A stretch of DNA of 59,314 nucleotides. Source: a virus. Within the stretch, counting starts at the first letter, position 1, and each line of letters begins with the position of its first letter. Under the pieces are notes generated by a model. It was given only the letters and a program-made list of their open reading frames with translations. It searched no databases and was not told the DNA's origin. This document shows positions 1-59,314 of the stretch, piece by piece. The stretch is taken from IMG/VR virus record IMGVR_UViG_3300036768_000707, positions 1 through 59,314 of that record. The stretch is one strand, 5' to 3'. The translations under genes and the position numbers were made by a program.

Positions 1-1575
1 GAGTAGCTCAAGCAGTATGCCCCAGGCCGCACCAGCAAGTACTGCTGTATAGACGACGGCACCTGCTTTGCCAACGAAATCCTCCCAAGATTCAGTGAAC
101 TTCCTGAACCGTTCGACGAAGCCTTCGAATCCCTCTACCTTTGTTTCGATGAAGTCGAAGAACTTATGAAGCAGTTCAGAAACTGCGTCGAAGATCGGAC
201 TGAGCCGTTCGAGCTGAGAAGCAAGCTTCTCGAAGACTTCCGTTAGCTTCTCGACAACAGCACTGTCCCTGATCGTGGTGAAGAGGCCCTGAGCATGATC
301 GCGGAGGCTACGGAACAGGGAGAGCATATGCTCAACAGGGACCGTCTCCGAGATCTTGTTCCAGAGGCGCGAGAATATGTCGCGAAGCTTCTCTAGGAAG
401 TCAGAGACATTGTCTACGACAACTTCTCTGAAACTGCGCGCCAGATCCAGAAACTTAGCAACGAGACGCCCCACCCATTCAACGACAGAGCTGATAGGTC
501 TCGGAAGATGCTGAAGCCAGTCATTCAGCCAATCTCCATCGCTGAAGACGAACCTGAAGTACTGGTGAAGTGCTTTGAAACCACTAACCAGACCCAGGAA
601 CTTGTCGCGCACAATCTGCAGAAGAGAGGGAAGTTTGCCGAACAGGTCGGTGAGCTCTGTGATCGCTTTGACAGCTATCTCCTTTACGAAGGAGAAGAGG
701 CTTCCAACAGCGGAAAAGATGCCGGAAACTGTCCTTGAGAAGGAAGCTGCTATCCGTTCGAACTTCTCATTTCCGGCGATATCGGCAATGAGTACAGTAA
801 AGCTCTCCAGCAGCTTGAACATCGGCAAGAATGCTTTCGCCGCAAGCTCTTCTACAGCACGCTTGAACCTCACCCGAGCGCCTTCGAAGGTATGCGTCGA
901 CTTTTCTAGCGCTCCATCGAACCGGTTGAGGCTCGCGGAGAAAGTCTCCCATATTTCCGAAGAAGAAGCTCCAGCCTTCTGCATCGCTTTCAACTTTTCC
1001 ACGACATCGGGCGTAACGACACCCATACGCTGGAGCCGTTTCAGGTACAGACTGATCGGTTGCCCCTCTTGTAGAGAAGCGTACATTCTGCCGATGAATG
1101 TTGAGATCGTAGTAAACGACTCGCCTGTTGCAACAGAGGCGTTACCAAGCTTCTCGAGATTCTCCTCGGTAAGAAGCGCTCCTGCACCAAACTTGAGCAA
1201 CTGTCTTCCGGCAGTGATCACCGACTCCGTTGGGAACGGGGTCTGTTTGGCGAACGTGATCAGTTCTTCAAGCTTCTCCTTCGCCGCATCTTCTGAACCA
1301 AGAAACGTCGAGAACTGTAGTTCTGCTTTCTCGAGATGCGAGTTGAAGCCAATGATAGCTTCCGAAACACCCTCGAACGCTTCATGGATCGCAGAGAGTC
1401 CAACTTCGGCGATTCCGAGGCCCGCCCCGATCTTGAACGCGTCAGTCAAGAACTCAGAGATTGACCCTGAACTCTTTTCCGCTTCGTGTTCCGCCTGCTG
1501 AAGACCCTGATCGAACTCGCTTGTATCAGTCGTCAGGCGAAACGTTGCGGAGCCAATCTCGCCTTCACTGGGCAT
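1..1575 (-). CDS. Tape measure protein, N-terminal part (runs off left edge)
   Basis: The frame is open without a stop from an ATG at 1575 to the left edge (525 residues). It begins MPSEGEIGSATFRLTTDTSE, followed by a helical, Gly/Ala-rich N-terminal region. The stretch GQPISLYLKRLQRMGV and the surrounding helices match the N-terminal domain common in phage tape measure proteins. The rest is long amphipathic helix rich in Phe, Leu, Glu and Lys, as expected of a molecule that sets tail length and passes through the tail tube. It follows the tail tube and a two-frame chaperone pair, the usual order. The start overlaps the previous stop by about 11 nt. The C-terminal part lies outside the window. 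Confidence 0.88.
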   Translation of the reverse strand, partial: MPSEGEIGSATFRLTTDTSEFDQGLQQAEHEAEKSSGSISEFLTDAFKIGAGLGIAEVGLSAIHEAFEGVSEAIIGFNSHLEKAELQFSTFLGSEDAAKEKLEELITFAKQTPFPTESVITAGRQLLKFGAGALLTEENLEKLGNASVATGESFTTISTFIGRMYASLQEGQPISLYLKRLQRMGVVTPDVVEKLKAMQKAGASSSEIWETFSASLNRFDGALEKSTHTFEGARVRFKRAVEELAAKAFLPMFKLLESFTVLIADIAGNEKFERIAASFSRTVSGIFSAVGSLFSFVKEIAVKAITELTDLFGKLPSLLQIVRDKFLGLVSGFKALHQYFRFVFSDGDWLNDWLQHLPRPISSVVEWVGRLVAKFLDLARSFREVVVDNVSDFLEKLRDIFSRLWNKISETVPVEHMLSLFRSLRDHAQGLFTTIRDSAVVEKLTEVFEKLASQLERLSPIFDAVSELLHKFFDFIETKVEGFEGFVERFRKFTESWEDFVGKAGAVVYTAVLAGAAWGILLELL

Positions 1576-1915
1576 CGATCAGTTCTCCATCCGGTCCTTC
1601 GATCTTGACGCCGAATCCGAGAGCTGTTGCAGATGCAATCACTTCTTCCGACGTCCGAGCTGCAGGTGAGGAGAAGCTCGGACGCGCGTACGCCGTGAGC
1701 CTGCGCATGAAGGCACGCGCATCTGAAGGCTTCATGTAGGGGAGAGCTGCTGCCTGCGCATGCAGAAGCATGTACTCAGCCTTCAACCGCTCCAGCTCTT
1801 CGAGGTACACACGCTTTGCCCAGGCGGGCATGCGCGTGAGTTCGAAGAACGACAGTCCATACCAGAAGGAGAGGTCAGCATACGGCCTGTATCGCGCGTC
1901 ACTGCGCTCCGTCAA
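1565..1915 (-). CDS. Tail assembly chaperone, second frame (probable frameshift extension)
   Basis: This small frame lies between the first chaperone ORF and the tape measure gene, where siphophages encode the frameshifted GT product. An isolated start would be a weak TTG at 1915, but the frame is open back to 1951 and overlaps the end of the preceding ORF, so a ribosomal frameshift is a better explanation. Relative to the first ORF it is in the +1 (equivalently -2) frame, not the classical -1 frame. The protein is alpha-helical, and its C-terminus (LGFGVKIEGPDGEL) resembles the C-terminus of the 77-residue protein at 2306-2539. Assignment rests on position and architecture. Confidence 0.6.
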   Translation of the reverse strand: MTERSDARYRPYADLSFWYGLSFFELTRMPAWAKRVYLEELERLKAEYMLLHAQAAALPYMKPSDARAFMRRLTAYARPSFSSPAARTSEEVIASATALGFGVKIEGPDGELIDAQ

Positions 1916-2309
1916 GCCCTTCTGCCTTCCGCTGCTCTTCTGAGATCTTGGTCATGTGCGCGAGAATGCGCGCCTGCTGACCAGGCTTGAGTGCCGCGGC
2001 AACTTCATACGGCATGTCGGTCACGATCGTCAGCATCTCTGTGCGCAAGTCACGCATGCGCGCCGCAAGTCTCGTCGCGATCGCATCTGACCGCTCCCTG
2101 TCGAACTGCTCCTGAAGAAGCTTCTCTTTCTTGATGAGCAGCCGAAGGGCGGCCTCATCTTCGTCCGAGAGATAGTCCGTAGTCTTCATGGTGTAGATGC
2201 GATCGTCCACCATGAAGGTCGGTGCGGGCGCAACCTCTGTCGTGATCGCGAAGAGAGGCTCGGAGCGAGCCCCCTGCGCGTGCGACTCCGTGCTGTTATC
2301 GGTTGTCAT
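1899..2309 (-). CDS. Tail assembly chaperone, first frame (G-like)
   Basis: This 136-residue protein has an ATG at 2309 that overlaps the upstream stop as ATGA. It contains a short beta-like segment (FMVDDRIYTMKTTDYLSD) and then a long charged helix with many Glu, Arg and Lys. It lies directly upstream of the tape measure gene and overlaps a second frame, which is the arrangement of the G/GT chaperones that coat the tape measure during tail assembly. No sequence motif proves the function. The ending EGLDGAQ is where the shift into the second frame must occur (between 1951 and 1899). Confidence 0.6.
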   Translation of the reverse strand: MTTDNSTESHAQGARSEPLFAITTEVAPAPTFMVDDRIYTMKTTDYLSDEDEAALRLLIKKEKLLQEQFDRERSDAIATRLAARMRDLRTEMLTIVTDMPYEVAAALKPGQQARILAHMTKISEEQRKAEGLDGAQ

Positions 2310-2539
2310 GGCTGTGACTCCTTTCCGTCTGTGCCTTCGACAATCACTTGGAATCCGAGCTCTCGGCACGCAGCGAGTAGGCGCGCGTACTCCCGCTGGA
2401 GCCGCTTCGCCTCTCGCCGATGTGCCGTCGCTGCGCGCTTGTGGTCGCGTGCGTCAGCATAGATCTGACGCGCACGATCTGTGAGAATCGTCTGCACCAT
2501 GTCGGAGGGCTGGGCCTGAAGCTGGGCCTCAACTGACAT
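2306..2539 (-). CDS. Small helical protein of the tail module
   Basis: This 77-residue protein is mostly one charged helix (about residues 15-60) followed by LGFQVIVEGTDG. The last segment is clearly like the C-terminus encoded at 1565-1620, suggesting a partial duplication within the chaperone region. It is coupled to the next gene by an ATGA overlap and follows the tail tube gene. I cannot assign a function; it may be part of the chaperone set. Confidence 0.6.
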   Translation of the reverse strand: MSVEAQLQAQPSDMVQTILTDRARQIYADARDHKRAATAHRREAKRLQREYARLLAACRELGFQVIVEGTDGKESQP

Positions 2540-2559
2540 GCTGCCTCCAGTACTAACTA

Positions 2560-3180
2560 CTACGCCGGCGTCACGGTTCCGAGCCTGAGCACCGTGTTCG
2601 AGTCGAACGCCAGCACGTGGAACTCAACTGCAAGAACAGCCTTGTCCCCTTTCACGAACTGCACCTGAGGCGTTCCCGCCTGGTACACAGTCGAGAGCTG
2701 GTACTGCGCGACCGCGTTCGGCGTACCACCTGTCGCGAGCGGCGATGGGAACCGCACGAGCATCTGGACGGTGTTGACAGCCACGCCAAGGTCAAGCGGC
2801 ATGTTCTTGTCGTTCGCGCCTGTCGAGATCGTGGCCTCATTCAGCGCATGCGCGAAGTTCTCAGCCGTGAGCTCTGCGATCGAGAACGACACCACAACGC
2901 CGAGCGCGTTCCTGATCGCCTTGACAGGATACGCCGTCTGGTCAACCGTGATCTCGTTGACCGTCTGCGTGTGCTGGATCTGCACACCGCCTTCTGTGTA
3001 GCCAAGGTAGTACCACGCCGTTAGCCCAGACGTCGTGACCTGTCCCGCCACCGTTGAAGAGCCATTGTTCGGCACGGTGCGCGGGTTCAGCAGTTGTGCG
3101 CATGTCGGGAACGTCGTACCCGTTGGCGCGATGTAGACATCTGCCGGCGATGCGACAACATCGAATGGAGCGACAGCCAT
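2560..3180 (-). CDS. Major tail tube protein
   Basis: This is a 206-residue, beta-rich protein without Cys-based motifs apart from one N-terminal Cys. The early part (VYIAPTGTTFP, then WYYLGYTEGGVQI) and the later VSFSIAELTAENFAHAL are typical of phage tail tube subunits of the lambda gpV/HK97 fold family: an N-terminal strand pair, a loop and a helix inside a beta sandwich. It sits between the neck genes and the chaperone/tape-measure genes, which is the canonical position. The ATG at 3180 follows a GAGAGGAGG-type ribosome binding site (RBS). Confidence 0.75.
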   Translation of the reverse strand: MAVAPFDVVASPADVYIAPTGTTFPTCAQLLNPRTVPNNGSSTVAGQVTTSGLTAWYYLGYTEGGVQIQHTQTVNEITVDQTAYPVKAIRNALGVVVSFSIAELTAENFAHALNEATISTGANDKNMPLDLGVAVNTVQMLVRFPSPLATGGTPNAVAQYQLSTVYQAGTPQVQFVKGDKAVLAVEFHVLAFDSNTVLRLGTVTPA

Positions 3181-3293
3181 CTTTCCTCCTCTCTTACTCC
3201 GTTACGTGTTCCGCACGTGTGTCGCTTGCACTTCCTCACTGCCCCAGAACGTGACGCAAGCTCTCACGTCTGGTGGTAACTGCCCTCTCGTCG

Positions 3294-3629
3294 TCATTCC
3301 TCCTCGTCGAGATCTTCGAGTTCCTCGGAGAGTGCTTCCTCTGAGGCCGCAGCCTCCTCCTCCATCTCCGCGAGCGCGCGCGCCCGCGCCTCCTGTTCGA
3401 GGCGTCTGCGCTCTTCTTCGCGTGCTAGCTCTTCGGCCCTCCGCTCTTCCTCCGCACGCGCGATCTCAGCGAGCCTCGCCTCTTCGGCCTCACGAGCTGC
3501 CCGAGCTTCCTCTTCGAGAGCCGCCTTCCGCGCCTCGACGAGTGCACGCCACTTCGCATTCGCACTCGCCTTCATCGCGCGGTAGTGTTCGGTCTCTTCG
3601 ATCGGGATATCGGATGCATCACTCGTCAC
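3294..3629 (-). CDS. Charged coiled-coil protein
   Basis: The 111 residues are almost wholly Glu, Ala and Arg from about residue 20, predicting one long single-helix or coiled-coil rod, with an acidic end (EELEDLDEEE). It lies in the structural operon between the tandem beta proteins and the tail tube. It could be a small virion-associated or assembly factor, but nothing identifies it. About 110 nt without a gene separate it from the tail tube start. Confidence 0.6.
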   Translation of the reverse strand: MTSDASDIPIEETEHYRAMKASANAKWRALVEARKAALEEEARAAREAEEARLAEIARAEEERRAEELAREEERRRLEQEARARALAEMEEEAAASEEALSEELEDLDEEE

Positions 3630-3650
3630 GTGCTACCCTCCTTTCCCCTG

Positions 3651-4034
3651 CTACGGCAACCGAAACGCCCAGAAGTCCGCCCCTCCTGCCCCTGTCGTGA
3701 GCTCTATCGAGCAGAAGCCAGACGAGTCGTTGTACAGGGCAGGATCGAATGGCCCCATGACTGAGACGCCGTCGTTCGTCCCAGAGGCCGGAAGAGTCGT
3801 CGGTCCGATATCGTTCACGGCAAGCCCCTGCACTGTTGCTCCCGTGATAAATGTTATCGAGCCTGCAGCTCCTTTGTTGACAACAACGACGAAGACTTTT
3901 CCGTCATTGAGGAACTTGACGCCGTTGCCGGAACCTGCAGTGACATTCTGCGGAGCCGTGTTCGTGACAGCAGCAGTGCCTGACGACGTGGGCACTTTCG
4001 TCAGTGTTGTCGGAGTGATCGTCGTGAATGCCAT
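3651..4034 (-). CDS. Small beta-rich structural protein, copy 1 of a tandem pair
   Basis: This 127-residue protein begins MAFTTITPTTL and ends TTGAGGADFWAFRLP. It is clearly homologous to the neighbour at 4053-4430 along its full length (shared NKGAAG, LPASGTNDG and GPFD segments). Strand-rich composition, lack of a signal peptide and position within the head-tail operon suggest a virion decoration or neck-associated protein. Function is not known to me. Confidence 0.65.
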   Translation of the reverse strand: MAFTTITPTTLTKVPTSSGTAAVTNTAPQNVTAGSGNGVKFLNDGKVFVVVVNKGAAGSITFITGATVQGLAVNDIGPTTLPASGTNDGVSVMGPFDPALYNDSSGFCSIELTTGAGGADFWAFRLP

Positions 4035-4052
4035 CTGTCTACTCCTTTACCC

Positions 4053-4430
4053 CTACGGAAGGCGATATGCCCAGAAATCAGCACCGCCTGCACCTGTTGT
4101 AAGCTCGACTCTGATCTTGCTCGTCACAGGGTCATTACACGTCAAAGTGTCGAATGGCCCAAAGATTGACATACCATCGTTCGTTCCAGAGGCTGGAAGC
4201 GTGATGGAGCCAATATCCGCGATCGCGAGTCCTCGCCACGTGCCCATGGTAATGAGCGAGAGCGTCCCCGCGGCGCCTTTGTTCATGATGAGCAGAAACG
4301 TCTGGCCGTCATTCACGACCTCGATTCCATTTCCAGCGCCCGCGGTTACAGCTTGGCCAGGAGAGTTGAAGATCTGCGTCCCAGAAACTGGATCCGCCAG
4401 TTGGATCTGCGAAATCGTCGTAAAGGCCAT
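4053..4430 (-). CDS. Small beta-rich structural protein, copy 2 of a tandem pair
   Basis: This 125-residue paralogue of the adjacent 127-residue protein starts MAFTTISQIQL and ends in the same TTGAGGADFWAYRLP sequence. Conserved blocks are VTAGAGNGI, NKGAAG, LPASGTNDG and GPFD. The middle of each copy differs more than the ends, as expected after an old tandem duplication with surface divergence. It probably belongs to the virion and may interact with the tail terminator region encoded next to it. Confidence 0.65.
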   Translation of the reverse strand: MAFTTISQIQLADPVSGTQIFNSPGQAVTAGAGNGIEVVNDGQTFLLIMNKGAAGTLSLITMGTWRGLAIADIGSITLPASGTNDGMSIFGPFDTLTCNDPVTSKIRVELTTGAGGADFWAYRLP

Positions 4431-4445
4431 ACAGCTTGCTCCTTC

Positions 4446-4871
4446 CTATGCCACCGCTATCGCTGAGACATAGAGCTCAGCAAAGAGGTCTGTTTCCCAC
4501 AGCTCTTCTGTCTGCCGCAGTGTCGGGCCTCCAGCGACAAACATCGATGAGATCCGGTAGTAATGGCCATCACTCAGGAGCGGCGTAAGTACGTTCACAG
4601 CTCCATGGATTGCGGCCTGAACCGTCCGTTGGATCAGCTCAGCCTGTGTGAGTGTTGGATGGACACAGGCGATGCGAAGGCGTGAACGCAGCATCGGAAC
4701 ATGTCGCTCAACCGTGTTGATGCCTCCGGAGAAGATCGAGATCGCTCCCTGTTTCTCCGCCTCGTACGTCGCACCTCCGACGAAGATGCCGCCTGGAGCG
4801 ACAGCAACAACTTCCGGAATGCTCTTCAGGTAAAGGAGCAGCATCTCAAGCGTCGAGGGAGTGGGAGTCAT
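4446..4871 (-). CDS. Putative tail terminator / minor neck protein
   Basis: This 141-residue alpha/beta protein has an N-terminal helix (LEMLLLYLKSIPEV), a central set of strands and a C-terminal ELYVSAIAVA. Size, fold pattern and position immediately after a gp10-like neck protein match the tail terminator/minor capsid families of HK97- and SPP1-like phages, which cap the tail tube before head joining. Its ATG overlaps the upstream stop as ATGA. The assignment is by position and shape, not by a diagnostic motif. Confidence 0.6.
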   Translation of the reverse strand: MTPTPSTLEMLLLYLKSIPEVVAVAPGGIFVGGATYEAEKQGAISIFSGGINTVERHVPMLRSRLRIACVHPTLTQAELIQRTVQAAIHGAVNVLTPLLSDGHYYRISSMFVAGGPTLRQTEELWETDLFAELYVSAIAVA

Positions 4872-5299
4872 GAGATAACAGCTCCTTCCTCTTCGAACGC
4901 TTGACGGAAGATGTCAGCGACGGCATCGAGAGAAGCCTCGTAGGCGGGCTGCAGATACTCATGTCCAGGCCGCACTTCTTCGTAGATCGCGTACGGAATC
5001 CAGGAGCCAACGAGAACCGTCGCAATGCTCTCACTCTCCCAGGTCGGAAGCTCCATCGTCGCATCTCCCTGCATATCGAAGAGGTCTATGTCGTGTCGAG
5101 CGAAGTCGAAATCGTTCTCCCCTGTGTACTCTGCGGGAGCAGCATGGATTGAACGTCTGAGCGTGCCTGTCACGACGTGCGCATTCTCCTTCGCCGACGC
5201 GACGATGGTCTCAGCCCACGCAACCATCGCGCGACCGACTGCGATCCGCGCGCGATCGCCCAGCTCCTGTCCGTGCCACTGCAGCTCAAAGTCAGCCAC
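4868..5299 (-). CDS. HK97 gp10-like neck protein
   Basis: The 143 residues contain the hallmark of the HK97 gp10-like family: a long helix (AMVAWAETIVASAKENAHVV) followed by TGTLRRSIH, then strands and a segment around YAIYEEVRPGHEYLQPAYE, and a C-terminal helix. The family acts at the head-tail junction. The gene overlaps the head-closure gene upstream by 8 nt and the tail-terminator candidate downstream by 4 nt, showing tight translational coupling. Confidence 0.8.
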   Translation of the reverse strand: MADFELQWHGQELGDRARIAVGRAMVAWAETIVASAKENAHVVTGTLRRSIHAAPAEYTGENDFDFARHDIDLFDMQGDATMELPTWESESIATVLVGSWIPYAIYEEVRPGHEYLQPAYEASLDAVADIFRQAFEEEGAVIS

Positions 5300-5666
5300 C
5301 TGTGTATCCCCTGTAGAGCGTACACGGCACTTCGATGTGATGAGACCTTCCGTCTGCTGTCGAGATCGGCTTGCGAAGCTGCGGGATGAGGTTACGCGCG
5401 ATCACAGTGCCATCTGGCCGCGTGACCATCGTAATGCGGTCCTGTTCGTCGAGCTGCACAGTTGCAGGAAAGTAGACGATGTGGTCGATGCGGACAATGC
5501 CTTGTGTCGTCTCGAGCGCCGTGATCCCCCCAGTTGGGTTCGACAGTCGGCAAGGCACATTCTCAGCCTTCTTCGTGTACTCGAGCACAGACTGGCCGAA
5601 TCTGTCCACCTGTGACGACGGGGCTTCGATCGTCGCGCGGTGAGGCATGAGTGTGCTGATGCTCAT
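5292..5666 (-). CDS. Head closure protein (SPP1 gp16-like)
   Basis: This 124-residue beta-barrel type protein starts with MPHRATIEAP, a typical start for the head-tail joining family. It shows the pattern of that family: an N-terminal strand, LSNPTGGI, a basic TRPDGTVIARNLI strand pair, and HHIEVPCTLYRG at the end. Head-closure proteins plug the connector after DNA packaging. It lies between the connector and gp10-like neck genes, as expected. It overlaps both neighbours slightly. Confidence 0.7.
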   Translation of the reverse strand: MSISTLMPHRATIEAPSSQVDRFGQSVLEYTKKAENVPCRLSNPTGGITALETTQGIVRIDHIVYFPATVQLDEQDRITMVTRPDGTVIARNLIPQLRKPISTADGRSHHIEVPCTLYRGYTGG

Positions 5667-6304
5667 ACCGTCCTCACCTTCGGCGCCTTGAATGGGCGAA
5701 GCCAGGCGATGGCGCGATCTGGCACGCCCTGTGCGTCTGCTTGCCCTGACGCGCGCGAGTATGAGTAGTCGCCGAGACGCTCCGACACGACATCAGATAC
5801 CGATGACTCCTGCTGCGTGTACCAGGACGCAGCGATCAGTGCCGTCGCTTCTCTGACAGGTTTCGGCACATGCGCTGATGCGGTGTACGTGACCTCCACC
5901 CTGTCGTACGTGCCCACGATCCTGGATTGCGCCCAGATCGGAGTGTCGAACTGAGCTGGAGAGCCAGGGCCGATGAGTCCGAGTCCACGGTACAGCAGCT
6001 GGACTTTGCCTTCTTTGAGCACCTGAAACGACTGGTTCGGTGTCAGCTGTTCTCCCACAGACGCTGCAGATCTGAACACGGCAACAGCTACATTAGTCGG
6101 GGTGCGGTCGCGCAGTATGAGGATCGCGTCCCAGCGCACGTTGTTGAACTTCTCAGTGACTGTCCCCTGGACATCGAGGTCGCGACCGAGATACTCGCGC
6201 ACCCACTCTTCTGCAGCTTCAAGCAAAGGCGTAACTTCGCTCGAGATGTCTTGATCCATCGCTCGAAGCCACCGCTGCACATCTGAAACTGTCGCGATCG
6301 TCAT
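5663..6304 (-). CDS. Head-tail connector (adaptor) protein
   Basis: The 213-residue protein opens with helices typical of the phage adaptor family (DVQRWLRAMDQDISSEVTPLLEAAEEWVREYLGRDL). A beta-rich middle and a helical segment (REATALIAASWYTQQES) follow. The family (HK97 gp6, SPP1 gp15) binds the portal ring. Position between the capsid block and head closure supports the call. The stop overlaps the next start as ATGA. Confidence 0.75.
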   Translation of the reverse strand: MTIATVSDVQRWLRAMDQDISSEVTPLLEAAEEWVREYLGRDLDVQGTVTEKFNNVRWDAILILRDRTPTNVAVAVFRSAASVGEQLTPNQSFQVLKEGKVQLLYRGLGLIGPGSPAQFDTPIWAQSRIVGTYDRVEVTYTASAHVPKPVREATALIAASWYTQQESSVSDVVSERLGDYSYSRASGQADAQGVPDRAIAWLRPFKAPKVRTV

Positions 6305-6307
6305 CGC

Positions 6308-6703
6308 TCAGACCTCGATCACGAGAGTCACGGTTACGCAGTCAACGATCGCATTTGATGCGGAGACAGCGACCGTGATGTTGCCATTGGCGAACAGGGG
6401 AGATGCGCGCGTTGGGCTCTCGGTTGACGGAACATCGGTCGCGAGAGCTCCCGCCTGCTTGAGAGGTTCAACGACCTGCCTGATGGGGATGTCGGTATTG
6501 CCTGCGGAAACCGTCACGACATCGCGTGTGCCTCCAACACCGACATCCTGCAACTTGACGACAGTCGTTGCGGGAGCCGTTGGGGCGTAATCTACTCCGA
6601 CGCCAACGAGGCGACAGGGCGGCACACCGATGCGCGCAGTCCCCGTTGCTGCTCCTGCAGATCCTGTCGTTGTGACCCGTACGGTGAGTGTGCGGAGCGC
6701 CAT
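6308..6703 (-). CDS. Hypothetical structural protein (beta-rich)
   Basis: The 131-residue protein is rich in Val, Thr, Ala and Gly and predicted to be mostly strands, with the end VTVTLVIEV. The start is taken as the ATG at 6703, inside a TGATG overlap with the preceding stop and 5-9 nt after GGGGAGGAG; a GTG one codon upstream also exists. It lies between an extended zinc-finger protein and the connector. A decoration or minor capsid role is possible, but I do not recognise the family. Confidence 0.6.
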   Translation of the reverse strand: MALRTLTVRVTTTGSAGAATGTARIGVPPCRLVGVGVDYAPTAPATTVVKLQDVGVGGTRDVVTVSAGNTDIPIRQVVEPLKQAGALATDVPSTESPTRASPLFANGNITVAVSASNAIVDCVTVTLVIEV

Positions 6704-7155
6704 CACTCCTCCCCTTCGTCGATCACAACCTCTTCTACCACATCGTCGTCATCGTCAGCCTCAGCCTCAGCCTCTGGCTCTGCGTCAGATGATGCCTCCG
6801 AAGCGGCCTGCTCCTCGTAGTCTGGATGCGCACGTGTCAGATGCACGCGGACACCGATCTTCGATCGCATCTCGGCGTTGCACACGGGGCAGAGGAAGCG
6901 TTCGGCGTTGCCTTCGCGCACGTCACGTCGCGTGAGAGGCTGCGTCCCAGGCGGGTCTGATGCCTGTTCGTAGAAGACGGGAGCCGGTTCAGGAGCTTCA
7001 GGATCCGCAGGAGCGGCCACTTCGCGCACGATAAGCCCTTCATGCACGCGCGCAGCTTCTGCCGTGCTGTCGTCCACGACATAGACGCCTGGCCGATAGA
7101 GCTTGCCCGCATACCCCCAGATTCCGACATGTCCGGTCACTTCGAGCTCGTACAC
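6703..7155 (-). CDS. Structural-operon protein with a C2H2-type zinc finger
   Basis: The 150 residues split into an N-terminal beta part (MYELEVTGHVGIWGYAGKLY), a Pro/Ala linker, one C2H2-like finger (LCPVCNAEMRSKIGVRVHLT, then RAH), and a very acidic tail (runs of Asp and Glu to the end). The finger has Cys-X2-Cys and His-X4-His spacing. Such fingers are seen in some phage virion or packaging proteins, but the family is unknown to me. Location just after the capsid block points to a virion or assembly role rather than transcription control. Confidence 0.65.
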   Translation of the reverse strand: MYELEVTGHVGIWGYAGKLYRPGVYVVDDSTAEAARVHEGLIVREVAAPADPEAPEPAPVFYEQASDPPGTQPLTRRDVREGNAERFLCPVCNAEMRSKIGVRVHLTRAHPDYEEQAASEASSDAEPEAEAEADDDDDVVEEVVIDEGEE

Positions 7156-7159
7156 GAGG

Positions 7160-8068
7160 CTACTCCCACATGATGAGGTGGATGCTGTCGCCTGCAGCCC
7201 AGTCCGTTGCGCCCGAGTTGTCCACGATCGCGTATCCGGGGATGGAGCCCGATGGAGCCACGAACGTCACTGCACCATCCCACGCTTTGCGCACGCCCGC
7301 CGACGTGTGCACCTCGACGTGCCACACCGACGGATTGCCAGAGAAGCCATGCGGGACGTAGACTTTGCCCTCCGTCACTTCTGCCGCCGTCGCCGTCCGC
7401 GCGACAGCAACATACCGCTGGACAGAAGGGTTGAAGCCACCCGATGTCGAGGTCGCGTCGAATGCGCCGTTCGCCATCGTCTCGGTGGTCGTGAGCGAAA
7501 GAGCGCCGCTCGACTCGCCGAACAGGAGCACAGCCGTCGTACCGATCGCGACAGCCTTGAGCTTGTTGATCCCTTTGTCCGTGCCGCCGTCGTTATTGAC
7601 GATGTGGACGAACGAGGAGATGAAGTTCGCGGCGCTGGTCGACAGCACGCCGAGCGGGATGCGCCCGGCGGTAACAGACGACTTGGTCACCGCCGCGTTC
7701 GTGTGCGTTGCAGGAGTCGTCCCCGCCCAACCACGCACCACTTTGACCGTGTTCGCGTCTTTGACGGCGAGGACCTTCATGATCTCCGTGTCCGCCTTGA
7801 TCACGTCGTTGGCGTTGAGACCATGGTTGGTGAGGGTCAAGAGCGTTGATGTCGTGTCAGCAACGGTGAGCGTGGGAGTGACAGGCGTCGTGAGCGTGTC
7901 GATCTCGAGCACATCTGCGCCAACCGTCACCGTCTCCGTGTCTGACGTCACGCCCGACACGCGCAAGATTCCGTACTCGCGATCCTGCGACGTGTTCAGC
8001 AAGCGCCTGAGGTCTTTGACGCGGGCGAAACCGCGTCCAATGTCGAAGCTGAGCGTTGTTCGTGCCAC
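7160..8068 (-). CDS. Beta-rich virion protein, candidate capsid decoration or head fibre
   Basis: This 302-residue protein is strand-rich, with many Thr, Val and Gly residues in the first two-thirds and no signal peptide. A segment around residues 90-120 (VKVVRGWAGTTPATH) and the C-terminal AAGDSIHLIMWE suggest a compact beta domain at each end. It lies immediately downstream of the major capsid gene, separated by a strong hairpin, a position often taken by decoration proteins or head fibres. No diagnostic motif was found. Confidence 0.65.
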   Translation of the reverse strand: MARTTLSFDIGRGFARVKDLRRLLNTSQDREYGILRVSGVTSDTETVTVGADVLEIDTLTTPVTPTLTVADTTSTLLTLTNHGLNANDVIKADTEIMKVLAVKDANTVKVVRGWAGTTPATHTNAAVTKSSVTAGRIPLGVLSTSAANFISSFVHIVNNDGGTDKGINKLKAVAIGTTAVLLFGESSGALSLTTTETMANGAFDATSTSGGFNPSVQRYVAVARTATAAEVTEGKVYVPHGFSGNPSVWHVEVHTSAGVRKAWDGAVTFVAPSGSIPGYAIVDNSGATDWAAGDSIHLIMWE

Positions 8069-8126
8069 TGGTTCCTATTCCTCCTTGCTGGGCCTTTCGG
8101 TTTGTTGACCCTGTCTGTTTCAGGTA

Positions 8127-8152
8127 TGAGGGGCGGAAATTACCGCCCCTCA
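8127..8152 (-). terminator. Hairpin after the major capsid gene
   Basis: A perfect 10-bp stem (TGAGGGGCGG with CCGCCCCTCA) and a 6-nt loop lie in the gap after the major capsid stop. It lacks a strong U-run on the minus strand. It more likely tunes readthrough or mRNA stability after the most abundant gene than stops transcription completely. Confidence 0.6.
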
Positions 8153-8187
8153 CCCTAGCCCTGACGCAAGCTTTACCTCCAGAACCT

Positions 8188-9165
8188 TTACGGTTCGACG
8201 TCCACGTTCTTCGCGACCACGGTCGCGGGCACGTGAGCGACTTTGGCGTCAACACGCGTCGAGACAACGAACGATGTCGCTCCCTCGCGCGGGTCACGCC
8301 ACTTCTCCATCCGCACCTGACGCCTAAACCCTGCGTACAGGTTCATGCGGTGCGTCAAGAGGATCGTCGACCGGTCCGGTGTGCCAGGAGTCACCGCCTG
8401 GAGCGGCACGCCCTTGATTGGGATCTCCTGGTACATGAGCTGCGTCCCACCCTGGAGCATCATGTCTCCGAGCGGCGTACCACGCGCAGCGAGTGTGTCG
8501 CGATACTTCTCTTCGAGCCTCTGCGGGACGTAGAACCGCATGTTGGCCTTGTCCCTCTTGTACTTGTCAGGCAAGGCCGAGAGCATCTTGGAGAAGATCG
8601 CTTGATAGTCCTGACCGTCCGCCGAGGCGTCATACGTGTTGTTGCCCGCCCCGGTCGTCGCCTGCTTGATCCACCCGTCGAGAAGGGCGAGGTAGGGGTC
8701 GCCAGACGTCGTGTCGCCGTTGAGCATGAGCTCTTCGATGTCGCGACCAACGGCTTCTGCGATCATCGCCATGAGCGTGTCCGCGAAGCCCTCCTGCTCG
8801 ACCTGATCTTCCAGCACCTCGTCCGACACAGGCACTTCGCCGCGCAACAGGACCGTGCTGATCTCAACGACACCCGTTGTCGGGACAGCGCGATCCGCAT
8901 CCGCAAGACGCGTCGCCTCGACGCCGGGCTTCAAGACGCGTGACGCGAAGTCGATCTTCGACTCCTGCCACTTGTTAGCGTTAGCCATGACGGTCCGCAC
9001 GTCAGGCAAGATCACTTGCGGCGTGATCGCCAGGCGAAGGAACGTCCTGACCTGTTCGATTGTGAGCGGAGCCTGACCTGGCCCACCGAAATCAGCCGCG
9101 TCTGGTGAAGACGAGATATTCAGTGTGGCCTTCTGCAGAAGCTCCGCGTTACTGAGACGTGCCAT
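8188..9165 (-). CDS. Major capsid protein (HK97 fold)
   Basis: The 325-residue protein has the layout of HK97-type shells. An N-terminal helical arm is followed by an E-loop/P-domain region (VVEISTVLLRGEVPVSDEVL, then a long helix around GFADTLMAMIAEAVGRDIEE, then LNGDTTSGDP) and an A-domain with FYVPQRLEEKYRDTL and GVPLQAV. LNGD and the spine helix are characteristic of the fold. The ATG at 9165 follows GAGGAGGAGG; an 8-codon longer GTG start is less likely. A scaffold-like gene lies directly upstream. Length is usual for the family. Confidence 0.88.
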   Translation of the reverse strand: MARLSNAELLQKATLNISSSPDAADFGGPGQAPLTIEQVRTFLRLAITPQVILPDVRTVMANANKWQESKIDFASRVLKPGVEATRLADADRAVPTTGVVEISTVLLRGEVPVSDEVLEDQVEQEGFADTLMAMIAEAVGRDIEELMLNGDTTSGDPYLALLDGWIKQATTGAGNNTYDASADGQDYQAIFSKMLSALPDKYKRDKANMRFYVPQRLEEKYRDTLAARGTPLGDMMLQGGTQLMYQEIPIKGVPLQAVTPGTPDRSTILLTHRMNLYAGFRRQVRMEKWRDPREGATSFVVSTRVDAKVAHVPATVVAKNVDVEP

Positions 9166-9188
9166 AGTCTCCTCCTCCTCGTCTCTCA

Positions 9189-9656
9189 CTAACCCAAGAT
9201 GATGGGCGTGCCCATCGGCCGCTTGTTCAACGCCGCGAAGACGCTGTCGAAGCTTTCGCGCTTCGCCTTGCCCTTCGTGACAGGCTCGGACTTGTCGGTC
9301 TCTTCGAAGTCGTCAGCCGCGATCGCCTTCGTCACCGCGGTGCTCGCCTCGACACGCTCGAGCCTTTCGAGCATCTTCGCGAGCACATCGGCGTGCGCCT
9401 CCGAGTCTTCAACTGACTTCTTGACCGCGGTCGCGATCTCGCCATCCGGAGAGAGCGCCTTCGCGATCTTTTCCACCTGTTCGGCGAGTTCCGCGACTTT
9501 GGCCTCGAGTGACTTCTTCGTCTGTTCCTCCTGACTCGGTGTCGGCGCTGAAGCCTCTTCCGAACTCGACGCCTCCAACTCAGAGAGCGCCTTCGTGAGC
9601 GACTCGTTGAGCCCCTTGAAGAACTCCTCGAGCAACTTCGTCGTTTCTGTTGCCAT
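9189..9656 (-). CDS. Putative scaffolding protein
   Basis: The 155 residues are highly charged and helical (KLLEEFFKGLNESLTKALSE, then long Glu/Lys/Ala helices), with a flexible Ser/Pro-rich segment near residue 45. The C-terminal part is basic and ends MGTPIILG. Small size, coiled-coil prediction and position directly before the major capsid gene fit a scaffold that is removed on maturation, perhaps by the XkdF-like protease encoded upstream. The ATG at 9656 follows GAGGAGG; a longer start 11 codons upstream has no such site. Confidence 0.6.
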   Translation of the reverse strand: MATETTKLLEEFFKGLNESLTKALSELEASSSEEASAPTPSQEEQTKKSLEAKVAELAEQVEKIAKALSPDGEIATAVKKSVEDSEAHADVLAKMLERLERVEASTAVTKAIAADDFEETDKSEPVTKGKAKRESFDSVFAALNKRPMGTPIILG

Positions 9657-9678
9657 GAACTTTCCTTCCTCCTCTACT

Positions 9679-10452
9679 TCATGCGGCACTCAGATCTGTG
9701 CCGCACTGCTTGCAGCTACCGGCTTCCGCATCATTCAGCGCGCCACAGTGAGGGCAGATGATTCCTTCGACACTACCGGCGTCTGCGGAATCTGCCTTCT
9801 CTGCCGCAGTCGCAGTGAGCGCCTCGAAGATCGATGCTGAGAGCTTCGACACAGCCTCTTCGAGTGCGTCACGCGAAGCAGTCCCTGACTTCTTCATCGT
9901 GACGACGGACGCGATGAAGGGGGGCCAGTTCTTTGCGAACGCGCGCATGAGTTCTTGGACTTCTTCCTGTTCTGAAGTTCCGGGCGCTGTCTTTGCTGCC
10001 TTCTCTTCGCGTTGCGCACGACCAATGAGCGACCGGAGTGCTCGGTACATGCGTTCGCGCGCGGACAGCTTGAGCGGAGACGTAGCTTCGACCGATTGCG
10101 AGGCCTCGGACTTGGCGATGTAGCCAAGCTGATCGAACCAGGCGAGAAGGGTGTCAGCAGCCTTCTGCACGTGATCCGGCGCCTGCGCGAGCGTCTCCCC
10201 ATCGCGCAGTTTCTGAAGCAGGCCGCCGAGCACCTCATGAGCCTTGATGAGCTCCATTTCTTCCTCGACGGCCTTCGCAAGTTCTGTCGTTACACTCACC
10301 TCCTCCGCAGTTTTCATAACCATCCAACCCTCCTCCTCGTTCGCTGGATGATCGACCCCGGACGTCTCCTGCCACTTGATGTCAACGAGCGCACGGGGGG
10401 CGCCGTGGATAAACGGTGCCAGCGTCGCTCCCCGGTTCTGCGCGTCCGTCAT
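9679..10452 (-). CDS. Virion or assembly protein with C-terminal zinc ribbon
   Basis: The 257-residue protein begins with a short segment containing SGVDHPANEEEGWMVMK, which resembles the Pro-Ala turn found near the start of XkdF-type proteins. A long charged helical middle follows, then a zinc ribbon at the end (CPHCGALND, then CKQCG: two CX2C knuckles). It may be a second scaffold or a capsid-associated protein. The ATG at 10452 is chosen over one at 10467 because only the former has a purine-rich leader. The gene lies just after a terminator-like hairpin. Confidence 0.6.
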   Translation of the reverse strand: MTDAQNRGATLAPFIHGAPRALVDIKWQETSGVDHPANEEEGWMVMKTAEEVSVTTELAKAVEEEMELIKAHEVLGGLLQKLRDGETLAQAPDHVQKAADTLLAWFDQLGYIAKSEASQSVEATSPLKLSARERMYRALRSLIGRAQREEKAAKTAPGTSEQEEVQELMRAFAKNWPPFIASVVTMKKSGTASRDALEEAVSKLSASIFEALTATAAEKADSADAGSVEGIICPHCGALNDAEAGSCKQCGTDLSAA

Positions 10453-10465
10453 CCTGTTCCCCCAC

Positions 10466-10500
10466 ATAAAAGGCGCTCGTCCCTCACGACGGCGCCTTCA
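10466..10500 (-). terminator. Terminator-like hairpin
   Basis: A bulged stem (AAGGCGCTCGT with ACGA and GCGCCTT, loop CCCTC) is followed on the minus strand by four Ts. It separates the two small proteins at 10.6-11.0 kb from the zinc-ribbon/scaffold/capsid block. It may split the structural transcript into an early and a capsid section. Confidence 0.6.
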
Positions 10501-10610
10501 ATGCTGTGCCTCCGTTACTTTGGCAGTTATTGAGCTCGAGGGCCAGCCCTCGGTAGCTTTCACTTACAATAATGAACAGCCCAACTTTGTCATGTCAAGA
10601 GTCTTGAGTT

Positions 10611-10826
10611 TCAAGAACTAGGCTCGTCTAGCTGCAAAGAAACTCGGACGGAACTGTTCTTCCCAAGCTTCAGCACGATTCGAAGGGAAAGTCCATACGT
10701 GACAGCTAGTGCGACAGCGTCTTCCACTTTCGCCCCAGCGAGCGCTCGGATGAGCGTCTCGCGCGCGCGTTTGACCGATGGATGCGTACTCGGGAGCATG
10801 ACGGGACGAGGCCCGGACGTCGTCAT
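10611..10826 (-). CDS. Small hypothetical protein of the head module
   Basis: This 71-residue protein has a basic N-terminal half with a helix (SVKRARETLIRALAGAKVEDAVALAV) and a C-terminal strand pair rich in Leu and Val. It is translationally coupled (ATGA) to the 70-residue protein before it. Function is unknown. About 110 nt without a gene follow before the terminator-like hairpin. Confidence 0.55.
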   Translation of the reverse strand: MTTSGPRPVMLPSTHPSVKRARETLIRALAGAKVEDAVALAVTYGLSLRIVLKLGKNSSVRVSLQLDEPSS

Positions 10827-11035
10827 GGAGAAGGTTCTTCTTCTACTCGGAACTCGTACGTCATAGCCGTCTTGACCGTGTCAGGGTGAGACTCCAAGAA
10901 GTAGGCGAGGGCGAGAGCTGGTTCATGCGCCAGACATGACAGCTGAAGCCACGCTTCGGCTCCGGCCCTTCTGTACAAGATCTTGAACTGCCGACGCGCA
11001 TGTTCTACTGATTTTTCCGCGTCAAGAGGTAGCAT
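10823..11035 (-). CDS. Small hypothetical protein of the head module
   Basis: This 70-residue, mainly helical protein starts MLPLDAEKSVEHARRQFKIL after an AGGAG site. It lies after the protease gene and is coupled by a 4-nt overlap to the next small protein; the two may act together. No motif was recognised. Confidence 0.55.
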   Translation of the reverse strand: MLPLDAEKSVEHARRQFKILYRRAGAEAWLQLSCLAHEPALALAYFLESHPDTVKTAMTYEFRVEEEPSP

Positions 11036-11053
11036 TTACACACTCCTCTTAGA

Positions 11054-11926
11054 CTAAGAGACGACGAGGCGCTTCGCTTTCCCTCCGAACGAGAACCCCC
11101 TGATGGCGCCCGCTTTCACAAGGTCCCACGCATCTGGCTCCCAGATGACGCCCATGTACACCGAGTCTTTCGGAATGGTGCGCGTCTCAACCGTTCCATC
11201 AGGCAGCATGAACTGCGCCTCGACATCGTACGGCCACTGCACGATATCGACCCACTCGCCAATCTTCTTCATGCCGACACCGGGGAGCATACCATGCTGC
11301 CGGTAGATGTTCCTGTCTCCGCCCTGCACGTAAGAGACGCGCGCGTCAAACAGCTCGTCAGGAGTAGCGAACTCGTTATGCGCGTCGAGGACGGGGTCAT
11401 CGAATGCACGCGGGGAAGACTTGTAGACGACCGAGAACGTGTACCGCTTCGCGTCATCCGCCTTCATGAGCGTCTCAGCGTAGAACTTCGTCTCCGTCTC
11501 TTCGTCTTTCACGACGTGTTCGGGTTGCACAGCTTGGGTGTCAGGCTCAACTGCGGGCGTAGAAGTCTCTTGTGCAGCAGCCTGGACCTGGTGCGGGTGC
11601 GAGTGCGGACGTACATGTACGGCGTACTTGCGGTCATGGCGAGGAAGTAGCCAGTGGCCTTCTTCTTGCCTCGGAGCATCTTCTTTGCCTGTCAACCATC
11701 GCATGCCCGCTGAGATCAACGGTGTCCAACGGCCGTGCTGATCTCGGGGCTGACCTTCGTGGTACTTTTGGACGCCGAGCAGTTGTTCAGCGAGTGCGAC
11801 GAGTTCTGCGTACGCCATCTTGTGTTCGACGCGCCGCATAATCTCCGCGCAGTAAGCTTTGGGATCTTCCTTGTCCGCATTCTGCTCGACGCAGTCATCG
11901 AAGTTCAGATAGTTCGCGAACGGCAT
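11054..11926 (-). CDS. XkdF-like prohead protease
   Basis: The 290-residue protein has a small helical N-terminal region (residues 1-55), a low-complexity linker rich in Glu, Gln and Val, and then the XkdF-type domain (about 150-285). That domain shows VYKSSPRAFDDPVLDAHNEF, FDARVSYVQG, VYMGVIWEPDAWDLVKAG and the end AIRGFSFGGKAKRLVV. These are the conserved blocks of the putative phage serine protease family found beside capsid genes; the Ser in GFSFGG is a candidate active-site residue. It probably cleaves scaffold or capsid arms during head maturation. It follows the MuF-like gene, as is usual. Confidence 0.75.
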   Translation of the reverse strand: MPFANYLNFDDCVEQNADKEDPKAYCAEIMRRVEHKMAYAELVALAEQLLGVQKYHEGQPRDQHGRWTPLISAGMRWLTGKEDAPRQEEGHWLLPRHDRKYAVHVRPHSHPHQVQAAAQETSTPAVEPDTQAVQPEHVVKDEETETKFYAETLMKADDAKRYTFSVVYKSSPRAFDDPVLDAHNEFATPDELFDARVSYVQGGDRNIYRQHGMLPGVGMKKIGEWVDIVQWPYDVEAQFMLPDGTVETRTIPKDSVYMGVIWEPDAWDLVKAGAIRGFSFGGKAKRLVVS

Positions 11927-12004
11927 AGTCTACTTCTCCGAAAGCTCCTCCACATGTTCCCGAAGAGCTGTCATTACCGCCCTCCTGCTGGTCACACACA
12001 CCTT

Positions 12005-13000
12005 TTATGATACGAGCTCTTCGTTCAAGAGCTCATCTTCGTCCCCCAAGAAGAGCTCGCGCGGAGGAAGCCAGCCACGTGTATCCGCAGCAAGTGCACA
12101 CCGGCACCAGGGGTGTGCGGGTGGGTGCATGATCTCATCACCAGACACAGAGAAGAAGGGCTCATCGATCTCGACGTAGCCCTGTGCCGCATTTTCCAGA
12201 CACGTAGGACATACAGGGGTGAGTTCGGCTGAAGGTGAGTCCTCCGCTGTAAGCCATCTGCGCGCGCGGATGCCGTTGCGTTCGAACGTCTCAAACGTCA
12301 CCGCCTCCCATGCACGCGCAGTCTCAGTACGCGCGATCACTTCTGCCCGTCTGCGCGCCAGATCTTCGACGCGCGCGCGCAAGTCAGAAATGAGGTCATC
12401 GATGGGCTTCGGATTCTGCGGGTCAGTAGCTTCAACGATCAGACGCGCGATATCCTGTGCATCTTTTCCGAAAGAGTCTTTGAGATAGTCGCGCGCCGTA
12501 TCAGCAAGTTCTGGAAAGAGCGTGCGGAACGTCTCCTCCGGCGTTGTCCAATCGAAGCCATCCTCAAACCCGAGTTCGGTTGTCGCTAATCTTCCTGCGG
12601 ACTCCGCGACATCTGCGATCGTGTCCAGCACCGTATCCGCCTCATACTCGAGGTCTTCGTCAGAAAGCTCCATCAGCCGCGCGATCGCGTCAATGAGTTG
12701 TTCCTCGTCTGCGTCTGCTTTCTGCACGATCTCGACAGGGAGAGGGGAACGGGCGGGAGCGCGATGTGCACGCGCGATCGCGACCAGGGTCTCGTACGGC
12801 GGATACTTACTCCGCATTCTCTCAAACGACTGGGTCACAGCCCGCAGCACCTTCTTTTCCACGCGCTGCTTGATTCTGCTCGTGCTACCATACAACTGCG
12901 GTGCGGAAGCTGCGCGAAGAAGATGCTCGTAGACCTTGCGGATACGGGCGAGACGTCGAAGTCGGGGTGAGTATCTAGCCTTAGTGATGATTGGTTCCAC
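12005..13000 (-). CDS. MuF / SPP1 gp7-like minor head protein
   Basis: The 331-residue protein is helical at its start and contains the MuF-family core in the second half. Features are VIARTETARAWEAV, a Trp-containing RRWLTAEDS, a Cys pair (VCPTC) and the signature HPPAHPWCRCAL. MuF-type proteins enter the head with the portal and are ejected or help DNA exit. The gene overlaps the portal gene by 20 nt, a common arrangement. The start codon is GTG at 13000 after GAAGGG. Confidence 0.85.
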   Translation of the reverse strand: MEPIITKARYSPRLRRLARIRKVYEHLLRAASAPQLYGSTSRIKQRVEKKVLRAVTQSFERMRSKYPPYETLVAIARAHRAPARSPLPVEIVQKADADEEQLIDAIARLMELSDEDLEYEADTVLDTIADVAESAGRLATTELGFEDGFDWTTPEETFRTLFPELADTARDYLKDSFGKDAQDIARLIVEATDPQNPKPIDDLISDLRARVEDLARRRAEVIARTETARAWEAVTFETFERNGIRARRWLTAEDSPSAELTPVCPTCLENAAQGYVEIDEPFFSVSGDEIMHPPAHPWCRCALAADTRGWLPPRELFLGDEDELLNEELVS

Positions 13001-14603
13001 GCATCGAAAACCCTTCTTCCATCAGTAACATCTCCGTCACGTCGTCAAGGCGCGAGAGCGATTGTTCGATGCGATCGCGAAGAGCTTTCGTCATCGCTCC
13101 AGGAACAGGAAGCGGACCCGGAGGTGCTGTGCCATCATCTGGCACAACGCTTTGGCGTGTCGCGCTTGATGGGAGGGCAAGGTCATTCGCCTTCAGCCAC
13201 TCAGAGAGTGTCAGATCTGCGAAGCGATCGTCGTAGGACATATGCAGCCGTGCTCTGCCTTCGTTGATCGTCATGAGGTCGAGCATGACGAGCTGGTGCA
13301 CAATGGACGCATCGACAGACTCATCTGAGATGTCGAGTGCTTCGAAGTCCATCTTGTACGCGAGTTGTGAAGGTGTCGGAGGGGGCTCGCCGACGATGCC
13401 GCCTCCCGCTTTATAGCGCGCGAACTCGACCTCGACAAAGCGGTTCAGTCTGTCCTCGATGATGTCTTGACCACGTGCTACGACGCCATCTTTGTAGATG
13501 CGGTTGGTGACATTCGCGATCGAGCCGCCAAGAAATCCCTGACGTGCGATGCCCAGCCGGTCAGGCGGGACGCGGTGTGCTGTGAGCACCGCCTCATCCA
13601 TCATCGACAGCATGCGGGCGAAGTGGAGATCATTCTGCTGTACTGTGATGCGCTCGATCTGCACACGCGCATCGCCTTCGATCGGCAAGAGCAGGTTGCG
13701 GTGTGGGTCTTTGTGCTGCTCTCGAAGCTGCTCCTCCAACTCGTCGATCGTGCGGTCGACATCTTTCGCGAGACCAGAGACGATGATCACGAGACGAGGT
13801 TCGCGCGCATTCGAGAACCAGAGCACATTGTAGTCACGAGCCGCGATCGCGAGGCTGATATGACCGACCGCAGAGATGTATGTCGGGATGCCATACCATG
13901 TTGAGCGCCGAGATGGCTTCCGGAAGATCAGCAACTCGTTCGCCAGCTCCTGTGCTGGAGTACCATCTGGAGCAGGCCGGCCGTTCTTCGCGTAGAAATT
14001 GCCTGACTCATTCCAGAGCTTGAACCAGACCTGCCGCCCCTGTCTGATCTGAGCGAACAGTCGACCAGAGCGGTGCGCGCGCACAGTGTGCGCGGGGACG
14101 GGATAGATCTGACGTACGACACCGCGCGTGTCACGCGCGACTTCGATCATGCCCCAGGCGAGCGTCTCGTAATCTGTCTGCATCGCCTGCAGCACTTCGA
14201 GTGACGTCATGTCAGAGGTGAGACTCTCCCACCACTCCTCGAGCTCTTGCTTCTGCGCGGGGTCAGCGTCCTCATGCGCGCGCTTCGGCACGAAGATTGG
14301 GCCACCAGCGATGATGTCTGACACCTTCTGCTCGATGCATGCTGCATGGATGGGATGAGCTTCGGCGAGTGTGACGAGCTGCTCAAACGAGTAGGGCGGA
14401 ATGCGCAAGGCATTGCCATACCCAGAGACGTTGAGGAAAGGGTCTTCTGTGAGTTGTCGAGATGGGAACTCGCGCATGACGAGTCCATCGCTATCGCGCG
14501 CGGTTGAAGAGGCGGCCTTGCTGATGCCTCCGAACGAGACGACACGCGCGATGCGAGCACCTGAACTCTGCGGCTCGTCCTCTGGGACGAAAGGTTCTGC
14601 CAT
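12981..14603 (-). CDS. Portal protein
   Basis: The 540-residue protein has the layout of PBSX/SPP1-type portals. The N-terminal part contains HPIHAACIEQKVSDIIAGG, a middle wing has WGMIEVARDTRG and FRKPSRRSTWYGIPTYISAV, and the stem and crown helices follow (RMLSMMDEAVLTAHRVPPDRLG, then ITRIYK-like VTNRIYKDG). It forms the dodecameric ring through which terminase packages DNA. The ATG at 14603 follows GGAGGGATC. It begins the structural operon. Confidence 0.88.
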   Translation of the reverse strand: MAEPFVPEDEPQSSGARIARVVSFGGISKAASSTARDSDGLVMREFPSRQLTEDPFLNVSGYGNALRIPPYSFEQLVTLAEAHPIHAACIEQKVSDIIAGGPIFVPKRAHEDADPAQKQELEEWWESLTSDMTSLEVLQAMQTDYETLAWGMIEVARDTRGVVRQIYPVPAHTVRAHRSGRLFAQIRQGRQVWFKLWNESGNFYAKNGRPAPDGTPAQELANELLIFRKPSRRSTWYGIPTYISAVGHISLAIAARDYNVLWFSNAREPRLVIIVSGLAKDVDRTIDELEEQLREQHKDPHRNLLLPIEGDARVQIERITVQQNDLHFARMLSMMDEAVLTAHRVPPDRLGIARQGFLGGSIANVTNRIYKDGVVARGQDIIEDRLNRFVEVEFARYKAGGGIVGEPPPTPSQLAYKMDFEALDISDESVDASIVHQLVMLDLMTINEGRARLHMSYDDRFADLTLSEWLKANDLALPSSATRQSVVPDDGTAPPGPLPVPGAMTKALRDRIEQSLSRLDDVTEMLLMEEGFSMRGTNHH

Positions 14604-14627
14604 GATCCCTCCATCTCCGGACGTGTC

Positions 14628-14685
14628 ACGTCATGACGTCCGATGACGTAGTAATCATCATATTGCAGAACCAGAGGCTTGGTAA
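14628..14685 (-). promoter_or_regulatory. Likely structural-operon promoter with operator half-sites downstream
   Basis: On the minus strand TTACCA (14685-14680), 17 nt and TATGAT (14662-14657) form a plausible sigma70 promoter just upstream of the portal gene. Between it and the portal start lie three ACGTC-type half-sites, including ACGTCATGACGT (14628-14639) and an overlapping ACGTCC-GA-TGACGT (14636-14649). They resemble the palindrome inside the accessory promoters, but here lie over the start site. Control by the same regulator is an inference. Confidence 0.5.
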
Positions 14686-14690
14686 AAGCG

Positions 14691-14720
14691 GGGGGAGCCG
14701 GAGATTTTTCCGGCTCCCCC
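14691..14720 (-). terminator. Strong hairpin terminator
   Basis: A perfect 11-bp stem (GGGGGAGCCGG with CCGGCTCCCCC) with an 8-nt loop lies after the small zinc-protein gene and upstream of the portal promoter. On the minus strand it is followed by a short T-run (GCTTTTACC). A second 9-bp hairpin (14729-14758, GGTTGGGG with CCCCAACC) spans the stop codon of that gene, making a double terminator that insulates the structural operon. Confidence 0.75.
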
Positions 14721-14740
14721 TGTCAGTAAGGTTGGGGGGC

Positions 14741-14953
14741 TTAGATGAGCCCCAACCTCACTAACCAGCTGTTGTGCCCATGCGGGCACTTGCCGTCCGG
14801 CTCGACCCGGCAACCATCGGTTGCGCGGGCGACGCCGTCCTCAAGCCATCGCTCGAGCTTCGCGAACGACGGCCGCTTGGTCGTGACCTTGTGGCGCTGC
14901 CCCGCGGGCCGGCCGCATGTCGGGCAGGTCTGCGTCTGCGTGTCCATCATCAT
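14741..14953 (-). CDS. Small zinc-binding protein
   Basis: This 70-residue protein has a CPTCGRP knuckle at the N-terminus and a second Cys/His group near the C-terminus (GCRVEPDGKCPHGHNSW), giving a likely single zinc site. It is driven by its own operator-type promoter and closed by a double terminator, so it is a one-gene cassette inserted between the terminase and portal genes. Three in-frame ATGs occur; 14953 follows AGGAGGTGAG. Function is unknown. Confidence 0.65.
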   Translation of the reverse strand: MMMDTQTQTCPTCGRPAGQRHKVTTKRPSFAKLERWLEDGVARATDGCRVEPDGKCPHGHNSWLVRLGLI

Positions 14954-14969
14954 CTCACCTCCTGCTAGG

Positions 14970-14999
14970 AGTATACGTCAGATGACGTCAGGCTGTCAA
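14970..14999 (-). promoter_or_regulatory. Operator-type promoter (site a)
   Basis: On the minus strand TTGACA (14999-14994), an 18-nt spacer and TATACT (14975-14970). The spacer includes the palindrome ACGTCA-GA-TGACGT (14975-14988). It drives the small zinc-protein gene with a leader of only about 10 nt. Confidence 0.85.
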
Positions 15000-15003
15000 G
15001 GCC

Positions 15004-16506
15004 TTAGAAGCGGCGGAGGCGCAGAATCCGCGCGGGGCGTACGTCGCGGTGCTTGCCCAGGTGTGCACGCCACGCCATCGCACACGCAACGAGTGAGTCA
15101 GGAGGATGGCCTTTGCCGCTGTGCCGGTACAGGTCGTCGACCGTCGCGTAGAGGTGGTCAGCTGTCAGGCTTGCGATGTCGGGAGAGATCACGTCCCCGC
15201 GCTCGATAGCGAGGATCCAGTCCGAGAACAGCTGAGTACGCGTCATGCCATGCATCTTGATGGCGGATGCTTCCTCTTCGAGATAGTCTTCGACCACCGC
15301 CCCAATCCCTGTCCCATCGTGAGCAGCCTCTCCCCCATAGGCCGCGATCCTAGCATTGAGTCTCTCGATCATGAGCGGATACGGCTTCTTCTGATGCCGC
15401 TCAAACGACACAATGCGCGCGGGTGTTACATCTGTCCTGATCGTCACGATCGCTGTATAGTCTCTGTCGCGCGCCCAGTCTGCTCCATGCACATACGTCG
15501 CGCCCGGGACAGGCCTTTCGAACGTGTACTGCCGTCCAACAACATCATCTACTTTGCCGTACTTAGGATTGAAGCAGCGCTTGACTGCGAACGAGTCGAT
15601 CGCGCGTCCTTCCGAGGACGGCTCTTGCAGCTCATACTCAACCTCCCACATCGATTCCGACACTTCATGACGCTTTCGCTCCACCTCTTCAACTGCAAGC
15701 CAGCCCCCGTTCTCTTCGAGATTCTCTTTGTAGCACCATTCACGCACAGGCCAGCCGTGCGCAGCCGCGCGCTTCTTGATCTCAGTCACTGTCCCATCCG
15801 GATAGTGATGGGTCGATGATAGCACCGTCTGCGCGCGGAACGAGAGGCCGGATGCTTTCGTCGATGAAAGTGTCTGGCCCATTGCTGCGTCGAGCACAGC
15901 GAGGTCCATCTCGTCACACTCGTCTAGGCGCAGCCTGTGTGGGTGCGGACCACGCGCCGATCGCGTCGAGGCGGTGAGCGCGCGAAGCCAGTTGCCATGA
16001 ACTGTCTTCGTGAGCCACGTCAGGGGCTCGCGCGGCAAGAAGCGCCGAAACGGCCCTGTCATGCGCGCGATCGGTACGCCGTGCGCATCGCGCACGATGT
16101 AGGTGTAGTCCCAGACCTGCTTCGTCACCTCGTGCACGCGCTGTGACTGCTGCGCAGACCCGCCAAGCACTGCGACATTCATGCCGTCGAGAAGCTCGAG
16201 CAATGACAGGCCGCCGAGCATCGTCGACTTGCCCGCGAGGCCACGTGAGCCAAGCCAGACGATGATCGAATGCTGCGCAGTGTACGCCTCCCAGAACGCA
16301 TCGAGAGGCGCTGTATGTCCGGGACAGACTGCTTTATCGGCGAGAATGATGCCGAAGAAGTCTCTGCAGAACTTCTTCAGCTCTTCTTTGGTCGATGGCG
16401 ACAAGTAAGAGAAGAGCTTGCCGTCCGACTTCCTCCGGAAGGAGAGCTGGCCGACCTCTGGCAGCGCAGCGATCAGTTCGGGGTCATCGATCTGCAGCGT
16501 CGTCAC
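15004..16506 (-). CDS. terL: Terminase large subunit
   Basis: The 500-residue packaging motor has a Walker A-like loop GSRGLAGKST (about residue 86), a Walker B RLRLDECDEMD (about 192), and a C-terminal RNase H-like nuclease. The nuclease is marked by GADWARDRDYTA (first Asp), HDGTGIG and PDSLVACAMAW. It translocates DNA through the portal and cuts concatemers. It starts with GTG at 16506 and has a weak RBS (GAGG). A small-subunit candidate is not adjacent; the best one lies at 33345-33953. Downstream an operator-type promoter follows within 10 nt of the stop. Confidence 0.92.
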   Translation of the reverse strand: MTTLQIDDPELIAALPEVGQLSFRRKSDGKLFSYLSPSTKEELKKFCRDFFGIILADKAVCPGHTAPLDAFWEAYTAQHSIIVWLGSRGLAGKSTMLGGLSLLELLDGMNVAVLGGSAQQSQRVHEVTKQVWDYTYIVRDAHGVPIARMTGPFRRFLPREPLTWLTKTVHGNWLRALTASTRSARGPHPHRLRLDECDEMDLAVLDAAMGQTLSSTKASGLSFRAQTVLSSTHHYPDGTVTEIKKRAAAHGWPVREWCYKENLEENGGWLAVEEVERKRHEVSESMWEVEYELQEPSSEGRAIDSFAVKRCFNPKYGKVDDVVGRQYTFERPVPGATYVHGADWARDRDYTAIVTIRTDVTPARIVSFERHQKKPYPLMIERLNARIAAYGGEAAHDGTGIGAVVEDYLEEEASAIKMHGMTRTQLFSDWILAIERGDVISPDIASLTADHLYATVDDLYRHSGKGHPPDSLVACAMAWRAHLGKHRDVRPARILRLRRF

Positions 16507-16565
16507 GGCGTCCGGCCTCGTACATGCACGTGTCAGTGTAGTACATGCGTGCGCGTGAGTGCAGC

Positions 16566-16598
16566 AACGGCCCGCCGGCTAGAAACAAACGGGCCGTT
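16566..16598 (-). terminator. Hairpin between the methyltransferase operon and terminase
   Basis: A perfect 9-bp stem (AACGGCCCG with CGGGCCGTT) and a 15-nt loop close the accessory operon that starts at about 20.1 kb. No clear T-run follows, so it may act partly as an attenuator. The remaining sequence to 16507 is a leader for terminase in which I see no convincing promoter. Confidence 0.5.
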
Positions 16599-16607
16599 AC
16601 TGCCGTG

Positions 16608-16871
16608 TCACGCGATCAGCACATCGTATGCAGCGCTCGCCTCCCTGCACACGCTCGCGAGTGCGTCACGCGGAGTGACGCGATAGCTGGTGATGGCTGC
16701 TCGACAGACGGGCGTTGAGCTAGTGGAGTGGAGGTGGACGATGCATCGCAGAGGGAAGGTACAGCATGTACCGTCACCCAACGCCCGCCTGCAGAACAGC
16801 CATCTTGTTGTGTAGACAAAGTATTGCATACCTCCAGCTGCTATCCAAGACCTGCACACCCTGTCACGCAT
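16608..16871 (-). CDS. Hypothetical 87-residue protein
   Basis: An ATG at 16871 inside GGGGATGCGTGA overlaps the methyltransferase stop by 8 nt and opens an 87-residue frame ending AAYDVLIA. The composition (several Cys, a basic middle, and a helix ITSYRVTPRDALASVCREAS) is plausible for a small protein. Coupling to the upstream gene supports expression. Without it, 16507-16863 would hold only the hairpin. The same frame continues upstream over the methyltransferase as a shadow, so coding is uncertain. Confidence 0.4.
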   Translation of the reverse strand: MRDRVCRSWIAAGGMQYFVYTTRWLFCRRALGDGTCCTFPLRCIVHLHSTSSTPVCRAAITSYRVTPRDALASVCREASAAYDVLIA

Positions 16872-17991
16872 CCCCCTCACCGTGCGCGTGAGTCTCAGTT
16901 GAGTCTCGGATGAGGGCGTCAGCACCGAGCCCCACACGCTCAGCCGCAACACGCGCGACGAGTTCGCTATGCTCGATGCCGACGAACGTCCGGCCCTCGC
17001 AGAACGCCGCGACGAGTGTCGAGCCGGAGCCGCAGAACGGGTCGAGCACAGTGCCTTGCTGCGGCACGACGAGGCGGATGAGCCACCGCATGAGCTCGAC
17101 AGGCTTGACGGTCGGATGCTCGTTGCTGACGCGCCCGCGTGCCATACGCTCCCGTACCGAAGCTTTGGCTGTGTAAAAGAACCGTGCAGCGCCCGGAGAC
17201 GCATCGTCGAGTACAGCGATGGGGCAGTCAGGCACACAGCGGAAGGTCTCGCGCTCTCCAAACAGGCCTGGCTCGCGGACTGTCCCGCACCCGGGCGCGT
17301 GTGTAAGCAGCACGTTCGCAGGCCAGCGGCCCTCAGCAGGCGCCGCCCGGCGCGAGTCGTGTTCTCCGGCGTCGCGGATGCGTGCCGCATCGATGTGCAA
17401 AGCTCCCGTCCCATACGTCCGCACAGTCTCCGCCACCGTCCCTTGGGGCTGCTTGCGCACGAGCACAATCGGCTCCCAGGCGGGCTTGAGCCCTGTCCCC
17501 CACCCCGCCCACTCCTCAGCCTCTGCTGTGAAGCCTTGCGCGCGCAGTGTCTGCGCGATGTTGAGGCTCTTGGGAAAGCCCGAACCGTACAACCACATCA
17601 GACAGTCGCGCACGACGAAGCCCGCGTCTTCGAGCCCGCAGGCGAGGCGGTGATACGTCCGAGGCCCGCCAAACGCGACCAGATGGCCCCCCGGGACGAG
17701 TACGCGCAGCGCCTCTTTCCCCCACGCCGTGCAGAACTGCTGGAACTTCTCACCGCCAACATACTGCGATGGCCCGCGGTCGAGGAGATTGGCGTACGCG
17801 CGCTTCAGCTTCGTCTTGCTGCGCGTCCTCCGGTCGAAGCCCTCTGGCTTGAACTCGACCCACGACTCGAACCCGAGCCCATAGGGCGGGTCGGTCACGA
17901 TCGCGTGTACCGATGCTGCAGGCAGACGCTGCATGACACGCACGCAGTCGCCGACAAAGATCTTCCCCCGCTGATCGCTGTCAGTTCTCAT
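16864..17991 (-). CDS. Beta-class DNA (N4-cytosine or N6-adenine) methyltransferase
   Basis: The 375-residue enzyme has the catalytic motif DPPYGLGF (motif IV, about residue 35) before the AdoMet-binding motif DPFCGSGST (motif I, about 319), the order of the beta class. NEHPTVKPVELMRW, just before motif I, is motif X. The region between about 180 and 290 is the target-recognition part. It could protect phage DNA from host restriction or regulate transcription; no endonuclease partner is encoded next to it. The ATG overlaps the previous stop (ATGA), so it belongs to the operon from about 20.1 kb. Confidence 0.88.
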   Translation of the reverse strand: MRTDSDQRGKIFVGDCVRVMQRLPAASVHAIVTDPPYGLGFESWVEFKPEGFDRRTRSKTKLKRAYANLLDRGPSQYVGGEKFQQFCTAWGKEALRVLVPGGHLVAFGGPRTYHRLACGLEDAGFVVRDCLMWLYGSGFPKSLNIAQTLRAQGFTAEAEEWAGWGTGLKPAWEPIVLVRKQPQGTVAETVRTYGTGALHIDAARIRDAGEHDSRRAAPAEGRWPANVLLTHAPGCGTVREPGLFGERETFRCVPDCPIAVLDDASPGAARFFYTAKASVRERMARGRVSNEHPTVKPVELMRWLIRLVVPQQGTVLDPFCGSGSTLVAAFCEGRTFVGIEHSELVARVAAERVGLGADALIRDSTETHAHGEGDA

Positions 17992-18359
17992 GGTGACCGC
18001 CGCGGATACCGTAGGGGCTGGGCGAGAGCGACGGTACCACGACAGGAACTGAAGGCACCGCTGCGGATACTCGACGCACCAAGGCGGAGTCCGAAAGTAC
18101 CGGCGCGGTGACTGCGCGTACCGACGCGGATACTCAAGATACCAGCGCGGAGTCTGAAGTACCAGCGTGGGACTTGAAGGTACTGCCGCGGGAACTGAAG
18201 GGACCGGCGTAGGTACTGACGTGACTCAGCTGGGAACTGAAAGAACTGGGGCGGGCACGACAGGTACACACGCGTGCCTTGCGCGCCTGTTCGAGCACGG
18301 CCGCGCGTGGGGCGCGGTGCCAGGCAGTACCGACCTTCCTTCAATGGCGCCGTCATCAT
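17988..18359 (-). CDS. Hypothetical repeat protein of 7-residue units
   Basis: The 123-residue frame is coupled by ATGA overlaps on both sides to the VWA and methyltransferase genes. From about residue 38 it is built of some eleven 7-residue units of loose form (R-x-L-Q-F-P-R), such as LQFPRQY and LQVPRWY, encoded by 21-nt DNA repeats. The protein is strongly basic. The double overlap argues for translation, but the DNA repeats themselves may be the functional element, with the open frame kept for passage of ribosomes. No known family. Confidence 0.5.
   Translation of the reverse strand: MMTAPLKEGRYCLAPRPTRGRARTGAQGTRVYLSCPPQFFQFPAESRQYLRRSLQFPRQYLQVPRWYFRLRAGILSIRVGTRSHRAGTFGLRLGASSIRSGAFSSCRGTVALAQPLRYPRRSP
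18033..18262. repeat. Degenerate 21-nt tandem repeat array
   Basis: About eleven units of 21 nt, consensus near GGTACCGGCGCGGGAACTGAA, each showing a half-period close to 10-11 nt. The units diverge, especially at GC positions, yet the period is held, so the array is old and under constraint. Because 21 is a multiple of three, the array stays open in the basic repeat protein. Confidence 0.7.
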
Positions 18360-19033
18360 CCTCCAAGGTCAGGGCCGGGGAGGAAGAACCCGTGTGACGA
18401 CATGCCGGAGTGCACAAACGCCGCTGTGCGCTCGCTGAGGCGGCGTACAGCTGCCTCAACAGCATCCGTCGAGAAGTGCGCAGCATTGCATTCTGGGATC
18501 TTGAGCCGCGCGGCTGTCTCGGCGAAGTCCGCGGCCGCGCTGAGGAAGACGAACGTCCACCGGTTCGCGCGCGTGCGCGCCCCGATCATCGCCGCAACTT
18601 TCCTGCCCGAGTATCTGCGAGAGCTGTTCTCCCCTCCGTCCGTCATGATGACACAGAGCATGCGGTCGTGCGCCGTCACCTGGCGCGCGTGCGCGTGCTC
18701 CTCGAACTCATCCAGCGTTGTGCCGATCGCGTCATACAGTGCTGTTCTGCCCGAGGGCCTGTACGCATCGAGTGCGTCGTGCACGTGCGCGAGCGACTGC
18801 ATCACTGGCCCCTGTCTGATCGCGTCCGAGAACAGTGTCAGTGTGTACGTGACACGCCCCGCTGTGTCGTGCACGGAGCTGAGGTACGCGCGGACTGCGT
18901 CCACTGTCCTCCGCGCGTACGGCTCCATTGACGCAGACTCATCGAGCACAAGCAGCACATGAAGCTGCGCGGGCGCGTGTGCGTCAAGCTCCTGACGCGC
19001 CTCGACCATCCCGCGACTACGTACTGTCATCAT
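18356..19033 (-). CDS. VWA-domain protein
   Basis: This 225-residue protein is a nearly complete von Willebrand factor A domain. LHVLLVLDESASM carries the MIDAS DxSxS-like motif (DESAS), SGRTALYDAIG supplies the second-site Thr region, and CVIMTDGGENSS gives the third MIDAS Asp. The domain binds a divalent metal and usually a protein partner. No transmembrane segment was found, so it is likely cytoplasmic. It is encoded directly after a J-domain protein and before the methyltransferase. Start at ATG 19033 after GAGGAGTGAG; a second ATG follows immediately. Confidence 0.85.
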   Translation of the reverse strand: MMTVRSRGMVEARQELDAHAPAQLHVLLVLDESASMEPYARRTVDAVRAYLSSVHDTAGRVTYTLTLFSDAIRQGPVMQSLAHVHDALDAYRPSGRTALYDAIGTTLDEFEEHAHARQVTAHDRMLCVIMTDGGENSSRRYSGRKVAAMIGARTRANRWTFVFLSAAADFAETAARLKIPECNAAHFSTDAVEAAVRRLSERTAAFVHSGMSSHGFFLPGPDLGG

Positions 19034-19034
19034 C

Positions 19035-19475
19035 TCACTCCTCGCGGGACTGCGCCCGTTGTGCGCAGATAGCGTCGTACGCGGCCTGCACGCGGACGAA
19101 CGCTTGCGCATCTCCGCCTACGTCAGGGTGGAGGATCTTGGCGAGGGCTCGGTACGCAGCGTGCACGACAGCATCTGGCGCGTCAGGCGTGACGTAGAGC
19201 GCTGCGTAATCTGGTTCCTCGCCGAGGCCCGAGTCGTCGCGGATGATGTAGTCGTAGTCCGCGAACGTGCCTAGCACGTCGTAGAGGTAGAAGCGGTGAA
19301 TGCGCCAGACTTTGCGGTCACGGTCCCATTGCCGGAACGAGGGCGGGCACGTCCGGCGCAGATCGTCGAGGCACTCGCGGTCGTATGGGGAGCGGACCTC
19401 GTACCAGTCAGGGTCCGAGGTCCGCTTGACGTGCACCACGTCTGGCGCTCCGTATGATGTGCGTCTGCGCGTCAT
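19035..19475 (-). CDS. J-domain protein
   Basis: The 146-residue protein has a C-terminal J-domain (about 90-140): YAALYVTPDAPDAVVHAAYR, ALAKILHPDVGGDAQAFVRV, then AYDAI. The HPD loop required to stimulate Hsp70 ATPase is intact. The N-terminal 85 residues (with YEVRSPYDRECLDDLR and a Trp-rich WDRDRKVWRIHRFY) look like a small DNA- or protein-binding module. It probably recruits host DnaK. It is coupled to the upstream gene by ATGA and sits beside the VWA protein, suggesting a joint complex. Confidence 0.85.
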   Translation of the reverse strand: MTRRRTSYGAPDVVHVKRTSDPDWYEVRSPYDRECLDDLRRTCPPSFRQWDRDRKVWRIHRFYLYDVLGTFADYDYIIRDDSGLGEEPDYAALYVTPDAPDAVVHAAYRALAKILHPDVGGDAQAFVRVQAAYDAICAQRAQSREE

Positions 19476-20053
19476 GCGATGCTCCGTGAGTTGTCGATCA
19501 TCAGGACCCAGCGCGGGTTCTGTACCGCGCGTGACACCTGGTAGTCGACCGCCGCGAGCGCGTCCGCATCAACCCAGTTCTCGGGGTCGATGCAAACGAC
19601 CTCGGACTCCGCGTAGAAGGCGCGCGCCCCATCGTCAAACACGACGCCGACGCGCTCCTCTCGCTCGCGCGTGAACCGGTTGTACACACACCCGGTCCAG
19701 AAGACTTGGCCCTCGCCTGTGCGAGGGCGGTTGCGCGCGCGGGGGGCGCTCACTGTCACGCGCTTGCCGAGCTCCGGCTTGCGTGCGTCTCGCGCGATCG
19801 CGTCAAGCAGGTCCTCGCGGATGCGTCGCGCGTACTCCGCGAGCGCCTGTTCGCGCTCCTCCGGCGTCGCCGGGACGAGCTCGTATAACTCGCCCGCCCA
19901 ACTCGTGGACGCGTACACGACACGCCGGAACTTCTCGCCGTCCCAGACGATAGCGTAGAAGTCGCTATCGTCATAGCGGTTCAGTTCGCGCGTCTCGAGG
20001 ACGCCGTAGAGCTTCTCCTTCGCCGTTGCCGTTGCCGTCGTTGTCGCTGTCAT
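19472..20053 (-). CDS. Hypothetical protein, first gene of the J-domain/VWA operon
   Basis: The 193-residue protein starts with a Thr/Ala-rich stretch (MTATTTATATAKEK). An alpha/beta body includes FYAIVWDGEKFRRVVYA, an SH3-like segment around GKRVTV, and WTGCVYNRFTREREERVGVV near the end. The alternating strands suggest a small beta-barrel domain with tyrosine-rich surfaces. It is the promoter-proximal gene of an operon with J-domain, VWA and methyltransferase products. I do not recognise the family. Confidence 0.65.
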   Translation of the reverse strand: MTATTTATATAKEKLYGVLETRELNRYDDSDFYAIVWDGEKFRRVVYASTSWAGELYELVPATPEEREQALAEYARRIREDLLDAIARDARKPELGKRVTVSAPRARNRPRTGEGQVFWTGCVYNRFTREREERVGVVFDDGARAFYAESEVVCIDPENWVDADALAAVDYQVSRAVQNPRWVLMIDNSRSIA

Positions 20054-20070
20054 CGTTCACCTCCACCTAC

Positions 20071-20100
20071 AGTATACGTCACGTGACGTGATGCTGTCAA
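20071..20100 (-). promoter_or_regulatory. Operator-type promoter (site b)
   Basis: TTGACA (20100-20095), an 18-nt spacer and TATACT (20076-20071) on the minus strand, with palindrome ACGTCA-CG-TGACGT (20076-20089). It is nearly identical to site c over about 35 nt. It drives the operon ending near 16.6 kb. Confidence 0.85.
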
Positions 20101-20115
20101 GGCCTGAGGTGCGCG

Positions 20116-20355
20116 TCATGACGCCAGTGCAGCAGCCCCTGTCACGCGGCGCGCCCTGCGCTTGCGATGCAGCCTGAGCGCGCCCTCGAGCAATAGTGCG
20201 CACTCGTGGCACAGGAGGTGGGCTGAGGCAGCACGTGCTTTGAACATCACCCAGATCCGCGCCTTGCGCGTGCATAGGGCGCAGGGGGCTTTGAGCAAGT
20301 GCGCGTCTGAAACAACTACCCCTCCGATGCTGATCTCGTTCGTCGTCTTGGCCAT
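20116..20355 (-). CDS. Small zinc-finger protein
   Basis: This 79-residue protein has two CX2C knuckles (CALCTRK about residue 25 and CHECALL about 49), which form a four-Cys zinc finger, and a basic C-terminal tail (LHRKRRARRVTG) suited to nucleic-acid binding. It is the last gene of the cassette from promoter c. The leader from 20356 to 20398 holds a tandem repeat of CTCTGCTGTT (three copies). Confidence 0.65.
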   Translation of the reverse strand: MAKTTNEISIGGVVVSDAHLLKAPCALCTRKARIWVMFKARAASAHLLCHECALLLEGALRLHRKRRARRVTGAAALAS

Positions 20356-20398
20356 CTCTTTTCTCCTCTCTGCTGTTCTCTGCTGTTCTCTCTGCTGT

Positions 20399-20614
20399 TC
20401 AGTTCGCGGAGAAGATGTCGAAGTAGTTCAGTCCGGTACGCACGTCGCGGGCTACGCGCACGAGCTCGCCCGCGATGCTAAGCATCACGATACATCGCTC
20501 GCAGCCCTTGTCCTCCGGTGGAGGCGGTGCGTGTTCCGCATGGATCCTCTCGAGCTCCCGGATGATCGCCTCCAAGAAGGCGATCGCGTCCGAGAGGTGG
20601 TCGGCTGTGTCCAT
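20399..20614 (-). CDS. Small helical protein with a Cys pair
   Basis: This 71-residue, mainly helical protein has one CERC pair near residue 38 between two helices (AIAFLEAIIRELERIHAEHA and MLSIAGELVRVARDV). A zinc hook dimer is possible. Its ATG follows the upstream stop directly. Function is unknown. Confidence 0.6.
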   Translation of the reverse strand: MDTADHLSDAIAFLEAIIRELERIHAEHAPPPPEDKGCERCIVMLSIAGELVRVARDVRTGLNYFDIFSAN

Positions 20615-20830
20615 CTAGTCCTCCAGCCCTTCCCACTCAACATCTCGGTCGAAGCCCTCGCGCTCCAACCGCGCGCAGGCACTACAGAGGATGTAAAACT
20701 CCTCGTAGTACCCGCACTCCTCCGGGTCCAGCCCGGAGCAGTACGACAGTTCATTGTCCGGGTCGATCATCCGGATCGGGATGTATCCCGGCATGTACTC
20801 CGTCTGCTGCTGCTTCTGCGTCTGCATCAT
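20615..20830 (-). CDS. Small acidic protein with Cys pairs
   Basis: This 71-residue acidic protein starts MMQTQKQQQTEYMPG after AGGAGGTGAC and ends VEWEGLED. It contains Cys near residues 31 and 39 and a CSAC pair near 49, so a zinc site is possible. It is the first gene of a three-gene cassette behind promoter c. No family was recognised; high acidity is common in phage early inhibitors. Confidence 0.6.
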   Translation of the reverse strand: MMQTQKQQQTEYMPGYIPIRMIDPDNELSYCSGLDPEECGYYEEFYILCSACARLEREGFDRDVEWEGLED

Positions 20831-20848
20831 GTCACCTCCTACATACCT

Positions 20849-20878
20849 AGTATACGTCATGTGACGTGATGCTGTCAA
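20849..20878 (-). promoter_or_regulatory. Operator-type promoter (site c)
   Basis: TTGACA (20878-20873), an 18-nt spacer and TATACT (20854-20849) on minus, with palindrome ACGTCA-TG-TGACGT (20854-20867). It drives the three small genes at 20.1-20.8 kb. Confidence 0.85.
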
Positions 20879-20889
20879 GGCCTTATATT

Positions 20890-21046
20890 GACGCGCTCTG
20901 CGTATCCGGCGCTCTCGACATCTGCGGCTCACGCTCAACCCTGACGGCGCTCTCATGTGGGACGGCTCGCTCGTCCGTCGCGGCACTCTCATTGTCTGAC
21001 GGCTCGCTCCTCTGTCTCCGGCGCTCTCGCTATCCCCGGCACGCTC
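20890..21046. repeat. Degenerate 18-20 nt repeat array A
   Basis: About nine direct units, each a conserved 10-nt core (CGGCGCTCTC or CGGCTCGCTC, plus strand) followed by 8-9 variable nt. The array fills the gap between the end of the 143-residue gene and promoter c. The variable parts share no obvious sequence. No gene is seen here. Confidence 0.75.
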
Positions 21047-21477
21047 TACGCCTCGGCGAACAGGAGCTCGCACTCGTCATCGTCGCACACCCAGTCATCA
21101 TCCTCGTAGGCGACCATCAGCTCCTCGATCTGGTCGATCGCGCGCTGCGCATCGGCGTCGTACCGCGCGACGTGATTTTGACCGTCCCACTCGCTCTCGT
21201 AACCCGCGATGATGCGTTCGGCGAGCGGCTGGATGGTGGCTAGCAGCTCGTCGAGGGCCTCGGCGGTGATGTAGGGCGAGATGTGCCAGCACAGCACGTG
21301 GCCGTGGTACACGTCCATCGGGACTGCATCACCGACCTCCGGATCGTAGTCGGCCAGGATCGCGCCGTCGCGCGCATCGATGGCGACGACCGCTCGTTGC
21401 GGGCGCGTCTGCCGCGGATACTTCCAGTACAGCGGATGCTGCGCATATACGCCGGTGTTGTTGATGATCGTCTTCAC
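21046..21477 (-). CDS. Hypothetical protein, family member 1 (paralogue of the gene at 23793)
   Basis: This 143-residue protein starts at GTG 21477 after GGGAGGT. It is clearly homologous to the 139-residue product at 23793-24212: shared HPLY near the start, then a D-x-R-D-G strand, SDTVPW/DAVPM, then LDELLATIQPLAERIIAGYE. Both end in an acidic helix followed by Cys-containing residues (VCDDDECELL). The fold looks alpha/beta with no enzyme motif. The gene is flanked by repeat arrays on both sides. Function is unknown. Confidence 0.7.
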   Translation of the reverse strand: MKTIINNTGVYAQHPLYWKYPRQTRPQRAVVAIDARDGAILADYDPEVGDAVPMDVYHGHVLCWHISPYITAEALDELLATIQPLAERIIAGYESEWDGQNHVARYDADAQRAIDQIEELMVAYEDDDWVCDDDECELLFAEA

Positions 21478-21501
21478 TGAGACCTCCCTTCTACACAGTT
21501 G

Positions 21502-21800
21502 CTGGCGCTCAACGGCATCGGTACGCTCATCTCGCAACGGCTCGCTCCCTGTCACCTCGGCACTCTCACTACCCACGGCTCGCTCAGCGGCATCGGCACT
21601 CTCTCTTCTCCTCGGCTCGCTCCGCTGACGCGGCGCGCTCAATCTGCAACGGCTCGCTCTGATCGAAACGGTACGCTCCCGATCTTCGGCTCGCTCGCTA
21701 CCAGCGGCACCTCTCGCATGCGACGGCTCGCTCACGGACTCCGGCGCTCTCAATTGTTACGGCTCGCTCGGCACATGCGGCACTCTCGCCGACCCCGGCT
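21502..21800. repeat. Degenerate 18-20 nt repeat array B
   Basis: Sixteen direct units in which CGGCTCGCTC alternates with CGG(C/T)(A/G)C(T/G)CTC, each followed by 8-10 variable nt, so the higher-order unit is about 37 nt. The array starts just before the GTG of the 143-residue gene and ends at the stop codon of the IS110-related gene. No convincing gene lies in this roughly 300-nt stretch, although the repeats keep some frames open by chance. Confidence 0.75.
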
Positions 21801-22623
21801 ACGGCCAGTTGGGCGGCGCGATCATGTGCGCGTGCCCGCCATGCTCGATGACGTACGGCCGGGGCGGCGGCGTGCCGTACCGCAGCACGTACATCACGTG
21901 GTGCAGGTGCGCGAGCAAGAGCTTGACAGCGTACCGCCGTGCCCGTAGCTCGATCCGACCGAGCGGCAGCCGGCCCGCCTCGTACGCCGCGCGTGTCGCA
22001 GCATCGATGATGTTGCGCTCGGCGAGCGTCTGGCGCGCGAGGTCGGCGTACTCGCCGCGCTCGTTGCGCGCAAGCTCCAGCGCCTTGCGCTCCTCGTAGA
22101 TGCGACCGTAGAAGTCTTTCGGCGAGTTCCGGTGTTTCACGAAGCTGTCGCCCAGATTCCAGCAGATCGTCTTGAGCCGAGCGTTCCACGGCCGCTTCTG
22201 CCCTTTGCGCCACGTCACGGTGGGGTCGAGGCCCGCGAACCGCCAGATGTGACCGACGGTCGGCGCGCGCTCGATATCGATATGCGCGAGCAGACCGGCG
22301 GCGATGACAGGGCCGATGCCGTGGACGCTCTTCAGCCAGCGGCCCTCCGGCAGGGCATCAGTCCACTTGTCGAGGGCGCGCTGAATCTGCTGTTCCAGCG
22401 TCGCCATCTGCTCGAGCATCCAGCGCAGCACCTCGTTGCTCTCGCCGGACTCGGATGTGGCGCGCACCTGCGACTGTGCGCTGATGCGATACTCCTGTAC
22501 CTGGTAGTACGCGTCTACCAGATACCGCGCCTCTGCGCGTCCGAGACCGCGCGCATGACGCGCGAGGTCCCGCGTGAGCCGAGTGATCGGCTCGAGATCT
22601 AAGTCGATGGTAGTAGCAGTCAT
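21799..22623 (-). CDS. IS110-type transposase C-terminal domain (Transposase_20-like) protein
   Basis: The 274-residue protein has a helical N-terminal half without the DEDD RuvC-like nuclease of IS110 transposases. A Transposase_20-like region follows: LKSVHGIGPVIAAGLLAHID (helix-hairpin-helix), then RFAGLDP and a basic RLKTICWNLGDSFVKHRN. The usual Ser-Gly after GLDP, which includes the catalytic serine, is absent (TVTWRKGQKR). It is therefore probably a domesticated nucleic-acid-binding protein, not an active transposase. Start at ATG 22623 after GGGGAGGGAC. Repeat array B follows it directly. Confidence 0.75.
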   Translation of the reverse strand: MTATTIDLDLEPITRLTRDLARHARGLGRAEARYLVDAYYQVQEYRISAQSQVRATSESGESNEVLRWMLEQMATLEQQIQRALDKWTDALPEGRWLKSVHGIGPVIAAGLLAHIDIERAPTVGHIWRFAGLDPTVTWRKGQKRPWNARLKTICWNLGDSFVKHRNSPKDFYGRIYEERKALELARNERGEYADLARQTLAERNIIDAATRAAYEAGRLPLGRIELRARRYAVKLLLAHLHHVMYVLRYGTPPPRPYVIEHGGHAHMIAPPNWP

Positions 22624-22753
22624 GTCCCTCCCCAGATCTGGTGCTGATGCGTGACACGCGCGACGCACACGCGCGCGCGCATGCACGCGCAGCTAAGCGG
22701 GCTAGTGAGTGAGATGCTTCGGTTAGATCATGCGCGTACCTCCCTCTCCCCTG

Positions 22754-22783
22754 TATGTACGTCATCTGACGCAAACTTGTCAA
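22754..22783 (-). promoter_or_regulatory. Operator-type promoter (site d, minus)
   Basis: TTGACA (22783-22778), an 18-nt spacer and a poor -10 (TACATA, 22759-22754) with palindrome ACGTCA-TC-TGACGC (one mismatch, 22759-22772). It faces the IS110-related gene and forms a divergent pair with the plus-strand site starting 10 nt away. Confidence 0.7.
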
Positions 22784-22792
22784 GGGGGGGCC

Positions 22793-22822
22793 TTGACACC
22801 AGCACGTCAGATGACGTATGAT
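22793..22822 (+). promoter_or_regulatory. Operator-type promoter (site d, plus)
   Basis: TTGACA (22793-22798), an 18-nt spacer and TATGAT (22817-22822), with palindrome ACGTCA-GA-TGACGT (22804-22817). It drives the plus-strand cassette from 22848; the leader carries GGGAGGT. Confidence 0.85.
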
Positions 22823-22847
22823 ACGGATGAAGGGAGGTACAGCAGCA

Positions 22848-23270
22848 ATGGACATCATCAGGACGGAACACGGCACGGTAACGGTCGACGAGAAGGTGGC
22901 CACGCTCACGACAACGAGTGGCGTCACGGTCACGTGTCGCCGCGGCGCCAGTGGGAAGTGGCAGCGGCGGCAGATCGACGCCGCCTTCCGGGAGGGGGAG
23001 GTCTCCCTCCGGGAGGTGAAGGCGCTCGAGCAGATGTTCGGGGTGCTCGTGAAGAGCACCCCGGAGCGCGTTGGTGGGCGCGTGCGCGACGAGGAGTTCT
23101 TCCTGCTCGTCGCGGCGTGTAAGACGATGCACCGCGAGATCGCGACGCTGCTCGCGGCAGCGCGCGACCGCGGGGACGTCGCGATGGAAGCCCAGATCGT
23201 CGGGATCCGGGACGCGTTCTTCAACCTCAGCGATCAGGTTATCGCCGCCAAGAAGGCAGCGGCAAAGTAG
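22848..23270 (+). CDS. Hypothetical protein
   Basis: This 140-residue protein has a beta-rich N-terminal third (TVTVDEKVATLTTTSGVTVT, with one Cys) and a helical remainder (VKALEQMFGVLVKS, EEFFLLVAACKTMHREIATL). The end is Lys/Ala-rich. The ATG at 22848 lies 9 nt after GGGAGGT and is the first gene of the plus-strand early cassette. Function unknown; a small early host-interaction protein is possible. Confidence 0.65.
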   Translation: MDIIRTEHGTVTVDEKVATLTTTSGVTVTCRRGASGKWQRRQIDAAFREGEVSLREVKALEQMFGVLVKSTPERVGGRVRDEEFFLLVAACKTMHREIATLLAAARDRGDVAMEAQIVGIRDAFFNLSDQVIAAKKAAAK

Positions 23271-23281
23271 GAGGGAACACA

Positions 23282-23485
23282 GTGAACAAGCGACAGGCGG
23301 AAGCTCTCTCAACCCGGATCGAGCGCGAGTCGCCATCGACTCGCGTGACGGGGTTTAGACGGTGGCGGTTCGGACAGACGGTGTGCTACGTCATCGATGC
23401 CGAAGACGTGCGGACCGGCTACCCGTTCATCGTCTACGACGAAGAGGACTGGAACGAGCGGATGGCGCGCGTGGAGCCGGCCTAA
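23282..23485 (+). CDS. Small hypothetical protein
   Basis: This 67-residue protein is translated from GTG 23282 after AGGAGGGA. It is basic at the start and acidic at the end, with a strand pair (GQTVCYVIDAEDVRTGYPFIV). It lies 11 nt after the previous gene. No family was recognised. Confidence 0.6.
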   Translation: MNKRQAEALSTRIERESPSTRVTGFRRWRFGQTVCYVIDAEDVRTGYPFIVYDEEDWNERMARVEPA

Positions 23486-23524
23486 AGCCGGACCCAACGT
23501 CGCGCGCAGTTGAGGAGGTCAGAG

Positions 23525-23719
23525 ATGAAGAAGCAGACGACACACGCGACAGGGCCAGAGGGGCACGCGCTCCGCATCGCGCGGCAGCAGATGCGCGAGG
23601 CGTGCGTCATGGTGCGCGTCCTCGGCGGGAGCCACGTAGAGGCTGCCGCCACAATCGAGCGCCTGACAGGGCGGCGGCCGCCGCTGCCCCAGGGCTGCGG
23701 TTGTGCGCGCCCGAAGTGA
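23525..23719 (+). CDS. Small hypothetical protein
   Basis: This 64-residue helical protein begins MKKQTTHATGPEGHALRIAR after GAGGAGGT and ends in a Cys-containing tail (GCGCARPK). The helix REACVMVRVLGGSHVEAAAT is amphipathic. It is the last gene before the next operator-type promoter. Function unknown. Confidence 0.6.
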   Translation: MKKQTTHATGPEGHALRIARQQMREACVMVRVLGGSHVEAAATIERLTGRRPPLPQGCGCARPK

Positions 23720-23738
23720 AAAAAGATGGAAAAGGCCC

Positions 23739-23768
23739 TTGACACCCATACGTCAGATGACGTATGAT
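23739..23768 (+). promoter_or_regulatory. Operator-type promoter (site e)
   Basis: TTGACA (23739-23744), an 18-nt spacer and TATGAT (23763-23768) on plus. The palindrome TACGTCA-GA-TGACGTA (23749-23764) is perfect over 16 nt. It drives five genes ending at 25211. Confidence 0.9.
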
Positions 23769-23792
23769 ACAGGGGAAGGGAGGTACAGCAAG

Positions 23793-24212
23793 ATGGACGA
23801 CATCAAGATCATCATCAGCGGAGCGGGCAAGCACCCGCTCTACCAGTTGGGTCCCGACCGGGAACCGAACCCGGCGGTGATCGAACTCGACGTCCGCGAT
23901 GGCACGCTTCGTGCGTACGCGGACGACGCGCAGTCGGACACCGTCCCTTGGGCGGTGTATCAGGGGGCAGTTCGCTGGTTCGAGATCAATCCGAAGATCT
24001 CGCGCCAGGCCCTCGAACAGCTGCTCGAAGACATGCGGCCGCTCGCGGAGCGGGTGGTCAGCGGGCACTACATCCCAACACCGCGCGGGCGCGTGCGGCT
24101 CAGCTGGGATGCGAAGCGAGCGCTCGAGCAGATCGAGTGGCTAGCGGAAGAACACGAGCTCGACGCCGAACCGTGCGGCGAGCTCGGATGCGACATCTGC
24201 GGGGCACAGTAG
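23793..24212 (+). CDS. Hypothetical protein, family member 2
   Basis: The 139-residue protein is a paralogue of the minus-strand 143-residue protein at 21046. Shared features are HPLYQ, VIELDVRDGTL, SDTVPWAVYQG and LEQLLEDMRPLAERVVSG. It ends with a Cys cluster (CGELGCDICGAQ), which may bind zinc. The ATG at 23793 lies 7-9 nt after GGGAGGT. It is the first gene of a five-gene cassette whose last gene (24912) carries a shorter relative. Function unknown. Confidence 0.7.
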   Translation: MDDIKIIISGAGKHPLYQLGPDREPNPAVIELDVRDGTLRAYADDAQSDTVPWAVYQGAVRWFEINPKISRQALEQLLEDMRPLAERVVSGHYIPTPRGRVRLSWDAKRALEQIEWLAEEHELDAEPCGELGCDICGAQ

Positions 24213-24228
24213 AGAGGGAGGGATCAAG

Positions 24229-24408
24229 ATGACGAACACGACGACCACGACCACGGCGGAGCAACGCAGCACCCGCTGTGCCGGGTGCTTCGCCCAGATC
24301 GACGCCCCGGCCATCATCACCATCGAGATCGGCAAGGGCGCAAAGGCGGGGTGCTGCTCGGAGAAGTGCGCTGCGCGCGTGTCGCGCAGCATGAACGAGG
24401 AGAGGTAG
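24229..24408 (+). CDS. Small zinc-knuckle protein
   Basis: A 59-residue protein with a Thr-rich start, then RCAGCFAQI (CX2C), a strand pair, and GCCSEKCAARV (CX3C with an extra Cys). This gives a treble-clef-like four-Cys site. ATG at 24229 follows GAGGGAGGGATCA; the stop TAG is at 24406. It lies between two well-supported genes with tight spacing, so it is likely real. Function unknown. Confidence 0.65.
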   Translation: MTNTTTTTTAEQRSTRCAGCFAQIDAPAIITIEIGKGAKAGCCSEKCAARVSRSMNEER

Positions 24409-24412
24409 AGAG

Positions 24413-24724
24413 ATGAAGGCGAGCGAGCGGCTAAAGCAGGCGGTCGACACGCTTCAACTAAACGCAATGCTGTGGGTGGACGGCGCCAAGGCCTGGCGTC
24501 GCCTGCTTGCAGCAGCGGACGACGCAACGAGCTCTCGCGAGGAGCTCGAGGCGGCGGTGCGCGAGTTCGCGCGCATCCAGGCCCAGCTCACAGCCTGGGG
24601 GCACGTCCTGGCGACGTACCGACAGGGAGACGACTGGATGCCGGCCGCGCGCGAAGACCAGGCGCGGCTCGAAGAAGCGTACTTCGAGCAGCTCGCGGCC
24701 CTCGTAGTAGGTGTGCAGTCATGA
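24413..24724 (+). CDS. Hypothetical helical protein
   Basis: The 103 residues are predicted almost entirely helical (ERLKQAVDTLQLNAMLWVDG, LEAAVREFARIQAQLTAWG, LEEAYFEQLAALV), giving a small helical bundle. ATG at 24413 follows GAGGAGAGGTAGAG. It overlaps the DksA/TraR-like gene by 4 nt (ATGA). No motif points to a function. Confidence 0.65.
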   Translation: MKASERLKQAVDTLQLNAMLWVDGAKAWRRLLAAADDATSSREELEAAVREFARIQAQLTAWGHVLATYRQGDDWMPAAREDQARLEEAYFEQLAALVVGVQS

Positions 24725-24912
24725 ACGAGATGGACGAAGAAGTGAAGGCGTGCATCGAGTGTGGGACGCCGGTGCCGGAGCTGGAACGGTTCCCGGGCCC
24801 GCGCTGCCTCGCGTGTCACGCACGCAAGGTGGAGAGCGAGGAGCCGATCCCGCAGATGCCAAACTTCTTTCAAGCCATCACCATCACCAGCAAGAAGAGG
24901 AGGAACAAGTGA
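24721..24912 (+). CDS. Mini TraR/DksA-type zinc-finger protein
   Basis: This 63-residue protein contains CIECGTPVPELERFPGPRCL (residues 11-30) followed by ACHARK. The spacing CX2CG-x-PxPE-x-R-x-PG-x-RC-x2-C is the signature of the DksA/TraR C4 zinc finger, which in the family sits on RNA polymerase near the secondary channel. The N-terminal coiled coil is missing or very short, so activity on RNA polymerase is uncertain. It is coupled to both neighbours by start-stop overlaps. Confidence 0.7.
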   Translation: MNEMDEEVKACIECGTPVPELERFPGPRCLACHARKVESEEPIPQMPNFFQAITITSKKRRNK

Positions 24913-25211
24913 TGACCACGCACGACACGCACGACACGCACGACACGCAGTCGGAAGAGACTCGGCGCTTCGGAGTGCTGCACGCCTACGCTCCAGTGAA
25001 CGGGGGCGTGTCCACGATGCCGCAGCATTGCGGCGTCGTGGACATGGACGCGACGGCGGCCGAGTTCGACGCCGATCCGCTGACAGTTCCGTGGGCGGAA
25101 CTGTCATGGATCCAGTACCCGGATCGGCAGTGTCTGGAGCTGGACGAGCACGGGTCCCAGTTCCAGATCCTGCCGCTCGACGCGTGCTCCGTGTGCGCGG
25201 GAGAGGAGTGA
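24912..25211 (+). CDS. Hypothetical protein with HDT repeat and partial family resemblance
   Basis: The 99-residue protein has an N-terminal tandem repeat (HDTHDTHDT) and then a strand-rich body, GVVDMDATAAEFDADPLTVP followed by WAELSWIQYP. The body resembles the central part (D-strand, acidic loop, TVPWA) of the 139-residue protein encoded 5 genes upstream. A C-terminal CSVC pair is present. It may be a truncated third member of that family. It ends the plus-strand cassette; a strong terminator follows. Confidence 0.6.
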   Translation: MTTHDTHDTHDTQSEETRRFGVLHAYAPVNGGVSTMPQHCGVVDMDATAAEFDADPLTVPWAELSWIQYPDRQCLELDEHGSQFQILPLDACSVCAGEE

Positions 25212-25257
25212 GCGAGCTCCCCTCCCCGCACACGCGCACGGGCGCGCCCCGCCCGAT

Positions 25258-25296
25258 GGGACTCCCCAAGCACACCACCTCCCCTTGGGGAGTCCC
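25258..25296 (+). terminator. Strong terminator of the plus-strand cassette
   Basis: A perfect 13-bp stem (GGGACTCCCCAAG with CTTGGGGAGTCCC), a 13-nt loop, followed by TGGTTTCTC. It ends the plus-strand operon and lies between convergent genes. Confidence 0.8.
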
Positions 25297-25383
25297 TGGT
25301 TTCTCACCGCCTACGCCTACGCACAGAGGAGGGCCTGACATGCACGACACGTCAAGGCGTGCGTGCGTCACGCCAAGGCGTAG

Positions 25384-25436
25384 GACGCGATCGTGGCCCG
25401 CGATCGTGGGACGCGATCGTGGGACGCGATCGTCCG
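25384..25436. repeat. Four tandem 13-nt repeats (GACGCGATCGTGG)
   Basis: Four direct copies at 13-nt spacing, three near perfect and one with CCGCGATCG. Each has the palindromic core CGCGATCG-like, and further GCGATCG words continue to about 25515. The repeats lie in a roughly 310-nt stretch without a gene between convergent operons. They look like iterons or a protein-binding cluster. Confidence 0.75.
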
Positions 25437-25523
25437 GACGTGCATGCAAGAACGCGATCGCGTCGCCCTCGTGCGCGCCCGCATGCGTGACATGATCGCG
25501 TCATACACGCGATCGACGGCTAC

Positions 25524-25769
25524 TCACTCCTGCACTGACACACGCAGCTCAGCCTGTTCACGCGCCACCATCGTCATCGCACGCACGATCGCGTCTGGTT
25601 CAGTGCGCGCGAGCAGCTCCGCACATCCCGGAAAGACGAGGCGCGTACACCGTTCAGGTTGTTGCTCATCCCCAACGAGCAGAGTCGTCTCATGGAAGTA
25701 CAAGAGCTGGTTCACGTTCACGCGCACCTGACCTCCATCTAGCCCCTCAACTCCAATGAAGAATAGCAT
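25524..25769 (-). CDS. Small beta-rich protein (FlbD-like pattern)
   Basis: The 81-residue protein begins MLFFIGVEGLDGGQVRVNVN, then LLYFHETTLLV and a late RLVFPGCAELL before a helix. This strand-loop-strand pattern resembles small FlbD-like proteins, but the similarity is weak and the role here is unknown. It is the last gene of the cassette driven from 28.8 kb. Confidence 0.5.
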   Translation of the reverse strand: MLFFIGVEGLDGGQVRVNVNQLLYFHETTLLVGDEQQPERCTRLVFPGCAELLARTEPDAIVRAMTMVAREQAELRVSVQE

Positions 25770-25823
25770 TGCGTGCGACCTCCAAGCGCCAGGAAATCAT
25801 TGCATCATCAACTGTCGCGCGCG

Positions 25824-26444
25824 TCACCATGTCGACCATGCATACGTGAGCGGCGTGTTCCGCGCGAGTGATGTGAGAAGCAGCCGTGCTGCTGCTATCC
25901 CATGCAGATAGGGATCGTAGACAGCTGGTATGTAGGGAGCGGAGATCGGTGGGCCAAACTCTGACGACAGCATCACCTCGTCCCATGTCGCGTGCGAGAA
26001 CTGCGTGAGCCCGCGATACCCCGTCTGTGAGTCTGCGTCCGGGTCCCACGCCGACTCACGAGCGACAACAACAAGCAGATGAGCGAAGAACTCGCGGGGC
26101 GCTCCCCCATCACGTAAGCCGCGTAAGAACTCGTGGCACACGTGTGCCGGAGCTGAGGTTGGGCAGAGCGCGATCGCATCATCCTGCACCACCGCACCGT
26201 CCTGCTGCACCTCCGCGACGTGCATGCGGACGAAGACGAACAGGACGGCGGGAAGGTCTGCGGGCGGCTCTGCGTCAGGTGTCAGCACAAGTCCAGGTGA
26301 TGCGTCCACATCCAAGGCTGGGCCGTGCGCGCGCGCCGAGCATGCGGACGCGACGAGCAGCACACACATCAGCACGCAGGGCACGACAGCACGGCGCAGG
26401 CGCGCACAGAACGCGGCGACAGCCGGTACTTGGTGGCGCCTCAC
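25824..26444 (-). CDS. Lipoprotein lytic transglycosylase (SLT-like)
   Basis: The 206-residue protein has a basic start, a hydrophobic segment (VPCVLMCVLLVASACS) with a lipobox-like ASAC, then a spacer rich in Asp, Ala and Val. The lysozyme-like part has VVARESAWDPDADSQTGYRG (the catalytic Glu is in ARESAWDP), LTQFSHATWDEV and DPYLHGIAAARLLL. It would be exported and anchored to the outer face of the membrane, cutting peptidoglycan. The GTG start follows the upstream stop directly. In a non-virion accessory cassette this could serve superinfection control or envelope remodelling. Confidence 0.75.
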   Translation of the reverse strand: MRRHQVPAVAAFCARLRRAVVPCVLMCVLLVASACSARAHGPALDVDASPGLVLTPDAEPPADLPAVLFVFVRMHVAEVQQDGAVVQDDAIALCPTSAPAHVCHEFLRGLRDGGAPREFFAHLLVVVARESAWDPDADSQTGYRGLTQFSHATWDEVMLSSEFGPPISAPYIPAVYDPYLHGIAAARLLLTSLARNTPLTYAWSTW

Positions 26445-26834
26445 TCACCAGCCCCGCATGACAGGAGCACACTCGCTGCGCCCGTCGCGCACGCCCTGCA
26501 CGTAGCCCGCGTCATATCCCGCGCGGTACGCTGCCTCGTACACAGGATCTGTGCTGTCAGTGCTGTCTGTGCTGTCAGTGCTTTGCTCGGGCGGCACTGC
26601 TGAGCTGGGCACCACAGCATCAACACTGAGGCCAACGAGCGAGGGGAGCGGGCGGTACGTCATCTTACCTCCCGCGCGACACGTCAACTCAAGAGCTGAG
26701 CGCACAATGCCTTTGCGGCGCGTGAAGACGAGCAACACAACCGTCCCTGTCCTGTCATCTGAGAGAATGCGGTACACGCAGACGGCCCCCCAACAGAAGC
26801 CAGACTGTGTCTCGATGAGGTTGGGCTCAGTCAT
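26445..26834 (-). CDS. Hypothetical protein with Ser-Thr-Asp repeat
   Basis: The 129-residue protein has a strand-rich N-terminal half with two Cys (FCWGAVCVYRIL) and a tandem STDSTDSTDSTD stretch encoded by short DNA repeats. A helical end follows with a GYDAGYVQGVRDG motif. The last motif resembles Gly-spaced helices of some phage membrane-associated proteins and recurs in the preceding gene (GFVAGFETAR). The start is ATG 26834 after GAGAGGTGG. Function unknown. Confidence 0.6.
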   Translation of the reverse strand: MTEPNLIETQSGFCWGAVCVYRILSDDRTGTVVLLVFTRRKGIVRSALELTCRAGGKMTYRPLPSLVGLSVDAVVPSSAVPPEQSTDSTDSTDSTDPVYEAAYRAGYDAGYVQGVRDGRSECAPVMRGW

Positions 26835-27027
26835 GGTCACCACCTCTCGTAGCACTGGCGATGGCGGCGTCGCCTTCGCCTTCGCCGTCGTCGATGAGCG
26901 CGCGAGCAGTCTCAAAGCCCGCGACAAAGCCAGCACTGTACCGGCGCCTCGCCCCAATGCTGTAGCCAAGCGCATAGGCCGCTGTCGTGACAGCGCCAGT
27001 GATGATGATCGAGAAGGCAAGTGTCAT
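26827..27027 (-). CDS. Small membrane protein
   Basis: This 66-residue protein starts with a transmembrane helix (LAFSIIITGAVTTAAYALGY), followed by a basic patch and an acidic tail (DDGEGEGDA). The short size and N-terminal anchor suggest an inner-membrane accessory factor. It overlaps the next gene by 8 nt and precedes the exported transglycosylase, so an envelope role for this cassette is possible. Confidence 0.6.
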   Translation of the reverse strand: MTLAFSIIITGAVTTAAYALGYSIGARRRYSAGFVAGFETARALIDDGEGEGDAAIASATRGGDHD

Positions 27028-27033
27028 CAGTCG

Positions 27034-27381
27034 TCACCTCTTTCTGCGCCTCGACCGCTCATGCAGATACTGCATTGCCGCTGTGCACGAGGTCCAGTTG
27101 TCAGTCTTGTAGGTCTCGACCGTGAGCGCCTGCGCGTGCCGCGCATGATGCGCCACCCACGCTTCGGTGTATGCGCGCGCGTCTTGGCCCTGCGGCTGCG
27201 TCAGTTCGGGCGCGTTGACGGCCTTGAGGCGCACGCGAGCGCGTGCGCGTGTTGCGCAGGCCCTGGTCGATGTCGATGTCCAACGTATCGCCATCGACCA
27301 CGCGTGACACGACACCCCTGTACACACGTACTGCACCACCGGCATCACAGTCGGAATGTCGTGCTTCTGTGCCTGTGTCAT
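27034..27381 (-). pseudogene. Staphylococcal-type nuclease with two compensating frame breaks
   Basis: The SNase fold is recognisable but split over two frames. The N-terminal residues and the second half (ARVRLKAVNAPELTQPQGQD, then ARAYTEAWV and VETYKTDNW) lie in one frame, beginning at ATG 27381 after GAGGAG. The essential GVVSRVVDGDTLDIDIDQGL lies in another frame (27325 to about 27245). The first break is near a GTGTGT run, the second in a CG-rich alternating stretch. Either the gene is broken, the sequence has two errors, or ribosomes shift. Family members cut DNA and RNA with Ca2+. Confidence 0.7.
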
Positions 27382-27537
27382 GCCTTTGATCTCCTCAACT
27401 CCTCGACCCCCCGCCGACCAACATTCTACCTGCCGGCGTTGGGCGACACACAGTGCGTGCGTGCGCGCCCTGTGTCATCCGCCACTCCGTGCGTGCACGT
27501 GCCCCAGCATAGTACGGTACCCATCCTCGCGGTCAGT

Positions 27538-27804
27538 TCAGTCCCAGCCCCGGCACCCGCAGTAGTACGAGTCCGTGGCCGCATCCGGGCGGTGCTCGAA
27601 GTACGGCGCGCGCGGGTCGCTTGTCCGCTCCTTCTTGCAGTACGGGCACCGCATGAGCCGCCCCTCGAGGTCAGGGCCTGGGACGACGATGTAGGCGTCG
27701 GGCGTGAGGCCAGCGTGAATCGCGCACGCCGGGCTGCCGTCCTCGCGGACGGCGTTGGCGACGTGGCCGCACGCCATCATCGTGTTCGTGTTCGTGTTCG
27801 TCAT
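27538..27804 (-). CDS. Small zinc-binding protein
   Basis: This 88-residue protein has a Thr/Asn-rich start (MTNTNTNTMM), then ACGH and ACAIH groups, a CPYCKK knuckle and a CGC near the end: enough Cys/His for two zinc sites. The first part resembles small phage proteins of the CGH-x-CxxH type. It is coupled by ATGA to the preceding gene. Gene-free sequence of about 150 nt follows (27382-27537), in which I find no clear promoter. Confidence 0.65.
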   Translation of the reverse strand: MTNTNTNTMMACGHVANAVREDGSPACAIHAGLTPDAYIVVPGPDLEGRLMRCPYCKKERTSDPRAPYFEHRPDAATDSYYCGCRGWD

Positions 27805-28010
27805 GTGACTGCCTCCTTCTGGTCTTCGCCCCGTGACTGGTCGTACATGTCGATGAGAATCCGCGTCAGAGCGATGATCGTGCCCGTCAGCTCATACCGG
27901 TCGCGCGGCACGTCGTCAAGAAGCTCGTCGCGCAAGGCGAGCAGTTGATCCCGGACGGGCAGCATCCGCAGCTCGTCCGGGACGTAGCCTTGATACCAAC
28001 CGAGGCCCAT
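27801..28010 (-). CDS. Small helical hypothetical protein
   Basis: This 69-residue protein begins MGLGWYQGYVPDELRMLPVR and continues as two helices (LLALRDELLDDV, IIALTRILIDMY). ATG 28010 follows GGGAGGAG. It is coupled to the next gene by a 4-nt overlap. Function unknown. Confidence 0.6.
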   Translation of the reverse strand: MGLGWYQGYVPDELRMLPVRDQLLALRDELLDDVPRDRYELTGTIIALTRILIDMYDQSRGEDQKEAVT

Positions 28011-28091
28011 TACACGCTCCTCCCTTCTTAGCTCTACACGACAGGAACTCAGATGACGATACCGGCTGCGGTGAGCATGTTGCTCTCTCCC

Positions 28092-28427
28092 TCACCACTC
28101 AAGCACCACGTCAGCTGACCACTCCCACGCATCCAGCCACCGCTGGATGTAGTGGCGAAGCTTCACAGCGCCCGGATCGGCTTCCGCGACCGTCACCCAG
28201 AACCTGCCATCGTTCAGACGTCTGACATCGACGCAGCCGAGATCGCCCCAGTTGACCGCCTCGTCGCCGAACTCGGCAGCCGCCCAATCGCTGACAACCC
28301 AGCCGCGCTCGGCGGGTTGGTACAGGTGCTCGATGAGGCGGTTGACGACGAGCCGTAACTGCTCCGGCTCGTCTGGCGCTAGCTCCGGGATGTAGTTCTT
28401 CATGCGTAGGTAGCTTTGGTATCGCAC
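28092..28427 (-). CDS. Hypothetical protein
   Basis: This 111-residue protein is helical at first (EPEQLRLVVNRLIEHLYQP) and then mixed with several Trp residues (WVVSDWAAAEFGDE, WLDAWEWSADV). A GTG at 28427, 9 nt after the previous stop, or the ATG at 28403 may start it; neither has a good RBS, so re-initiation from the upstream gene is likely. Function unknown. Confidence 0.6.
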   Translation of the reverse strand: MRYQSYLRMKNYIPELAPDEPEQLRLVVNRLIEHLYQPAERGWVVSDWAAAEFGDEAVNWGDLGCVDVRRLNDGRFWVTVAEADPGAVKLRHYIQRWLDAWEWSADVVLEW

Positions 28428-28435
28428 AGCAGCGA

Positions 28436-28726
28436 TCAGCCGTTCGTGTCACGAACGGCTGCCTCGGTTGCGGCCAGAGCGGCCTCCCAGGCGGGAGACC
28501 AGTCCATCGCCCAGGCAGCTGCCCAAGCGCTGGCTCGAGCTCGAGCCAGCTCCTCGGCAGTCACGTCCCCTTCCGCGTACCCGCGGGCGGCTGCACAAGC
28601 CGCCCAGAGCCGCGCGTCTGCCTCTCGCCCCGTGCGCTTTTCCCAAGCCTCCAGGGCACGCTCCGCCTGATCCACGACGTACAGCCGCAGATCACGCTCA
28701 CTCTTCACGGGTGACACCTTGTCCAT
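28436..28726 (-). CDS. Ala/Trp-rich repeat protein (short paralogue)
   Basis: The 96-residue protein has DLRLYVVDQAERALEAWEKR, then TGREADARLWAACAAARGYA, followed by an Ala/Trp-rich repeat (ARASAWAAAWAMDWSPAWEA). The first part is clearly homologous to the middle of the 253-residue protein at 29926-30687. The repeat of about 4-5 residues (A-A-W-x) predicts a Trp-lined helical rod. It is the first gene after promoter f. The role is unknown; its promoter suggests an early gene. Confidence 0.7.
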   Translation of the reverse strand: MDKVSPVKSERDLRLYVVDQAERALEAWEKRTGREADARLWAACAAARGYAEGDVTAEELARARASAWAAAWAMDWSPAWEAALAATEAAVRDTNG

Positions 28727-28747
28727 TCGTCCACCTCCTTCGCCTGT

Positions 28748-28777
28748 ATCATACGTCAGATGACGTACGCTTGTCAA
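28748..28777 (-). promoter_or_regulatory. Operator-type promoter (site f)
   Basis: TTGACA (28777-28772), an 18-nt spacer and TATGAT (28753-28748) on minus with palindrome ACGTCA-GA-TGACGT (28753-28766). It shares about 40 nt with site g, including GGGTTGACA upstream. It drives genes down to 25.5 kb. Confidence 0.88.
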
Positions 28778-28810
28778 CCCTTTTCTGGTGAGCATGTCGT
28801 GTTCGATGCA

Positions 28811-29623
28811 TCACTCCCAGCTCTTCGAGACCTGGAGGGTGAACGACCACTGAGCGCCCGCGCACCCACAGCGGACGTAGCAGTCAGTATCCGGTATCGT
28901 CACCTCTTGCTGGCAGTCATCGCAGACGACGGTGACGGCGCGCCCCGCCGCGCGAGTGCGCTGCCTATCATCTTCCCCCCAATCGTTCACTGCGATCTCG
29001 TCGATCTTCATGTCGTCCCCTTTCTGCAATAGCTCCTTCACCCACACGTTACGGTCAGCGAACAACCCGAAGACATCGCCGCCGCCTGTGCACTGCTCTG
29101 CCACTACCTGGTCCGGCCGCCAGCCACCGAAGGGGAGGAAGGGAAAGCCCACGTCCACGTCCGACACGCCGTCCCAGAAGCCGTTCCACAACAGGCAGTC
29201 GACAAACGTCTGCGGATTGCCCTGGTAAGACATCCAGGCGTTGTAAGAGGTGTAGATGATCTTCAGCCCATACCGCATCTCGATGGCATCGACGGCCTCG
29301 CGGATTGCGGAGTTACGAATGCCGGGAAGCTTGACGTCAATGGCGACCGTGTGCAGACGGTCGGCCACGTCGGGAGGCAAGTGGCCGAGTCCTTGCTCAA
29401 CGTGCCACGCCCCCAGATGCCCTCCGGCGAGCGAGATGTAGCCCAGCACGTAGGGGAACCCGGCGTTGAAGGCTGTGCGCAGATTGCCGACGGCGGTGGT
29501 CGGCTGCTCGGCCTCCGTCCACAGGCACTGGATGAATACGTCGTAGCCCGCCTGCCGCAGCGCCCGCGCCTTCTTCGGCGTCAGGATGTCGAAGCTGGCA
29601 TCGATCCCGTTCAGGTAGGTCAT
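28811..29623 (-). CDS. GH25-like TIM-barrel protein fused to a zinc ribbon (candidate lysin)
   Basis: The 270-residue protein opens with NGIDASFDILTPKKARALRQ and AGYDVFIQCLW, the first strand and helix of GH25-like barrels. Later come YVLGYISL, VAIDVKLPG, IIYTSYNAWM and a DVGFPFLPFGGW segment. The DxE catalytic pair of GH25 is not visible at VAIDV (Lys follows), so activity is uncertain. From residue 205 a separate module begins (MKIDEIAVNDWGEDDRQ) and ends in a Cys-rich zinc ribbon (VCDDCQQEV, CYVRCGCAG). It has its own RBS-like sequence before Met 205. A role in cell-wall degradation is an inference. Confidence 0.6.
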   Translation of the reverse strand: MTYLNGIDASFDILTPKKARALRQAGYDVFIQCLWTEAEQPTTAVGNLRTAFNAGFPYVLGYISLAGGHLGAWHVEQGLGHLPPDVADRLHTVAIDVKLPGIRNSAIREAVDAIEMRYGLKIIYTSYNAWMSYQGNPQTFVDCLLWNGFWDGVSDVDVGFPFLPFGGWRPDQVVAEQCTGGGDVFGLFADRNVWVKELLQKGDDMKIDEIAVNDWGEDDRQRTRAAGRAVTVVCDDCQQEVTIPDTDCYVRCGCAGAQWSFTLQVSKSWE

Positions 29624-29644
29624 GCTTCCTCCTGTCGCGCGTCC

Positions 29645-29920
29645 TCAAGCCTGCTCATCATCTTCCCCCCAATCGTGCAGTGCGATCTGAACTGGCTCGA
29701 TCGCCTCTTCGAGCTTCGTCCTGATCGTCTGAAGGGCGTCGAGCACTCTCTTGAGCAGTAGCTGCCTGTCACGATATTCTTGGCAAGCGCCGCAGAACTC
29801 GCCCTGCACAAGTGCGTACCCGGCGCACCGATCGGCGCCAGGATCTTGCACAAAGCACCACGGGCATTCGAGGTGACACGCGCAGCGCGTAAACTCGCTC
29901 GTCCTCACTGTCGCGCCCAT
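29645..29920 (-). CDS. Small zinc-binding protein with DWGEDD tail
   Basis: The 91-residue protein has a Cys-rich N-terminal part (CACHLECPWCF, then a Cys near residue 34 and CGACQEY), enough for two zinc sites. A helix follows, then the tail IALHDWGEDDEQA. The tail and its DNA are repeated in the neighbouring gene (28811-29623). The ATG at 29920 follows AAGGGGTG; a GTG at 29929 overlapping the previous stop is an alternative. Function unknown. Confidence 0.65.
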   Translation of the reverse strand: MGATVRTSEFTRCACHLECPWCFVQDPGADRCAGYALVQGEFCGACQEYRDRQLLLKRVLDALQTIRTKLEEAIEPVQIALHDWGEDDEQA

Positions 29921-29925
29921 GTGCG

Positions 29926-30687
29926 TCACCCCTTCGCCGCCTGTCGCGCGTCCTCTGCATCTCCCTCATCACGCGTCACCGTCCCGTCGGCGTCGCGCCA
30001 TCCTGTCGCCTTGTGCATGGCGGCGGCGAATCGCTCAGCGCCCGCGTTACGAGCGGCGTTCAGAGCCGCGGCTCCAGCAGCTGCCTTAGGAGTGTCGCGG
30101 ACAGCGTATCCCGCGGCGGCCCATGCGCTGGCCCAAGCAGCATCCAGAGCGGCGTCCCAAGCGGAGCTCGCAGCGGCGTGCCCCGCCAGAGCCCAAGCCT
30201 CGCCCCAAGCGACAGCCCAAGCGGCGTCGTAAGCGGCGTCGCGAGCAGCGGCCAGTTGCGAATCCGTGACCGTCCCTGTCGCGTGTCCGCGTGCCGCCTC
30301 CACCGCTGTCCACGCGCGCTCGTCCGCCCTGCGCCCCGTGCGCTTCTCCCACGCCTGCAGGGCGCGCGCGGCTTCATCTGCGGCGTACAGCCGCATCGTC
30401 TGCTCGACATCGAAGCACTCGACGAGCGTGCGCACAGACGACACGCCTTTGTGCTCATCCTTCGGGCCGCTATCGTCTACCTCGACGATGCAGGCCTTCG
30501 GCCCGAACAGGAGGCCACCAAGCAGCGCCGCCTTCCACGTCGGCGCGTAGTGGTAGCCGCGCTTACACAGTCGCAGCGCGTGCGCGTTCTTGATCCTGCG
30601 CGTCTCACCGACCTTCCACGGCTCCTCATCGCCGAGCCGAGACCGCATGTCTGGGTCGAGGAAGTGGACTGCGTAGATGGTCGCCAT
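29926..30687 (-). CDS. Ala/Trp-rich repeat protein (long paralogue)
   Basis: The 253-residue protein has an N-terminal alpha/beta domain (MATIYAVHFLDPDMRSRLGD, CKRGYHYAPTWKAALLGGLL, VEVDDSG; about residues 1-105). A segment shared with the 96-residue paralogue follows (LYAADEAARALQAWEKRTGR). Then comes a long Ala/Trp repeat with period about 4-5 (AAYDAAWAVAWGEAWALAGH and on). The N-terminal module, with GYHYAPT, is seen in some phage proteins of unknown function. ATG 30687 lies just after the upstream gene. Confidence 0.7.
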   Translation of the reverse strand: MATIYAVHFLDPDMRSRLGDEEPWKVGETRRIKNAHALRLCKRGYHYAPTWKAALLGGLLFGPKACIVEVDDSGPKDEHKGVSSVRTLVECFDVEQTMRLYAADEAARALQAWEKRTGRRADERAWTAVEAARGHATGTVTDSQLAAARDAAYDAAWAVAWGEAWALAGHAAASSAWDAALDAAWASAWAAAGYAVRDTPKAAAGAAALNAARNAGAERFAAAMHKATGWRDADGTVTRDEGDAEDARQAAKG

Positions 30688-30688
30688 C

Positions 30689-30865
30689 CTACTCGTCTTT
30701 CTCGTGCTCGGTGGAATACGGCTGCCTGTCCCTGCGCGGCGACCAGTCCCGCGAGAGCGGGGCGCCGAAGGGATCATGCCCCTTCAGCGCCCGCCACGCC
30801 TGCGGCAGCAAGATCGCTGCCGAGATGACGATGGCGATGGCGATGCCGATGTACTCAGCAATCAC
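30689..30865 (-). CDS. Small single-pass membrane protein (holin or spanin-like size)
   Basis: A 58-residue protein starts at GTG 30865 in a GTGA overlap with the previous stop. It has one transmembrane helix (EYIGIAIAIVISAAILLPQ) and a basic, charged tail (SRDWSPRRDRQPYSTEHEKD). Location in the same cassette as the GH25-like protein allows a role in lysis or membrane targeting. A longer frame covering it is a shadow. Confidence 0.6.
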   Translation of the reverse strand: MIAEYIGIAIAIVISAAILLPQAWRALKGHDPFGAPLSRDWSPRRDRQPYSTEHEKDE

Positions 30866-31407
30866 GCCGTCGCCCCGCAGTCCGCGCACACCCAGAGCGG
30901 GACCGACAAGGTCCCATCTTCGCGGAGCAGTCTGCGCCGCGTCCACCCGACCCGCTCCAGCCACCGGCGGAACGTCGTCACGCTCGAAGAAGCGTGGTCG
31001 AAACCGAGCGCGTACGGCCCGTCCGTCATCCGCTTCGAGCAGCACGCACACTTGACCGCGTACGTGCTCGTGAGCATTCCGCCCACGTGAATCTTCCACA
31101 TCGTGTTCGCGGTCGCGTGCGCCCGCTCGCACTCAACTTCGAAGGCCGCTTGCTTCAGCTCCGCAACCGCCGCGTGCAGCGCCTCCTGCGCCTTTTCAAG
31201 TCTGTTCATGGCCTCGCCCTCGCGCATCTGGGCGATGGCGGCCTCGGCCGTGCGCGCCGCCTCCTCGCACTGCTCGTACAGTGCAACGTTGGCAGCGTCC
31301 GACTCGTCGTCATGCGGCAGGGCACGCACTGCCGCTTCGAGCGCCTGCTGCATCTTCTCGAGTGCGTCGAGCATGTCAGGCGCCGTGCGTGTCGTCTCGG
31401 TGTTCAT
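30862..31407 (-). CDS. Zinc-binding helical hypothetical protein
   Basis: The 181-residue protein is coiled-coil for the first 110 residues (MLDALEKMQQALEAAVRALP, AAIAQMREGEAMNRLEKAQE). A zinc domain follows: CACCSKRMTDGPYALGFDH and, at the end, VCADCGATA. It looks like a dimeric coiled coil with a C-terminal finger, as in small nucleic-acid-binding phage proteins. ATG 31407 follows GGGGGAAGGG. Function unknown. Confidence 0.65.
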   Translation of the reverse strand: MNTETTRTAPDMLDALEKMQQALEAAVRALPHDDESDAANVALYEQCEEAARTAEAAIAQMREGEAMNRLEKAQEALHAAVAELKQAAFEVECERAHATANTMWKIHVGGMLTSTYAVKCACCSKRMTDGPYALGFDHASSSVTTFRRWLERVGWTRRRLLREDGTLSVPLWVCADCGATA

Positions 31408-31452
31408 GGTCCCTTCCCCCTTTGTCGATGATGTCGATGTCCGATGATGCAT

Positions 31453-31483
31453 GACACCCGGCGCTGTCCCTGCGCCGGGTGTC
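31453..31483 (-). terminator. 12-bp hairpin between small genes
   Basis: A perfect 12-bp stem (GACACCCGGCGC with GCGCCGGGTGTC) and a 7-nt loop, without a T-run. It lies between the 99-residue gene and the zinc coiled-coil gene in one transcription unit, so attenuation or mRNA processing is likely. Confidence 0.6.
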
Positions 31484-31491
31484 GTGCGGGC

Positions 31492-31791
31492 CTACGGCTC
31501 CTCGACGAACGTCGCGAACATCTCGGCCCAGCCAGCCTTCTTGGCTGTCACTTCGAGGATAAACCCGGGGGAGCAGGCGCATCGAGAGCATCCTGCAAAC
31601 TTGGACCACCGGGCCGTCCTCGCCAGGCGACCCCACCCAAGAGCCTTCAGGATCTGCTCGAGCATCTCCTGAAGCTCCTGCCGAGTCGCCTCGGCGCCCG
31701 GGCCTTCCCCGAACAGGAAGACCCGGACCTTCTTCTCACGCTCCCGCGCCGTCTCCGGTCGCGCGAACGTGAACTCCACGATCTTCTTCAT
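31492..31791 (-). CDS. Hypothetical protein with Cys cluster
   Basis: The 99-residue protein begins MKKIVEFTFARPETARERE after GGGAGGTG. It contains a helix (ATRQELQEMLEQILKALGWG) and a CSRCAC cluster near residue 70, so it may bind zinc. It is the first gene after promoter g. No family was recognised. Confidence 0.6.
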   Translation of the reverse strand: MKKIVEFTFARPETAREREKKVRVFLFGEGPGAEATRQELQEMLEQILKALGWGRLARTARWSKFAGCSRCACSPGFILEVTAKKAGWAEMFATFVEEP

Positions 31792-31815
31792 CTCGTTCAC
31801 CTCCCTTCCGCCTGT

Positions 31816-31845
31816 ATCATACGTCATCTGACGTATGCTTGTCAA
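31816..31845 (-). promoter_or_regulatory. Operator-type promoter (site g)
   Basis: TTGACA (31845-31840), an 18-nt spacer and TATGAT (31821-31816) on minus, with palindrome ACGTCA-TC-TGACGT (31821-31834). The -35 hexamer overlaps the end of the HTH gene, so the regulator gene and the next cassette are tightly linked. Confidence 0.88.
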
Positions 31846-32108
31846 CCCTTTCTGGCGGAATCTTGGGAGAAATTTTCCAGCACCTCGGCGATGCGCGCAC
31901 GCGCGAGCGGCGATGGCCGCACCTCCCCCAGCTCCCAGCGCTGCACTGTGCGGAACGCGACAGCCAACAGGTCGGCAAGCTGCTGCTGCGTCAGCTTATG
32001 CTGTCGCCTGAGCGCCCGCAGCTCGCGCCCAACCCGCGTCTGCTCCCGCTTCCGCCGTGAGCCCGGACCCTTCCCTCTCTGCGTCACGTCCTGTTTCGTC
32101 TTGAGCAT
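31842..32108 (-). CDS. XRE/Cro-CI-type HTH regulator, likely master repressor
   Basis: The 88-residue protein has a basic N-terminal arm (RGKGPGSRRKREQTR) and one helix-turn-helix of the XRE family: LRALRRQHKLTQQQLADLLA, then VAFRTVQRWELGEV and RARIAEVLE. The size allows only a DNA-binding domain plus a short dimer helix, as in Cro. Its own promoter (site h minus) contains the shared palindrome, and a divergent operator-type promoter faces the other way. It is therefore the best candidate for the protein that binds all ten operators. ATG 32108 follows AGGAG. Confidence 0.82.
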   Translation of the reverse strand: MLKTKQDVTQRGKGPGSRRKREQTRVGRELRALRRQHKLTQQQLADLLAVAFRTVQRWELGEVRPSPLARARIAEVLENFSQDSARKG

Positions 32109-32151
32109 GTGTCTGTCTCCTAAGATAGCTAGCTGCTGTCCCCTTCGAGGG

Positions 32152-32181
32152 ATAATACGTCATGTGACGCGGATGTATCAA
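32152..32181 (-). promoter_or_regulatory. Operator-type promoter of the HTH gene (site h, minus)
   Basis: TTGATA (32181-32176), an 18-nt spacer and TATTAT (32157-32152) on minus, with palindrome ACGTCA-TG-TGACGC (one mismatch, 32157-32170). The weaker -35 and operator fit autoregulation at a lower affinity than the other sites. Confidence 0.82.
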
Positions 32182-32206
32182 GCTCGCACGCAGCCACAAT
32201 GGTGGG

Positions 32207-32236
32207 TTGACAGAGGTACGTCACATGACGTATACT
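32207..32236 (+). promoter_or_regulatory. Operator-type promoter (site h, plus)
   Basis: TTGACA (32207-32212), an 18-nt spacer and TATACT (32231-32236) on plus, with a perfect 16-nt palindrome TACGTCA-CA-TGACGTA (32217-32232). It faces away from the HTH gene and drives 32257-33140. Confidence 0.9.
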
Positions 32237-32256
32237 ACCAGTGGAGGTGATGCAGC

Positions 32257-32727
32257 ATGAAGCTTGCAGACGGTCTCACGTACGCAGCTGTCGCCGCACT
32301 CGCGACACGCACGCCCAGCGGGCGCATACGCACCTACGCTGTCAGAATAGGAGACAGCGTATGGCCCGTGAAAGAGGCGGTCAGAGCAGCTGTCGGACAG
32401 AGACTCGACGGCTTCAGCACAGGAGACGCGACAGCGGCTCTTCGAAGCCTCGGGTTCGAGATCGTGCGTGTCGAGGCGAAGAGGTCAGGAGAGGCGAAGA
32501 CGAAGGAAGAGGCGGTCGGAGAGAAAGAGCCAAGAGAGGTGCAGAAGCCAGAGAAGCTCCGCGGCCACCTCTTCGAGGAACACGACATCTGCGGGTTCGG
32601 TGACCACCCCCTCCGCGCCGGAGACGGGCACTACCATTCGACACGCACAACAGTCATATGCTGTGCATGCACGCAAGCGCGCGGTTACACGTGCGAGGAC
32701 GGCATCGCACGGCGAGAGGTGAGGTGA
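32257..32727 (+). CDS. Hypothetical protein with zinc-like C-terminus
   Basis: The 156-residue protein has an N-terminal module (about 20-70: IRTYAVRIGDSVWPVKEAVR, then TGDATAALRSLGFEIVRV). This resembles the strand-helix module at the start of some restriction-type and HNH proteins (Y-P-V-K-x-A-x-R ... F ... A ... L-x-LGF). A charged linker and a Cys/His-rich end follow (HDICGFGDHPL, CCACTQARGYTC). No nuclease motif is visible. ATG 32257 follows GTGGAGGTGATGCAG. A DNA-binding role is a guess. Confidence 0.6.
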   Translation: MKLADGLTYAAVAALATRTPSGRIRTYAVRIGDSVWPVKEAVRAAVGQRLDGFSTGDATAALRSLGFEIVRVEAKRSGEAKTKEEAVGEKEPREVQKPEKLRGHLFEEHDICGFGDHPLRAGDGHYHSTRTTVICCACTQARGYTCEDGIARREVR

Positions 32728-33140
32728 CAGTGAGCAGCAGCAGTAATGCAGGCGCAGCGCACGACATCGCGGGCGGAACGCTCGCAGTCGGGGACTGCAT
32801 CATCGATCGCGCAGGACACGCATACAGAATCTGCGAGATCGAGCCGCATCACGTGCGCGCAGCAGGCATCATCCGCGCCCGTCCGGTAAGAATCCGGCGC
32901 GCGCAGATCATCGAACAACCGCATGAAGTCTTCGTGCGCATGTATGACGCGATCAAGGTCAGCCCCGCCGATATCCACCGCGACCGGCGTGACAACTACA
33001 TGCTGTTCCGCGCGCGTACTGCTGAGTACGAGGTAGAGCTACGCAACGGAATACAGCAGCGTAAGCGCCTCGTCGACTACAACCTCAGACTCTTCGGTGT
33101 GCGTGACACGCCCCGCCTCGAAGACGAGCCCTCGTCATGA
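32724..33140 (+). CDS. Hypothetical protein
   Basis: The 138-residue protein starts at GTG 32724 (GTGA overlap with the upstream stop) or GTG 32730. It has a beta-rich middle (GGTLAVGDCIIDRAGHAYRI, VRIRRAQII) and a basic helical C-terminus (RNGIQQRKRLVDYNLRLFGV). It ends only 11 nt before the converging minus-strand genes. Function unknown. Confidence 0.6.
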   Translation: MTVSSSSNAGAAHDIAGGTLAVGDCIIDRAGHAYRICEIEPHHVRAAGIIRARPVRIRRAQIIEQPHEVFVRMYDAIKVSPADIHRDRRDNYMLFRARTAEYEVELRNGIQQRKRLVDYNLRLFGVRDTPRLEDEPSS

Positions 33141-33151
33141 CGCACACGGGC

Positions 33152-33379
33152 TCATCTTCGGAACAATGTCCGCTTCTCTTTGCCACTCTCTCCGATCTGC
33201 TTGAGTAGCTCATCGCGATCTACCTGGTTGAGCGACCGCGAGCATTGGATGCATACCACCTCGACCGAGAAACCACGAGGATCAATGCTGAGCCAGAGGT
33301 CGCCACGACAGCCCGAGCGGGGACAGCCATGTGAGACGACGTACCTACTCCGCCTCCTCGTCGTCGAGATCTTCGTCAT
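33152..33379 (-). CDS. Small zinc-binding protein overlapping the TerS candidate
   Basis: A 75-residue protein begins MTKISTTRRRSRYVVSHGCP and contains SGCRGDLWLS and VEVVCIQCSRSL, giving four Cys in a zinc-ribbon arrangement around two strands. The ATG at 33379 lies inside the preceding gene (35-nt overlap) and has only a modest RBS, so the exact start is uncertain. Function unknown; small zinc ribbons near terminase genes can be HNH relatives, but no HNH motif is present. Confidence 0.55.
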   Translation of the reverse strand: MTKISTTRRRSRYVVSHGCPRSGCRGDLWLSIDPRGFSVEVVCIQCSRSLNQVDRDELLKQIGESGKEKRTLFRR

Positions 33380-33953
33380 CATTCCGCGAAGACTCCGCCT
33401 CTTCAGACTCTGGTTCAGGAAGCAGAATCTGTGTCCCCTCCCCGAGCGCCTCGACGATGACTTTGACCTTGCTCGCGAGTTGCGTACGTGCCATCGCTTC
33501 ATTGGCGAACATGCGGTTCGGGAACTTCTGGCGAGAAAAGCCGAGGAGCGTCTCAATCACTTCGTCTTGTGAGGAGATGAAGCTCAATATCTCTTTCTGC
33601 GCGCGCGCTTTCTCAGGAGCTGTGTCGAGTTGCTCGAGTTCCTGTAGAATAGTTTCCGCTTTCCTGATGAGCCGGCGGCGCTCAGCAATCCGCTCAGCGA
33701 GCAGCTGGTCGATGTCTACGTAAAACTCCTGGCGCGTCGCTTCTCGTGCACGCTGGATATCGCGGAAGACCGTGACTGACGAGATGCCGTACTTCTCCGA
33801 GATCTCAGGGATCGTCAGGCACTTCAGGTAGTCGCTGAAGACGGAGAAGACGCGCTTTCGAAGCTCAGCCTTATCCATCCAGTTCGGCTTATTTCCATGA
33901 CGGCGTACGCGCCGCGGCACGTGTGCGACCCGGTAAGAGTTGTATTCGCCCAT
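33345..33953 (-). CDS. Candidate terminase small subunit
   Basis: The 202-residue protein has a basic start, then an HTH (LTIPEISEKYGISSVTVFRD), a long coiled coil (RRRLIRKAETILQELEQLDT to about residue 150) and an acidic tail (NDDEDLDDEEAE). HTH plus a coiled-coil oligomerisation region is the layout of many TerS proteins, which bind pac or cos DNA and feed it to TerL. TerL is 17 kb away in the window, so the call is tentative; a different HTH-coiled-coil regulator is an alternative. Confidence 0.6.
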   Translation of the reverse strand: MGEYNSYRVAHVPRRVRRHGNKPNWMDKAELRKRVFSVFSDYLKCLTIPEISEKYGISSVTVFRDIQRAREATRQEFYVDIDQLLAERIAERRRLIRKAETILQELEQLDTAPEKARAQKEILSFISSQDEVIETLLGFSRQKFPNRMFANEAMARTQLASKVKVIVEALGEGTQILLPEPESEEAESSRNDDEDLDDEEAE

Positions 33954-33977
33954 CTACTTACCTACTTACCTACCCTG

Positions 33978-34235
33978 TCACCCTGTCCTCTCCTTCAACC
34001 ACGCCCTCCCCTTCGGAGTCAGTATATGTCTTGTGACGTAGCCCTCATACCGGTGGACGAAGCCGATACCGACGAGGAGCCCAAGAAAGATTGGGCCAAC
34101 AGTGGTCACGACTCCTCGCTCCGCGGGCGGTGTCGTTGCAGAATGAGTAGCATCGATCTGCCTGAGAGCGTATACGACGTCTTGCTCTCGCAGTACCGGA
34201 TTCCAGTCTTGACCTGAAGAACCATAGACAGCCAT
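33978..34235 (-). CDS. Small winged-helix-like hypothetical protein
   Basis: The 85-residue protein ends in a segment like the wing of winged-helix proteins (IGFVHRYEGYVTRHILTPKG). It begins MAVYGSSGQDWNPVLREQDV. It lies directly after the PRTase-FolE gene and is probably cotranscribed with it. A role in control of the Que genes is possible but unsupported. Confidence 0.55.
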   Translation of the reverse strand: MAVYGSSGQDWNPVLREQDVVYALRQIDATHSATTPPAERGVVTTVGPIFLGLLVGIGFVHRYEGYVTRHILTPKGRAWLKERTG

Positions 34236-34252
34236 GGGCGATGGTTCTCCCT

Positions 34253-35239
34253 TCAGCTCCCAATGACCTTAGCACGCATTGTCAGCGCCATAAACTCTGC
34301 GCGCAACGACTGGTTAGATCTGAACTCACCAGACATGGACGACGTCACCGTCTCCGAACCGAACGCGCGCGGGCCTCGGATGATCATGCACGTGTGCACA
34401 GCGGACATGACGACAGCGACATCTGGACACTCGGAGGTTTCGCCGACTGCCTGAGCGACGCGCCTGTTGATGCGCGCGCAGAGGTCTTCTTGCATCGAGA
34501 GAGATGACGCCTCCTGCACGACAATGCGTGGGATCTTCGACAGACCCAGCACCTCCCCTTTGGCGAGATAGCCGACATGCACTGTGCCGATGTAGGGCAG
34601 CAGGTGATGTGCACACATCGAGAACACAGGGATGTCACGGACGACGATGAGGTCCGAGGTGTCACACGCAAACCGCGTCTCGCGGATCGGCGCTTCTCGG
34701 CATGTGCGCCACTCGTCGTAGAACGCGAGCACACGCCTCGGCGTCTCGATAAGATCCGGATGTGCTGGATCTCCCCCAGCATACTCGATGAGTCTGCGGA
34801 CAGCATCTTCGGGGGAAGAGTCGAAAGGCTGCTCCCACGGAAACTCGATCCATACATCCGACGCCGAACGCGGCGAGAACGCATACATGAGGTCGAACGA
34901 TGATAACACTTCTGAGCGATGACACAGGGCGAGGACGCCGGTTGGTGTCAGGCCGTATGACGCGATCCTGTCGAGCGCCCTCCGCACCGTCTCCCCTGAC
35001 ACTACGATGTCGTCAACGACCCAGATCGGGCCTCGCGTCTTCTCCGTCACCTCATCGAGAGGCACGACGTCGACCGAGAGTCTCGACGGGCGCACAGAAG
35101 CGAGCGCGAGGGCGGCAGCAACGCCCCCTCTCGGAATGCCGACGAGTGTGCGCGGCAGGTCTTTCACCTCGCATGTCGCGCGCAGCGTATCCCAGATCTC
35201 ACGGCAAAGATCCTGGATGTCGCTCATCGTCAGCTTCAT
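34253..35239 (-). CDS. folE: Phosphoribosyltransferase - GTP cyclohydrolase I fusion
   Basis: The 328-residue protein joins two enzymes. Residues 1-125 are a PRTase domain with the PRPP loop (IWVVDDIVVSGETVRRALDR). Residues 140-325 are GTP cyclohydrolase I: IPVFSMCAHHLLPYIG (zinc Cys and His, substrate pocket), LGLSKIPRIVVQ and SAVHTCMIIRG (second zinc Cys). GTP cyclohydrolase I makes dihydroneopterin triphosphate, the first precursor of preQ0. The start is ATG 35239, coupled by ATGA to the small zinc gene upstream; a longer start 36 codons before is unlikely. Confidence 0.9.
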   Translation of the reverse strand: MKLTMSDIQDLCREIWDTLRATCEVKDLPRTLVGIPRGGVAAALALASVRPSRLSVDVVPLDEVTEKTRGPIWVVDDIVVSGETVRRALDRIASYGLTPTGVLALCHRSEVLSSFDLMYAFSPRSASDVWIEFPWEQPFDSSPEDAVRRLIEYAGGDPAHPDLIETPRRVLAFYDEWRTCREAPIRETRFACDTSDLIVVRDIPVFSMCAHHLLPYIGTVHVGYLAKGEVLGLSKIPRIVVQEASSLSMQEDLCARINRRVAQAVGETSECPDVAVVMSAVHTCMIIRGPRAFGSETVTSSMSGEFRSNQSLRAEFMALTMRAKVIGS

Positions 35240-35430
35240 CGCGCCAGCTCCTCGCTCGCGGGCGCTTGCGCTGCAGATCCGGAGTGCGAGTGGCGAAGGA
35301 AGCACTCGGGGCAGTACGTGACGTCGCTCATCTCGCTGCACCAGCACGTATGCGCATCCTCCAGAAGCAGCAGCTCTTCACACACCGAACACTTCGCCCG
35401 CCAGCCTTCGCTCGTTGCATAGACCTTCAT
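35236..35430 (-). CDS. Small zinc-ribbon protein
   Basis: This 64-residue protein begins MKVYATSEGWRAKCSVCEEL (a CX2C knuckle), followed by a CWC near residue 28 and CPEC near 38. ATG 35430 follows GGAGGTGAC and the stop overlaps the folE start as ATGA. Strict coupling suggests a helper of the Que pathway. The stretch 35431-35612 holds its leader; no gene or clear promoter was seen. Confidence 0.65.
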   Translation of the reverse strand: MKVYATSEGWRAKCSVCEELLLLEDAHTCWCSEMSDVTYCPECFLRHSHSGSAAQAPASEELAR

Positions 35431-35612
35431 GTCACCTCCAGCTGCTCTAGAAACTACCTGTCCTACCGCCCGCAAGCGCCCTTCCCGAGCGGAAAAGTGT
35501 CGAGGGCGGGGAAAGACATAGGGGAGAGGGAAAAGCTGGCGAAAAGCCCGCTTGTGCGGCGTCTGCCGCCATCTTACGTATGCGCCCGCGTGCCAGAATG
35601 CATGAGTCCATG

Positions 35613-36350
35613 TCAGACGCCCATCCGATGGCCATACGCGAGCGTGTGAAGCTGAGGGAGTACGGCGACGTCGAGCTGTCTTGCGCGCACGAACTCGACG
35701 AGCCGGACGTAGCGGTCGAGCAGTGTCTCGCGCGTGTCATCCAGCCGTGTCAGGCAGGAGAAGCAGATGTCGAGTTCGAGGTCCGGCTGGTTGCCGTACA
35801 CGACGTACAAGCCCTCCGCGAAGTCTCTGTCCGCGCGCGAGTCGGGGTCAACAACGATCTTCAGCCCGACCGGCACGGACGTACGCGTGCACGCCTCGAA
35901 GTACCGCTCGAGCGTCTGCCGGCGCCTCGGCGTCCAAGGGGAGCCCGCCGACGGGGGCTTCGGCGAGAGCGTGATGTAGTCGCAGAGCAGGACCCAGGAG
36001 CGGTATACGGTCGCTTGCGTCTCGACCGTGACCGCGTGCCCGCGTGACCGTAGCTCTAAGACGAGCTCCGAGAGGTCGTGCAGCAGCGGATTGCCGCCGC
36101 TCAGCGTAACCCAGCGCACGTATGCGAGTTGCGCATGCTCTCGCAGAATCTCCTCCGTCGTCAGGTTCCGCCACTCGCTCCTGTAGCGAGGGTCAACGGA
36201 GGTCAGCGTGTCACACCACCTGCACCAGCCGCCTTCCCCTGCGCCGTCGCAGAAGCCGAACCGGATGAACGTCGTCTGCTGGCCGATGAGCTTGCCCTCT
36301 CCAGCGACGACTGGGCCATACAACTCCGAGATGGGGAAGCGTCCGTTCAT
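35613..36350 (-). CDS. queE: 7-carboxy-7-deazaguanine synthase (QueE)
   Basis: The 245-residue radical-SAM enzyme has the N-terminal FPISELYGPVVAGEGKLIGQ. The cluster-binding Cys lie in FGFCDGAGEGGWCRWC. The GG motif is VTLSGGNPLLH, and VTVETQATVYRSW and ITLSPKPPSAG complete the core. It converts 6-carboxytetrahydropterin to 7-carboxy-7-deazaguanine. The Cys spacing is CX8CX2C, between the short (CX3CX2C) and long (CX14CX2C) forms of the family. Start at ATG 36350, overlapping the queD stop by 4 nt. Confidence 0.9.
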   Translation of the reverse strand: MNGRFPISELYGPVVAGEGKLIGQQTTFIRFGFCDGAGEGGWCRWCDTLTSVDPRYRSEWRNLTTEEILREHAQLAYVRWVTLSGGNPLLHDLSELVLELRSRGHAVTVETQATVYRSWVLLCDYITLSPKPPSAGSPWTPRRRQTLERYFEACTRTSVPVGLKIVVDPDSRADRDFAEGLYVVYGNQPDLELDICFSCLTRLDDTRETLLDRYVRLVEFVRARQLDVAVLPQLHTLAYGHRMGV

Positions 36351-36757
36351 CGTGCGAACTCGGCCCAGCACTTCGCCGTCTCGTACACGCGCACACGCGA
36401 CACAGGCAGGCGCGCGTGCTCGCACGCCTGGAACAGGAAGCGAGCGAGGCGCTCAGCTGTCGGCACACGCGCGTCGCTCACGTCGTCCTCCGTGCCAGAC
36501 GTCCGTACGAGCTGCTCCAGCGTCTCGTTGAGGTCGAAGTGGTCGAGGTACTGCTCGAGCAGGGGCTTGACCACGCGGTCGATATGCGCGAAGTCGAGCA
36601 CCATGCCCGTCTGCGGCCCCGACGCCTGGAGCTCGTCCTGCATGAGCTCGATGTCCGCTCGGTAAGAGTGGCCATGCGGCCTTCGGCACTTACCGTCATG
36701 CTCTGGCAGGTGGTGCGCTGCCTCGAACGTGTACTGCTTGCAGATCCGGTACGGCAT
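36347..36757 (-). CDS. queD: 6-carboxytetrahydropterin synthase (QueD)
   Basis: The 136-residue protein has the family zinc motif (FEAAHHL with CRRPHGHSYRADIEL) and MVLDFAHIDRVV. LDHFDLNE carries the catalytic Asp/His region, and a late CEHARLP to YETAKCWAEF covers the substrate-binding Glu. It turns dihydroneopterin triphosphate into 6-carboxytetrahydropterin. ATG 36757 follows GAGGAG; the 36-codon longer frame is not supported. It is coupled to queE. The gap upstream is long and AT-rich. Confidence 0.92.
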   Translation of the reverse strand: MPYRICKQYTFEAAHHLPEHDGKCRRPHGHSYRADIELMQDELQASGPQTGMVLDFAHIDRVVKPLLEQYLDHFDLNETLEQLVRTSGTEDDVSDARVPTAERLARFLFQACEHARLPVSRVRVYETAKCWAEFAR

Positions 36758-36884
36758 ACGCTGTCTCCTCTTCGCTTCACTCGCCAGGCTGCTGGCCGGG
36801 CTGCTGCTGGCCGGGCCAGCTCCGTATTCTTTCTTTCTCCTTCTCCTGACGACCTCCTTCCTCAAGCAAGGCGCTTTGCTGGTT

Positions 36885-37186
36885 CAGCGCGCGCGCGAAG
36901 CGCGCGCTGAGCTTGTGTGGAGTTGTGATGGTCTTTTAGGAGGACAAACCCCTTATCAAGACCTTGATCGCTGATCATCCCCCTAGGGCTCATACCCCCT
37001 ATATATACTTCAAGTACCTTATTCCAATGTTCCAAAGTTCCACATTACATTCATATTAGTAGTAATTAGTGTGACCTTTTGGTAATAGTAGTAGCAGTTG
37101 TGACAGTAGTAGTAAATAGAAGTAATGGCGGCTGTGGACTTTTGGACCTTTCTGGGCACTATCTCTCGAGAAAGCCCTCTTTCGAG
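36885..37186. other. AT-rich intergenic region with hairpins (candidate replication origin)
   Basis: About 500 nt without a gene (36758-37258). It holds a perfect 10-bp hairpin (36885-36909, CAGCGCGCGC with GCGCGCGCTG). An AT-rich stretch follows (about 36960-37125) that stands out in a GC-rich genome and contains TATATATAC. Repeated TAGTAGTAA-like words occur, and a second hairpin near 37163-37186 (TCTCGA...CTTTCGAGA) lies after the primase gene. Nearness to the primase-helicase gene suggests an origin. It must also hold the promoter for queD. Confidence 0.5.
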
Positions 37187-37258
37187 ACCCGGCCAGGGGA
37201 CGGTCGCTTGGGGTCTGAGCGCCGCTGGCGCGGCCAGATGTAGGCGAGTGCGGAGGGC

Positions 37259-40120
37259 TCATGCTACCACTCCGGCCTGTCCAGCCTGTCCCTGTCCGTC
37301 CTGCTGACCATGCTCGTCCGGCGCATACACGAGCGTCAACGGCACCCAGACGCCGTTGACCTGAGGGACAGCGCCCGAAGAGGTTAGCGGGCGGGCTTTG
37401 ACGCGCACCTTCGCTTCCCTCTCGCCTCCGTACTTCATCGCCTCGCCGACGAAGCTCCTCCAGGAGAAGCCGACCTCCTCGCCGTTCGCGCGCAGATGGC
37501 GTTTGAACCACTCGTACGTCGTCTCGCGTGTCAGGAACACGCACTGCTGCTCCTCCTGCATTGGGCCGAACGGCCTCAGCCCCCAGTACGCAACCACCTC
37601 CGTCTTCGGCCCCGTTGGCCCCTGAGGTATGTTCTGCCTGTCAGGCGCCGGGCCGTCGATCGGGATGATCGCCGCCGCCCCGCGCGTGATCCCCTGTGCG
37701 ATCGCGTTCATCAGCTGGTGGAAGCTATCGGACTCCACGACCTCGCGCGCTAGCTCCTCAGCAACCGTCTTGAGCGACGAGAACGCTTCGAGCTGCCACC
37801 TCCGGATCTGCAGCGCAGCTGTGTCGCCGAACACTTCGGACACGAACTCATGCACGATGTCAGCAGTCGTCATGAGGTTGGCGATCGTCGCTGGAAACCG
37901 CATGTGCATCGCCGCCATGTCGGACGCACGCAACTTCTCCGTCCAGCTCGTGCGGAGGTGCTCAACCTTGGTCTTGTCGTGGATCTCGTCCTTCCCCGCA
38001 AGCCAGCTCAGATAGGCACCACCGAACAGCTGGAGCTTGCCCTCGTTCACCATCTGCTGCACGCGCGAGAGTGCGTCAGGGGAGATCTCCCCTCGGTCGA
38101 CATGCAGCACGAGCGTTCGCGCGGTCGCCGATGACTCTTTCTCCCAGACGTCTTCTCCCGTCGAGATGATCATGCCGCGCGGCATTGCAGGATCTCGCAC
38201 CTCTTGCTCCGTGTTCATCCGGAGCCGCGTCGTGCCATCGGCGTACGACTGGACGAAGCGGATGATCGAGCTTTTCTTGTCGGCGAATGACGTCTTGTAG
38301 TCGTCGATGAGCACAGGCAGGTCTTTGAGCACGTGCATAATCTTGCCGAGAGCGTTAGTCGTCGAGGTCCACGAAGCGGGAGCGGACGCTTTCTCCCCGA
38401 ACGTGCCGAACAGGGAGATCGCGCAGAGCGCGAACGACGTCTTCAACGCACCTGTCTGACCATGGATATGCACGAGCGGTGGGTTGATATGCATGCCGCA
38501 TGACGCGAGCGGAGCGGACAGCACCTGCAGCACCACGGGCACAGTGATGCGCAGTGCGCCGCACTCGATGAGAGCGCAGAATGCGTCCCATGCCGCCTGA
38601 TGCTCAGCATCCGTCACGGGCGGACGCACACCCTGGCCATACGGCTGAAGGTTCTCGCGCAAGATCGTCTGTGTCTCATCTAGCTGATCACGATCGATCC
38701 GGATCGACACATCGATGCCATGCGCCGAGATGCCGCCCGCCGCCCCGGGCATCAAGAACACGCGTTCGAGCCCATGATCCATCCACCCCGTCTGTGCAGG
38801 AACTCGGCGGATCGCCGTTGACGTGGAAAATTGCTGCATCGCTGCGAGCAGATGCTTGCTCTTGTTCGCCATGACGACGTACTCGGAAGAGCAGTTCCGG
38901 TGGATCGCTGTCTCAATGCGATGCTGAGCGAGGTCGCGTTCGCGGAGCAGGAACTCGGTCGACCGACCATTGCCGAGCGTGCACCGGACGAGCCATGACC
39001 GCTTCAGCTCTGTGCCATCATCGATCTGGTTATCAGCGATGATCTCCGGCTTGAAGTTGCAGATGATGTCGTAGGGCGAAAGCTCCCTGTTCTTCGACGG
39101 CCGGATGTACGTCACGCCGAGCTGCTCGTCCCAGATGTAGAGCTGCGGAACCGTTGGCTGCGGGCTTGCATGTGCGTGAACGTGTTGCGCGCCTTCGTCC
39201 GGCAACAGCTTCGATGCGATCCGCCAGTACTCGACATCGTGCCCGCGGTAGCGGTGACCAAACGCCGTGATATCCGCCTGCTTGACGATCCCCGCGACCT
39301 GCGCGCGCGTCAGCGGATACTGCGTCTCAGCGGCTGCTGCAACAAGGTCTGACCCGATCTTGTACAGCTTGCCAGACTTGTCATGCTCCTCCCTCAGGTC
39401 GAGCTGCCCCGACAGGACCTGTCGGACGTACGCTAACCGGCGGGAGAAGCGCAGTTCCTCAGGGACGCGCAAAGGGACGACTTCCTCCTCTTCCTGCGGC
39501 TGAGGGCTCGCTGACGAGCGCACAGAAGCAACTGTGACGTTGATGTAGCTCAGCAGTGTAGCGACATACTGCTCAGGGTCAGCTGTCGTCTCCATCTGCA
39601 GGTCATACGACGTCCTCTTGAGCCACGTGTACTGGCGCACGAGATGCCGCGAGGGAGGGACTACGACATACTGGCCATCTCCCCGGACGCCACCGAGCTT
39701 CTTGCCGTCAACCGTCACGACATCGAACGGCGGGTGAGGGACTGTCGACCGGAACCAGATATGACAGCCCCGCCCCGACCGCGTGATCGCCGTCTCATCA
39801 GCGAGATTGAGCGTCGCATCGCACAACGCGGCTGCTGTGTCTGCGTCATCAACATCGAAGGCGTAGACTCTACCTGAGATCTCACCGAGAGCGATGCCGA
39901 TATTGAGATTCTCCTCCGCCGCCCAGCTCAAGATTGTTGCTGGATCCGTTGTCGCAGAAAGTACTCCATGCGGAGCGTGTTTCGGATGTGGGTGCTTCCC
40001 CGGAGATTTGCACTGTGGTCGTCCACACTCACATCCTGCATCTGTCACGCCGTAACAGGGGAGTACAGCAAATCCTTGGGCGGCGTATGCGAGCGCTGCG
40101 TCGATGACGTTATGGTCCAT
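37259..40120 (-). CDS. PrimPol (AEP) - helicase fusion replication protein
   Basis: The 953-residue protein starts with an archaeo-eukaryotic primase/polymerase domain (about 1-185). It has LPCYGV, a Cys/His cluster (CECGRPQCKSPGKHPHPKH), VYAFDVDDAD (metal site), SGRGCHIWF and GDGQYVVVPPS. After a linker comes a DUF927-like ATPase/helicase (about 460-760) with VHIHGQTGALKTSFAL as Walker A, LPVLIDDYKTS as Walker B, and STGEDVW. The C-terminal 150 residues are of unknown fold. It would prime and unwind at the replication fork. It lies just before the AT-rich region and after the VRR-nuclease gene. Confidence 0.88.
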   Translation of the reverse strand: MDHNVIDAALAYAAQGFAVLPCYGVTDAGCECGRPQCKSPGKHPHPKHAPHGVLSATTDPATILSWAAEENLNIGIALGEISGRVYAFDVDDADTAAALCDATLNLADETAITRSGRGCHIWFRSTVPHPPFDVVTVDGKKLGGVRGDGQYVVVPPSRHLVRQYTWLKRTSYDLQMETTADPEQYVATLLSYINVTVASVRSSASPQPQEEEEVVPLRVPEELRFSRRLAYVRQVLSGQLDLREEHDKSGKLYKIGSDLVAAAAETQYPLTRAQVAGIVKQADITAFGHRYRGHDVEYWRIASKLLPDEGAQHVHAHASPQPTVPQLYIWDEQLGVTYIRPSKNRELSPYDIICNFKPEIIADNQIDDGTELKRSWLVRCTLGNGRSTEFLLRERDLAQHRIETAIHRNCSSEYVVMANKSKHLLAAMQQFSTSTAIRRVPAQTGWMDHGLERVFLMPGAAGGISAHGIDVSIRIDRDQLDETQTILRENLQPYGQGVRPPVTDAEHQAAWDAFCALIECGALRITVPVVLQVLSAPLASCGMHINPPLVHIHGQTGALKTSFALCAISLFGTFGEKASAPASWTSTTNALGKIMHVLKDLPVLIDDYKTSFADKKSSIIRFVQSYADGTTRLRMNTEQEVRDPAMPRGMIISTGEDVWEKESSATARTLVLHVDRGEISPDALSRVQQMVNEGKLQLFGGAYLSWLAGKDEIHDKTKVEHLRTSWTEKLRASDMAAMHMRFPATIANLMTTADIVHEFVSEVFGDTAALQIRRWQLEAFSSLKTVAEELAREVVESDSFHQLMNAIAQGITRGAAAIIPIDGPAPDRQNIPQGPTGPKTEVVAYWGLRPFGPMQEEQQCVFLTRETTYEWFKRHLRANGEEVGFSWRSFVGEAMKYGGEREAKVRVKARPLTSSGAVPQVNGVWVPLTLVYAPDEHGQQDGQGQAGQAGVVA

Positions 40121-40385
40121 GTAACGTCTCCTTCAACGCTGTCACAGCTGCTGCAAGAGCAATAGTCTGCAGTTCGGTCAGATCATGCAGCTCCCATTTT
40201 CCATCTCTGACTGTGACGTACGGTTCACACCCGAGTTGGATGATGACATGCTCAAACCAGTCTTGACCGATCGCTTTTCCATTTCTGATGAGTAGTTCGT
40301 AGGCTTTCTCTAGTCTTTCAGGTCTGACGTCTGACCAGGACGGGTCGCGCGTCTCAGGACTCGTTGGTTCATGCAGTAGTGTCAT
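40110..40385 (-). CDS. Small helical hypothetical protein
   Basis: The 91-residue protein begins MTLLHEPTSPETRDPSWSDV after AAGGGAAG and continues as helices (LEKAYELLIRNGKAIG, TIALAAAVTALKETL). It overlaps both the VRR-nuclease stop (16 nt) and the primase start (11 nt). Such tight packing suggests an accessory replication factor. No family was recognised; a longer start at 40415 is less likely. Confidence 0.6.
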   Translation of the reverse strand: MTLLHEPTSPETRDPSWSDVRPERLEKAYELLIRNGKAIGQDWFEHVIIQLGCEPYVTVRDGKWELHDLTELQTIALAAAVTALKETLHGP

Positions 40386-40749
40386 TCCACTTCCCTTCGG
40401 AATCGACAAAGCCATGCCCTACGGAACAGGCAGTTCCAGTCAGTGGTGCGAAGCACGCGCGACATACATCTGGAAACGCAGCGAGCATCTCTTCGACTTG
40501 ATCTACAGAATCCATGACACCCGCATACGCGCCTGCCGCGCGCAGTTCTCGCTGGACGCGCGCCTGAATTGCTGTGCTACGTTTTCCACGTGCTTTCACC
40601 TCAATCCAGACTGCGCGTCCAGCGATCACGCACGCGACGTCCGGAAGACCCCTGCGCTGCATCGGACCTCCATGCAGTTTTTCGGCGAAGTGGCCATGCG
40701 CGCGCAGCCGCGCAATGATAGCGCGTTCGATGCGTTTCTCCGGACCCAC
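40369..40749 (-). CDS. VRR-NUC domain nuclease
   Basis: The 126-residue protein is a full VRR-NUC domain. It has an N-terminal basic helix (EKRIERAIIARLRAHGHFAE), GLPDVACVI with the metal-binding Asp and AVWIEVKARG with the E-x-K pair. A conserved helix (QARVQRELRAAGAYAGV) follows. A short Cys-containing tail (CRACFAPL, CSVG) may bind zinc. Family members act as structure-specific nucleases, for example on Holliday junctions. The start is a weak GTG at 40749. It belongs to the recombination operon from 43.3 kb. Confidence 0.85.
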   Translation of the reverse strand: MGPEKRIERAIIARLRAHGHFAEKLHGGPMQRRGLPDVACVIAGRAVWIEVKARGKRSTAIQARVQRELRAAGAYAGVMDSVDQVEEMLAAFPDVCRACFAPLTGTACSVGHGFVDSEGKWNDTTA

Positions 40750-40758
40750 GTTCTTTCT

Positions 40759-41349
40759 CTAGTCTTCGAAGAGCTCCTCCAGCCCTGCCGCGATCTCCGC
40801 CTCGGTCTGTTCGACGGAGGCAGCAGGCGCGGACTCGACCTTCGGCGCTTCCTGTTTGACCGTCTGCGCGTCCGTCTTGGTCACGTTCTCGATCTCCGGA
40901 AGTGCAGCCTGCTTCTGCGGGCGCAAGAAGGCGACGACCGTCGAGACGGTGCGTTCCTTGAACCGACCGTCTTCCGATGCGGGGCGCACATCGTCCGCGA
41001 CCTCGAGCAACAACTTCTTCCCGATGAGCTGGTCGAAGTCGATCGACACGCGCCCGGTGAGCGGTTTGAACCCGAGAGCAACGAGCATCGCGTGCAGGCG
41101 CTGCTTCGGGAACAGCGAGTCGTTCGGGTCGCGCGGCATCGTGAACCGCTCGACGAGCCTCTTGCCTGCGTACTCGCCTGCCACGATCGAGAAGGTGAAG
41201 GTGAACATCTGCTTGCCGGAGCGCGCGTTGCCGTCTTCGTATCTCTCGACCTTCGCGAGATACGTGCCCGGCGGCACGTAGTCCGCGCGCCCCGCCCCGG
41301 CTTCGACCGGGGGAGCGCCGGTGAAGTCGATGGTGACTGGATGAGCCAT
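40759..41349 (-). CDS. Single-strand DNA-binding protein (DUF669-like)
   Basis: The 196-residue protein has a beta-barrel core (about 1-130) with ADYVPPGTYLAKVERYEDGN, the aromatic strand MFTFTFSIVAGEYAGKRLVE and LGFKPLTG. It ends with a flexible Ala/Glu-rich tail and an acidic tip (AAGLEELFED). The acidic tip is typical for SSB proteins that recruit partners. DUF669-family proteins replace SSB in many phages. It lies between the Sak4-like ATPase and VRR nuclease. Confidence 0.8.
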   Translation of the reverse strand: MAHPVTIDFTGAPPVEAGAGRADYVPPGTYLAKVERYEDGNARSGKQMFTFTFSIVAGEYAGKRLVERFTMPRDPNDSLFPKQRLHAMLVALGFKPLTGRVSIDFDQLIGKKLLLEVADDVRPASEDGRFKERTVSTVVAFLRPQKQAALPEIENVTKTDAQTVKQEAPKVESAPAASVEQTEAEIAAGLEELFED

Positions 41350-41380
41350 TCTGTGATTACCTCCTGTGTGATGGTTGTTA

Positions 41381-42220
41381 CTACTCTTCCGCTAGCACAG
41401 TGAATGCGGTTTCGTCGTACGCCTTCGGCGGCGTCGATGACGCCCCGAGGAGGTACGCGAAGATCTGCCCCAGGTCTGGATCGTCGATGATAGGCGGCAC
41501 AGGACGCGAGGGCAGGGCGCGCGCCTTCGTCACGTATTCCGGATGCGTCCCGACGCGCAGAAGACGCTTCGGCTGATCTTGACCAATCACCTCCTCTGTG
41601 TACAACCTGCCTACTAAGTACATCGGTGGAATCAGCGACGAGAGCGCCGCAGGGGAAACATCTGGTTGTGTGATGCGATCGCCGCCTTCTACATCTCCGC
41701 GCCTCCGTTCTTGTGCCGTGAAGATCACGTGCATCCGCAGCAGCCGGAACTGGAACACGATCTCTTCCATCAAGTTCCCAACTTTGCCCCAGTCCTGTTG
41801 CGTCAGGACCGCGGGGTCATGATCGAGAGGCCGCTCTTTGACCGTCTTCCGTTTGGCGAGATTCTGCGCGCCAGTGAGCGAATCGAGAGCGACCCACTTG
41901 TACTCGCGCTTATTCGGCCTTAGAATGGTCGCGAACAGCTCTTCGAACTGCTCCCAGCGAGTAATTTGGATGATGTCGATCTTGTCCTCCCATTCCGAGA
42001 GGACGTGTGTGCCTCCCTCGATCTGAGGAATATCGACGACTAACCCCTTTCCAGGCATCGTGTGCAGCAGCGTTGTCTTCCCGACACCTCCACGGCCGTA
42101 GATGCAGGCCGCGATCCTCGTCAAGTTTCCAGACGGCTTTCTGATGCGTGATTCAAGCGATCCAGATTCTTCAGGTGAAGAGGGCGGCGAAGTCTTCTTC
42201 GTCATCTGTCCTGCGTTCAT
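41381..42220 (-). CDS. Sak4-like RecA-fold ATPase (recombinase)
   Basis: The 279-residue protein has a Walker A (IYGRGGVGKTTLL, about residue 42), WVALDSLTG as Walker B, and VIFTAQERR after the central helices. The C-terminus is short (YDETAFTVLAEE). It matches the phage Sak4/AAA_24 family, small RecA-core recombinases that act with an SSB in strand annealing. ATG 42220 is chosen; it overlaps the exonuclease end by 50 nt. The next gene encodes the SSB-like protein. Confidence 0.82.
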   Translation of the reverse strand: MNAGQMTKKTSPPSSPEESGSLESRIRKPSGNLTRIAACIYGRGGVGKTTLLHTMPGKGLVVDIPQIEGGTHVLSEWEDKIDIIQITRWEQFEELFATILRPNKREYKWVALDSLTGAQNLAKRKTVKERPLDHDPAVLTQQDWGKVGNLMEEIVFQFRLLRMHVIFTAQERRRGDVEGGDRITQPDVSPAALSSLIPPMYLVGRLYTEEVIGQDQPKRLLRVGTHPEYVTKARALPSRPVPPIIDDPDLGQIFAYLLGASSTPPKAYDETAFTVLAEE

Positions 42221-43256
42221 ACCTGTTCGACTCCTTCCTGGTAAAGAGCTGACGCTCGAGAGGCGCAACTTCTCCGCCTGTGATCACAGCCTCACACAGG
42301 CGCGCGTACGGGCAGTAGTCGCAGTGCGTGCCGATCGACCGCACAGGGTCGGAATGCGCGAGTTCGGGGAGAGCGGTCACGATCTCTCTTGCTGACGTGA
42401 TGAAGTCGCGCAGTAAGATCCCCTCATCGGAGACGATGGGCACAGCCATGCGCGGATAGAACATGCGCTCTTCGCGTCCTTCGAGCAGCACGCGCATATC
42501 TTCGTAGTCTTCAGGATCGAGCCCGAGCTTCAGAATCTCTTCGTAGTAGACGGCCCAAGTCGTGTCGAGGTTCTTGCGGCGACTGAGCTCTCCGGTCTTC
42601 AACTGCTCTGGGACGCTCGGGGGCTTCGTCCTCAGGTAGTTCCAGATGACCAGATCGACGCGCGGGACCGTTTCCGAAAAGACCTGCTCCGCGACCGCTT
42701 TGTAGAGTGTCGTCTGCAGGTCGCGGAGTCTGCGCATCGTGCGCGGGATAGACCTGACGGTCTTATGCTCCCACAAAGCAATATTGCCGTCGCGATCGCG
42801 TGTCACGAGATCAATCGTGCCAACCGTGTTCACGCCGGGAATGAGTGGATAGCTGAACGGCTCTTCGACCAGCAGCACGGCGAATGAGCTTGCGTCCGCG
42901 TGCCCGCGCACGACGAAGTACCGAGATGCGATCCTCACGATCTCGTCCCACATCGCGCCATACGTATCTCCGAGTTCGACATCGGACAAGGCGTATGCTG
43001 CATCGCGCGCGAGCTCTAGCTCCGACCGCCACTTCGCCTCAATGTCCGCGAGAGACGCAGCGTGCGCCGCTCTTGGGTGCATCGCACCCTGAAGCCGCTT
43101 GTAGTAGAGCTCGAGATACTCGTGCAGAATCTCCCCCAGAGAAAGCTGAGGCCCTTTGAACTTCGGGCGCAGCTTCTCGACGTATGCGTACGCATACTTC
43201 TTTCTGCATTCTCTCCAGGTGGAGATCGCAGAATAGGAAAGCGTGAGTTGTGTCAC
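42171..43256 (-). CDS. PD-(D/E)XK exonuclease with Fe-S cluster (Cas4/RecB-like)
   Basis: The 361-residue protein begins with SYSAISTWRECRKKYAYAYV, whose Cys is the first cluster ligand. It has GEILHEYLELYY, the active site VGTIDLVTRDRDG with ALWEHKTVRS (D...E-x-K), and LQTTLYKAV. The last three Cys are in HCDYCPYARLCE. The enzyme digests DNA ends and works with Sak4 and SSB in recombination. The GTG start has a spaced GAGGTG. It is the first gene of the operon from the promoter at 43366. Confidence 0.88.
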   Translation of the reverse strand: MTQLTLSYSAISTWRECRKKYAYAYVEKLRPKFKGPQLSLGEILHEYLELYYKRLQGAMHPRAAHAASLADIEAKWRSELELARDAAYALSDVELGDTYGAMWDEIVRIASRYFVVRGHADASSFAVLLVEEPFSYPLIPGVNTVGTIDLVTRDRDGNIALWEHKTVRSIPRTMRRLRDLQTTLYKAVAEQVFSETVPRVDLVIWNYLRTKPPSVPEQLKTGELSRRKNLDTTWAVYYEEILKLGLDPEDYEDMRVLLEGREERMFYPRMAVPIVSDEGILLRDFITSAREIVTALPELAHSDPVRSIGTHCDYCPYARLCEAVITGGEVAPLERQLFTRKESNRYERRTDDEEDFAALFT

Positions 43257-43365
43257 GACGTATTCAGTTCATCACCTCGTGTCCGCCTCGTCGTATCTAT
43301 ACGATGCTAGCGGTGAGGCGATGCCTTCGGTACATGCGCGCGTCCCGCGCAAACTGTCTGCGAGC

Positions 43366-43395
43366 AGGATAACACAGAACGAGCCATCGTGTCAA
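43366..43395 (-). promoter_or_regulatory. Sigma70-type promoter without operator
   Basis: TTGACA (43395-43390), an 18-nt spacer and TATCCT (43371-43366) on the minus strand, just after the polymerase stop. Unlike the accessory promoters the spacer has no ACGTCA-TGACGT palindrome. It drives the exonuclease-Sak4-SSB-VRR-primase genes. Confidence 0.65.
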
Positions 43396-43398
43396 CCC

Positions 43399-45918
43399 TC
43401 ACGCCCAGCGTCGAGCCCTCTTGACCTCCGCCTCAAGCGGCACAGGGATGATCACGTGAAGCCTCTCCGTGTTCGGATGCGTCATCTCGTACGAGACGAG
43501 CTCCTCGACTTCTTCGGCGACTTCATCGGCAACTTCGATGAGGATCGAGTCATGCACCATCCCGAACGGCCTGACGACACCTCGCTCATAGTAGCCGCGG
43601 CGCGAACACTCAGCGTCGATCTGCGCGAGTGCAAGTTGCGTCAGGTCAGACGCTGTCGCCTGGACAGGCGTGTTGATCGCTTTTCGTAGCTTTCCATGAG
43701 CGTCTTCATTCTCGAAATCGATGCGCCGTCTTCGTCCGAAGACGGTCTCCGTCCAACCGCGCTCAACAATGTTCCAGTGAGCTTCGTGCCAGGCAATGAA
43801 GTCTGGATACAGCTCAGCCCACCCTGCACGCATCATGCTGGCCTCGTCAAACGTCAGATCAATTCCATAATCTGCGCGTGCGACATTGATCAGCACATGT
43901 TCTGTGCCCCCATACAAGAGCGCGAAGTTGGCAGGTTTGGCCCTGTACCGTTCGTCAGGTGTCACGGAGAGCCATTCTCCGAGAGAGGTCTGACCTTTGT
44001 GTGGAATCCAAGCTTCTAGCCTTGTTCTGTACTGCGCGATCGTCTCCCCGGTCCTCCCCGCCTTGATCCAACCCGCAGTTGCTGTGTGCGGATCGATCCC
44101 AGCATTCAGGAAGTGGATCAGCGTCCTCTCGTTCGCAAGCCAGGCAGCAATCCGTAGTTCGATCTGCGAGTAGTCCGCTGCGAGAATCTGGAATCCAGGT
44201 TCTGCGCAGACCATCGCGCGCGCATACGCCTCATGCGGATACTGCTGTAATGTCCCTCCCGATTCAGATTCTGCCGACGTCCTGCCCGTCGTTGCCCCTG
44301 TCGGTTTGAAGATCGTATGCAACCGCGCATCCCCCTGTTCTTCGAGCATGTGCAGCCAGGGGCGGAGATACGCATTCTCCAGCTTCTCGATACGCCGAAG
44401 CAGAATGAGTGGCGGCATGACAGCATGTTCTTTCTCTCGCGGGATGAGGTCGTCAAGCCGCACTGATGGCCTGTGCGTCTTTGGTGTGCGCGGTAGTGTG
44501 ATGCCGTGTTGTTCGAGTAGAGGTCCGAGTACATTATCGTTGAACACGACCTCGAACCGTTCTTCGACCCCAAGCATCTGACCGATCTTCTTCGCGAGCT
44601 TCATCATAGAGACGCGCGCCTTGTATTCCGCTCGCCTGAGCATCTGCATGTCGATCGGCGCTCCGAAGAGGGATGCGCGCGCGAGTGCATAGGTCGAAGG
44701 GAGCAGCACAGCGTTGTAGAACTCGAACGCGCGCTCTCGCCCCTCTTCTCTGATCTTCCGCAGCTCTGCCTCTTCGAGCAGTACTGTCGAGATGCAGTCT
44801 TTAGCGTTGTACTCGAGAAGCGTCTGCCAGCCTTCGCGCGTGTCAGGGCGACGGCCAACGACAGACAAGACTGCGCTCTCCTTCTTCCACCCAGGCGCGA
44901 CATCAGTTAGCAGTGACGTGAGCGACTCGAGAGAGTGAGAAGATTCGATGTTCAGAAGAGAGGCGAGCACCATCGTGTCCCCCGCGAGTTGTGGTGCATA
45001 TCCGTACGCGAGGAGCCAGATCAGGTCGTAGGTAGCATTGTGGTAGATCGACGGGACGGATGCGATGAGCTCTTTGAGTGTCTTGACCCGGAGAGAAGAC
45101 TCATCGGGCGTGCGCGGGATTGCAACCGAGACACCGAGTACTGTCCCAGTGTTGAGGCGGCCAGCAATGCCTACCGATGTCAGGTCAGGGAGCACACCCC
45201 CACGCCTCGACCACGGCCACTTTCTACCCCCCTCGACGTTTGTTTCGACATCGACAGCCACGCGTGCGCACTCACTCCTGAGCGTCGCGAGTGCGTCACG
45301 CACCTCCGCAGTGAAGTCGTATCCTGTGACGACCTGACCTGCCGTCCCGCCTCCGAGAAAGCGCTGCGCAAACCGAAGGTCTTCGACGATCTGACCGAGC
45401 ACCATCGCACGCCTGTGCGGCGCATGCAATGCAGCCGCAGGATGGTACGTCACGATCACAGGCACCGCGGACCTGTATTCTGGCTTGAGCTGTAGCACTT
45501 TCCCACGTTCAGCTGAGATCTTCGTCCGGCCTGTAAGTGCTGCAAGAGCTGCACCACCGACGGCGACGATGACTTCTGGTTGTACAGCAGCGATCGCGCG
45601 GATCGTGTATGCGAGACAGGCAGCTTGCTCCGCGGGTGTCGGAGTGCGGTTCAAGGGCGGACGGCAGCGAACCGTGTTATCGATGAACACGTCATCGGAG
45701 GAGATGTTCGCTTGCGCGAGACAGCTTTCGAGCAACATGCCTGCCTGCCCGACGAAAGGCAGCCCCTGCTCTTCTTCGTTCGCCCCAGGCGCTTCTCCGA
45801 AGAGCATGATCCGGGCAGGGACCGCACCTCTCCCCGGGACACAGACGCGCTTGCCTTCGAGCTTCGGCGCGCGCGAGAGTGCGCATCTCGTACAGTCGGC
45901 GTCGTAGAAGTTCAGCAT
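43399..45918 (-). CDS. Uracil-DNA glycosylase (family 4-like) - DNA polymerase A fusion
   Basis: The 839-residue protein starts with a UDG domain (about 1-195): CTRCALS (Fe-S Cys), MLFGEAPGANEEEQGLPFVG (uracil pocket and catalytic region) and VTYHPAAAL. A 3'-5' exonuclease-like domain follows (VAVDVETNVEGG, then NATYDLIWLLAYG, and YNAKDCIST). The family A polymerase is complete: LAADYSQIELRIAAW (motif A), KPANFALLYGG (motif B) and GMVHDSILIEV (motif C). This is the replicative polymerase. The UDG part would excise or sense uracil ahead of synthesis. Confidence 0.9.
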   Translation of the reverse strand: MLNFYDADCTRCALSRAPKLEGKRVCVPGRGAVPARIMLFGEAPGANEEEQGLPFVGQAGMLLESCLAQANISSDDVFIDNTVRCRPPLNRTPTPAEQAACLAYTIRAIAAVQPEVIVAVGGAALAALTGRTKISAERGKVLQLKPEYRSAVPVIVTYHPAAALHAPHRRAMVLGQIVEDLRFAQRFLGGGTAGQVVTGYDFTAEVRDALATLRSECARVAVDVETNVEGGRKWPWSRRGGVLPDLTSVGIAGRLNTGTVLGVSVAIPRTPDESSLRVKTLKELIASVPSIYHNATYDLIWLLAYGYAPQLAGDTMVLASLLNIESSHSLESLTSLLTDVAPGWKKESAVLSVVGRRPDTREGWQTLLEYNAKDCISTVLLEEAELRKIREEGRERAFEFYNAVLLPSTYALARASLFGAPIDMQMLRRAEYKARVSMMKLAKKIGQMLGVEERFEVVFNDNVLGPLLEQHGITLPRTPKTHRPSVRLDDLIPREKEHAVMPPLILLRRIEKLENAYLRPWLHMLEEQGDARLHTIFKPTGATTGRTSAESESGGTLQQYPHEAYARAMVCAEPGFQILAADYSQIELRIAAWLANERTLIHFLNAGIDPHTATAGWIKAGRTGETIAQYRTRLEAWIPHKGQTSLGEWLSVTPDERYRAKPANFALLYGGTEHVLINVARADYGIDLTFDEASMMRAGWAELYPDFIAWHEAHWNIVERGWTETVFGRRRRIDFENEDAHGKLRKAINTPVQATASDLTQLALAQIDAECSRRGYYERGVVRPFGMVHDSILIEVADEVAEEVEELVSYEMTHPNTERLHVIIPVPLEAEVKRARRWA

Positions 45919-45958
45919 CTAGAACACATGCTCTGTGCCGTACATCTTCTGTCTCCGC

Positions 45959-46657
45959 TCATCCATGCTTCTGTCTCCCGTGCAGTCTCCGGTATGCGCT
46001 GAGGACATCGAGTTGAGCGCGTAAGAATGGTTCCCATTCCGACAGGGGGAGCGAAAAGAACTGCGTCCAGGGCGCACGATGCGTCTTGATCCACTCCCAC
46101 GGTTTCTCACCATCGTATGTCTCAATGATGCCGTTATTCTCTAATGCGACCCAGCGACGGAAACATGACATGCATCGTCCGCACCGGATGAGAGAAGAAT
46201 CGTAGCAGGAGAGTGTCGCACGCAGAGCGTCCGGATCGCCACCGCACTCGAGATAGGCCCGTACGGCTTCCGTCTTGGTCATCTTGTGCAGCGGCGAATA
46301 GACGCGGACGGGCTTCTGCGCAGTATATGAGAGCAGAGAAGACATGCTCTTGAAGAAGCGCTTGTGCTTGTCGCGCGAGTACTCGCCTGCGACTGCGCAG
46401 AGCAGCACCTCATCCGCATCCGTCATCGCTTGCGCCTGAGTAACAAGCAACACATTCCGTTGTGGTACGAACCCATCTTCACGTTCGATGGTTGTGAGTT
46501 GCGGCCCAGCGACGACACGCACATCTGGCCCGAGATGCGCGATCTCTTTGTCCGCATACCGCGTACGGAGGTCGATATGCAGCAGGATCGCGTCTGGGAT
46601 CAACTTCGAAGCGATGAACGAATCAAGACCTCCCGAGTACAGAATGACGCGGTTCAT
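45959..46657 (-). CDS. queC: 7-cyano-7-deazaguanine synthase (QueC)
   Basis: The 232-residue ATP-dependent enzyme has the PP-loop VILYSGGLDSFIAS at its start, FVPQRNVLLVTQAQAM in the middle and the four zinc Cys at the end (SCYDSSLIRCGRCMSCF, CX7CX2CX2C). It converts 7-carboxy-7-deazaguanine to preQ0. It lacks the fused glutamine amidotransferase found in phages that make dG+, so the likely product is preQ0. ATG 46657 is set by a TGATG overlap and AAGGAGG. It lies next to the polymerase gene. Confidence 0.92.
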   Translation of the reverse strand: MNRVILYSGGLDSFIASKLIPDAILLHIDLRTRYADKEIAHLGPDVRVVAGPQLTTIEREDGFVPQRNVLLVTQAQAMTDADEVLLCAVAGEYSRDKHKRFFKSMSSLLSYTAQKPVRVYSPLHKMTKTEAVRAYLECGGDPDALRATLSCYDSSLIRCGRCMSCFRRWVALENNGIIETYDGEKPWEWIKTHRAPWTQFFSLPLSEWEPFLRAQLDVLSAYRRLHGRQKHG

Positions 46658-46977
46658 CACTGATCCTCCTTCTCAATCCTGCGCACGAAAGGCCATAGCA
46701 CGGCGTACGGTTCGTGCGTGATCGCATCACAGATCCAGTGCACAAGGTATGGCCATGCACGCCCGCGCGTGAGCATAAAGAGAGAAAAAGCGACGAGTGG
46801 AGAATGGAGCATGCGCCCGAGACGGACGCGGGGGTCGTCTTCATGTACTCGAGTCCTCTCGAGTATGAACAGGGGATTCGCAGCATCTGGCGCAAGCGTC
46901 CAGAGCAGGTCTGAGATATGGACACCACGCCGTCGCGCGAGTGCAAAGGTGACGCCGAGATGAGTGAGTGGGGCCAT
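46657..46977 (-). CDS. Membrane-associated YdjM-like protein (truncated)
   Basis: The 106-residue protein has THLGVTFALA, HISDLLWTLAPDAANPL and HSPLVAFSLF, then CDAITHE. The His/Asp pattern and Leu-rich membrane helices resemble the N-terminal part of YdjM-type metal-dependent membrane hydrolases, but it is about half their length. ATG 46977 follows AAGGAG. It overlaps queC by a TGATG junction. The role is unknown; the coupling to queC may be by chance. Confidence 0.55.
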   Translation of the reverse strand: MAPLTHLGVTFALARRRGVHISDLLWTLAPDAANPLFILERTRVHEDDPRVRLGRMLHSPLVAFSLFMLTRGRAWPYLVHWICDAITHEPYAVLWPFVRRIEKEDQ

Positions 46978-46983
46978 CAATCA

Positions 46984-48414
46984 TCACTCCTTCGTACACA
47001 CAGGGGGCTGGACGTTCATTCTTCTGCGTGCAGCATCAAGTAGAGACTTTGCTACATCTAGTTTGTCCCTGAGAGTCTCATACAGGTCTTGATCCACCGA
47101 GTTCTCGATCACGAGGTGGTAGATCGGTCGCGTATGCGTATCTCCGTACTGGTACAGACGGCTCTTCGCTTGCTCGTAGTGCACGAGTGACGCATCGAGG
47201 CTGTAGAAGATCGCTGCCTCCGCACATGAGAGGTCGATCGCCTCCGAGGTCGTAGCGATCTGACCAACGAGAATGATCGGCGCGTGCGCCTGTTGAAATC
47301 GGCTCAGGCGTGCATCACGATCCTTGCGGCTGCGACCATCCAGGACGATCGTCTCAGCAAACTTCGCCGAAAGCTCCGCGACGCGATCAACATCAGGCGT
47401 GAAGCGACAGAAGATCACGATCTTCCGCGCCTCTCCTCCTCCTGCGTACAGGTCTTCAAGCATCTCCTGTAGTGCGTCGAGTTTCTCACGTGACGTGTAC
47501 ACGATCGACCCATCGACATCTCGGACGAAGCCTGACGTGAGCTGCTGAAGCCTCAGCATCTTCGTGAGCACGATGCGAGAAAGTACTGTCGCTGACCGCT
47601 GTGCGCCAGATGCATCGATTCCGTCGATATCGAGGACAGCTTGTCTGTTGAACTCGTTGTAGCTCTTTCTGTCTTTCAGGTCCAGAAGGATCACGTTCGG
47701 CGGCTCTTCAGGCGGCAGCTGATCGTCTACTTCCCTGCGCGTACAGCGGAATGTCGCCTCGTGAAGACGCTGTTCGATGATGTCGGTATTACGGAAGCCC
47801 TTGATCTCATATCCGCCGTAGCCGCCTTTGATGATGAAAGCTGACTCAAAATCAGACCATCGCGTACCAAAGACGGTGCGGTCGATGAAAAGAAACTCTG
47901 AGTAAATTCCCGGAATGCCCCCAGGTAAAGGCGTGCCCGAAAGCATGAGCCGGTAAGGCGCACGTGCCCCCAGCACGTGCGCGAACCGAGATTGCTGAGA
48001 TCTGCGGTTTGCGAGGCGATGCCCTTCATCGGCAATGACGAGTTCTGGTTGCCATTCGAGGATCGCGTTTCTGAGTGCCGACCTCCAGTAGCTTTCGTAA
48101 CCAACCGCGATGAGCGTGACACCCGGATCTGAGAAGTGCGCGCGTAACCGTTCTGCACGCTGCGCGACACTGCCCTTCGTGCAGTCGACGAACTGAGCAG
48201 ATGGCCATAGTTCCGCAAGCTCATCTCTCCATACCTTTGCTGCATAGAGCGGGAGTATGACGAGAATCTTGCGCACGGAAAAGTACTTCGCAAGGTAGAG
48301 CGAGATGTACGTCTTACCGAGACGCATATCGAGAAATAAGCCGCCCTTGAGCCCGCGTCTGATCATGCGTGCGACAGCCTGCCTCTGGTACGGGCGGAGT
48401 CTCTTCGTCGTCAT
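46984..48414 (-). CDS. SNF2-type DEAD/DEAH helicase
   Basis: The 476-residue protein has all core motifs. These are the Q-like RPYQRQAVARM, Walker A LFLDMRLGKTYIS, VIADEGHRLANRRSQQ (motif II), LMLSGTPL (motif III), KIVIFCRFTPDVDRVAEL (motif IV region), LVGQIATTSEAIDLS (V) and YEQAKSRLYQYGD (VI). Such short SNF2-family proteins are common in phage replication modules and may clear proteins from DNA or help start replication. ATG overlaps the clamp stop (ATGA). Confidence 0.88.
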   Translation of the reverse strand: MTTKRLRPYQRQAVARMIRRGLKGGLFLDMRLGKTYISLYLAKYFSVRKILVILPLYAAKVWRDELAELWPSAQFVDCTKGSVAQRAERLRAHFSDPGVTLIAVGYESYWRSALRNAILEWQPELVIADEGHRLANRRSQQSRFAHVLGARAPYRLMLSGTPLPGGIPGIYSEFLFIDRTVFGTRWSDFESAFIIKGGYGGYEIKGFRNTDIIEQRLHEATFRCTRREVDDQLPPEEPPNVILLDLKDRKSYNEFNRQAVLDIDGIDASGAQRSATVLSRIVLTKMLRLQQLTSGFVRDVDGSIVYTSREKLDALQEMLEDLYAGGGEARKIVIFCRFTPDVDRVAELSAKFAETIVLDGRSRKDRDARLSRFQQAHAPIILVGQIATTSEAIDLSCAEAAIFYSLDASLVHYEQAKSRLYQYGDTHTRPIYHLVIENSVDQDLYETLRDKLDVAKSLLDAARRRMNVQPPVCTKE

Positions 48415-49475
48415 ACCGCGCGGTACGTCAACGGCATCCAGTACTTGTAGGGAGTGTCTGGTGCGTCGATGAGCACGATCGACCGCGGGTCAGTGTAGTG
48501 GATCGTGAGCTCACTAGCGAGCTGTTTCGCCACGCCCAGGAACTCAGCATCAAAGTTCAGTTCGATATCAGGGACAGCCTGTGTGTCCATCGTCGTCACG
48601 AACGTACCCACCTCTTTGTCCGCGACGATGAATCCCGAAGTACCTTCGCGCACGCGGAACCGCACGACGCGGTTGGCGTCGAGAATGGCAGCTGCTCGCT
48701 CCGCTGCGGCAATGGCCGAAGCCGGGACTTTGACCGTGTACTTGAACGTGCGCGGCAACGTTCCGAGTCCCGGATACTGCCCAGACAACGCTGAAAGCAC
48801 GACGCGCGTGCGCGTGTCATGAAGCACGATGTGCGACGAATTGAACTGGATGCTAAACTCCGGATCCATCAGCGAGATCGCAGTGAGCAGATCAGCGACG
48901 GGAGCAGTGACGTGAGGCTTGTCTTCGTTCTTGGAAATTGTGGTCGGCACATACGGGACGATCGCGGCACGGCCGATACCATCTGTCGCCTGAAGCACGA
49001 GCTTCCCTTTGACGACCGAGATGTTGACGCCTGTCAGTACAGGACTGTGCATACGCTTCGCTGCGACCTGATCGAGAAACGCGATCAGCGGCCGGATGCC
49101 ATCTCGGGTGCAGCCAGCAGAACACGTTGGAGTGATGCTCTTCGCTTGATATCTCCGCGATTTCTGGATGTTGAACGCCATTGTAGACTTCGCCACCGCG
49201 AGAACAAGTTGCCCACGCGACAGCGTTAGCTTCGCCTCTTCTTCCTGATCGAAGATAGCGAGAGCTGACGTGAGCTTATCGCCTGCAACTGCGACTGGTT
49301 CTGTCAACCCAATCTTCGTTCCCGGGGCTACGGATTCTGCTGCGCAGTGCAGACCTTCGAATGAAACCGTGAGCTCTTTTCCGTCATCTTCTGAGAAGGT
49401 GAGTGTCTTCGACCCTGTATCGAGGGAAGCGAGACTCCAGAGAGAAACGAGTTGGGCGAGTTCTCGTACGTTCAC
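48411..49475 (-). CDS. dnaN: DNA polymerase sliding clamp (beta-clamp-like)
   Basis: The 354-residue protein has the three-domain pattern of bacterial beta clamps. HSPVLTGVNISVVKGKLVLQ followed by ATDGIGRA is the domain-2 signature; GQYPGLGTL and YTVKVPASAIAAAERAAAI open domain 3. The C-terminus is YKYWMPLTYRA, in the place of the usual IMPMR-L end that touches the partner pocket. It would raise processivity of the fusion polymerase. It is coupled to DpdA upstream and the SNF2 helicase downstream by ATGA overlaps. Confidence 0.85.
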   Translation of the reverse strand: MNVRELAQLVSLWSLASLDTGSKTLTFSEDDGKELTVSFEGLHCAAESVAPGTKIGLTEPVAVAGDKLTSALAIFDQEEEAKLTLSRGQLVLAVAKSTMAFNIQKSRRYQAKSITPTCSAGCTRDGIRPLIAFLDQVAAKRMHSPVLTGVNISVVKGKLVLQATDGIGRAAIVPYVPTTISKNEDKPHVTAPVADLLTAISLMDPEFSIQFNSSHIVLHDTRTRVVLSALSGQYPGLGTLPRTFKYTVKVPASAIAAAERAAAILDANRVVRFRVREGTSGFIVADKEVGTFVTTMDTQAVPDIELNFDAEFLGVAKQLASELTIHYTDPRSIVLIDAPDTPYKYWMPLTYRAV

Positions 49476-50488
49476 GATGTGCTCCAGTTCAGAGGAAGGG
49501 GAGAATGCGCTAGAATGGGTCGGTTCTGGTTTGCGAGCTCCTGCCTTTCAAGAAATACCTTGATCGCTACTTCGAACTTCGCTTGTTGTGAGCCTCCAGG
49601 TTCGAGAAGCACCTTTGGGTCATAGCCCCAACTTCTCACCTTTTCTTCGAAGAACCGAGACTTCGAGACCTCACGCGTAGACATTGGGACATCGCGCCTG
49701 TACATGAACTGGCCATACGCCCCAAACCGAACACAGTTGAGCCAAGTAGTCGAATCGAAGCTATCGAACGTCGTCTGTTCGAGGACGCTAGGAAGCGACG
49801 TACCAAGATAGTGAGAGTAGACGTGTGCCTGTCGCGCCTGATCAGCAAGATATCGTGATCTGCGCCGAAGCTTGATTGCATCCTGTCCCGGAATAGCGAC
49901 GTACTTGTAGTCGCGCAGCATCGCATTCCAGCGCGGATATGGCGGAGGATCAACTTCTGGATGCCATACGACGATGAGCCGATCTCCGACGATGCGCTTG
50001 ATCTGGTCGCGCGACCAGTCAGCTACCGCAACGCCTGGAATCCATTTGCCGTCGTCACGCACGATCCGGAACTTGTCGAGGTCCATCTCAACGACGAAGT
50101 CCCACGTGTCGAGATGTTCTTCTAGATAGCGAAGATAGCGTGCAATGTAGTCTTTCACAAGCTGGTACGGCAATGTTGGGTCCGCTTTGCGTTCAACAGC
50201 TTTCGCAGATGCAGCCTTCGGCTGTGACTTTGCTGACCGGTCGACAGCGCCATACTTCCGCATGAGAGTGTAAACACCCGAGTCGAGATAACGGTACTGT
50301 GGCCACTCATCTAAGATCGGCCTGATGCGCTTATCCCAACGAGATGAACGCGATATCTCCCAGAACGAACAGAGAAGAGCATCTGCCTGACAGGCGAGGA
50401 GAGCTCGTGCAGTAAGTTCGGACTGCGCGCCCGCGAAGACGATGAGCCTCTTCTCAGGAAACATCGTCTTCGGTCGTATCCTTGTCAT
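49472..50488 (-). CDS. dpdA: DpdA-like DNA-guanine transglycosylase
   Basis: The 338-residue protein has a TIM-barrel pattern like queuine/tRNA transglycosylases: RLIVFAGAQSELTARAL, YRYLDSGVYTLMRKYG, WDFVVEMDLDKF, RLIVVWHPEVD, YVAIPGQDAI, and an end WGYDPKVLLE. The Asp residues in LDSG and EMDLD are candidates for the catalytic nucleophile and general base. The order resembles phage DpdA proteins that swap guanine in DNA for preQ0. The complete Que set in the same genome supports this. It is coupled to the HTH gene and clamp. Confidence 0.75.
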   Translation of the reverse strand: MTRIRPKTMFPEKRLIVFAGAQSELTARALLACQADALLCSFWEISRSSRWDKRIRPILDEWPQYRYLDSGVYTLMRKYGAVDRSAKSQPKAASAKAVERKADPTLPYQLVKDYIARYLRYLEEHLDTWDFVVEMDLDKFRIVRDDGKWIPGVAVADWSRDQIKRIVGDRLIVVWHPEVDPPPYPRWNAMLRDYKYVAIPGQDAIKLRRRSRYLADQARQAHVYSHYLGTSLPSVLEQTTFDSFDSTTWLNCVRFGAYGQFMYRRDVPMSTREVSKSRFFEEKVRSWGYDPKVLLEPGGSQQAKFEVAIKVFLERQELANQNRPILAHSPLPLNWSTS

Positions 50489-50685
50489 GCCAGAAACTTC
50501 TCAATCGATTCGCGCGAGATGTAGTAGCGTGGCTTCTCCGACCCCTTATTGACCACCTTGAGGCGGAGCTGATTCTGAGCAACGAGCTGCATGACCCGCC
50601 GAGTCGAGATCGGCTTCTGTCCGAGCGCTTCACCGATCATCGCGCACGCAACCGACCTTGGAACCCAGACACTGTGGCGACACAC
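50485..50685 (-). CDS. Small HTH (excisionase/MerR-like) protein
   Basis: This 66-residue protein has ACAMIGEALGQKPISTRRVM, followed by a recognition-helix-like QLVAQNQLRL and RYYISRESIEKFLA. This is the pattern of excisionase-type winged-helix proteins (helix pair, then wing with final aromatic strand). The start GTG 50685 follows GAAGAGG. As the first gene of the DpdA-clamp operon it may regulate it, or bind an origin. No integrase is visible, so a true excisionase role is unsupported. Confidence 0.65.
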   Translation of the reverse strand: MCRHSVWVPRSVACAMIGEALGQKPISTRRVMQLVAQNQLRLKVVNKGSEKPRYYISRESIEKFLA

Positions 50686-50703
50686 AGCAACCTCTTCGAA
50701 GGG

Positions 50704-50803
50704 CCGGACGCTACCCCGCCTCTGGATGTAGGGGGAGCCATTACCAGCAGCTGGAGTAGCGTCCGGTTGGTTCTATTCTGTCGTATTCTGATGCATTCGT
50801 CAA
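50704..50803 (-). promoter_or_regulatory. Putative promoter and inverted repeat before the HTH-DpdA operon
   Basis: On minus, TTGACG (50803-50798), 17 nt and CAGAAT (50780-50775) form a weak sigma70 promoter. Downstream an 11-bp inverted repeat (CCGGACGCTAC at 50704 with GTAGCGTCCGG at 50756) can form a large stem in the leader or be an operator. The -35 overlaps the stop of the exported protein gene. Confidence 0.5.
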
Positions 50804-52278
50804 GGGGTGGGCTGCATCACCACCTCGAAGTCGTACACGCCCGTATTGTTCGTGTGGTTGTACACACACGAGACGTTCGCGGGCGAGACTGGCAGTGCCG
50901 ATGTGGGAATGCGCGCGACGTACGTCGCCCAATCCGGCGCGCCGCCATCGGGTGGGTTCACGCGCTGCGCCGTGTATCCCTTGAGCGTACAGGAGTCAGT
51001 GCGGAACACATTGAACACGACGTCCGCATACCCAACCGGCGTGAGGCCGTTCTTCGGCAGCACAGGCCCATCGAACGCGAAGCTGTCCCAGTGGAAGATT
51101 TGAAGATTCGCCGCGCATTCGCCGTCTTTGCACGGGTTGTACGATGCTTGTTCGAGGTACACGTACCCACGGTCGAAGCCCGGATCGCCGATCGTCGTGT
51201 CGCTTACCGTCGTCCCATTGACGACGATCTTCAGGTGCGTACGGCTCACGTAGACGTCCACGAGGTCGCGCACGTTGTCCTGTCCCGGATAGGCGACTCC
51301 GGGATCATACTCCGTCAGCGTCCGCCCGTCACGTACGCTGCGGGTCAAGAAGCCTGCGCCGTTCGGCCCACCCCGGAACCAGATCTCGATGCTGTTCTTC
51401 GGCACATTCTTGCAGCCGCTGTCGCCGCATGAGCGGTCGTCCGTCATCGTCTTCGTGAGATCCGGCGAGATCGACAAACGCACGTACCGCCGCGCCGACG
51501 TCTTCAGATCCACCTCGAAGTGGATGTGGCCCGTGCGCCCCGCGAAGTCGAACGGCTGGTGGTGGCGCATGATCGCTTCACCAAAGTTGCCGTCATCCAC
51601 CACCGTGTGGAAATGTTCTTGCTGGTTGAAGAACGAGCCATACACCGGCGATACGCCCGAGCTCACCGGATAGTAGTCGATGCCCGATGACGACAGCACG
51701 TTGAAGCTCACAGAGCGGCTGGAGTCCGGGAACCGGCAGCGCGGGTCCGTCTGGTCGTACGGCGGCGGCACAGGACAGTAGAGGTCACGGTAGTCGTCGC
51801 ATAAGGCCCAGCCGCCCGTGTCGCAGAAGAAGCGCGGCGTGCCGCAGTTTGTACAGCTCAGGGCCGGCGTTGGCGTGGGAGTCGGTGTAGGGGTCGGGGT
51901 CGGCGTATTTGTCGGCGCCTGGGTGGCTGTCGGGGTCAGGGTTGGCGTGGGCGTGGGCGTCGCCGTAGGCGTCGCCGTGTCTGTAGGTGTGGACGTGTCA
52001 CCCGGGGTCGCGGTCGGGGTCGGGGTGGACGTATCGGTCGGTGTCGGTGTGAACGTGTCGGTCAGGGTCGGAGTCAGAGTCGGGGTCGGAGTTGGTGTAC
52101 GCGTACGTAGCCTTTTCTTGAGCAGCTTCTGGCTGCATGACAGCTCGTGGTTGATGGTGACGCAAGAGTTGTTGCTGTTGTCTACTCGTGCTGCAGGTGA
52201 TGGCTCCGTGGAGCTGATCACTGCCCCGAGCACAATACCAAGAAGCACGAGGACAATGCCGATGAAGCGGACAACCAT
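50800..52278 (-). CDS. Exported protein with Thr-Pro-rich linker and lectin-like domain
   Basis: The 492-residue protein begins with one hydrophobic helix ([20 protein letters not shown]), which is a signal anchor. About 80 residues of Thr-Pro repeats (residues 60-140) follow. Then comes a Cys-rich turn ([23 protein letters not shown]) and a beta-rich domain with [28 protein letters not shown] and HWDSFAFDG. The last part is typical of concanavalin-like (lectin/glucanase) folds. It could be a wall- or slime-binding protein displayed on the host or virion. Long TP linkers are frequent in Chloroflexota surface proteins. Confidence 0.65.
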
Positions 52279-52284
52279 AGCAAT

Positions 52285-53574
52285 CTATCCTCCAAGTTTT
52301 TTCTTCGCTTCCGCGATCGCGATCTCCGCGGAAGTAAGTGCTTGTTTGGCTCCCTCAACATCAAGGGGGGATGTGCTGGCCGTCGTCGCTGTCGCTGTCA
52401 CTGACCCTGTTGCTTCTGTCGTCGCTGTCGCGGACGTGATTGCGGCAGACGTGAAGACCTGTGGTGGAGCAGAGATCGGACAGCCAAGCGCCTGCGCCTT
52501 CCCAAGATCTGCAGAACTGATGATGCCATCTGCGTTCAGGTCGTAGTCAGGTCTGTACCGCGGATCTGAACGCCTGACGTTCAGGAGCGCGCTGATATCG
52601 CTCAGTGTGATCTGCCTGAGAAACCGCTGGTTGTTCGTGACGAACATCTCACGCTGGAACGGTTGCCAGGGGTTATCGAGTGTGAGTATGTGCGCCCACC
52701 AGATGGCTGTGCCGACTTTGATCTGTATCTTCCCCAGAGCCTGCTGATTAGCAAGATTGTTGAGGTCAATCTCTGGGTCGAGGAGAGGAAGCACGAGACT
52801 CTTGAGTGTCTCGCCGCCTCTCGTCACGTACGGGGGTGCGCCGTTCTTCCTCACAAGGGTGAGGCCAGCTGGGACGTACAGATCGAGATTGTTCTCGAGC
52901 ACATGCACGAAGGGCACAGGGGAGCCCTCTGTTTGATCGATGAGCGGTTGCATGTCACGCAGCAGACAGTCAGTAGCGGCTACCACCTGCCATCGGTGGC
53001 ATTCCATGCCCCATGCGTGATGCGTCTCGTGCCCGTCATTACCAGATAGCCCTCGTGCCTCCATATCTGGATACGTGTTGATGTTCGTGTAGCCAGGAGG
53101 ATAGGAGCCAGTGACGATCTTGATGTAGTCGACGTTGCCATATGCTGAATGGCCGCGGTCTTCGCCGCGTGTCGCGCCCGGAGGCGCGGGCGTCTGCATC
53201 GTCGCACCACCAGCCCATGCCCCGCCCCACGAGTAGACGAAGTTCCATCTGTAGCAGTTGTAGGGCTGTGTCGGATCGCCCTCATTCATCGCGAGACCAA
53301 GCTCGTCTGTCGCGACGTTGATCAGTTGTCCGATACCCCAGAGTCCATACCTCGTGCCGAAGTCGCCAGGATTTGGGCCGAGGAAGTAGCTGTGAGGTCG
53401 CATGCTGCGGACACTATGAAACTGCATCCCCTCCCACGCCGTCCAGCCTGTTTGCCGAGCAGCGTGAGCGATGAACTGTTTGTGCGTGTTCTTCACAGCC
53501 TCCCACGCCTGGTCCTCAGGCCAGGTAGGTTGATCAGCAGGACGGATGTAGATCTTGCGGTTGGGCGCGATCAT
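52285..53574 (-). CDS. Secreted or virion protein with dockerin-like repeat
   Basis: The 429-residue protein has no clear signal peptide. The first 300 residues are unusual, rich in Trp, His and Tyr ([47 protein letters not shown]). Near residue 355 is a dockerin/EF-hand-like [20 protein letters not shown] with Ca2+-binding Asp/Asn. The end is Ala/Thr-rich with a charged helix. The conserved His and Glu suggest a metal enzyme, but no family was recognised. It overlaps the amidase gene by 4 nt, so a role with cell-wall breakdown is possible. Confidence 0.6.
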
Positions 53575-54404
53575 GGTTTGACGAACTTGCTCAGGTCGTT
53601 GAGCTGCTGTTCCAGTCTCTGGATACGTGCGAGCTGCTCTGCGTCTTGCTGTTGGTTCGTGTAGAAATCACGCGCGAGGGGGAAGAACGCACGCCCGAAC
53701 TCGTTGATCTGTAGCGCGTGATTCCAGACGATTCCCGCGAGCTCGTTGAACTTCTCTTGTGATACACCCATGAGATCCTCCAAGATTCTTGCTCGTGGCC
53801 ATGCAGGACCCGGACAGTGCGCACGGTTGATGGGATCGATCTGGAAGTGGCCAACGAGCATCTCGTCGCCTTCTTCCATTGGCATGCCAGCGGAAGCCAG
53901 CTCCTGCAGACACCACTCTTTCACTCTGACGCTTGACTCGATCTGCGCGTCTGTCCACGGTTGACTCTGATTGTTCTCATCCTCGTGCTCGATCGTGATA
54001 CAGTGGCTGTTGATCACGTTGATCGAGCCAGAGATGAGAGCGTAGGCGCGCGTCCCTGCGTACGTGACAGGGAGCCATTGTCCGTACGCTTCGAGTGTGC
54101 GAAGTCGCGTATTCGACCTGTCGAACAGCCTGTAATCTCCGGACACGCCATTACCCCACGATGCGTCGAAGATGTTCGTGTACTGGTCGATCGAACCATC
54201 TCGTCCAATACCGAAGTGCACACCGACCCAGTTCTCGTGCCTCCACGTGTCGTCATCCAGTGTGCGCTTGTAGCCCCCCATCGTGTGGTCGACGAAGAAC
54301 CACGGAAGATTACCACCCCGCGATCCCGCTGGATAGCCGAATGGCCCCTCGTGAAGATAGCCTCTGTGTTGAGTTGCGAATGGGCACCAACCGCGCTCTG
54401 TCAC
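53571..54404 (-). CDS. N-acetylmuramoyl-L-alanine amidase (endolysin)
   Basis: The 277-residue protein has an amidase_2 domain (about 20-210). WFFVDHTMGGYKR holds the first zinc His, HFGIGRDGSIDQY is the strand after it, and SHCITIEHEDE lies in the core. HFQIDPINRAHCPGPAW contains the second zinc His and the final Cys ligand. A C-terminal helix ends in a coiled coil (AEQLARIQRLEQQLNDL), perhaps an oligomerisation or wall-binding part. It cuts the stem peptide bond for lysis. The start is GTG 54404 in a GTGA overlap with the holin-like gene. Confidence 0.88.
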   Translation of the reverse strand: MTERGWCPFATQHRGYLHEGPFGYPAGSRGGNLPWFFVDHTMGGYKRTLDDDTWRHENWVGVHFGIGRDGSIDQYTNIFDASWGNGVSGDYRLFDRSNTRLRTLEAYGQWLPVTYAGTRAYALISGSINVINSHCITIEHEDENNQSQPWTDAQIESSVRVKEWCLQELASAGMPMEEGDEMLVGHFQIDPINRAHCPGPAWPRARILEDLMGVSQEKFNELAGIVWNHALQINEFGRAFFPLARDFYTNQQQDAEQLARIQRLEQQLNDLSKFVKP

Positions 54405-54622
54405 TGTGGCCTCTTGCCGAACAGGATCGCGATCACGGGACGTACGGCTGCTGCTGCAAGGGCGAGCGCATACGTCTCCCAATCGCGTTCATCAACCGGC
54501 ATGGTCGTCACGCTGATGATGTATGCTGCTGCTCCATTGAGTGCCGCCCAGACGAGTTCTGCGGGGCGCAGCTCGTACTCGAAGACTCCGACTTCTGTGA
54601 TGAGCTTCTTCAGCCAGTCCAT
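54401..54622 (-). CDS. Holin-like membrane protein
   Basis: This 73-residue protein has two hydrophobic helices (ELVWAALNGAAAYIISVTTM and TYALALAAAAVRPVIAILFG) separated by a charged loop, and ends KRPQ. Two-helix topology, short length and position next to the amidase are typical of class II holins. It is coupled to the amidase by GTGA. Confidence 0.75.
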   Translation of the reverse strand: MDWLKKLITEVGVFEYELRPAELVWAALNGAAAYIISVTTMPVDERDWETYALALAAAAVRPVIAILFGKRPQ

Positions 54623-54644
54623 GGTTTTTTCCTCCTTTTATCGA

Positions 54645-54902
54645 CTACCTGCCTTGAAAGGCTTGGATCGCGACATTGATGCCGAGAAGTACAGCTGAGA
54701 ATGCGAACGTGATCGCTCCAGTGATGAACCAGTTCCTGATCCGCGCGAGCTCTGTCCGCATCTCATTCCGCAGCCTATCGATGGAAGCTTCCAGTTCGTA
54801 GATGGAAACTTCGAACGTGTCCGCATCGTCTTCAAGAAGCTGGACACGGATTGGATCAGAGAACGTATGGCGCCGCTGTGTCCTGCTCTCCTTCGAAGAC
54901 AC
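54645..54902 (-). CDS. Small membrane protein of the lysis module
   Basis: The 85-residue protein has a coiled-coil first half (TFEVSIYELEASIDRLRNEM) and one C-terminal transmembrane helix (FITGAITFAFSAVLLGINVA). This tail-anchored layout occurs in XhlA-like lysis proteins, which act with holins. The start is taken as GTG 54902, which follows GAGGGG. It lies just upstream of the holin-like gene. Confidence 0.7.
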   Translation of the reverse strand: MSSKESRTQRRHTFSDPIRVQLLEDDADTFEVSIYELEASIDRLRNEMRTELARIRNWFITGAITFAFSAVLLGINVAIQAFQGR

Positions 54903-54963
54903 TGGATGATTCCCCTCGTACAACCTCTTTTCTCTCCCCCCTCATACATCATGCATGATCGCG

Positions 54964-54988
54964 AGGAGTCAGTTCTCGACTGAGCTCC
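54964..54988 (-). terminator. Bulged hairpin before the lysis genes
   Basis: A stem of about 9-10 bp with one bulge (GGAGCTCAGT with ACTGACTCC on minus) lies directly after the 131-residue gene. No T-run. It may lower expression of the lysis genes from the tail transcript. Confidence 0.4.
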
Positions 54989-55384
54989 CTATCTCTTGGC
55001 CGAAAGCCGAAGCACAGCTGGGCCATATGCGATCAGGCTCTCATCCCCGGGGTCTTCTGTATACAGAGCATAGCTATAGTCCCCGGGGGGGATGAGCACC
55101 GCGCCTGTCGTTGCATTGACCGTATCCGTCGCGAGCACCCTGACCTCGATACCATCGTTCGTCACGGTATCTGCTGGGTCGAAGTCGTAAAGCGTGATCT
55201 GCCCCGCCGAAGACTTCTTCTGGAGGAGCAGTGTGCCATCTGCATCGTCGCGGACGTCGAACTGCAGCGAGTGGCCAGACATGTCCTTTGGCTTGTCGTC
55301 CGCGTCGAGTGCTCGCCACTGAAACGCGATATCGACTCCCGCGAACCACTTCTTCGCTGCATCGATCGGAGCATACTTTGCCAT
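54989..55384 (-). CDS. Beta-rich tail or baseplate protein
   Basis: The 131-residue protein has VDIAFQWRALDADDKPKDMS, FDVRDDADGTLLL, ITLYDFDPADT, a strand series and a late DYSYALYTEDP. This Ig-like or BppU N-terminal pattern is frequent in small phage tail proteins encoded before the lysis module. It follows the large fibre gene. The precise role is not known. Confidence 0.65.
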   Translation of the reverse strand: MAKYAPIDAAKKWFAGVDIAFQWRALDADDKPKDMSGHSLQFDVRDDADGTLLLQKKSSAGQITLYDFDPADTVTNDGIEVRVLATDTVNATTGAVLIPPGDYSYALYTEDPGDESLIAYGPAVLRLSAKR

Positions 55385-55398
55385 CTCTAACTCCCTTC

Positions 55399-57669
55399 TT
55401 AGCCTACTAGCACAGGAGGTGTGTACGAGCCCTCGCCAACGAACATCTCGGGCGTGTATGAGCCTACACCGACAACTAGCTTAGGCACGTAAGACCCTGT
55501 CCCCACGAAGACCTGCGTCGAGAGCGTGCGCATGACTTCAGCTGTGAGCGAAGATGTGCCGGAGAGTGATGCGCTCGTGCGCAGCGTGAGCACTCCGGCC
55601 GCAACGACCGTCGTCGTGCCCGAAAGCGTCGCAGCCCCAGACACAGTGTGTGCGACAGTGCCCGAAGCAGTGAGCTGTGACGTTGCTGTGACGGTGACGA
55701 CTGCACCTCTGACGATGACAGGGGCGGCCGTCAGTTGGGAGGTTGCGACGAGCGCCGCCGAAGTACTGCGCGTGACAGCGCCTTGGGCAGTTACTGTTGA
55801 CGTTGCGGACGCTGCTGCTGAAGCGGTATGCGCGATACTGGCCTGCGCCGTAACCGTCCCGGCCGCCGCGGCCGTCGCTGAAGCAGCGTGCGCGCACGTG
55901 CCGAAGGCAACGAGTGTTGATGATGCCGCGAGTGCTGCGGCTCCTGCACGCGTGACAGCCCCCTCCGCCCCGACCGTCCCGGCTGCCGTGACCGTCGCCG
56001 ATGCTGCGTGCGCGACAACTCCCTGCGCTGTGATAGTTGACGTTGCAGCGAGTGCCGCAGACCCAGCAACGCCTCCGCCCCCGGGCGTCGTGACGGTGCC
56101 GTCTGCGACGACTGTCCCCACCCCTGAGAGCTGCGCCTGTGCGGCATGCGTAGCCTGTGCTGTAGCTACGACAGCACCGAGCCCCGCGAGTGAGGCTTGG
56201 GCGTGATGCGTGACGGCTGCTGATGCTGAACACGTCGTGGCACCCGAAAGCGACGTCTCCGCGGAGTGCGTGACAACGGCTATCGCTGATACTGATGACG
56301 CACCCGCGATCTGCGTCTGTGCTGCATGCACGACCTGCGGTGTAGGCGCGATCGTGCCTTGCGCTGAAACAGTTGCCGCACCTGACCGCACCAGCCCTGG
56401 TGCTGCGACGACTGCTCCCGCCGCCGCAAGAGCTCCCTGTGCGGTATGCGCGACAGTGGGAGTGAGCGTCAGTGTTGCAGTTGCAGAGATTGCCGCGGCT
56501 GCACGTCGTACAGCTTCTGCCTGAGCAACAAGCGCTCCCTGCGCTGTGAGTGCGGCAGCTGCGCCGCGTGCGCATACAGCGCTAGCACTGGCACTTCCTA
56601 CGCCCTGGAGCCCAGCTTGAGCCCCACGCGTGACAGTCGCTGTTGCGACGAGTGCTGACGCGCCCGACAGGGCTGCATCAGCTACATGCGTGACAGAAGC
56701 TGTTGCCTGAAGAGTTGCCGACGAAGAAGGATGGCTCTCCGCAGTGTGAGCGACTGTCGCGTTCGTCGAGATCGTCGAGCTTGCAGATAGTACCGCATCG
56801 CCTGACTGTGTACCGCCTGCGGTCTCATCGAAGTCCAAGCCTCCGAACGTGTTGCCGCCGAAGACGAACGAGCCAAACGTGTTCGCAGAGCGAGGCGGAG
56901 GTGGTGGAGGGGCTCCTGCCCCCTCCACCAGCGACGCATCTGTGTCGATCCGCGCGCGGCCAATCGTACGTACGTTCTGGGGGACAACTGCGCTAACATC
57001 TCCACGGATAAGCGTTGGTGCAGATGCGTCAACGAGCGTCCCGCGGGAACCAGAGATCAGATCTCGGTAGCCTGACGCAGACGCTACATCTACATGGAAG
57101 ACAAGCCCCTTCGGCCTGTAGTCAGGATCAAACCGTTTCGCTGCGATCGCAGTGATTTCTGCCTGCGTGAGCGCCCTGTTCCAGATACGGGCGAAGATGA
57201 TATCACCGTCGCCCTTTCCTCCTGTCCAGTTGTCTCCGCCAAGGCGGACGCCGAGCCCTGACTGGTTTGCAGGTGTCGGGACATTGCTGTTCGTGCCTCC
57301 AGCAGTGAGCTTCCAGCCCTGATCTGAACGAGCATAGAAACTGGTCGCTGTCCCGCCCGGTGTGTACGCACACACGTACCAGACCCAGATGTTCGTCAGG
57401 ACAGGGATTGAGCCGTATGGGCCAGTATCTTGAACCCAGAGTCCGTAGTTCGACCCGCCATCAGAGCCGAGATACCAGTTGTTCGCTTGTCCGTAACCGA
57501 AGATCTCCCCGAAGTTGGCCGTTGTCCGGAGGCAGAACATGATCTCGACCGTAAATGGGGTCGAGCCTCCGTTCGGAACGTTCGGAACTGCACCAAAATC
57601 GAGCCGGCTTCCAGACGATACGAACGAGAGCGCCGACACCGCACGAACAGGAGTCGGACGCTTAGGCAT
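55399..57669 (-). CDS. Tail fibre with LamG-like N-terminus and 20-residue repeats
   Basis: The 756-residue protein starts with a concanavalin/LamG-like domain (about 1-215; FTVEIMFCLRTTANFGEIFG, IFARIWNRALTQAEITAI). A Pro-rich hinge (APPPPPPR) follows, and then about nineteen Ala/Thr/Val-rich units of close to 20 residues (such as QASLAGLGAVVATAQATHA). The end is three copies of VG-x-GSYTP. The repeats probably form an elongated trimeric stalk. The N-terminal LamG-like domain could be virion- or glycan-binding. Repeat number may vary between relatives. It lies between two smaller virion genes. Confidence 0.78.
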   Translation of the reverse strand: MPKRPTPVRAVSALSFVSSGSRLDFGAVPNVPNGGSTPFTVEIMFCLRTTANFGEIFGYGQANNWYLGSDGGSNYGLWVQDTGPYGSIPVLTNIWVWYVCAYTPGGTATSFYARSDQGWKLTAGGTNSNVPTPANQSGLGVRLGGDNWTGGKGDGDIIFARIWNRALTQAEITAIAAKRFDPDYRPKGLVFHVDVASASGYRDLISGSRGTLVDASAPTLIRGDVSAVVPQNVRTIGRARIDTDASLVEGAGAPPPPPPRSANTFGSFVFGGNTFGGLDFDETAGGTQSGDAVLSASSTISTNATVAHTAESHPSSSATLQATASVTHVADAALSGASALVATATVTRGAQAGLQGVGSASASAVCARGAAAALTAQGALVAQAEAVRRAAAAISATATLTLTPTVAHTAQGALAAAGAVVAAPGLVRSGAATVSAQGTIAPTPQVVHAAQTQIAGASSVSAIAVVTHSAETSLSGATTCSASAAVTHHAQASLAGLGAVVATAQATHAAQAQLSGVGTVVADGTVTTPGGGGVAGSAALAATSTITAQGVVAHAASATVTAAGTVGAEGAVTRAGAAALAASSTLVAFGTCAHAASATAAAAGTVTAQASIAHTASAAASATSTVTAQGAVTRSTSAALVATSQLTAAPVIVRGAVVTVTATSQLTASGTVAHTVSGAATLSGTTTVVAAGVLTLRTSASLSGTSSLTAEVMRTLSTQVFVGTGSYVPKLVVGVGSYTPEMFVGEGSYTPPVLVG

Positions 57670-57672
57670 GTG

Positions 57673-58113
57673 CTACACCGTCTGCAAGCTGTGCGGTCGC
57701 ATCTTCAGTGTGTTGCCCGATGCTGCCATCGCCTGTCCTGCGGAGTTCACGATGAGTGCTTTCCACAGACCTGGGGGCAAGACAATATCCGGCAACACGA
57801 TACGCTGTGCCGACGTGACCGCCCGTATCTCGAACGCGCCAACAAACGCTGAGTTCGGAGGCGCAACGCTCGACGAGCCGTCAGAGAAGTTCGTACCGTC
57901 CGCTGCACGAAGCAGATAGAGATCGACAGTAGCTCCTGTTGAAGGGCTCACACCGAATGTCACAACAAGTTCAAAGTCGCCATACAGATCAGCAGCTGTC
58001 GTATCTCCACCAAACGAGGAAGAAAGTGCGCGTGCACCGCTCGCAAGGCTATTTAGCTCAGTCGTCATGACCGAGACAAGTGTGCCGTACGTGTTCTGTT
58101 TGATAATGGCCAT
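57673..58113 (-). CDS. Small tail or fibre-associated protein
   Basis: This 146-residue protein begins MAIIKQNTYGTLVSVMTTEL and has a beta-sandwich pattern (DFELVVTFGVSPS, TVDLYLLRAADGTNF, IVLPDIVLPPGLWKALIVNS). This resembles the small virion proteins encoded beside fibres. It is separated from the fibre gene by 3 nt. Function unknown. Confidence 0.65.
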   Translation of the reverse strand: MAIIKQNTYGTLVSVMTTELNSLASGARALSSSFGGDTTAADLYGDFELVVTFGVSPSTGATVDLYLLRAADGTNFSDGSSSVAPPNSAFVGAFEIRAVTSAQRIVLPDIVLPPGLWKALIVNSAGQAMAASGNTLKMRPHSLQTV

Positions 58114-58135
58114 CTCTTCTCCCTCCCCGCTCTAA

Positions 58136-59314
58136 CTACGAGAACATCGGTGCGCGCAACTTCACAATGAAGCGTGGGAGCACCTTCGGAGCAGCGCCGA
58201 AGATCGGCTGCACAGCTCCCGCATCTGCAAGCGTCCCGCTAATCGATGTGGAAACCGACTGGAATCCATTCACTGTAGATGCCGAGACAGTGGGCAGTGC
58301 GTTGCCGACAGGAAGAGGAGGCCACGTCATGCCCGCGCCAGCAATCACGCGGTACGTTGCTGCCGCGCCCTGCGACACGCCCGAAAGCCAGTACCATCCC
58401 GGTCGAAGTAACTGATAGCAGTTAGTCGCTACCTTATAGCCTGTCGTTGATGTATCCACTTGCCCGAAGTCCGCGATGAGCCTTCCGGGCTTCGTGTGCG
58501 AAGAGTCAGGATAGTAGATTCCAAGACGACACTTTCCACTCGCTATCGCTGTCGTCACTTCGACGCCAATGCCAGTGAGAATGCAGAGCCTCTGGACATA
58601 GAAGGGAGCGAAGAACTGCTGGTTGAGTGTAGTAGCTCCTGTACCTAATGTTCCAGTAGGGACGAATATCCACTCGTCGTCCGCGATTCCCGTAATCCAG
58701 TCACGCGAGTACTGAGTCCACGCGCCCTGCACAGCAGCCATCTGGTAATCGACGGGCTTCGGCATGCGCGAAAAGGCACGGTAGATGTGATCAGCATATG
58801 CAGCATGGCCAAGATTGCTAAGATGCAGGCCGTCGGTGTGCATCCAGTCAGCGGCGCCGAGCCAGTCATCCGTCGCATGCGTCTGCTTCGTTGACCCCAA
58901 CGCACCACGCAGTAATGTCAGTGTGTAGTTCGGGTGAGAGCCAGAGACAGCCTGCACGATCATCAGTTCGGGCGCAGTCGAAGTGTAGCCTGCGGCAACG
59001 AGTGCGCCAACAGTCGGCGCCCAGGCGCTACTGTTCGCGATGAACGGGACATTTGCCGTTGTCGTATCCGTCGCGTTCATCGTAAATCCAGAGCCGCCGA
59101 TCTTACCTGCCCGCTCATGCGATGGCGTCCAGACATCCGCGACCTGTACCCAGTTGCTGCCGTCTGATTCCGCAAACTCAGCAACAACGGAGGTCGTTGC
59201 GTAATTGAACCAAGTTGGGTTATTTGGATCTCCAGACCAGGCAGCAATCGAGAAGCCCGCACCGTTGTTCTTGTACTCATACTCATGGACATTCGTCACA
59301 ACAGTCGGGGGAGG
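58136..59314 (-). CDS. SGNH-hydrolase-like tail protein (partial at right edge)
   Basis: The frame is open to the right edge (at least 392 residues) and contains the block V of SGNH hydrolases, DGLHLSNLGHAAYADHI (Asp and His of the triad, near residue 160 of the visible part). The N-terminal GDS block is outside the window. After it comes a beta-rich receptor-binding-like part (WYWLSGVSQGAAATYRVIAG). A GTG at 59299 lies inside the gene and is not the true start. Such enzymes deacetylate host surface glycans. Confidence 0.7.
   Translation of the reverse strand, partial: PPPTVVTNVHEYEYKNNGAGFSIAAWSGDPNNPTWFNYATTSVVAEFAESDGSNWVQVADVWTPSHERAGKIGGSGFTMNATDTTTANVPFIANSSAWAPTVGALVAAGYTSTAPELMIVQAVSGSHPNYTLTLLRGALGSTKQTHATDDWLGAADWMHTDGLHLSNLGHAAYADHIYRAFSRMPKPVDYQMAAVQGAWTQYSRDWITGIADDEWIFVPTGTLGTGATTLNQQFFAPFYVQRLCILTGIGVEVTTAIASGKCRLGIYYPDSSHTKPGRLIADFGQVDTSTTGYKVATNCYQLLRPGWYWLSGVSQGAAATYRVIAGAGMTWPPLPVGNALPTVSASTVNGFQSVSTSISGTLADAGAVQPIFGAAPKVLPRFIVKLRAPMFS

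Follow-up and report, generated by a model that had tools for sequence, protein, structure and literature searches.

The window analysed here is the whole of IMGVR_UViG_3300036768_000707, the 59,314-nt record of an uncultured tailed phage, and it encodes FolE, QueD, QueE, a non-canonical QueC and a DpdA (Table 1). The genes form two blocks, QueD–QueE–FolE and DpdA–clamp–helicase–YdjM-like–QueC–PolA, separated by primase, DUF669, AAA and Cas4-like genes, as an earlier sequence-only reading had described for a layout split around replication genes. The dpdA and clamp genes overlap by 4 bp, and queC, which has a good Shine-Dalgarno sequence, overlaps its upstream neighbour, the YdjM-like ORF, by the same length. 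QueD, QueE and the FolE fusion likely start inside their longest frames, near the upper coordinate listed for each. An Rfam search returned no match.

Table 1. Genes of the 7-deazaguanine module and their neighbours in the window.
Feature	Coordinates	Strand	Evidence
PRTase-like domain + FolE (GTP cyclohydrolase I) fusion	34253..35239 (longest frame to 35347)	-	PF01227 1.6e-47; PF00156 1.6e-5
QueE, CDG synthase	35613..36350 (longest frame to 36425)	-	TIGR03365 2.3e-47; 5TGS 8e-31
QueD, CPH4 synthase	36347..36757 (longest frame to 36865)	-	PF01242 2.6e-30; catalytic residues aligned
UDG–DNA polymerase A fusion (context gene between que blocks)	43399..45918	-	PF03167 2e-29; PF00476 4.5e-51
Non-canonical QueC (CDG-activating ATP enzyme)	45959..46660	-	PF06508 2.3e-18; AF2 fold = QueC
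Small YdjM-like ORF	46657..46980	-	PF04307 E 0.001, under curated cut-off
SNF2-type DNA helicase (context gene)	46984..48414	-	phrog_62 8.5e-85
Sliding clamp, DnaN-like (context gene)	48411..49475	-	phrog_947 3e-21; PF02767 2.8e-6
DpdA, DNA guanine transglycosylase (DpdA1-type, phrog_887)	49472..50488	-	phrog_887 9.5e-15, motifs, AF2 fold

The enzymes of the first block fall into their families. QueD aligns its Cys-x3-HGH motif and a downstream Asp-His and Glu to solved QueD, and QueE matches B. subtilis QueE (5TGS) over residues 26–270, with a CX8CX2C cluster motif in place of the CX3CX2C of the B. subtilis enzyme. The FolE domain occupies residues 180–355 of the longest frame and is preceded by an N-terminal PRTase-like domain that the sequence-only reading had missed. 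Its profile matches best to purine and xanthine-guanine phosphoribosyltransferases, and it has a PPi loop and a PRPP loop; with E. coli Gpt it shares a PRGG loop, a DD-x-x-x-x-G-x-T loop and a W-I-E-x-P-W motif. Unlike Gpt, the domain is fused to FolE and is shorter in most relatives, and the Asp of the DDxxDxGxT loop, present in Gpt and in the seven other aligned domains, is Val in the window. This Asp is the residue that we take to contact purine N7. The same fusion recurs among DpdA phages, including NP1. Our tentative preference is that the domain would feed guanine set free by DpdA back into the GTP pool, or else that it now acts as a sensor of PRPP or nucleotides; the recycling role has to be qualified because the key Asp is replaced in the window.

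The product encoded beside the clamp gene is a genuine member of the DpdA family, as had been proposed. It belongs to the PHROG that holds the DpdA proteins of CAjan and of 9g, the latter at 2e-98, and matches no TGT family in Pfam. TGT-type catalytic motifs are present, with D69 in a DSG motif and D245 within S-D-S/T-T-W, and D69, G71, H226 and D245 are invariant in an alignment of 40 homologues. H176 aligns to the His of the 9g PCFHAG motif. We read this residue as the published ‘His196’, a conserved His missing from DpdA2. Subfamilies DpdA3 and DpdA4 have reportedly been delineated by Cui and colleagues in 2023. A structure search, which could have placed the protein in another family, gave archaeosine TGT (1IQ8, E 1e-5) as the top PDB match of the AF2 model (pLDDT 84). 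A QueC alignment (A2) worked as a search query, the first DpdA alignment being too diverse for this; a scan of viral contigs with a single DpdA protein found nothing.

QueC is where the module departs from the expected pattern. All four synthesis enzymes had been described as complete by motifs, and their families are confirmed at the listed coordinates, but the completeness does not extend to QueC. The protein is 233 residues long and consists of the QueC domain alone; its AF2 model (pLDDT 92) matches the fold of QueC 3BL5. It keeps SGGxDS (as SGGLDS), VPxRN (as VPQRN) and the base-reading Asp, together with zinc cysteines arranged as C152 (x7) C160 xx C163 xx C166, one residue under the C(x)8C spacing. 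At the position of YxQxHxxE, however, it has L/T/Y/E, lacking the Tyr, Gln and His, and at that of YPDC it reads SRDK, lacking the Tyr. Tyr35 and Tyr131 are both essential in E. coli QueC, in which alanine mutants abolish preQ0 synthesis (PMC13329287).

These changes are shared by what is apparently an undescribed phage subfamily. The Tyr of the YPDC position occurs in none of 41 dereplicated sequences, in all of which SGGxDS, RN, D, S-C and the remaining cysteines are invariant, and this invariance reflects purifying selection and not decay. DpdA lies near the variant gene in 37 of 40 dereplicated loci, and 41 of 43 records have no QueC besides the variant. Identity between the window protein and the other variants (set A4: Bacteroides phage BS162P1 and metagenomic phages) is only about 30%, while the residues missing and those invariant are the same; in those phages DpdA stands beside QueC, whereas in the window it lies about 3 kb away with the clamp and helicase genes between. 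The variant genes are mostly unannotated.

Two known QueC relatives were considered for the variant, Gat-QueC without its amidotransferase and QatC with its protein modification, and neither fits. A Gat-QueC that lost its amidotransferase is ruled out, as Gat-QueC keeps Tyr35 and YPD(N); this origin is also opposed by the QueC tree, in which the window protein falls outside the clade of canonical and Gat-QueC (UFBoot 91), with the root on QatC being a long branch from which no direction is claimed. The absence of a fused amidotransferase noted from the sequence holds, with no N-terminal glutamine amidotransferase domain on QueC and no GATase_6 or other GAT domain anywhere in the window. QatC and Cap9 have the QueC fold, and QatC likewise lacks the canonical YPDC and YxQxHxxE. 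Yet QatC is about 400 residues long with N- and C-terminal extensions absent here and carries a Thr pair in place of the Tyr and Asp, whereas the window protein retains the base-reading Asp and RN, both missing from QatC, scores 24 against the NCBIfam QatC cut-off of 280, and lies near DpdA, not defence genes.

The module as a whole is closest in kind to that of CAjan (Seuratvirus) and Mycobacterium phage Rosebush, the dPreQ0 ‘group 2’ of Hutinet 2019, with FolE, QueD, QueE, a stand-alone QueC and no amidotransferase, and a DpdA of the same PHROG adjoining the clamp region. It differs from that type in the QueC residues described above, the PRTase-like domain on FolE, the absence of a detected preQ0 transporter, the division into two blocks and the lack of nucleotide similarity. 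The 9g/NP1 type, with Gat-QueC and, in 9g, dG+, shares the DpdA family, the kinds of replication genes and, in NP1, the PRTase-like–FolE fusion, but has the Gat domain and a QueC with Tyr35 and YPDN. Megablast of the 34–50 kb region matched no phage record, and the terminase search returned no Queuovirinae record; likeness to Queuovirinae is confined to gene kinds and layout. Neither DpdA nor QueD was seen in the nearest terminase relatives, so nothing shows that this lineage needs the module. QueF, a glutamine amidotransferase, ArcS and YhhQ were not found in the window either, absences that are not final because the record is linear with the end genes cut on both sides.

Modification of phage DNA with 7-deazaguanines is a known system (Hutinet 2019), and it is very likely, judging by sequence, fold and context, that a self-made 7-deazaguanine is swapped into the DNA of this phage by DpdA. 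In the model that we hold with high confidence, the phage would run its own pathway: FolE would convert GTP to dihydroneopterin triphosphate, QueD would convert this to CPH4 and QueE would convert CPH4 to CDG, which the non-canonical QueC would activate with ATP. DpdA would then exchange guanine for the 7-deazaguanine in already made phage DNA by a TGT-type reaction, and part of the dG would thus be replaced, with protection from nucleases as the predicted outcome. What we observe is the set of genes with their families and folds, the conservation of catalytic residues and the close genomic association of variant QueC with DpdA; from these we infer that DpdA acts on DNA, how far dG is replaced, that the DNA is protected and which base it carries.

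The pathway and DNA transglycosylase of the sequence-only reading thus stand, whereas its choice of dPreQ0, which presupposes a canonical QueC, is not established. We still regard dPreQ0 as the single likeliest base, at roughly even chances, because the variant takes the place of canonical QueC in the pathway and the two kinds of QueC appear to be exchanged within DpdA lineages; the uncertainty arises because residues that E. coli QueC cannot do without are missing from the window protein. A less probable reading, yet a serious one, is that the final base is not preQ0: QueC would stop at ADG or join CDG to another amine, and DpdA would insert a deazaguanine of the amide type, either dADG or a new one. 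The whole subfamily has lost the base-stacking Tyr and the Y/Q/H, which points this way, as does the QueC of CP220, a phage reported to be fully dADG, which has FPDC for YPDC, although this is a single case and Tyr to Phe a milder change. On the same side, one record (L039) encodes, besides variant QueC and DpdA, a transporter of the YhhQ type and an ORF resembling QueF, but has no QueD in 69 kb, and in another (L063) a YPDN QueC adjoins the variant. L039 is the only variant-QueC record with an independent QueF-like ORF, itself sub-threshold; the other QueF matches are mostly FolE, which has the same T-fold, and therefore do not show preQ1 synthesis. Against a different base, the variant is usually the only QueC, and DpdAs with variant partners do not form the lineage of their own expected in that case but interleave with those of canonical partners, as plain replacement predicts, in a sample with few canonical partners. 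The QueC relatives Cap9 and probably QatC join CDG to protein N-termini; if the variant subfamily ends at 7-amido-7-deazaguanine or a CDG-amine product, it would add a third function to the QueC family, alongside preQ0 synthesis and protein deazaguanylation.

It is improbable that QueC is simply non-functional, the phage depending on host preQ0 or on genes missing from the record. Catalytic residues are indeed missing, and some phages carry DpdA alone and are host-dependent (PMC6884629), but the altered residues are common to the 41 sequences, and the ribosome-binding site and gene overlap of queC also argue against a dead gene. Still less credible is a role in tRNA (queuosine-type) modification or host metabolism, with the TGT-like protein acting on tRNA: the early steps are common to queuosine synthesis and the DpdA fold is that of TGT, but the protein shares its PHROG with 9g DpdA and matches no TGT family in Pfam, no QueF was found in the window, dpdA is encoded together with the clamp, and the 9g enzyme cannot stand in for E. 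coli tgt (PMC6884629).

The type of system, a known anti-restriction strategy, is thus not new; the variant of its key enzyme QueC is. The recurrent PRTase-like–FolE fusion suggests that some of these phages recycle the guanine expelled by DpdA. The published minimal recipe for 7-deazaguanine DNA assumes a canonical QueC, and here is a subfamily without the Tyr that QueC shares with Cap9, where it stacks on the base, represented together with DpdA in one cultured phage, Bacteroides phage BS162P1. Either the ‘essential’ QueC residues are dispensable or a different base is made, and both outcomes would alter the way in which phage genomes are used to predict the modified base.

The window, a 59,314-bp IMG/VR virus record that has a GC content of 60.5% and carries nearly all of its genes on the minus strand, is a tailed phage on its gene content, because terminase, portal, capsid, tape-measure, primase, clamp and DNA polymerase A genes are found in it. 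The FolE, QueD, QueE, QueC and DpdA set named by the sequence-only reading is borne out by family matches, alignments, and the DpdA motifs and fold. FolE (PF01227, 1.6e-47) has CxHH and the later Cys ligands in its sequence, and QueD (PF01242, 2.6e-30) matches solved QueD at Cys-x3-HGH and then at Asp-His and Glu. QueE (TIGR03365, 2.3e-47) matches B. subtilis QueE across its entire length (8e-31), with eight residues rather than three between cluster cysteines 1 and 2. Family searches in which positive controls were detected found no QueF, GATase_6, YhhQ (Vut_1) or ArcS (DUF5591), and these absences are provisional because the genes at both ends are cut and the record is thus incomplete.

The 338-aa product assigned to the transglycosylase is DpdA on PHROG, motif and AlphaFold2 evidence. 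Its sole PHROG match, phrog_887 (9.5e-15), is also the family of 9g DpdA (2e-98) and CAjan DpdA, whereas nt-1 DpdA2 belongs to another PHROG; TGT Pfam families were not matched at E <= 1. When 40 homologues taken from viral contigs are aligned, none departs from D69, G71, H226 and D245, and 35 have H176; the conserved residues fall within DSG(A/V)(F/Y) and S-x-D-S/T-T-W motifs, which we take to be counterparts of the tRNA-guanine transglycosylase aspartate motifs. The structure search proposed in the sequence-only reading favours DpdA: the top PDB match of the model (pLDDT 84.4, pTM 0.84) is archaeosine TGT 1IQ8 (E 1e-5, probability 1.00, query TM 0.54), and the remaining matches are generic barrel enzymes.

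Features of the window and of compared records
Record	Position	Strand	Feature
Window	34253-35239	-	FolE fusion
Window	35613-36350	-	QueE
Window	36347-36757	-	QueD
Window	45959-46660	-	QueC
Window	49472-50488	-	DpdA
Window	46657-46980		small YdjM-like ORF (match under curated cut-off), translational overlap with queC
Window	43399-45918		family A DNA polymerase, uracil-DNA glycosylase domain fused at N-terminus
Window	16864-17991		N6/N4 DNA methylase (PF01555, 1.3e-31), giving this phage a further DNA modification
Window	14974-32230	both	promoter-operator repeat TTGACA-N6-CGTCANNTGACG, palindrome between -35-like and -10-like hexamers
Window	20000-28000		few recognisable genes
Window	21799-22686		IS110-type transposase fragment match (PF02371, 1.2e-6)
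Window	20945-21806		CGGCTCGCTC-type repeats, many copies
L015 (human-gut phage contig)	12638-14878		DpdA seemingly intein-interrupted inside active-site motif (DS...TTW), variant QueC adjoining
L039 (69-kb record)	6475-9688		small QueF-like ORFs on both sides of YhhQ-type transporter; variant QueC and DpdA
L080 (bacterial MAG)	7977-15326		variant QueC, GNAT acetyltransferase, FolE2, QueD, QueE, carbamoyltransferase, PIG-L deacetylase, glycosyltransferase
L083 (phage-like MAG contig)	6680-7969		430-aa protein directly upstream of variant QueC; contig also has QueD, QueE and FolE, DpdA not detected
L108 (Microcystis phage Me-ZS1)	7291-8172		QueC with canonical substrate motifs, without zinc cysteines; likewise in viral contigs L005, L006, L011

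QueC had been read as complete by motifs, which does not hold. The family study of 2026 sets out the motifs SGGxDS, YxQxHxxE, VPxRN, YPDC and C(x)8CxxCxxC, and Y35A, R99A, Y131A and Y189A all inactivate the E. coli enzyme (PMC13329287). The window QueC (PF06508, 2.3e-18) retains SGGLDS, VPQRN, Lys, Cys-Tyr and every zinc cysteine, but has L/T/Y/E for Y/Q/H/E and SRDK for YPDC, and is by these motifs non-canonical. CAjan, nt-1, Sour and Dp-1 QueC, in contrast, retain Tyr35 and the YPDC Tyr, and the Gat-QueC proteins (QueC fused to a glutamine amidotransferase domain) of 9g, NP1 and MiCath retain both tyrosines, with YPDN in place of YPDC. In Cap9, the deazaguanine is contacted by the Tyr at the YPDC position, which stacks on it, and by the Asp, which reads its N1/N2, both residues being common to QueC (PMC13279940); the window QueC has the base-reading Asp and lacks the base-stacking Tyr. 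Its AF2 model (pLDDT 92.4) is nearest to QueC 3BL5, followed by QatC and Cap9.

Scanning 2.9 million viral contigs with a four-member alignment returned 56 relatives, and this variant QueC is, as judged from its conservation, a subfamily and not a product of decay. SGG-DS, E39, R68, N69, D97, S151, C152, C160, C163 and C166 are invariant in 41 dereplicated sequences (window counted), none of which has Tyr at the YPDC position. DpdA lies in the flanks at 53 of the 56 loci, two via a weak match (37 of 40 when dereplicated), and FolE, QueE and QueD are nearby in 22–24 of the 40. Only four of 50,697 phage records hold a copy with at least 31% identity to a typical member; in each the gene is either called 'hypothetical' or has no annotation, and one of the four is an isolate, Bacteroides phage BS162P1. 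The 2026 family study mentions neither DpdA nor Gat-QueC (PMC13329287), and no published description of the subfamily was found in literature not covering Cui et al. 2023.

The dPreQ0-modified DNA proposed earlier is supported as 7-deazaguanine modification of DNA; for dPreQ0 as the base itself, we regard the case as evenly balanced. In favour of preQ0, the variant stands in as the only QueC (the sole PF06508 gene above cut-off in 41/43 records) with ATP, zinc and base-reading residues kept, and DpdAs with canonical and with variant QueC partners interleave in the DpdA tree, as in the mixed clades of records L002 and L022 (UFBoot 99) and of L005 inside the window's clade (82–94). That the base is instead an amide-type 7-deazaguanine seems somewhat doubtful. 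On its side, and against preQ0, the tyrosines essential in E. coli QueC are absent from the variant, and Campylobacter phage CP220, whose DNA is reported as fully dADG, the amide type (PMC8306585), has a QueC reading FPDC; however, this is one case, and Y131F retains partial activity in E. coli. Two further records point the same way: L039, in which variant QueC and DpdA occur with a transporter of the YhhQ type and a QueF-like ORF below threshold, and with no QueD; and L063, in which a Gat-QueC-like YPDN protein adjoins the variant. In L080 the variant, FolE2, QueD and QueE cluster with carbamoyltransferase, PIG-L and glycosyltransferase genes. The L080 cluster, in which DpdA was not detected, looks like a 7-deazaguanine natural-product pathway. 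L083 possibly uses another incorporation route; the 430-aa protein encoded directly upstream of its QueC is deoxynucleoside kinase-like in its N-terminal part.

Queuovirinae have a similar neighbourhood (polymerase A, clamp, DpdA, que genes, helicase, Cas4-type nuclease and Sak4-like ATPase), and the likeness comes without a nucleotide match. Because the closest terminase relatives (42–46% identity; records of at most 58 kb) matched neither DpdA nor QueD, the 7-deazaguanine module is probably a lineage-specific acquisition. Overlaps of about 4 bp (dpdA–clamp, clamp–helicase, YdjM-like–queC and queD–queE) are consistent with co-expression with replication genes. The TTGACA element, with 10 sites against 0.94 expected by chance, is probably the operator set of a phage regulator.

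Counted from the likely start, the first 140 residues of the FolE fusion form a phosphoribosyltransferase-like domain, whose family profile finds purine and xanthine-guanine phosphoribosyltransferases best in the PDB (top 4.6e-20; E. coli XGPRT ~2e-18) and, in profile comparison, matches E. coli Gpt with probability 98.9, WIEFPWE motif included. The fusion also occurs in NP1, L002–L008 and L068/L070/L073, with unfused copies in L010, L011, L047 and L063, a biased sample, L002–L011 having been retrieved with the fusion as query. The domain would likely salvage guanine freed by DpdA as GMP, from which GTP, the substrate of FolE, is regained. Since Val replaces an Asp of the DDxxDxG loop that other aligned members keep, the window copy may have a changed substrate or no activity. 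Systems of this kind are already known; the parts worth following are the QueC subfamily and this fusion.
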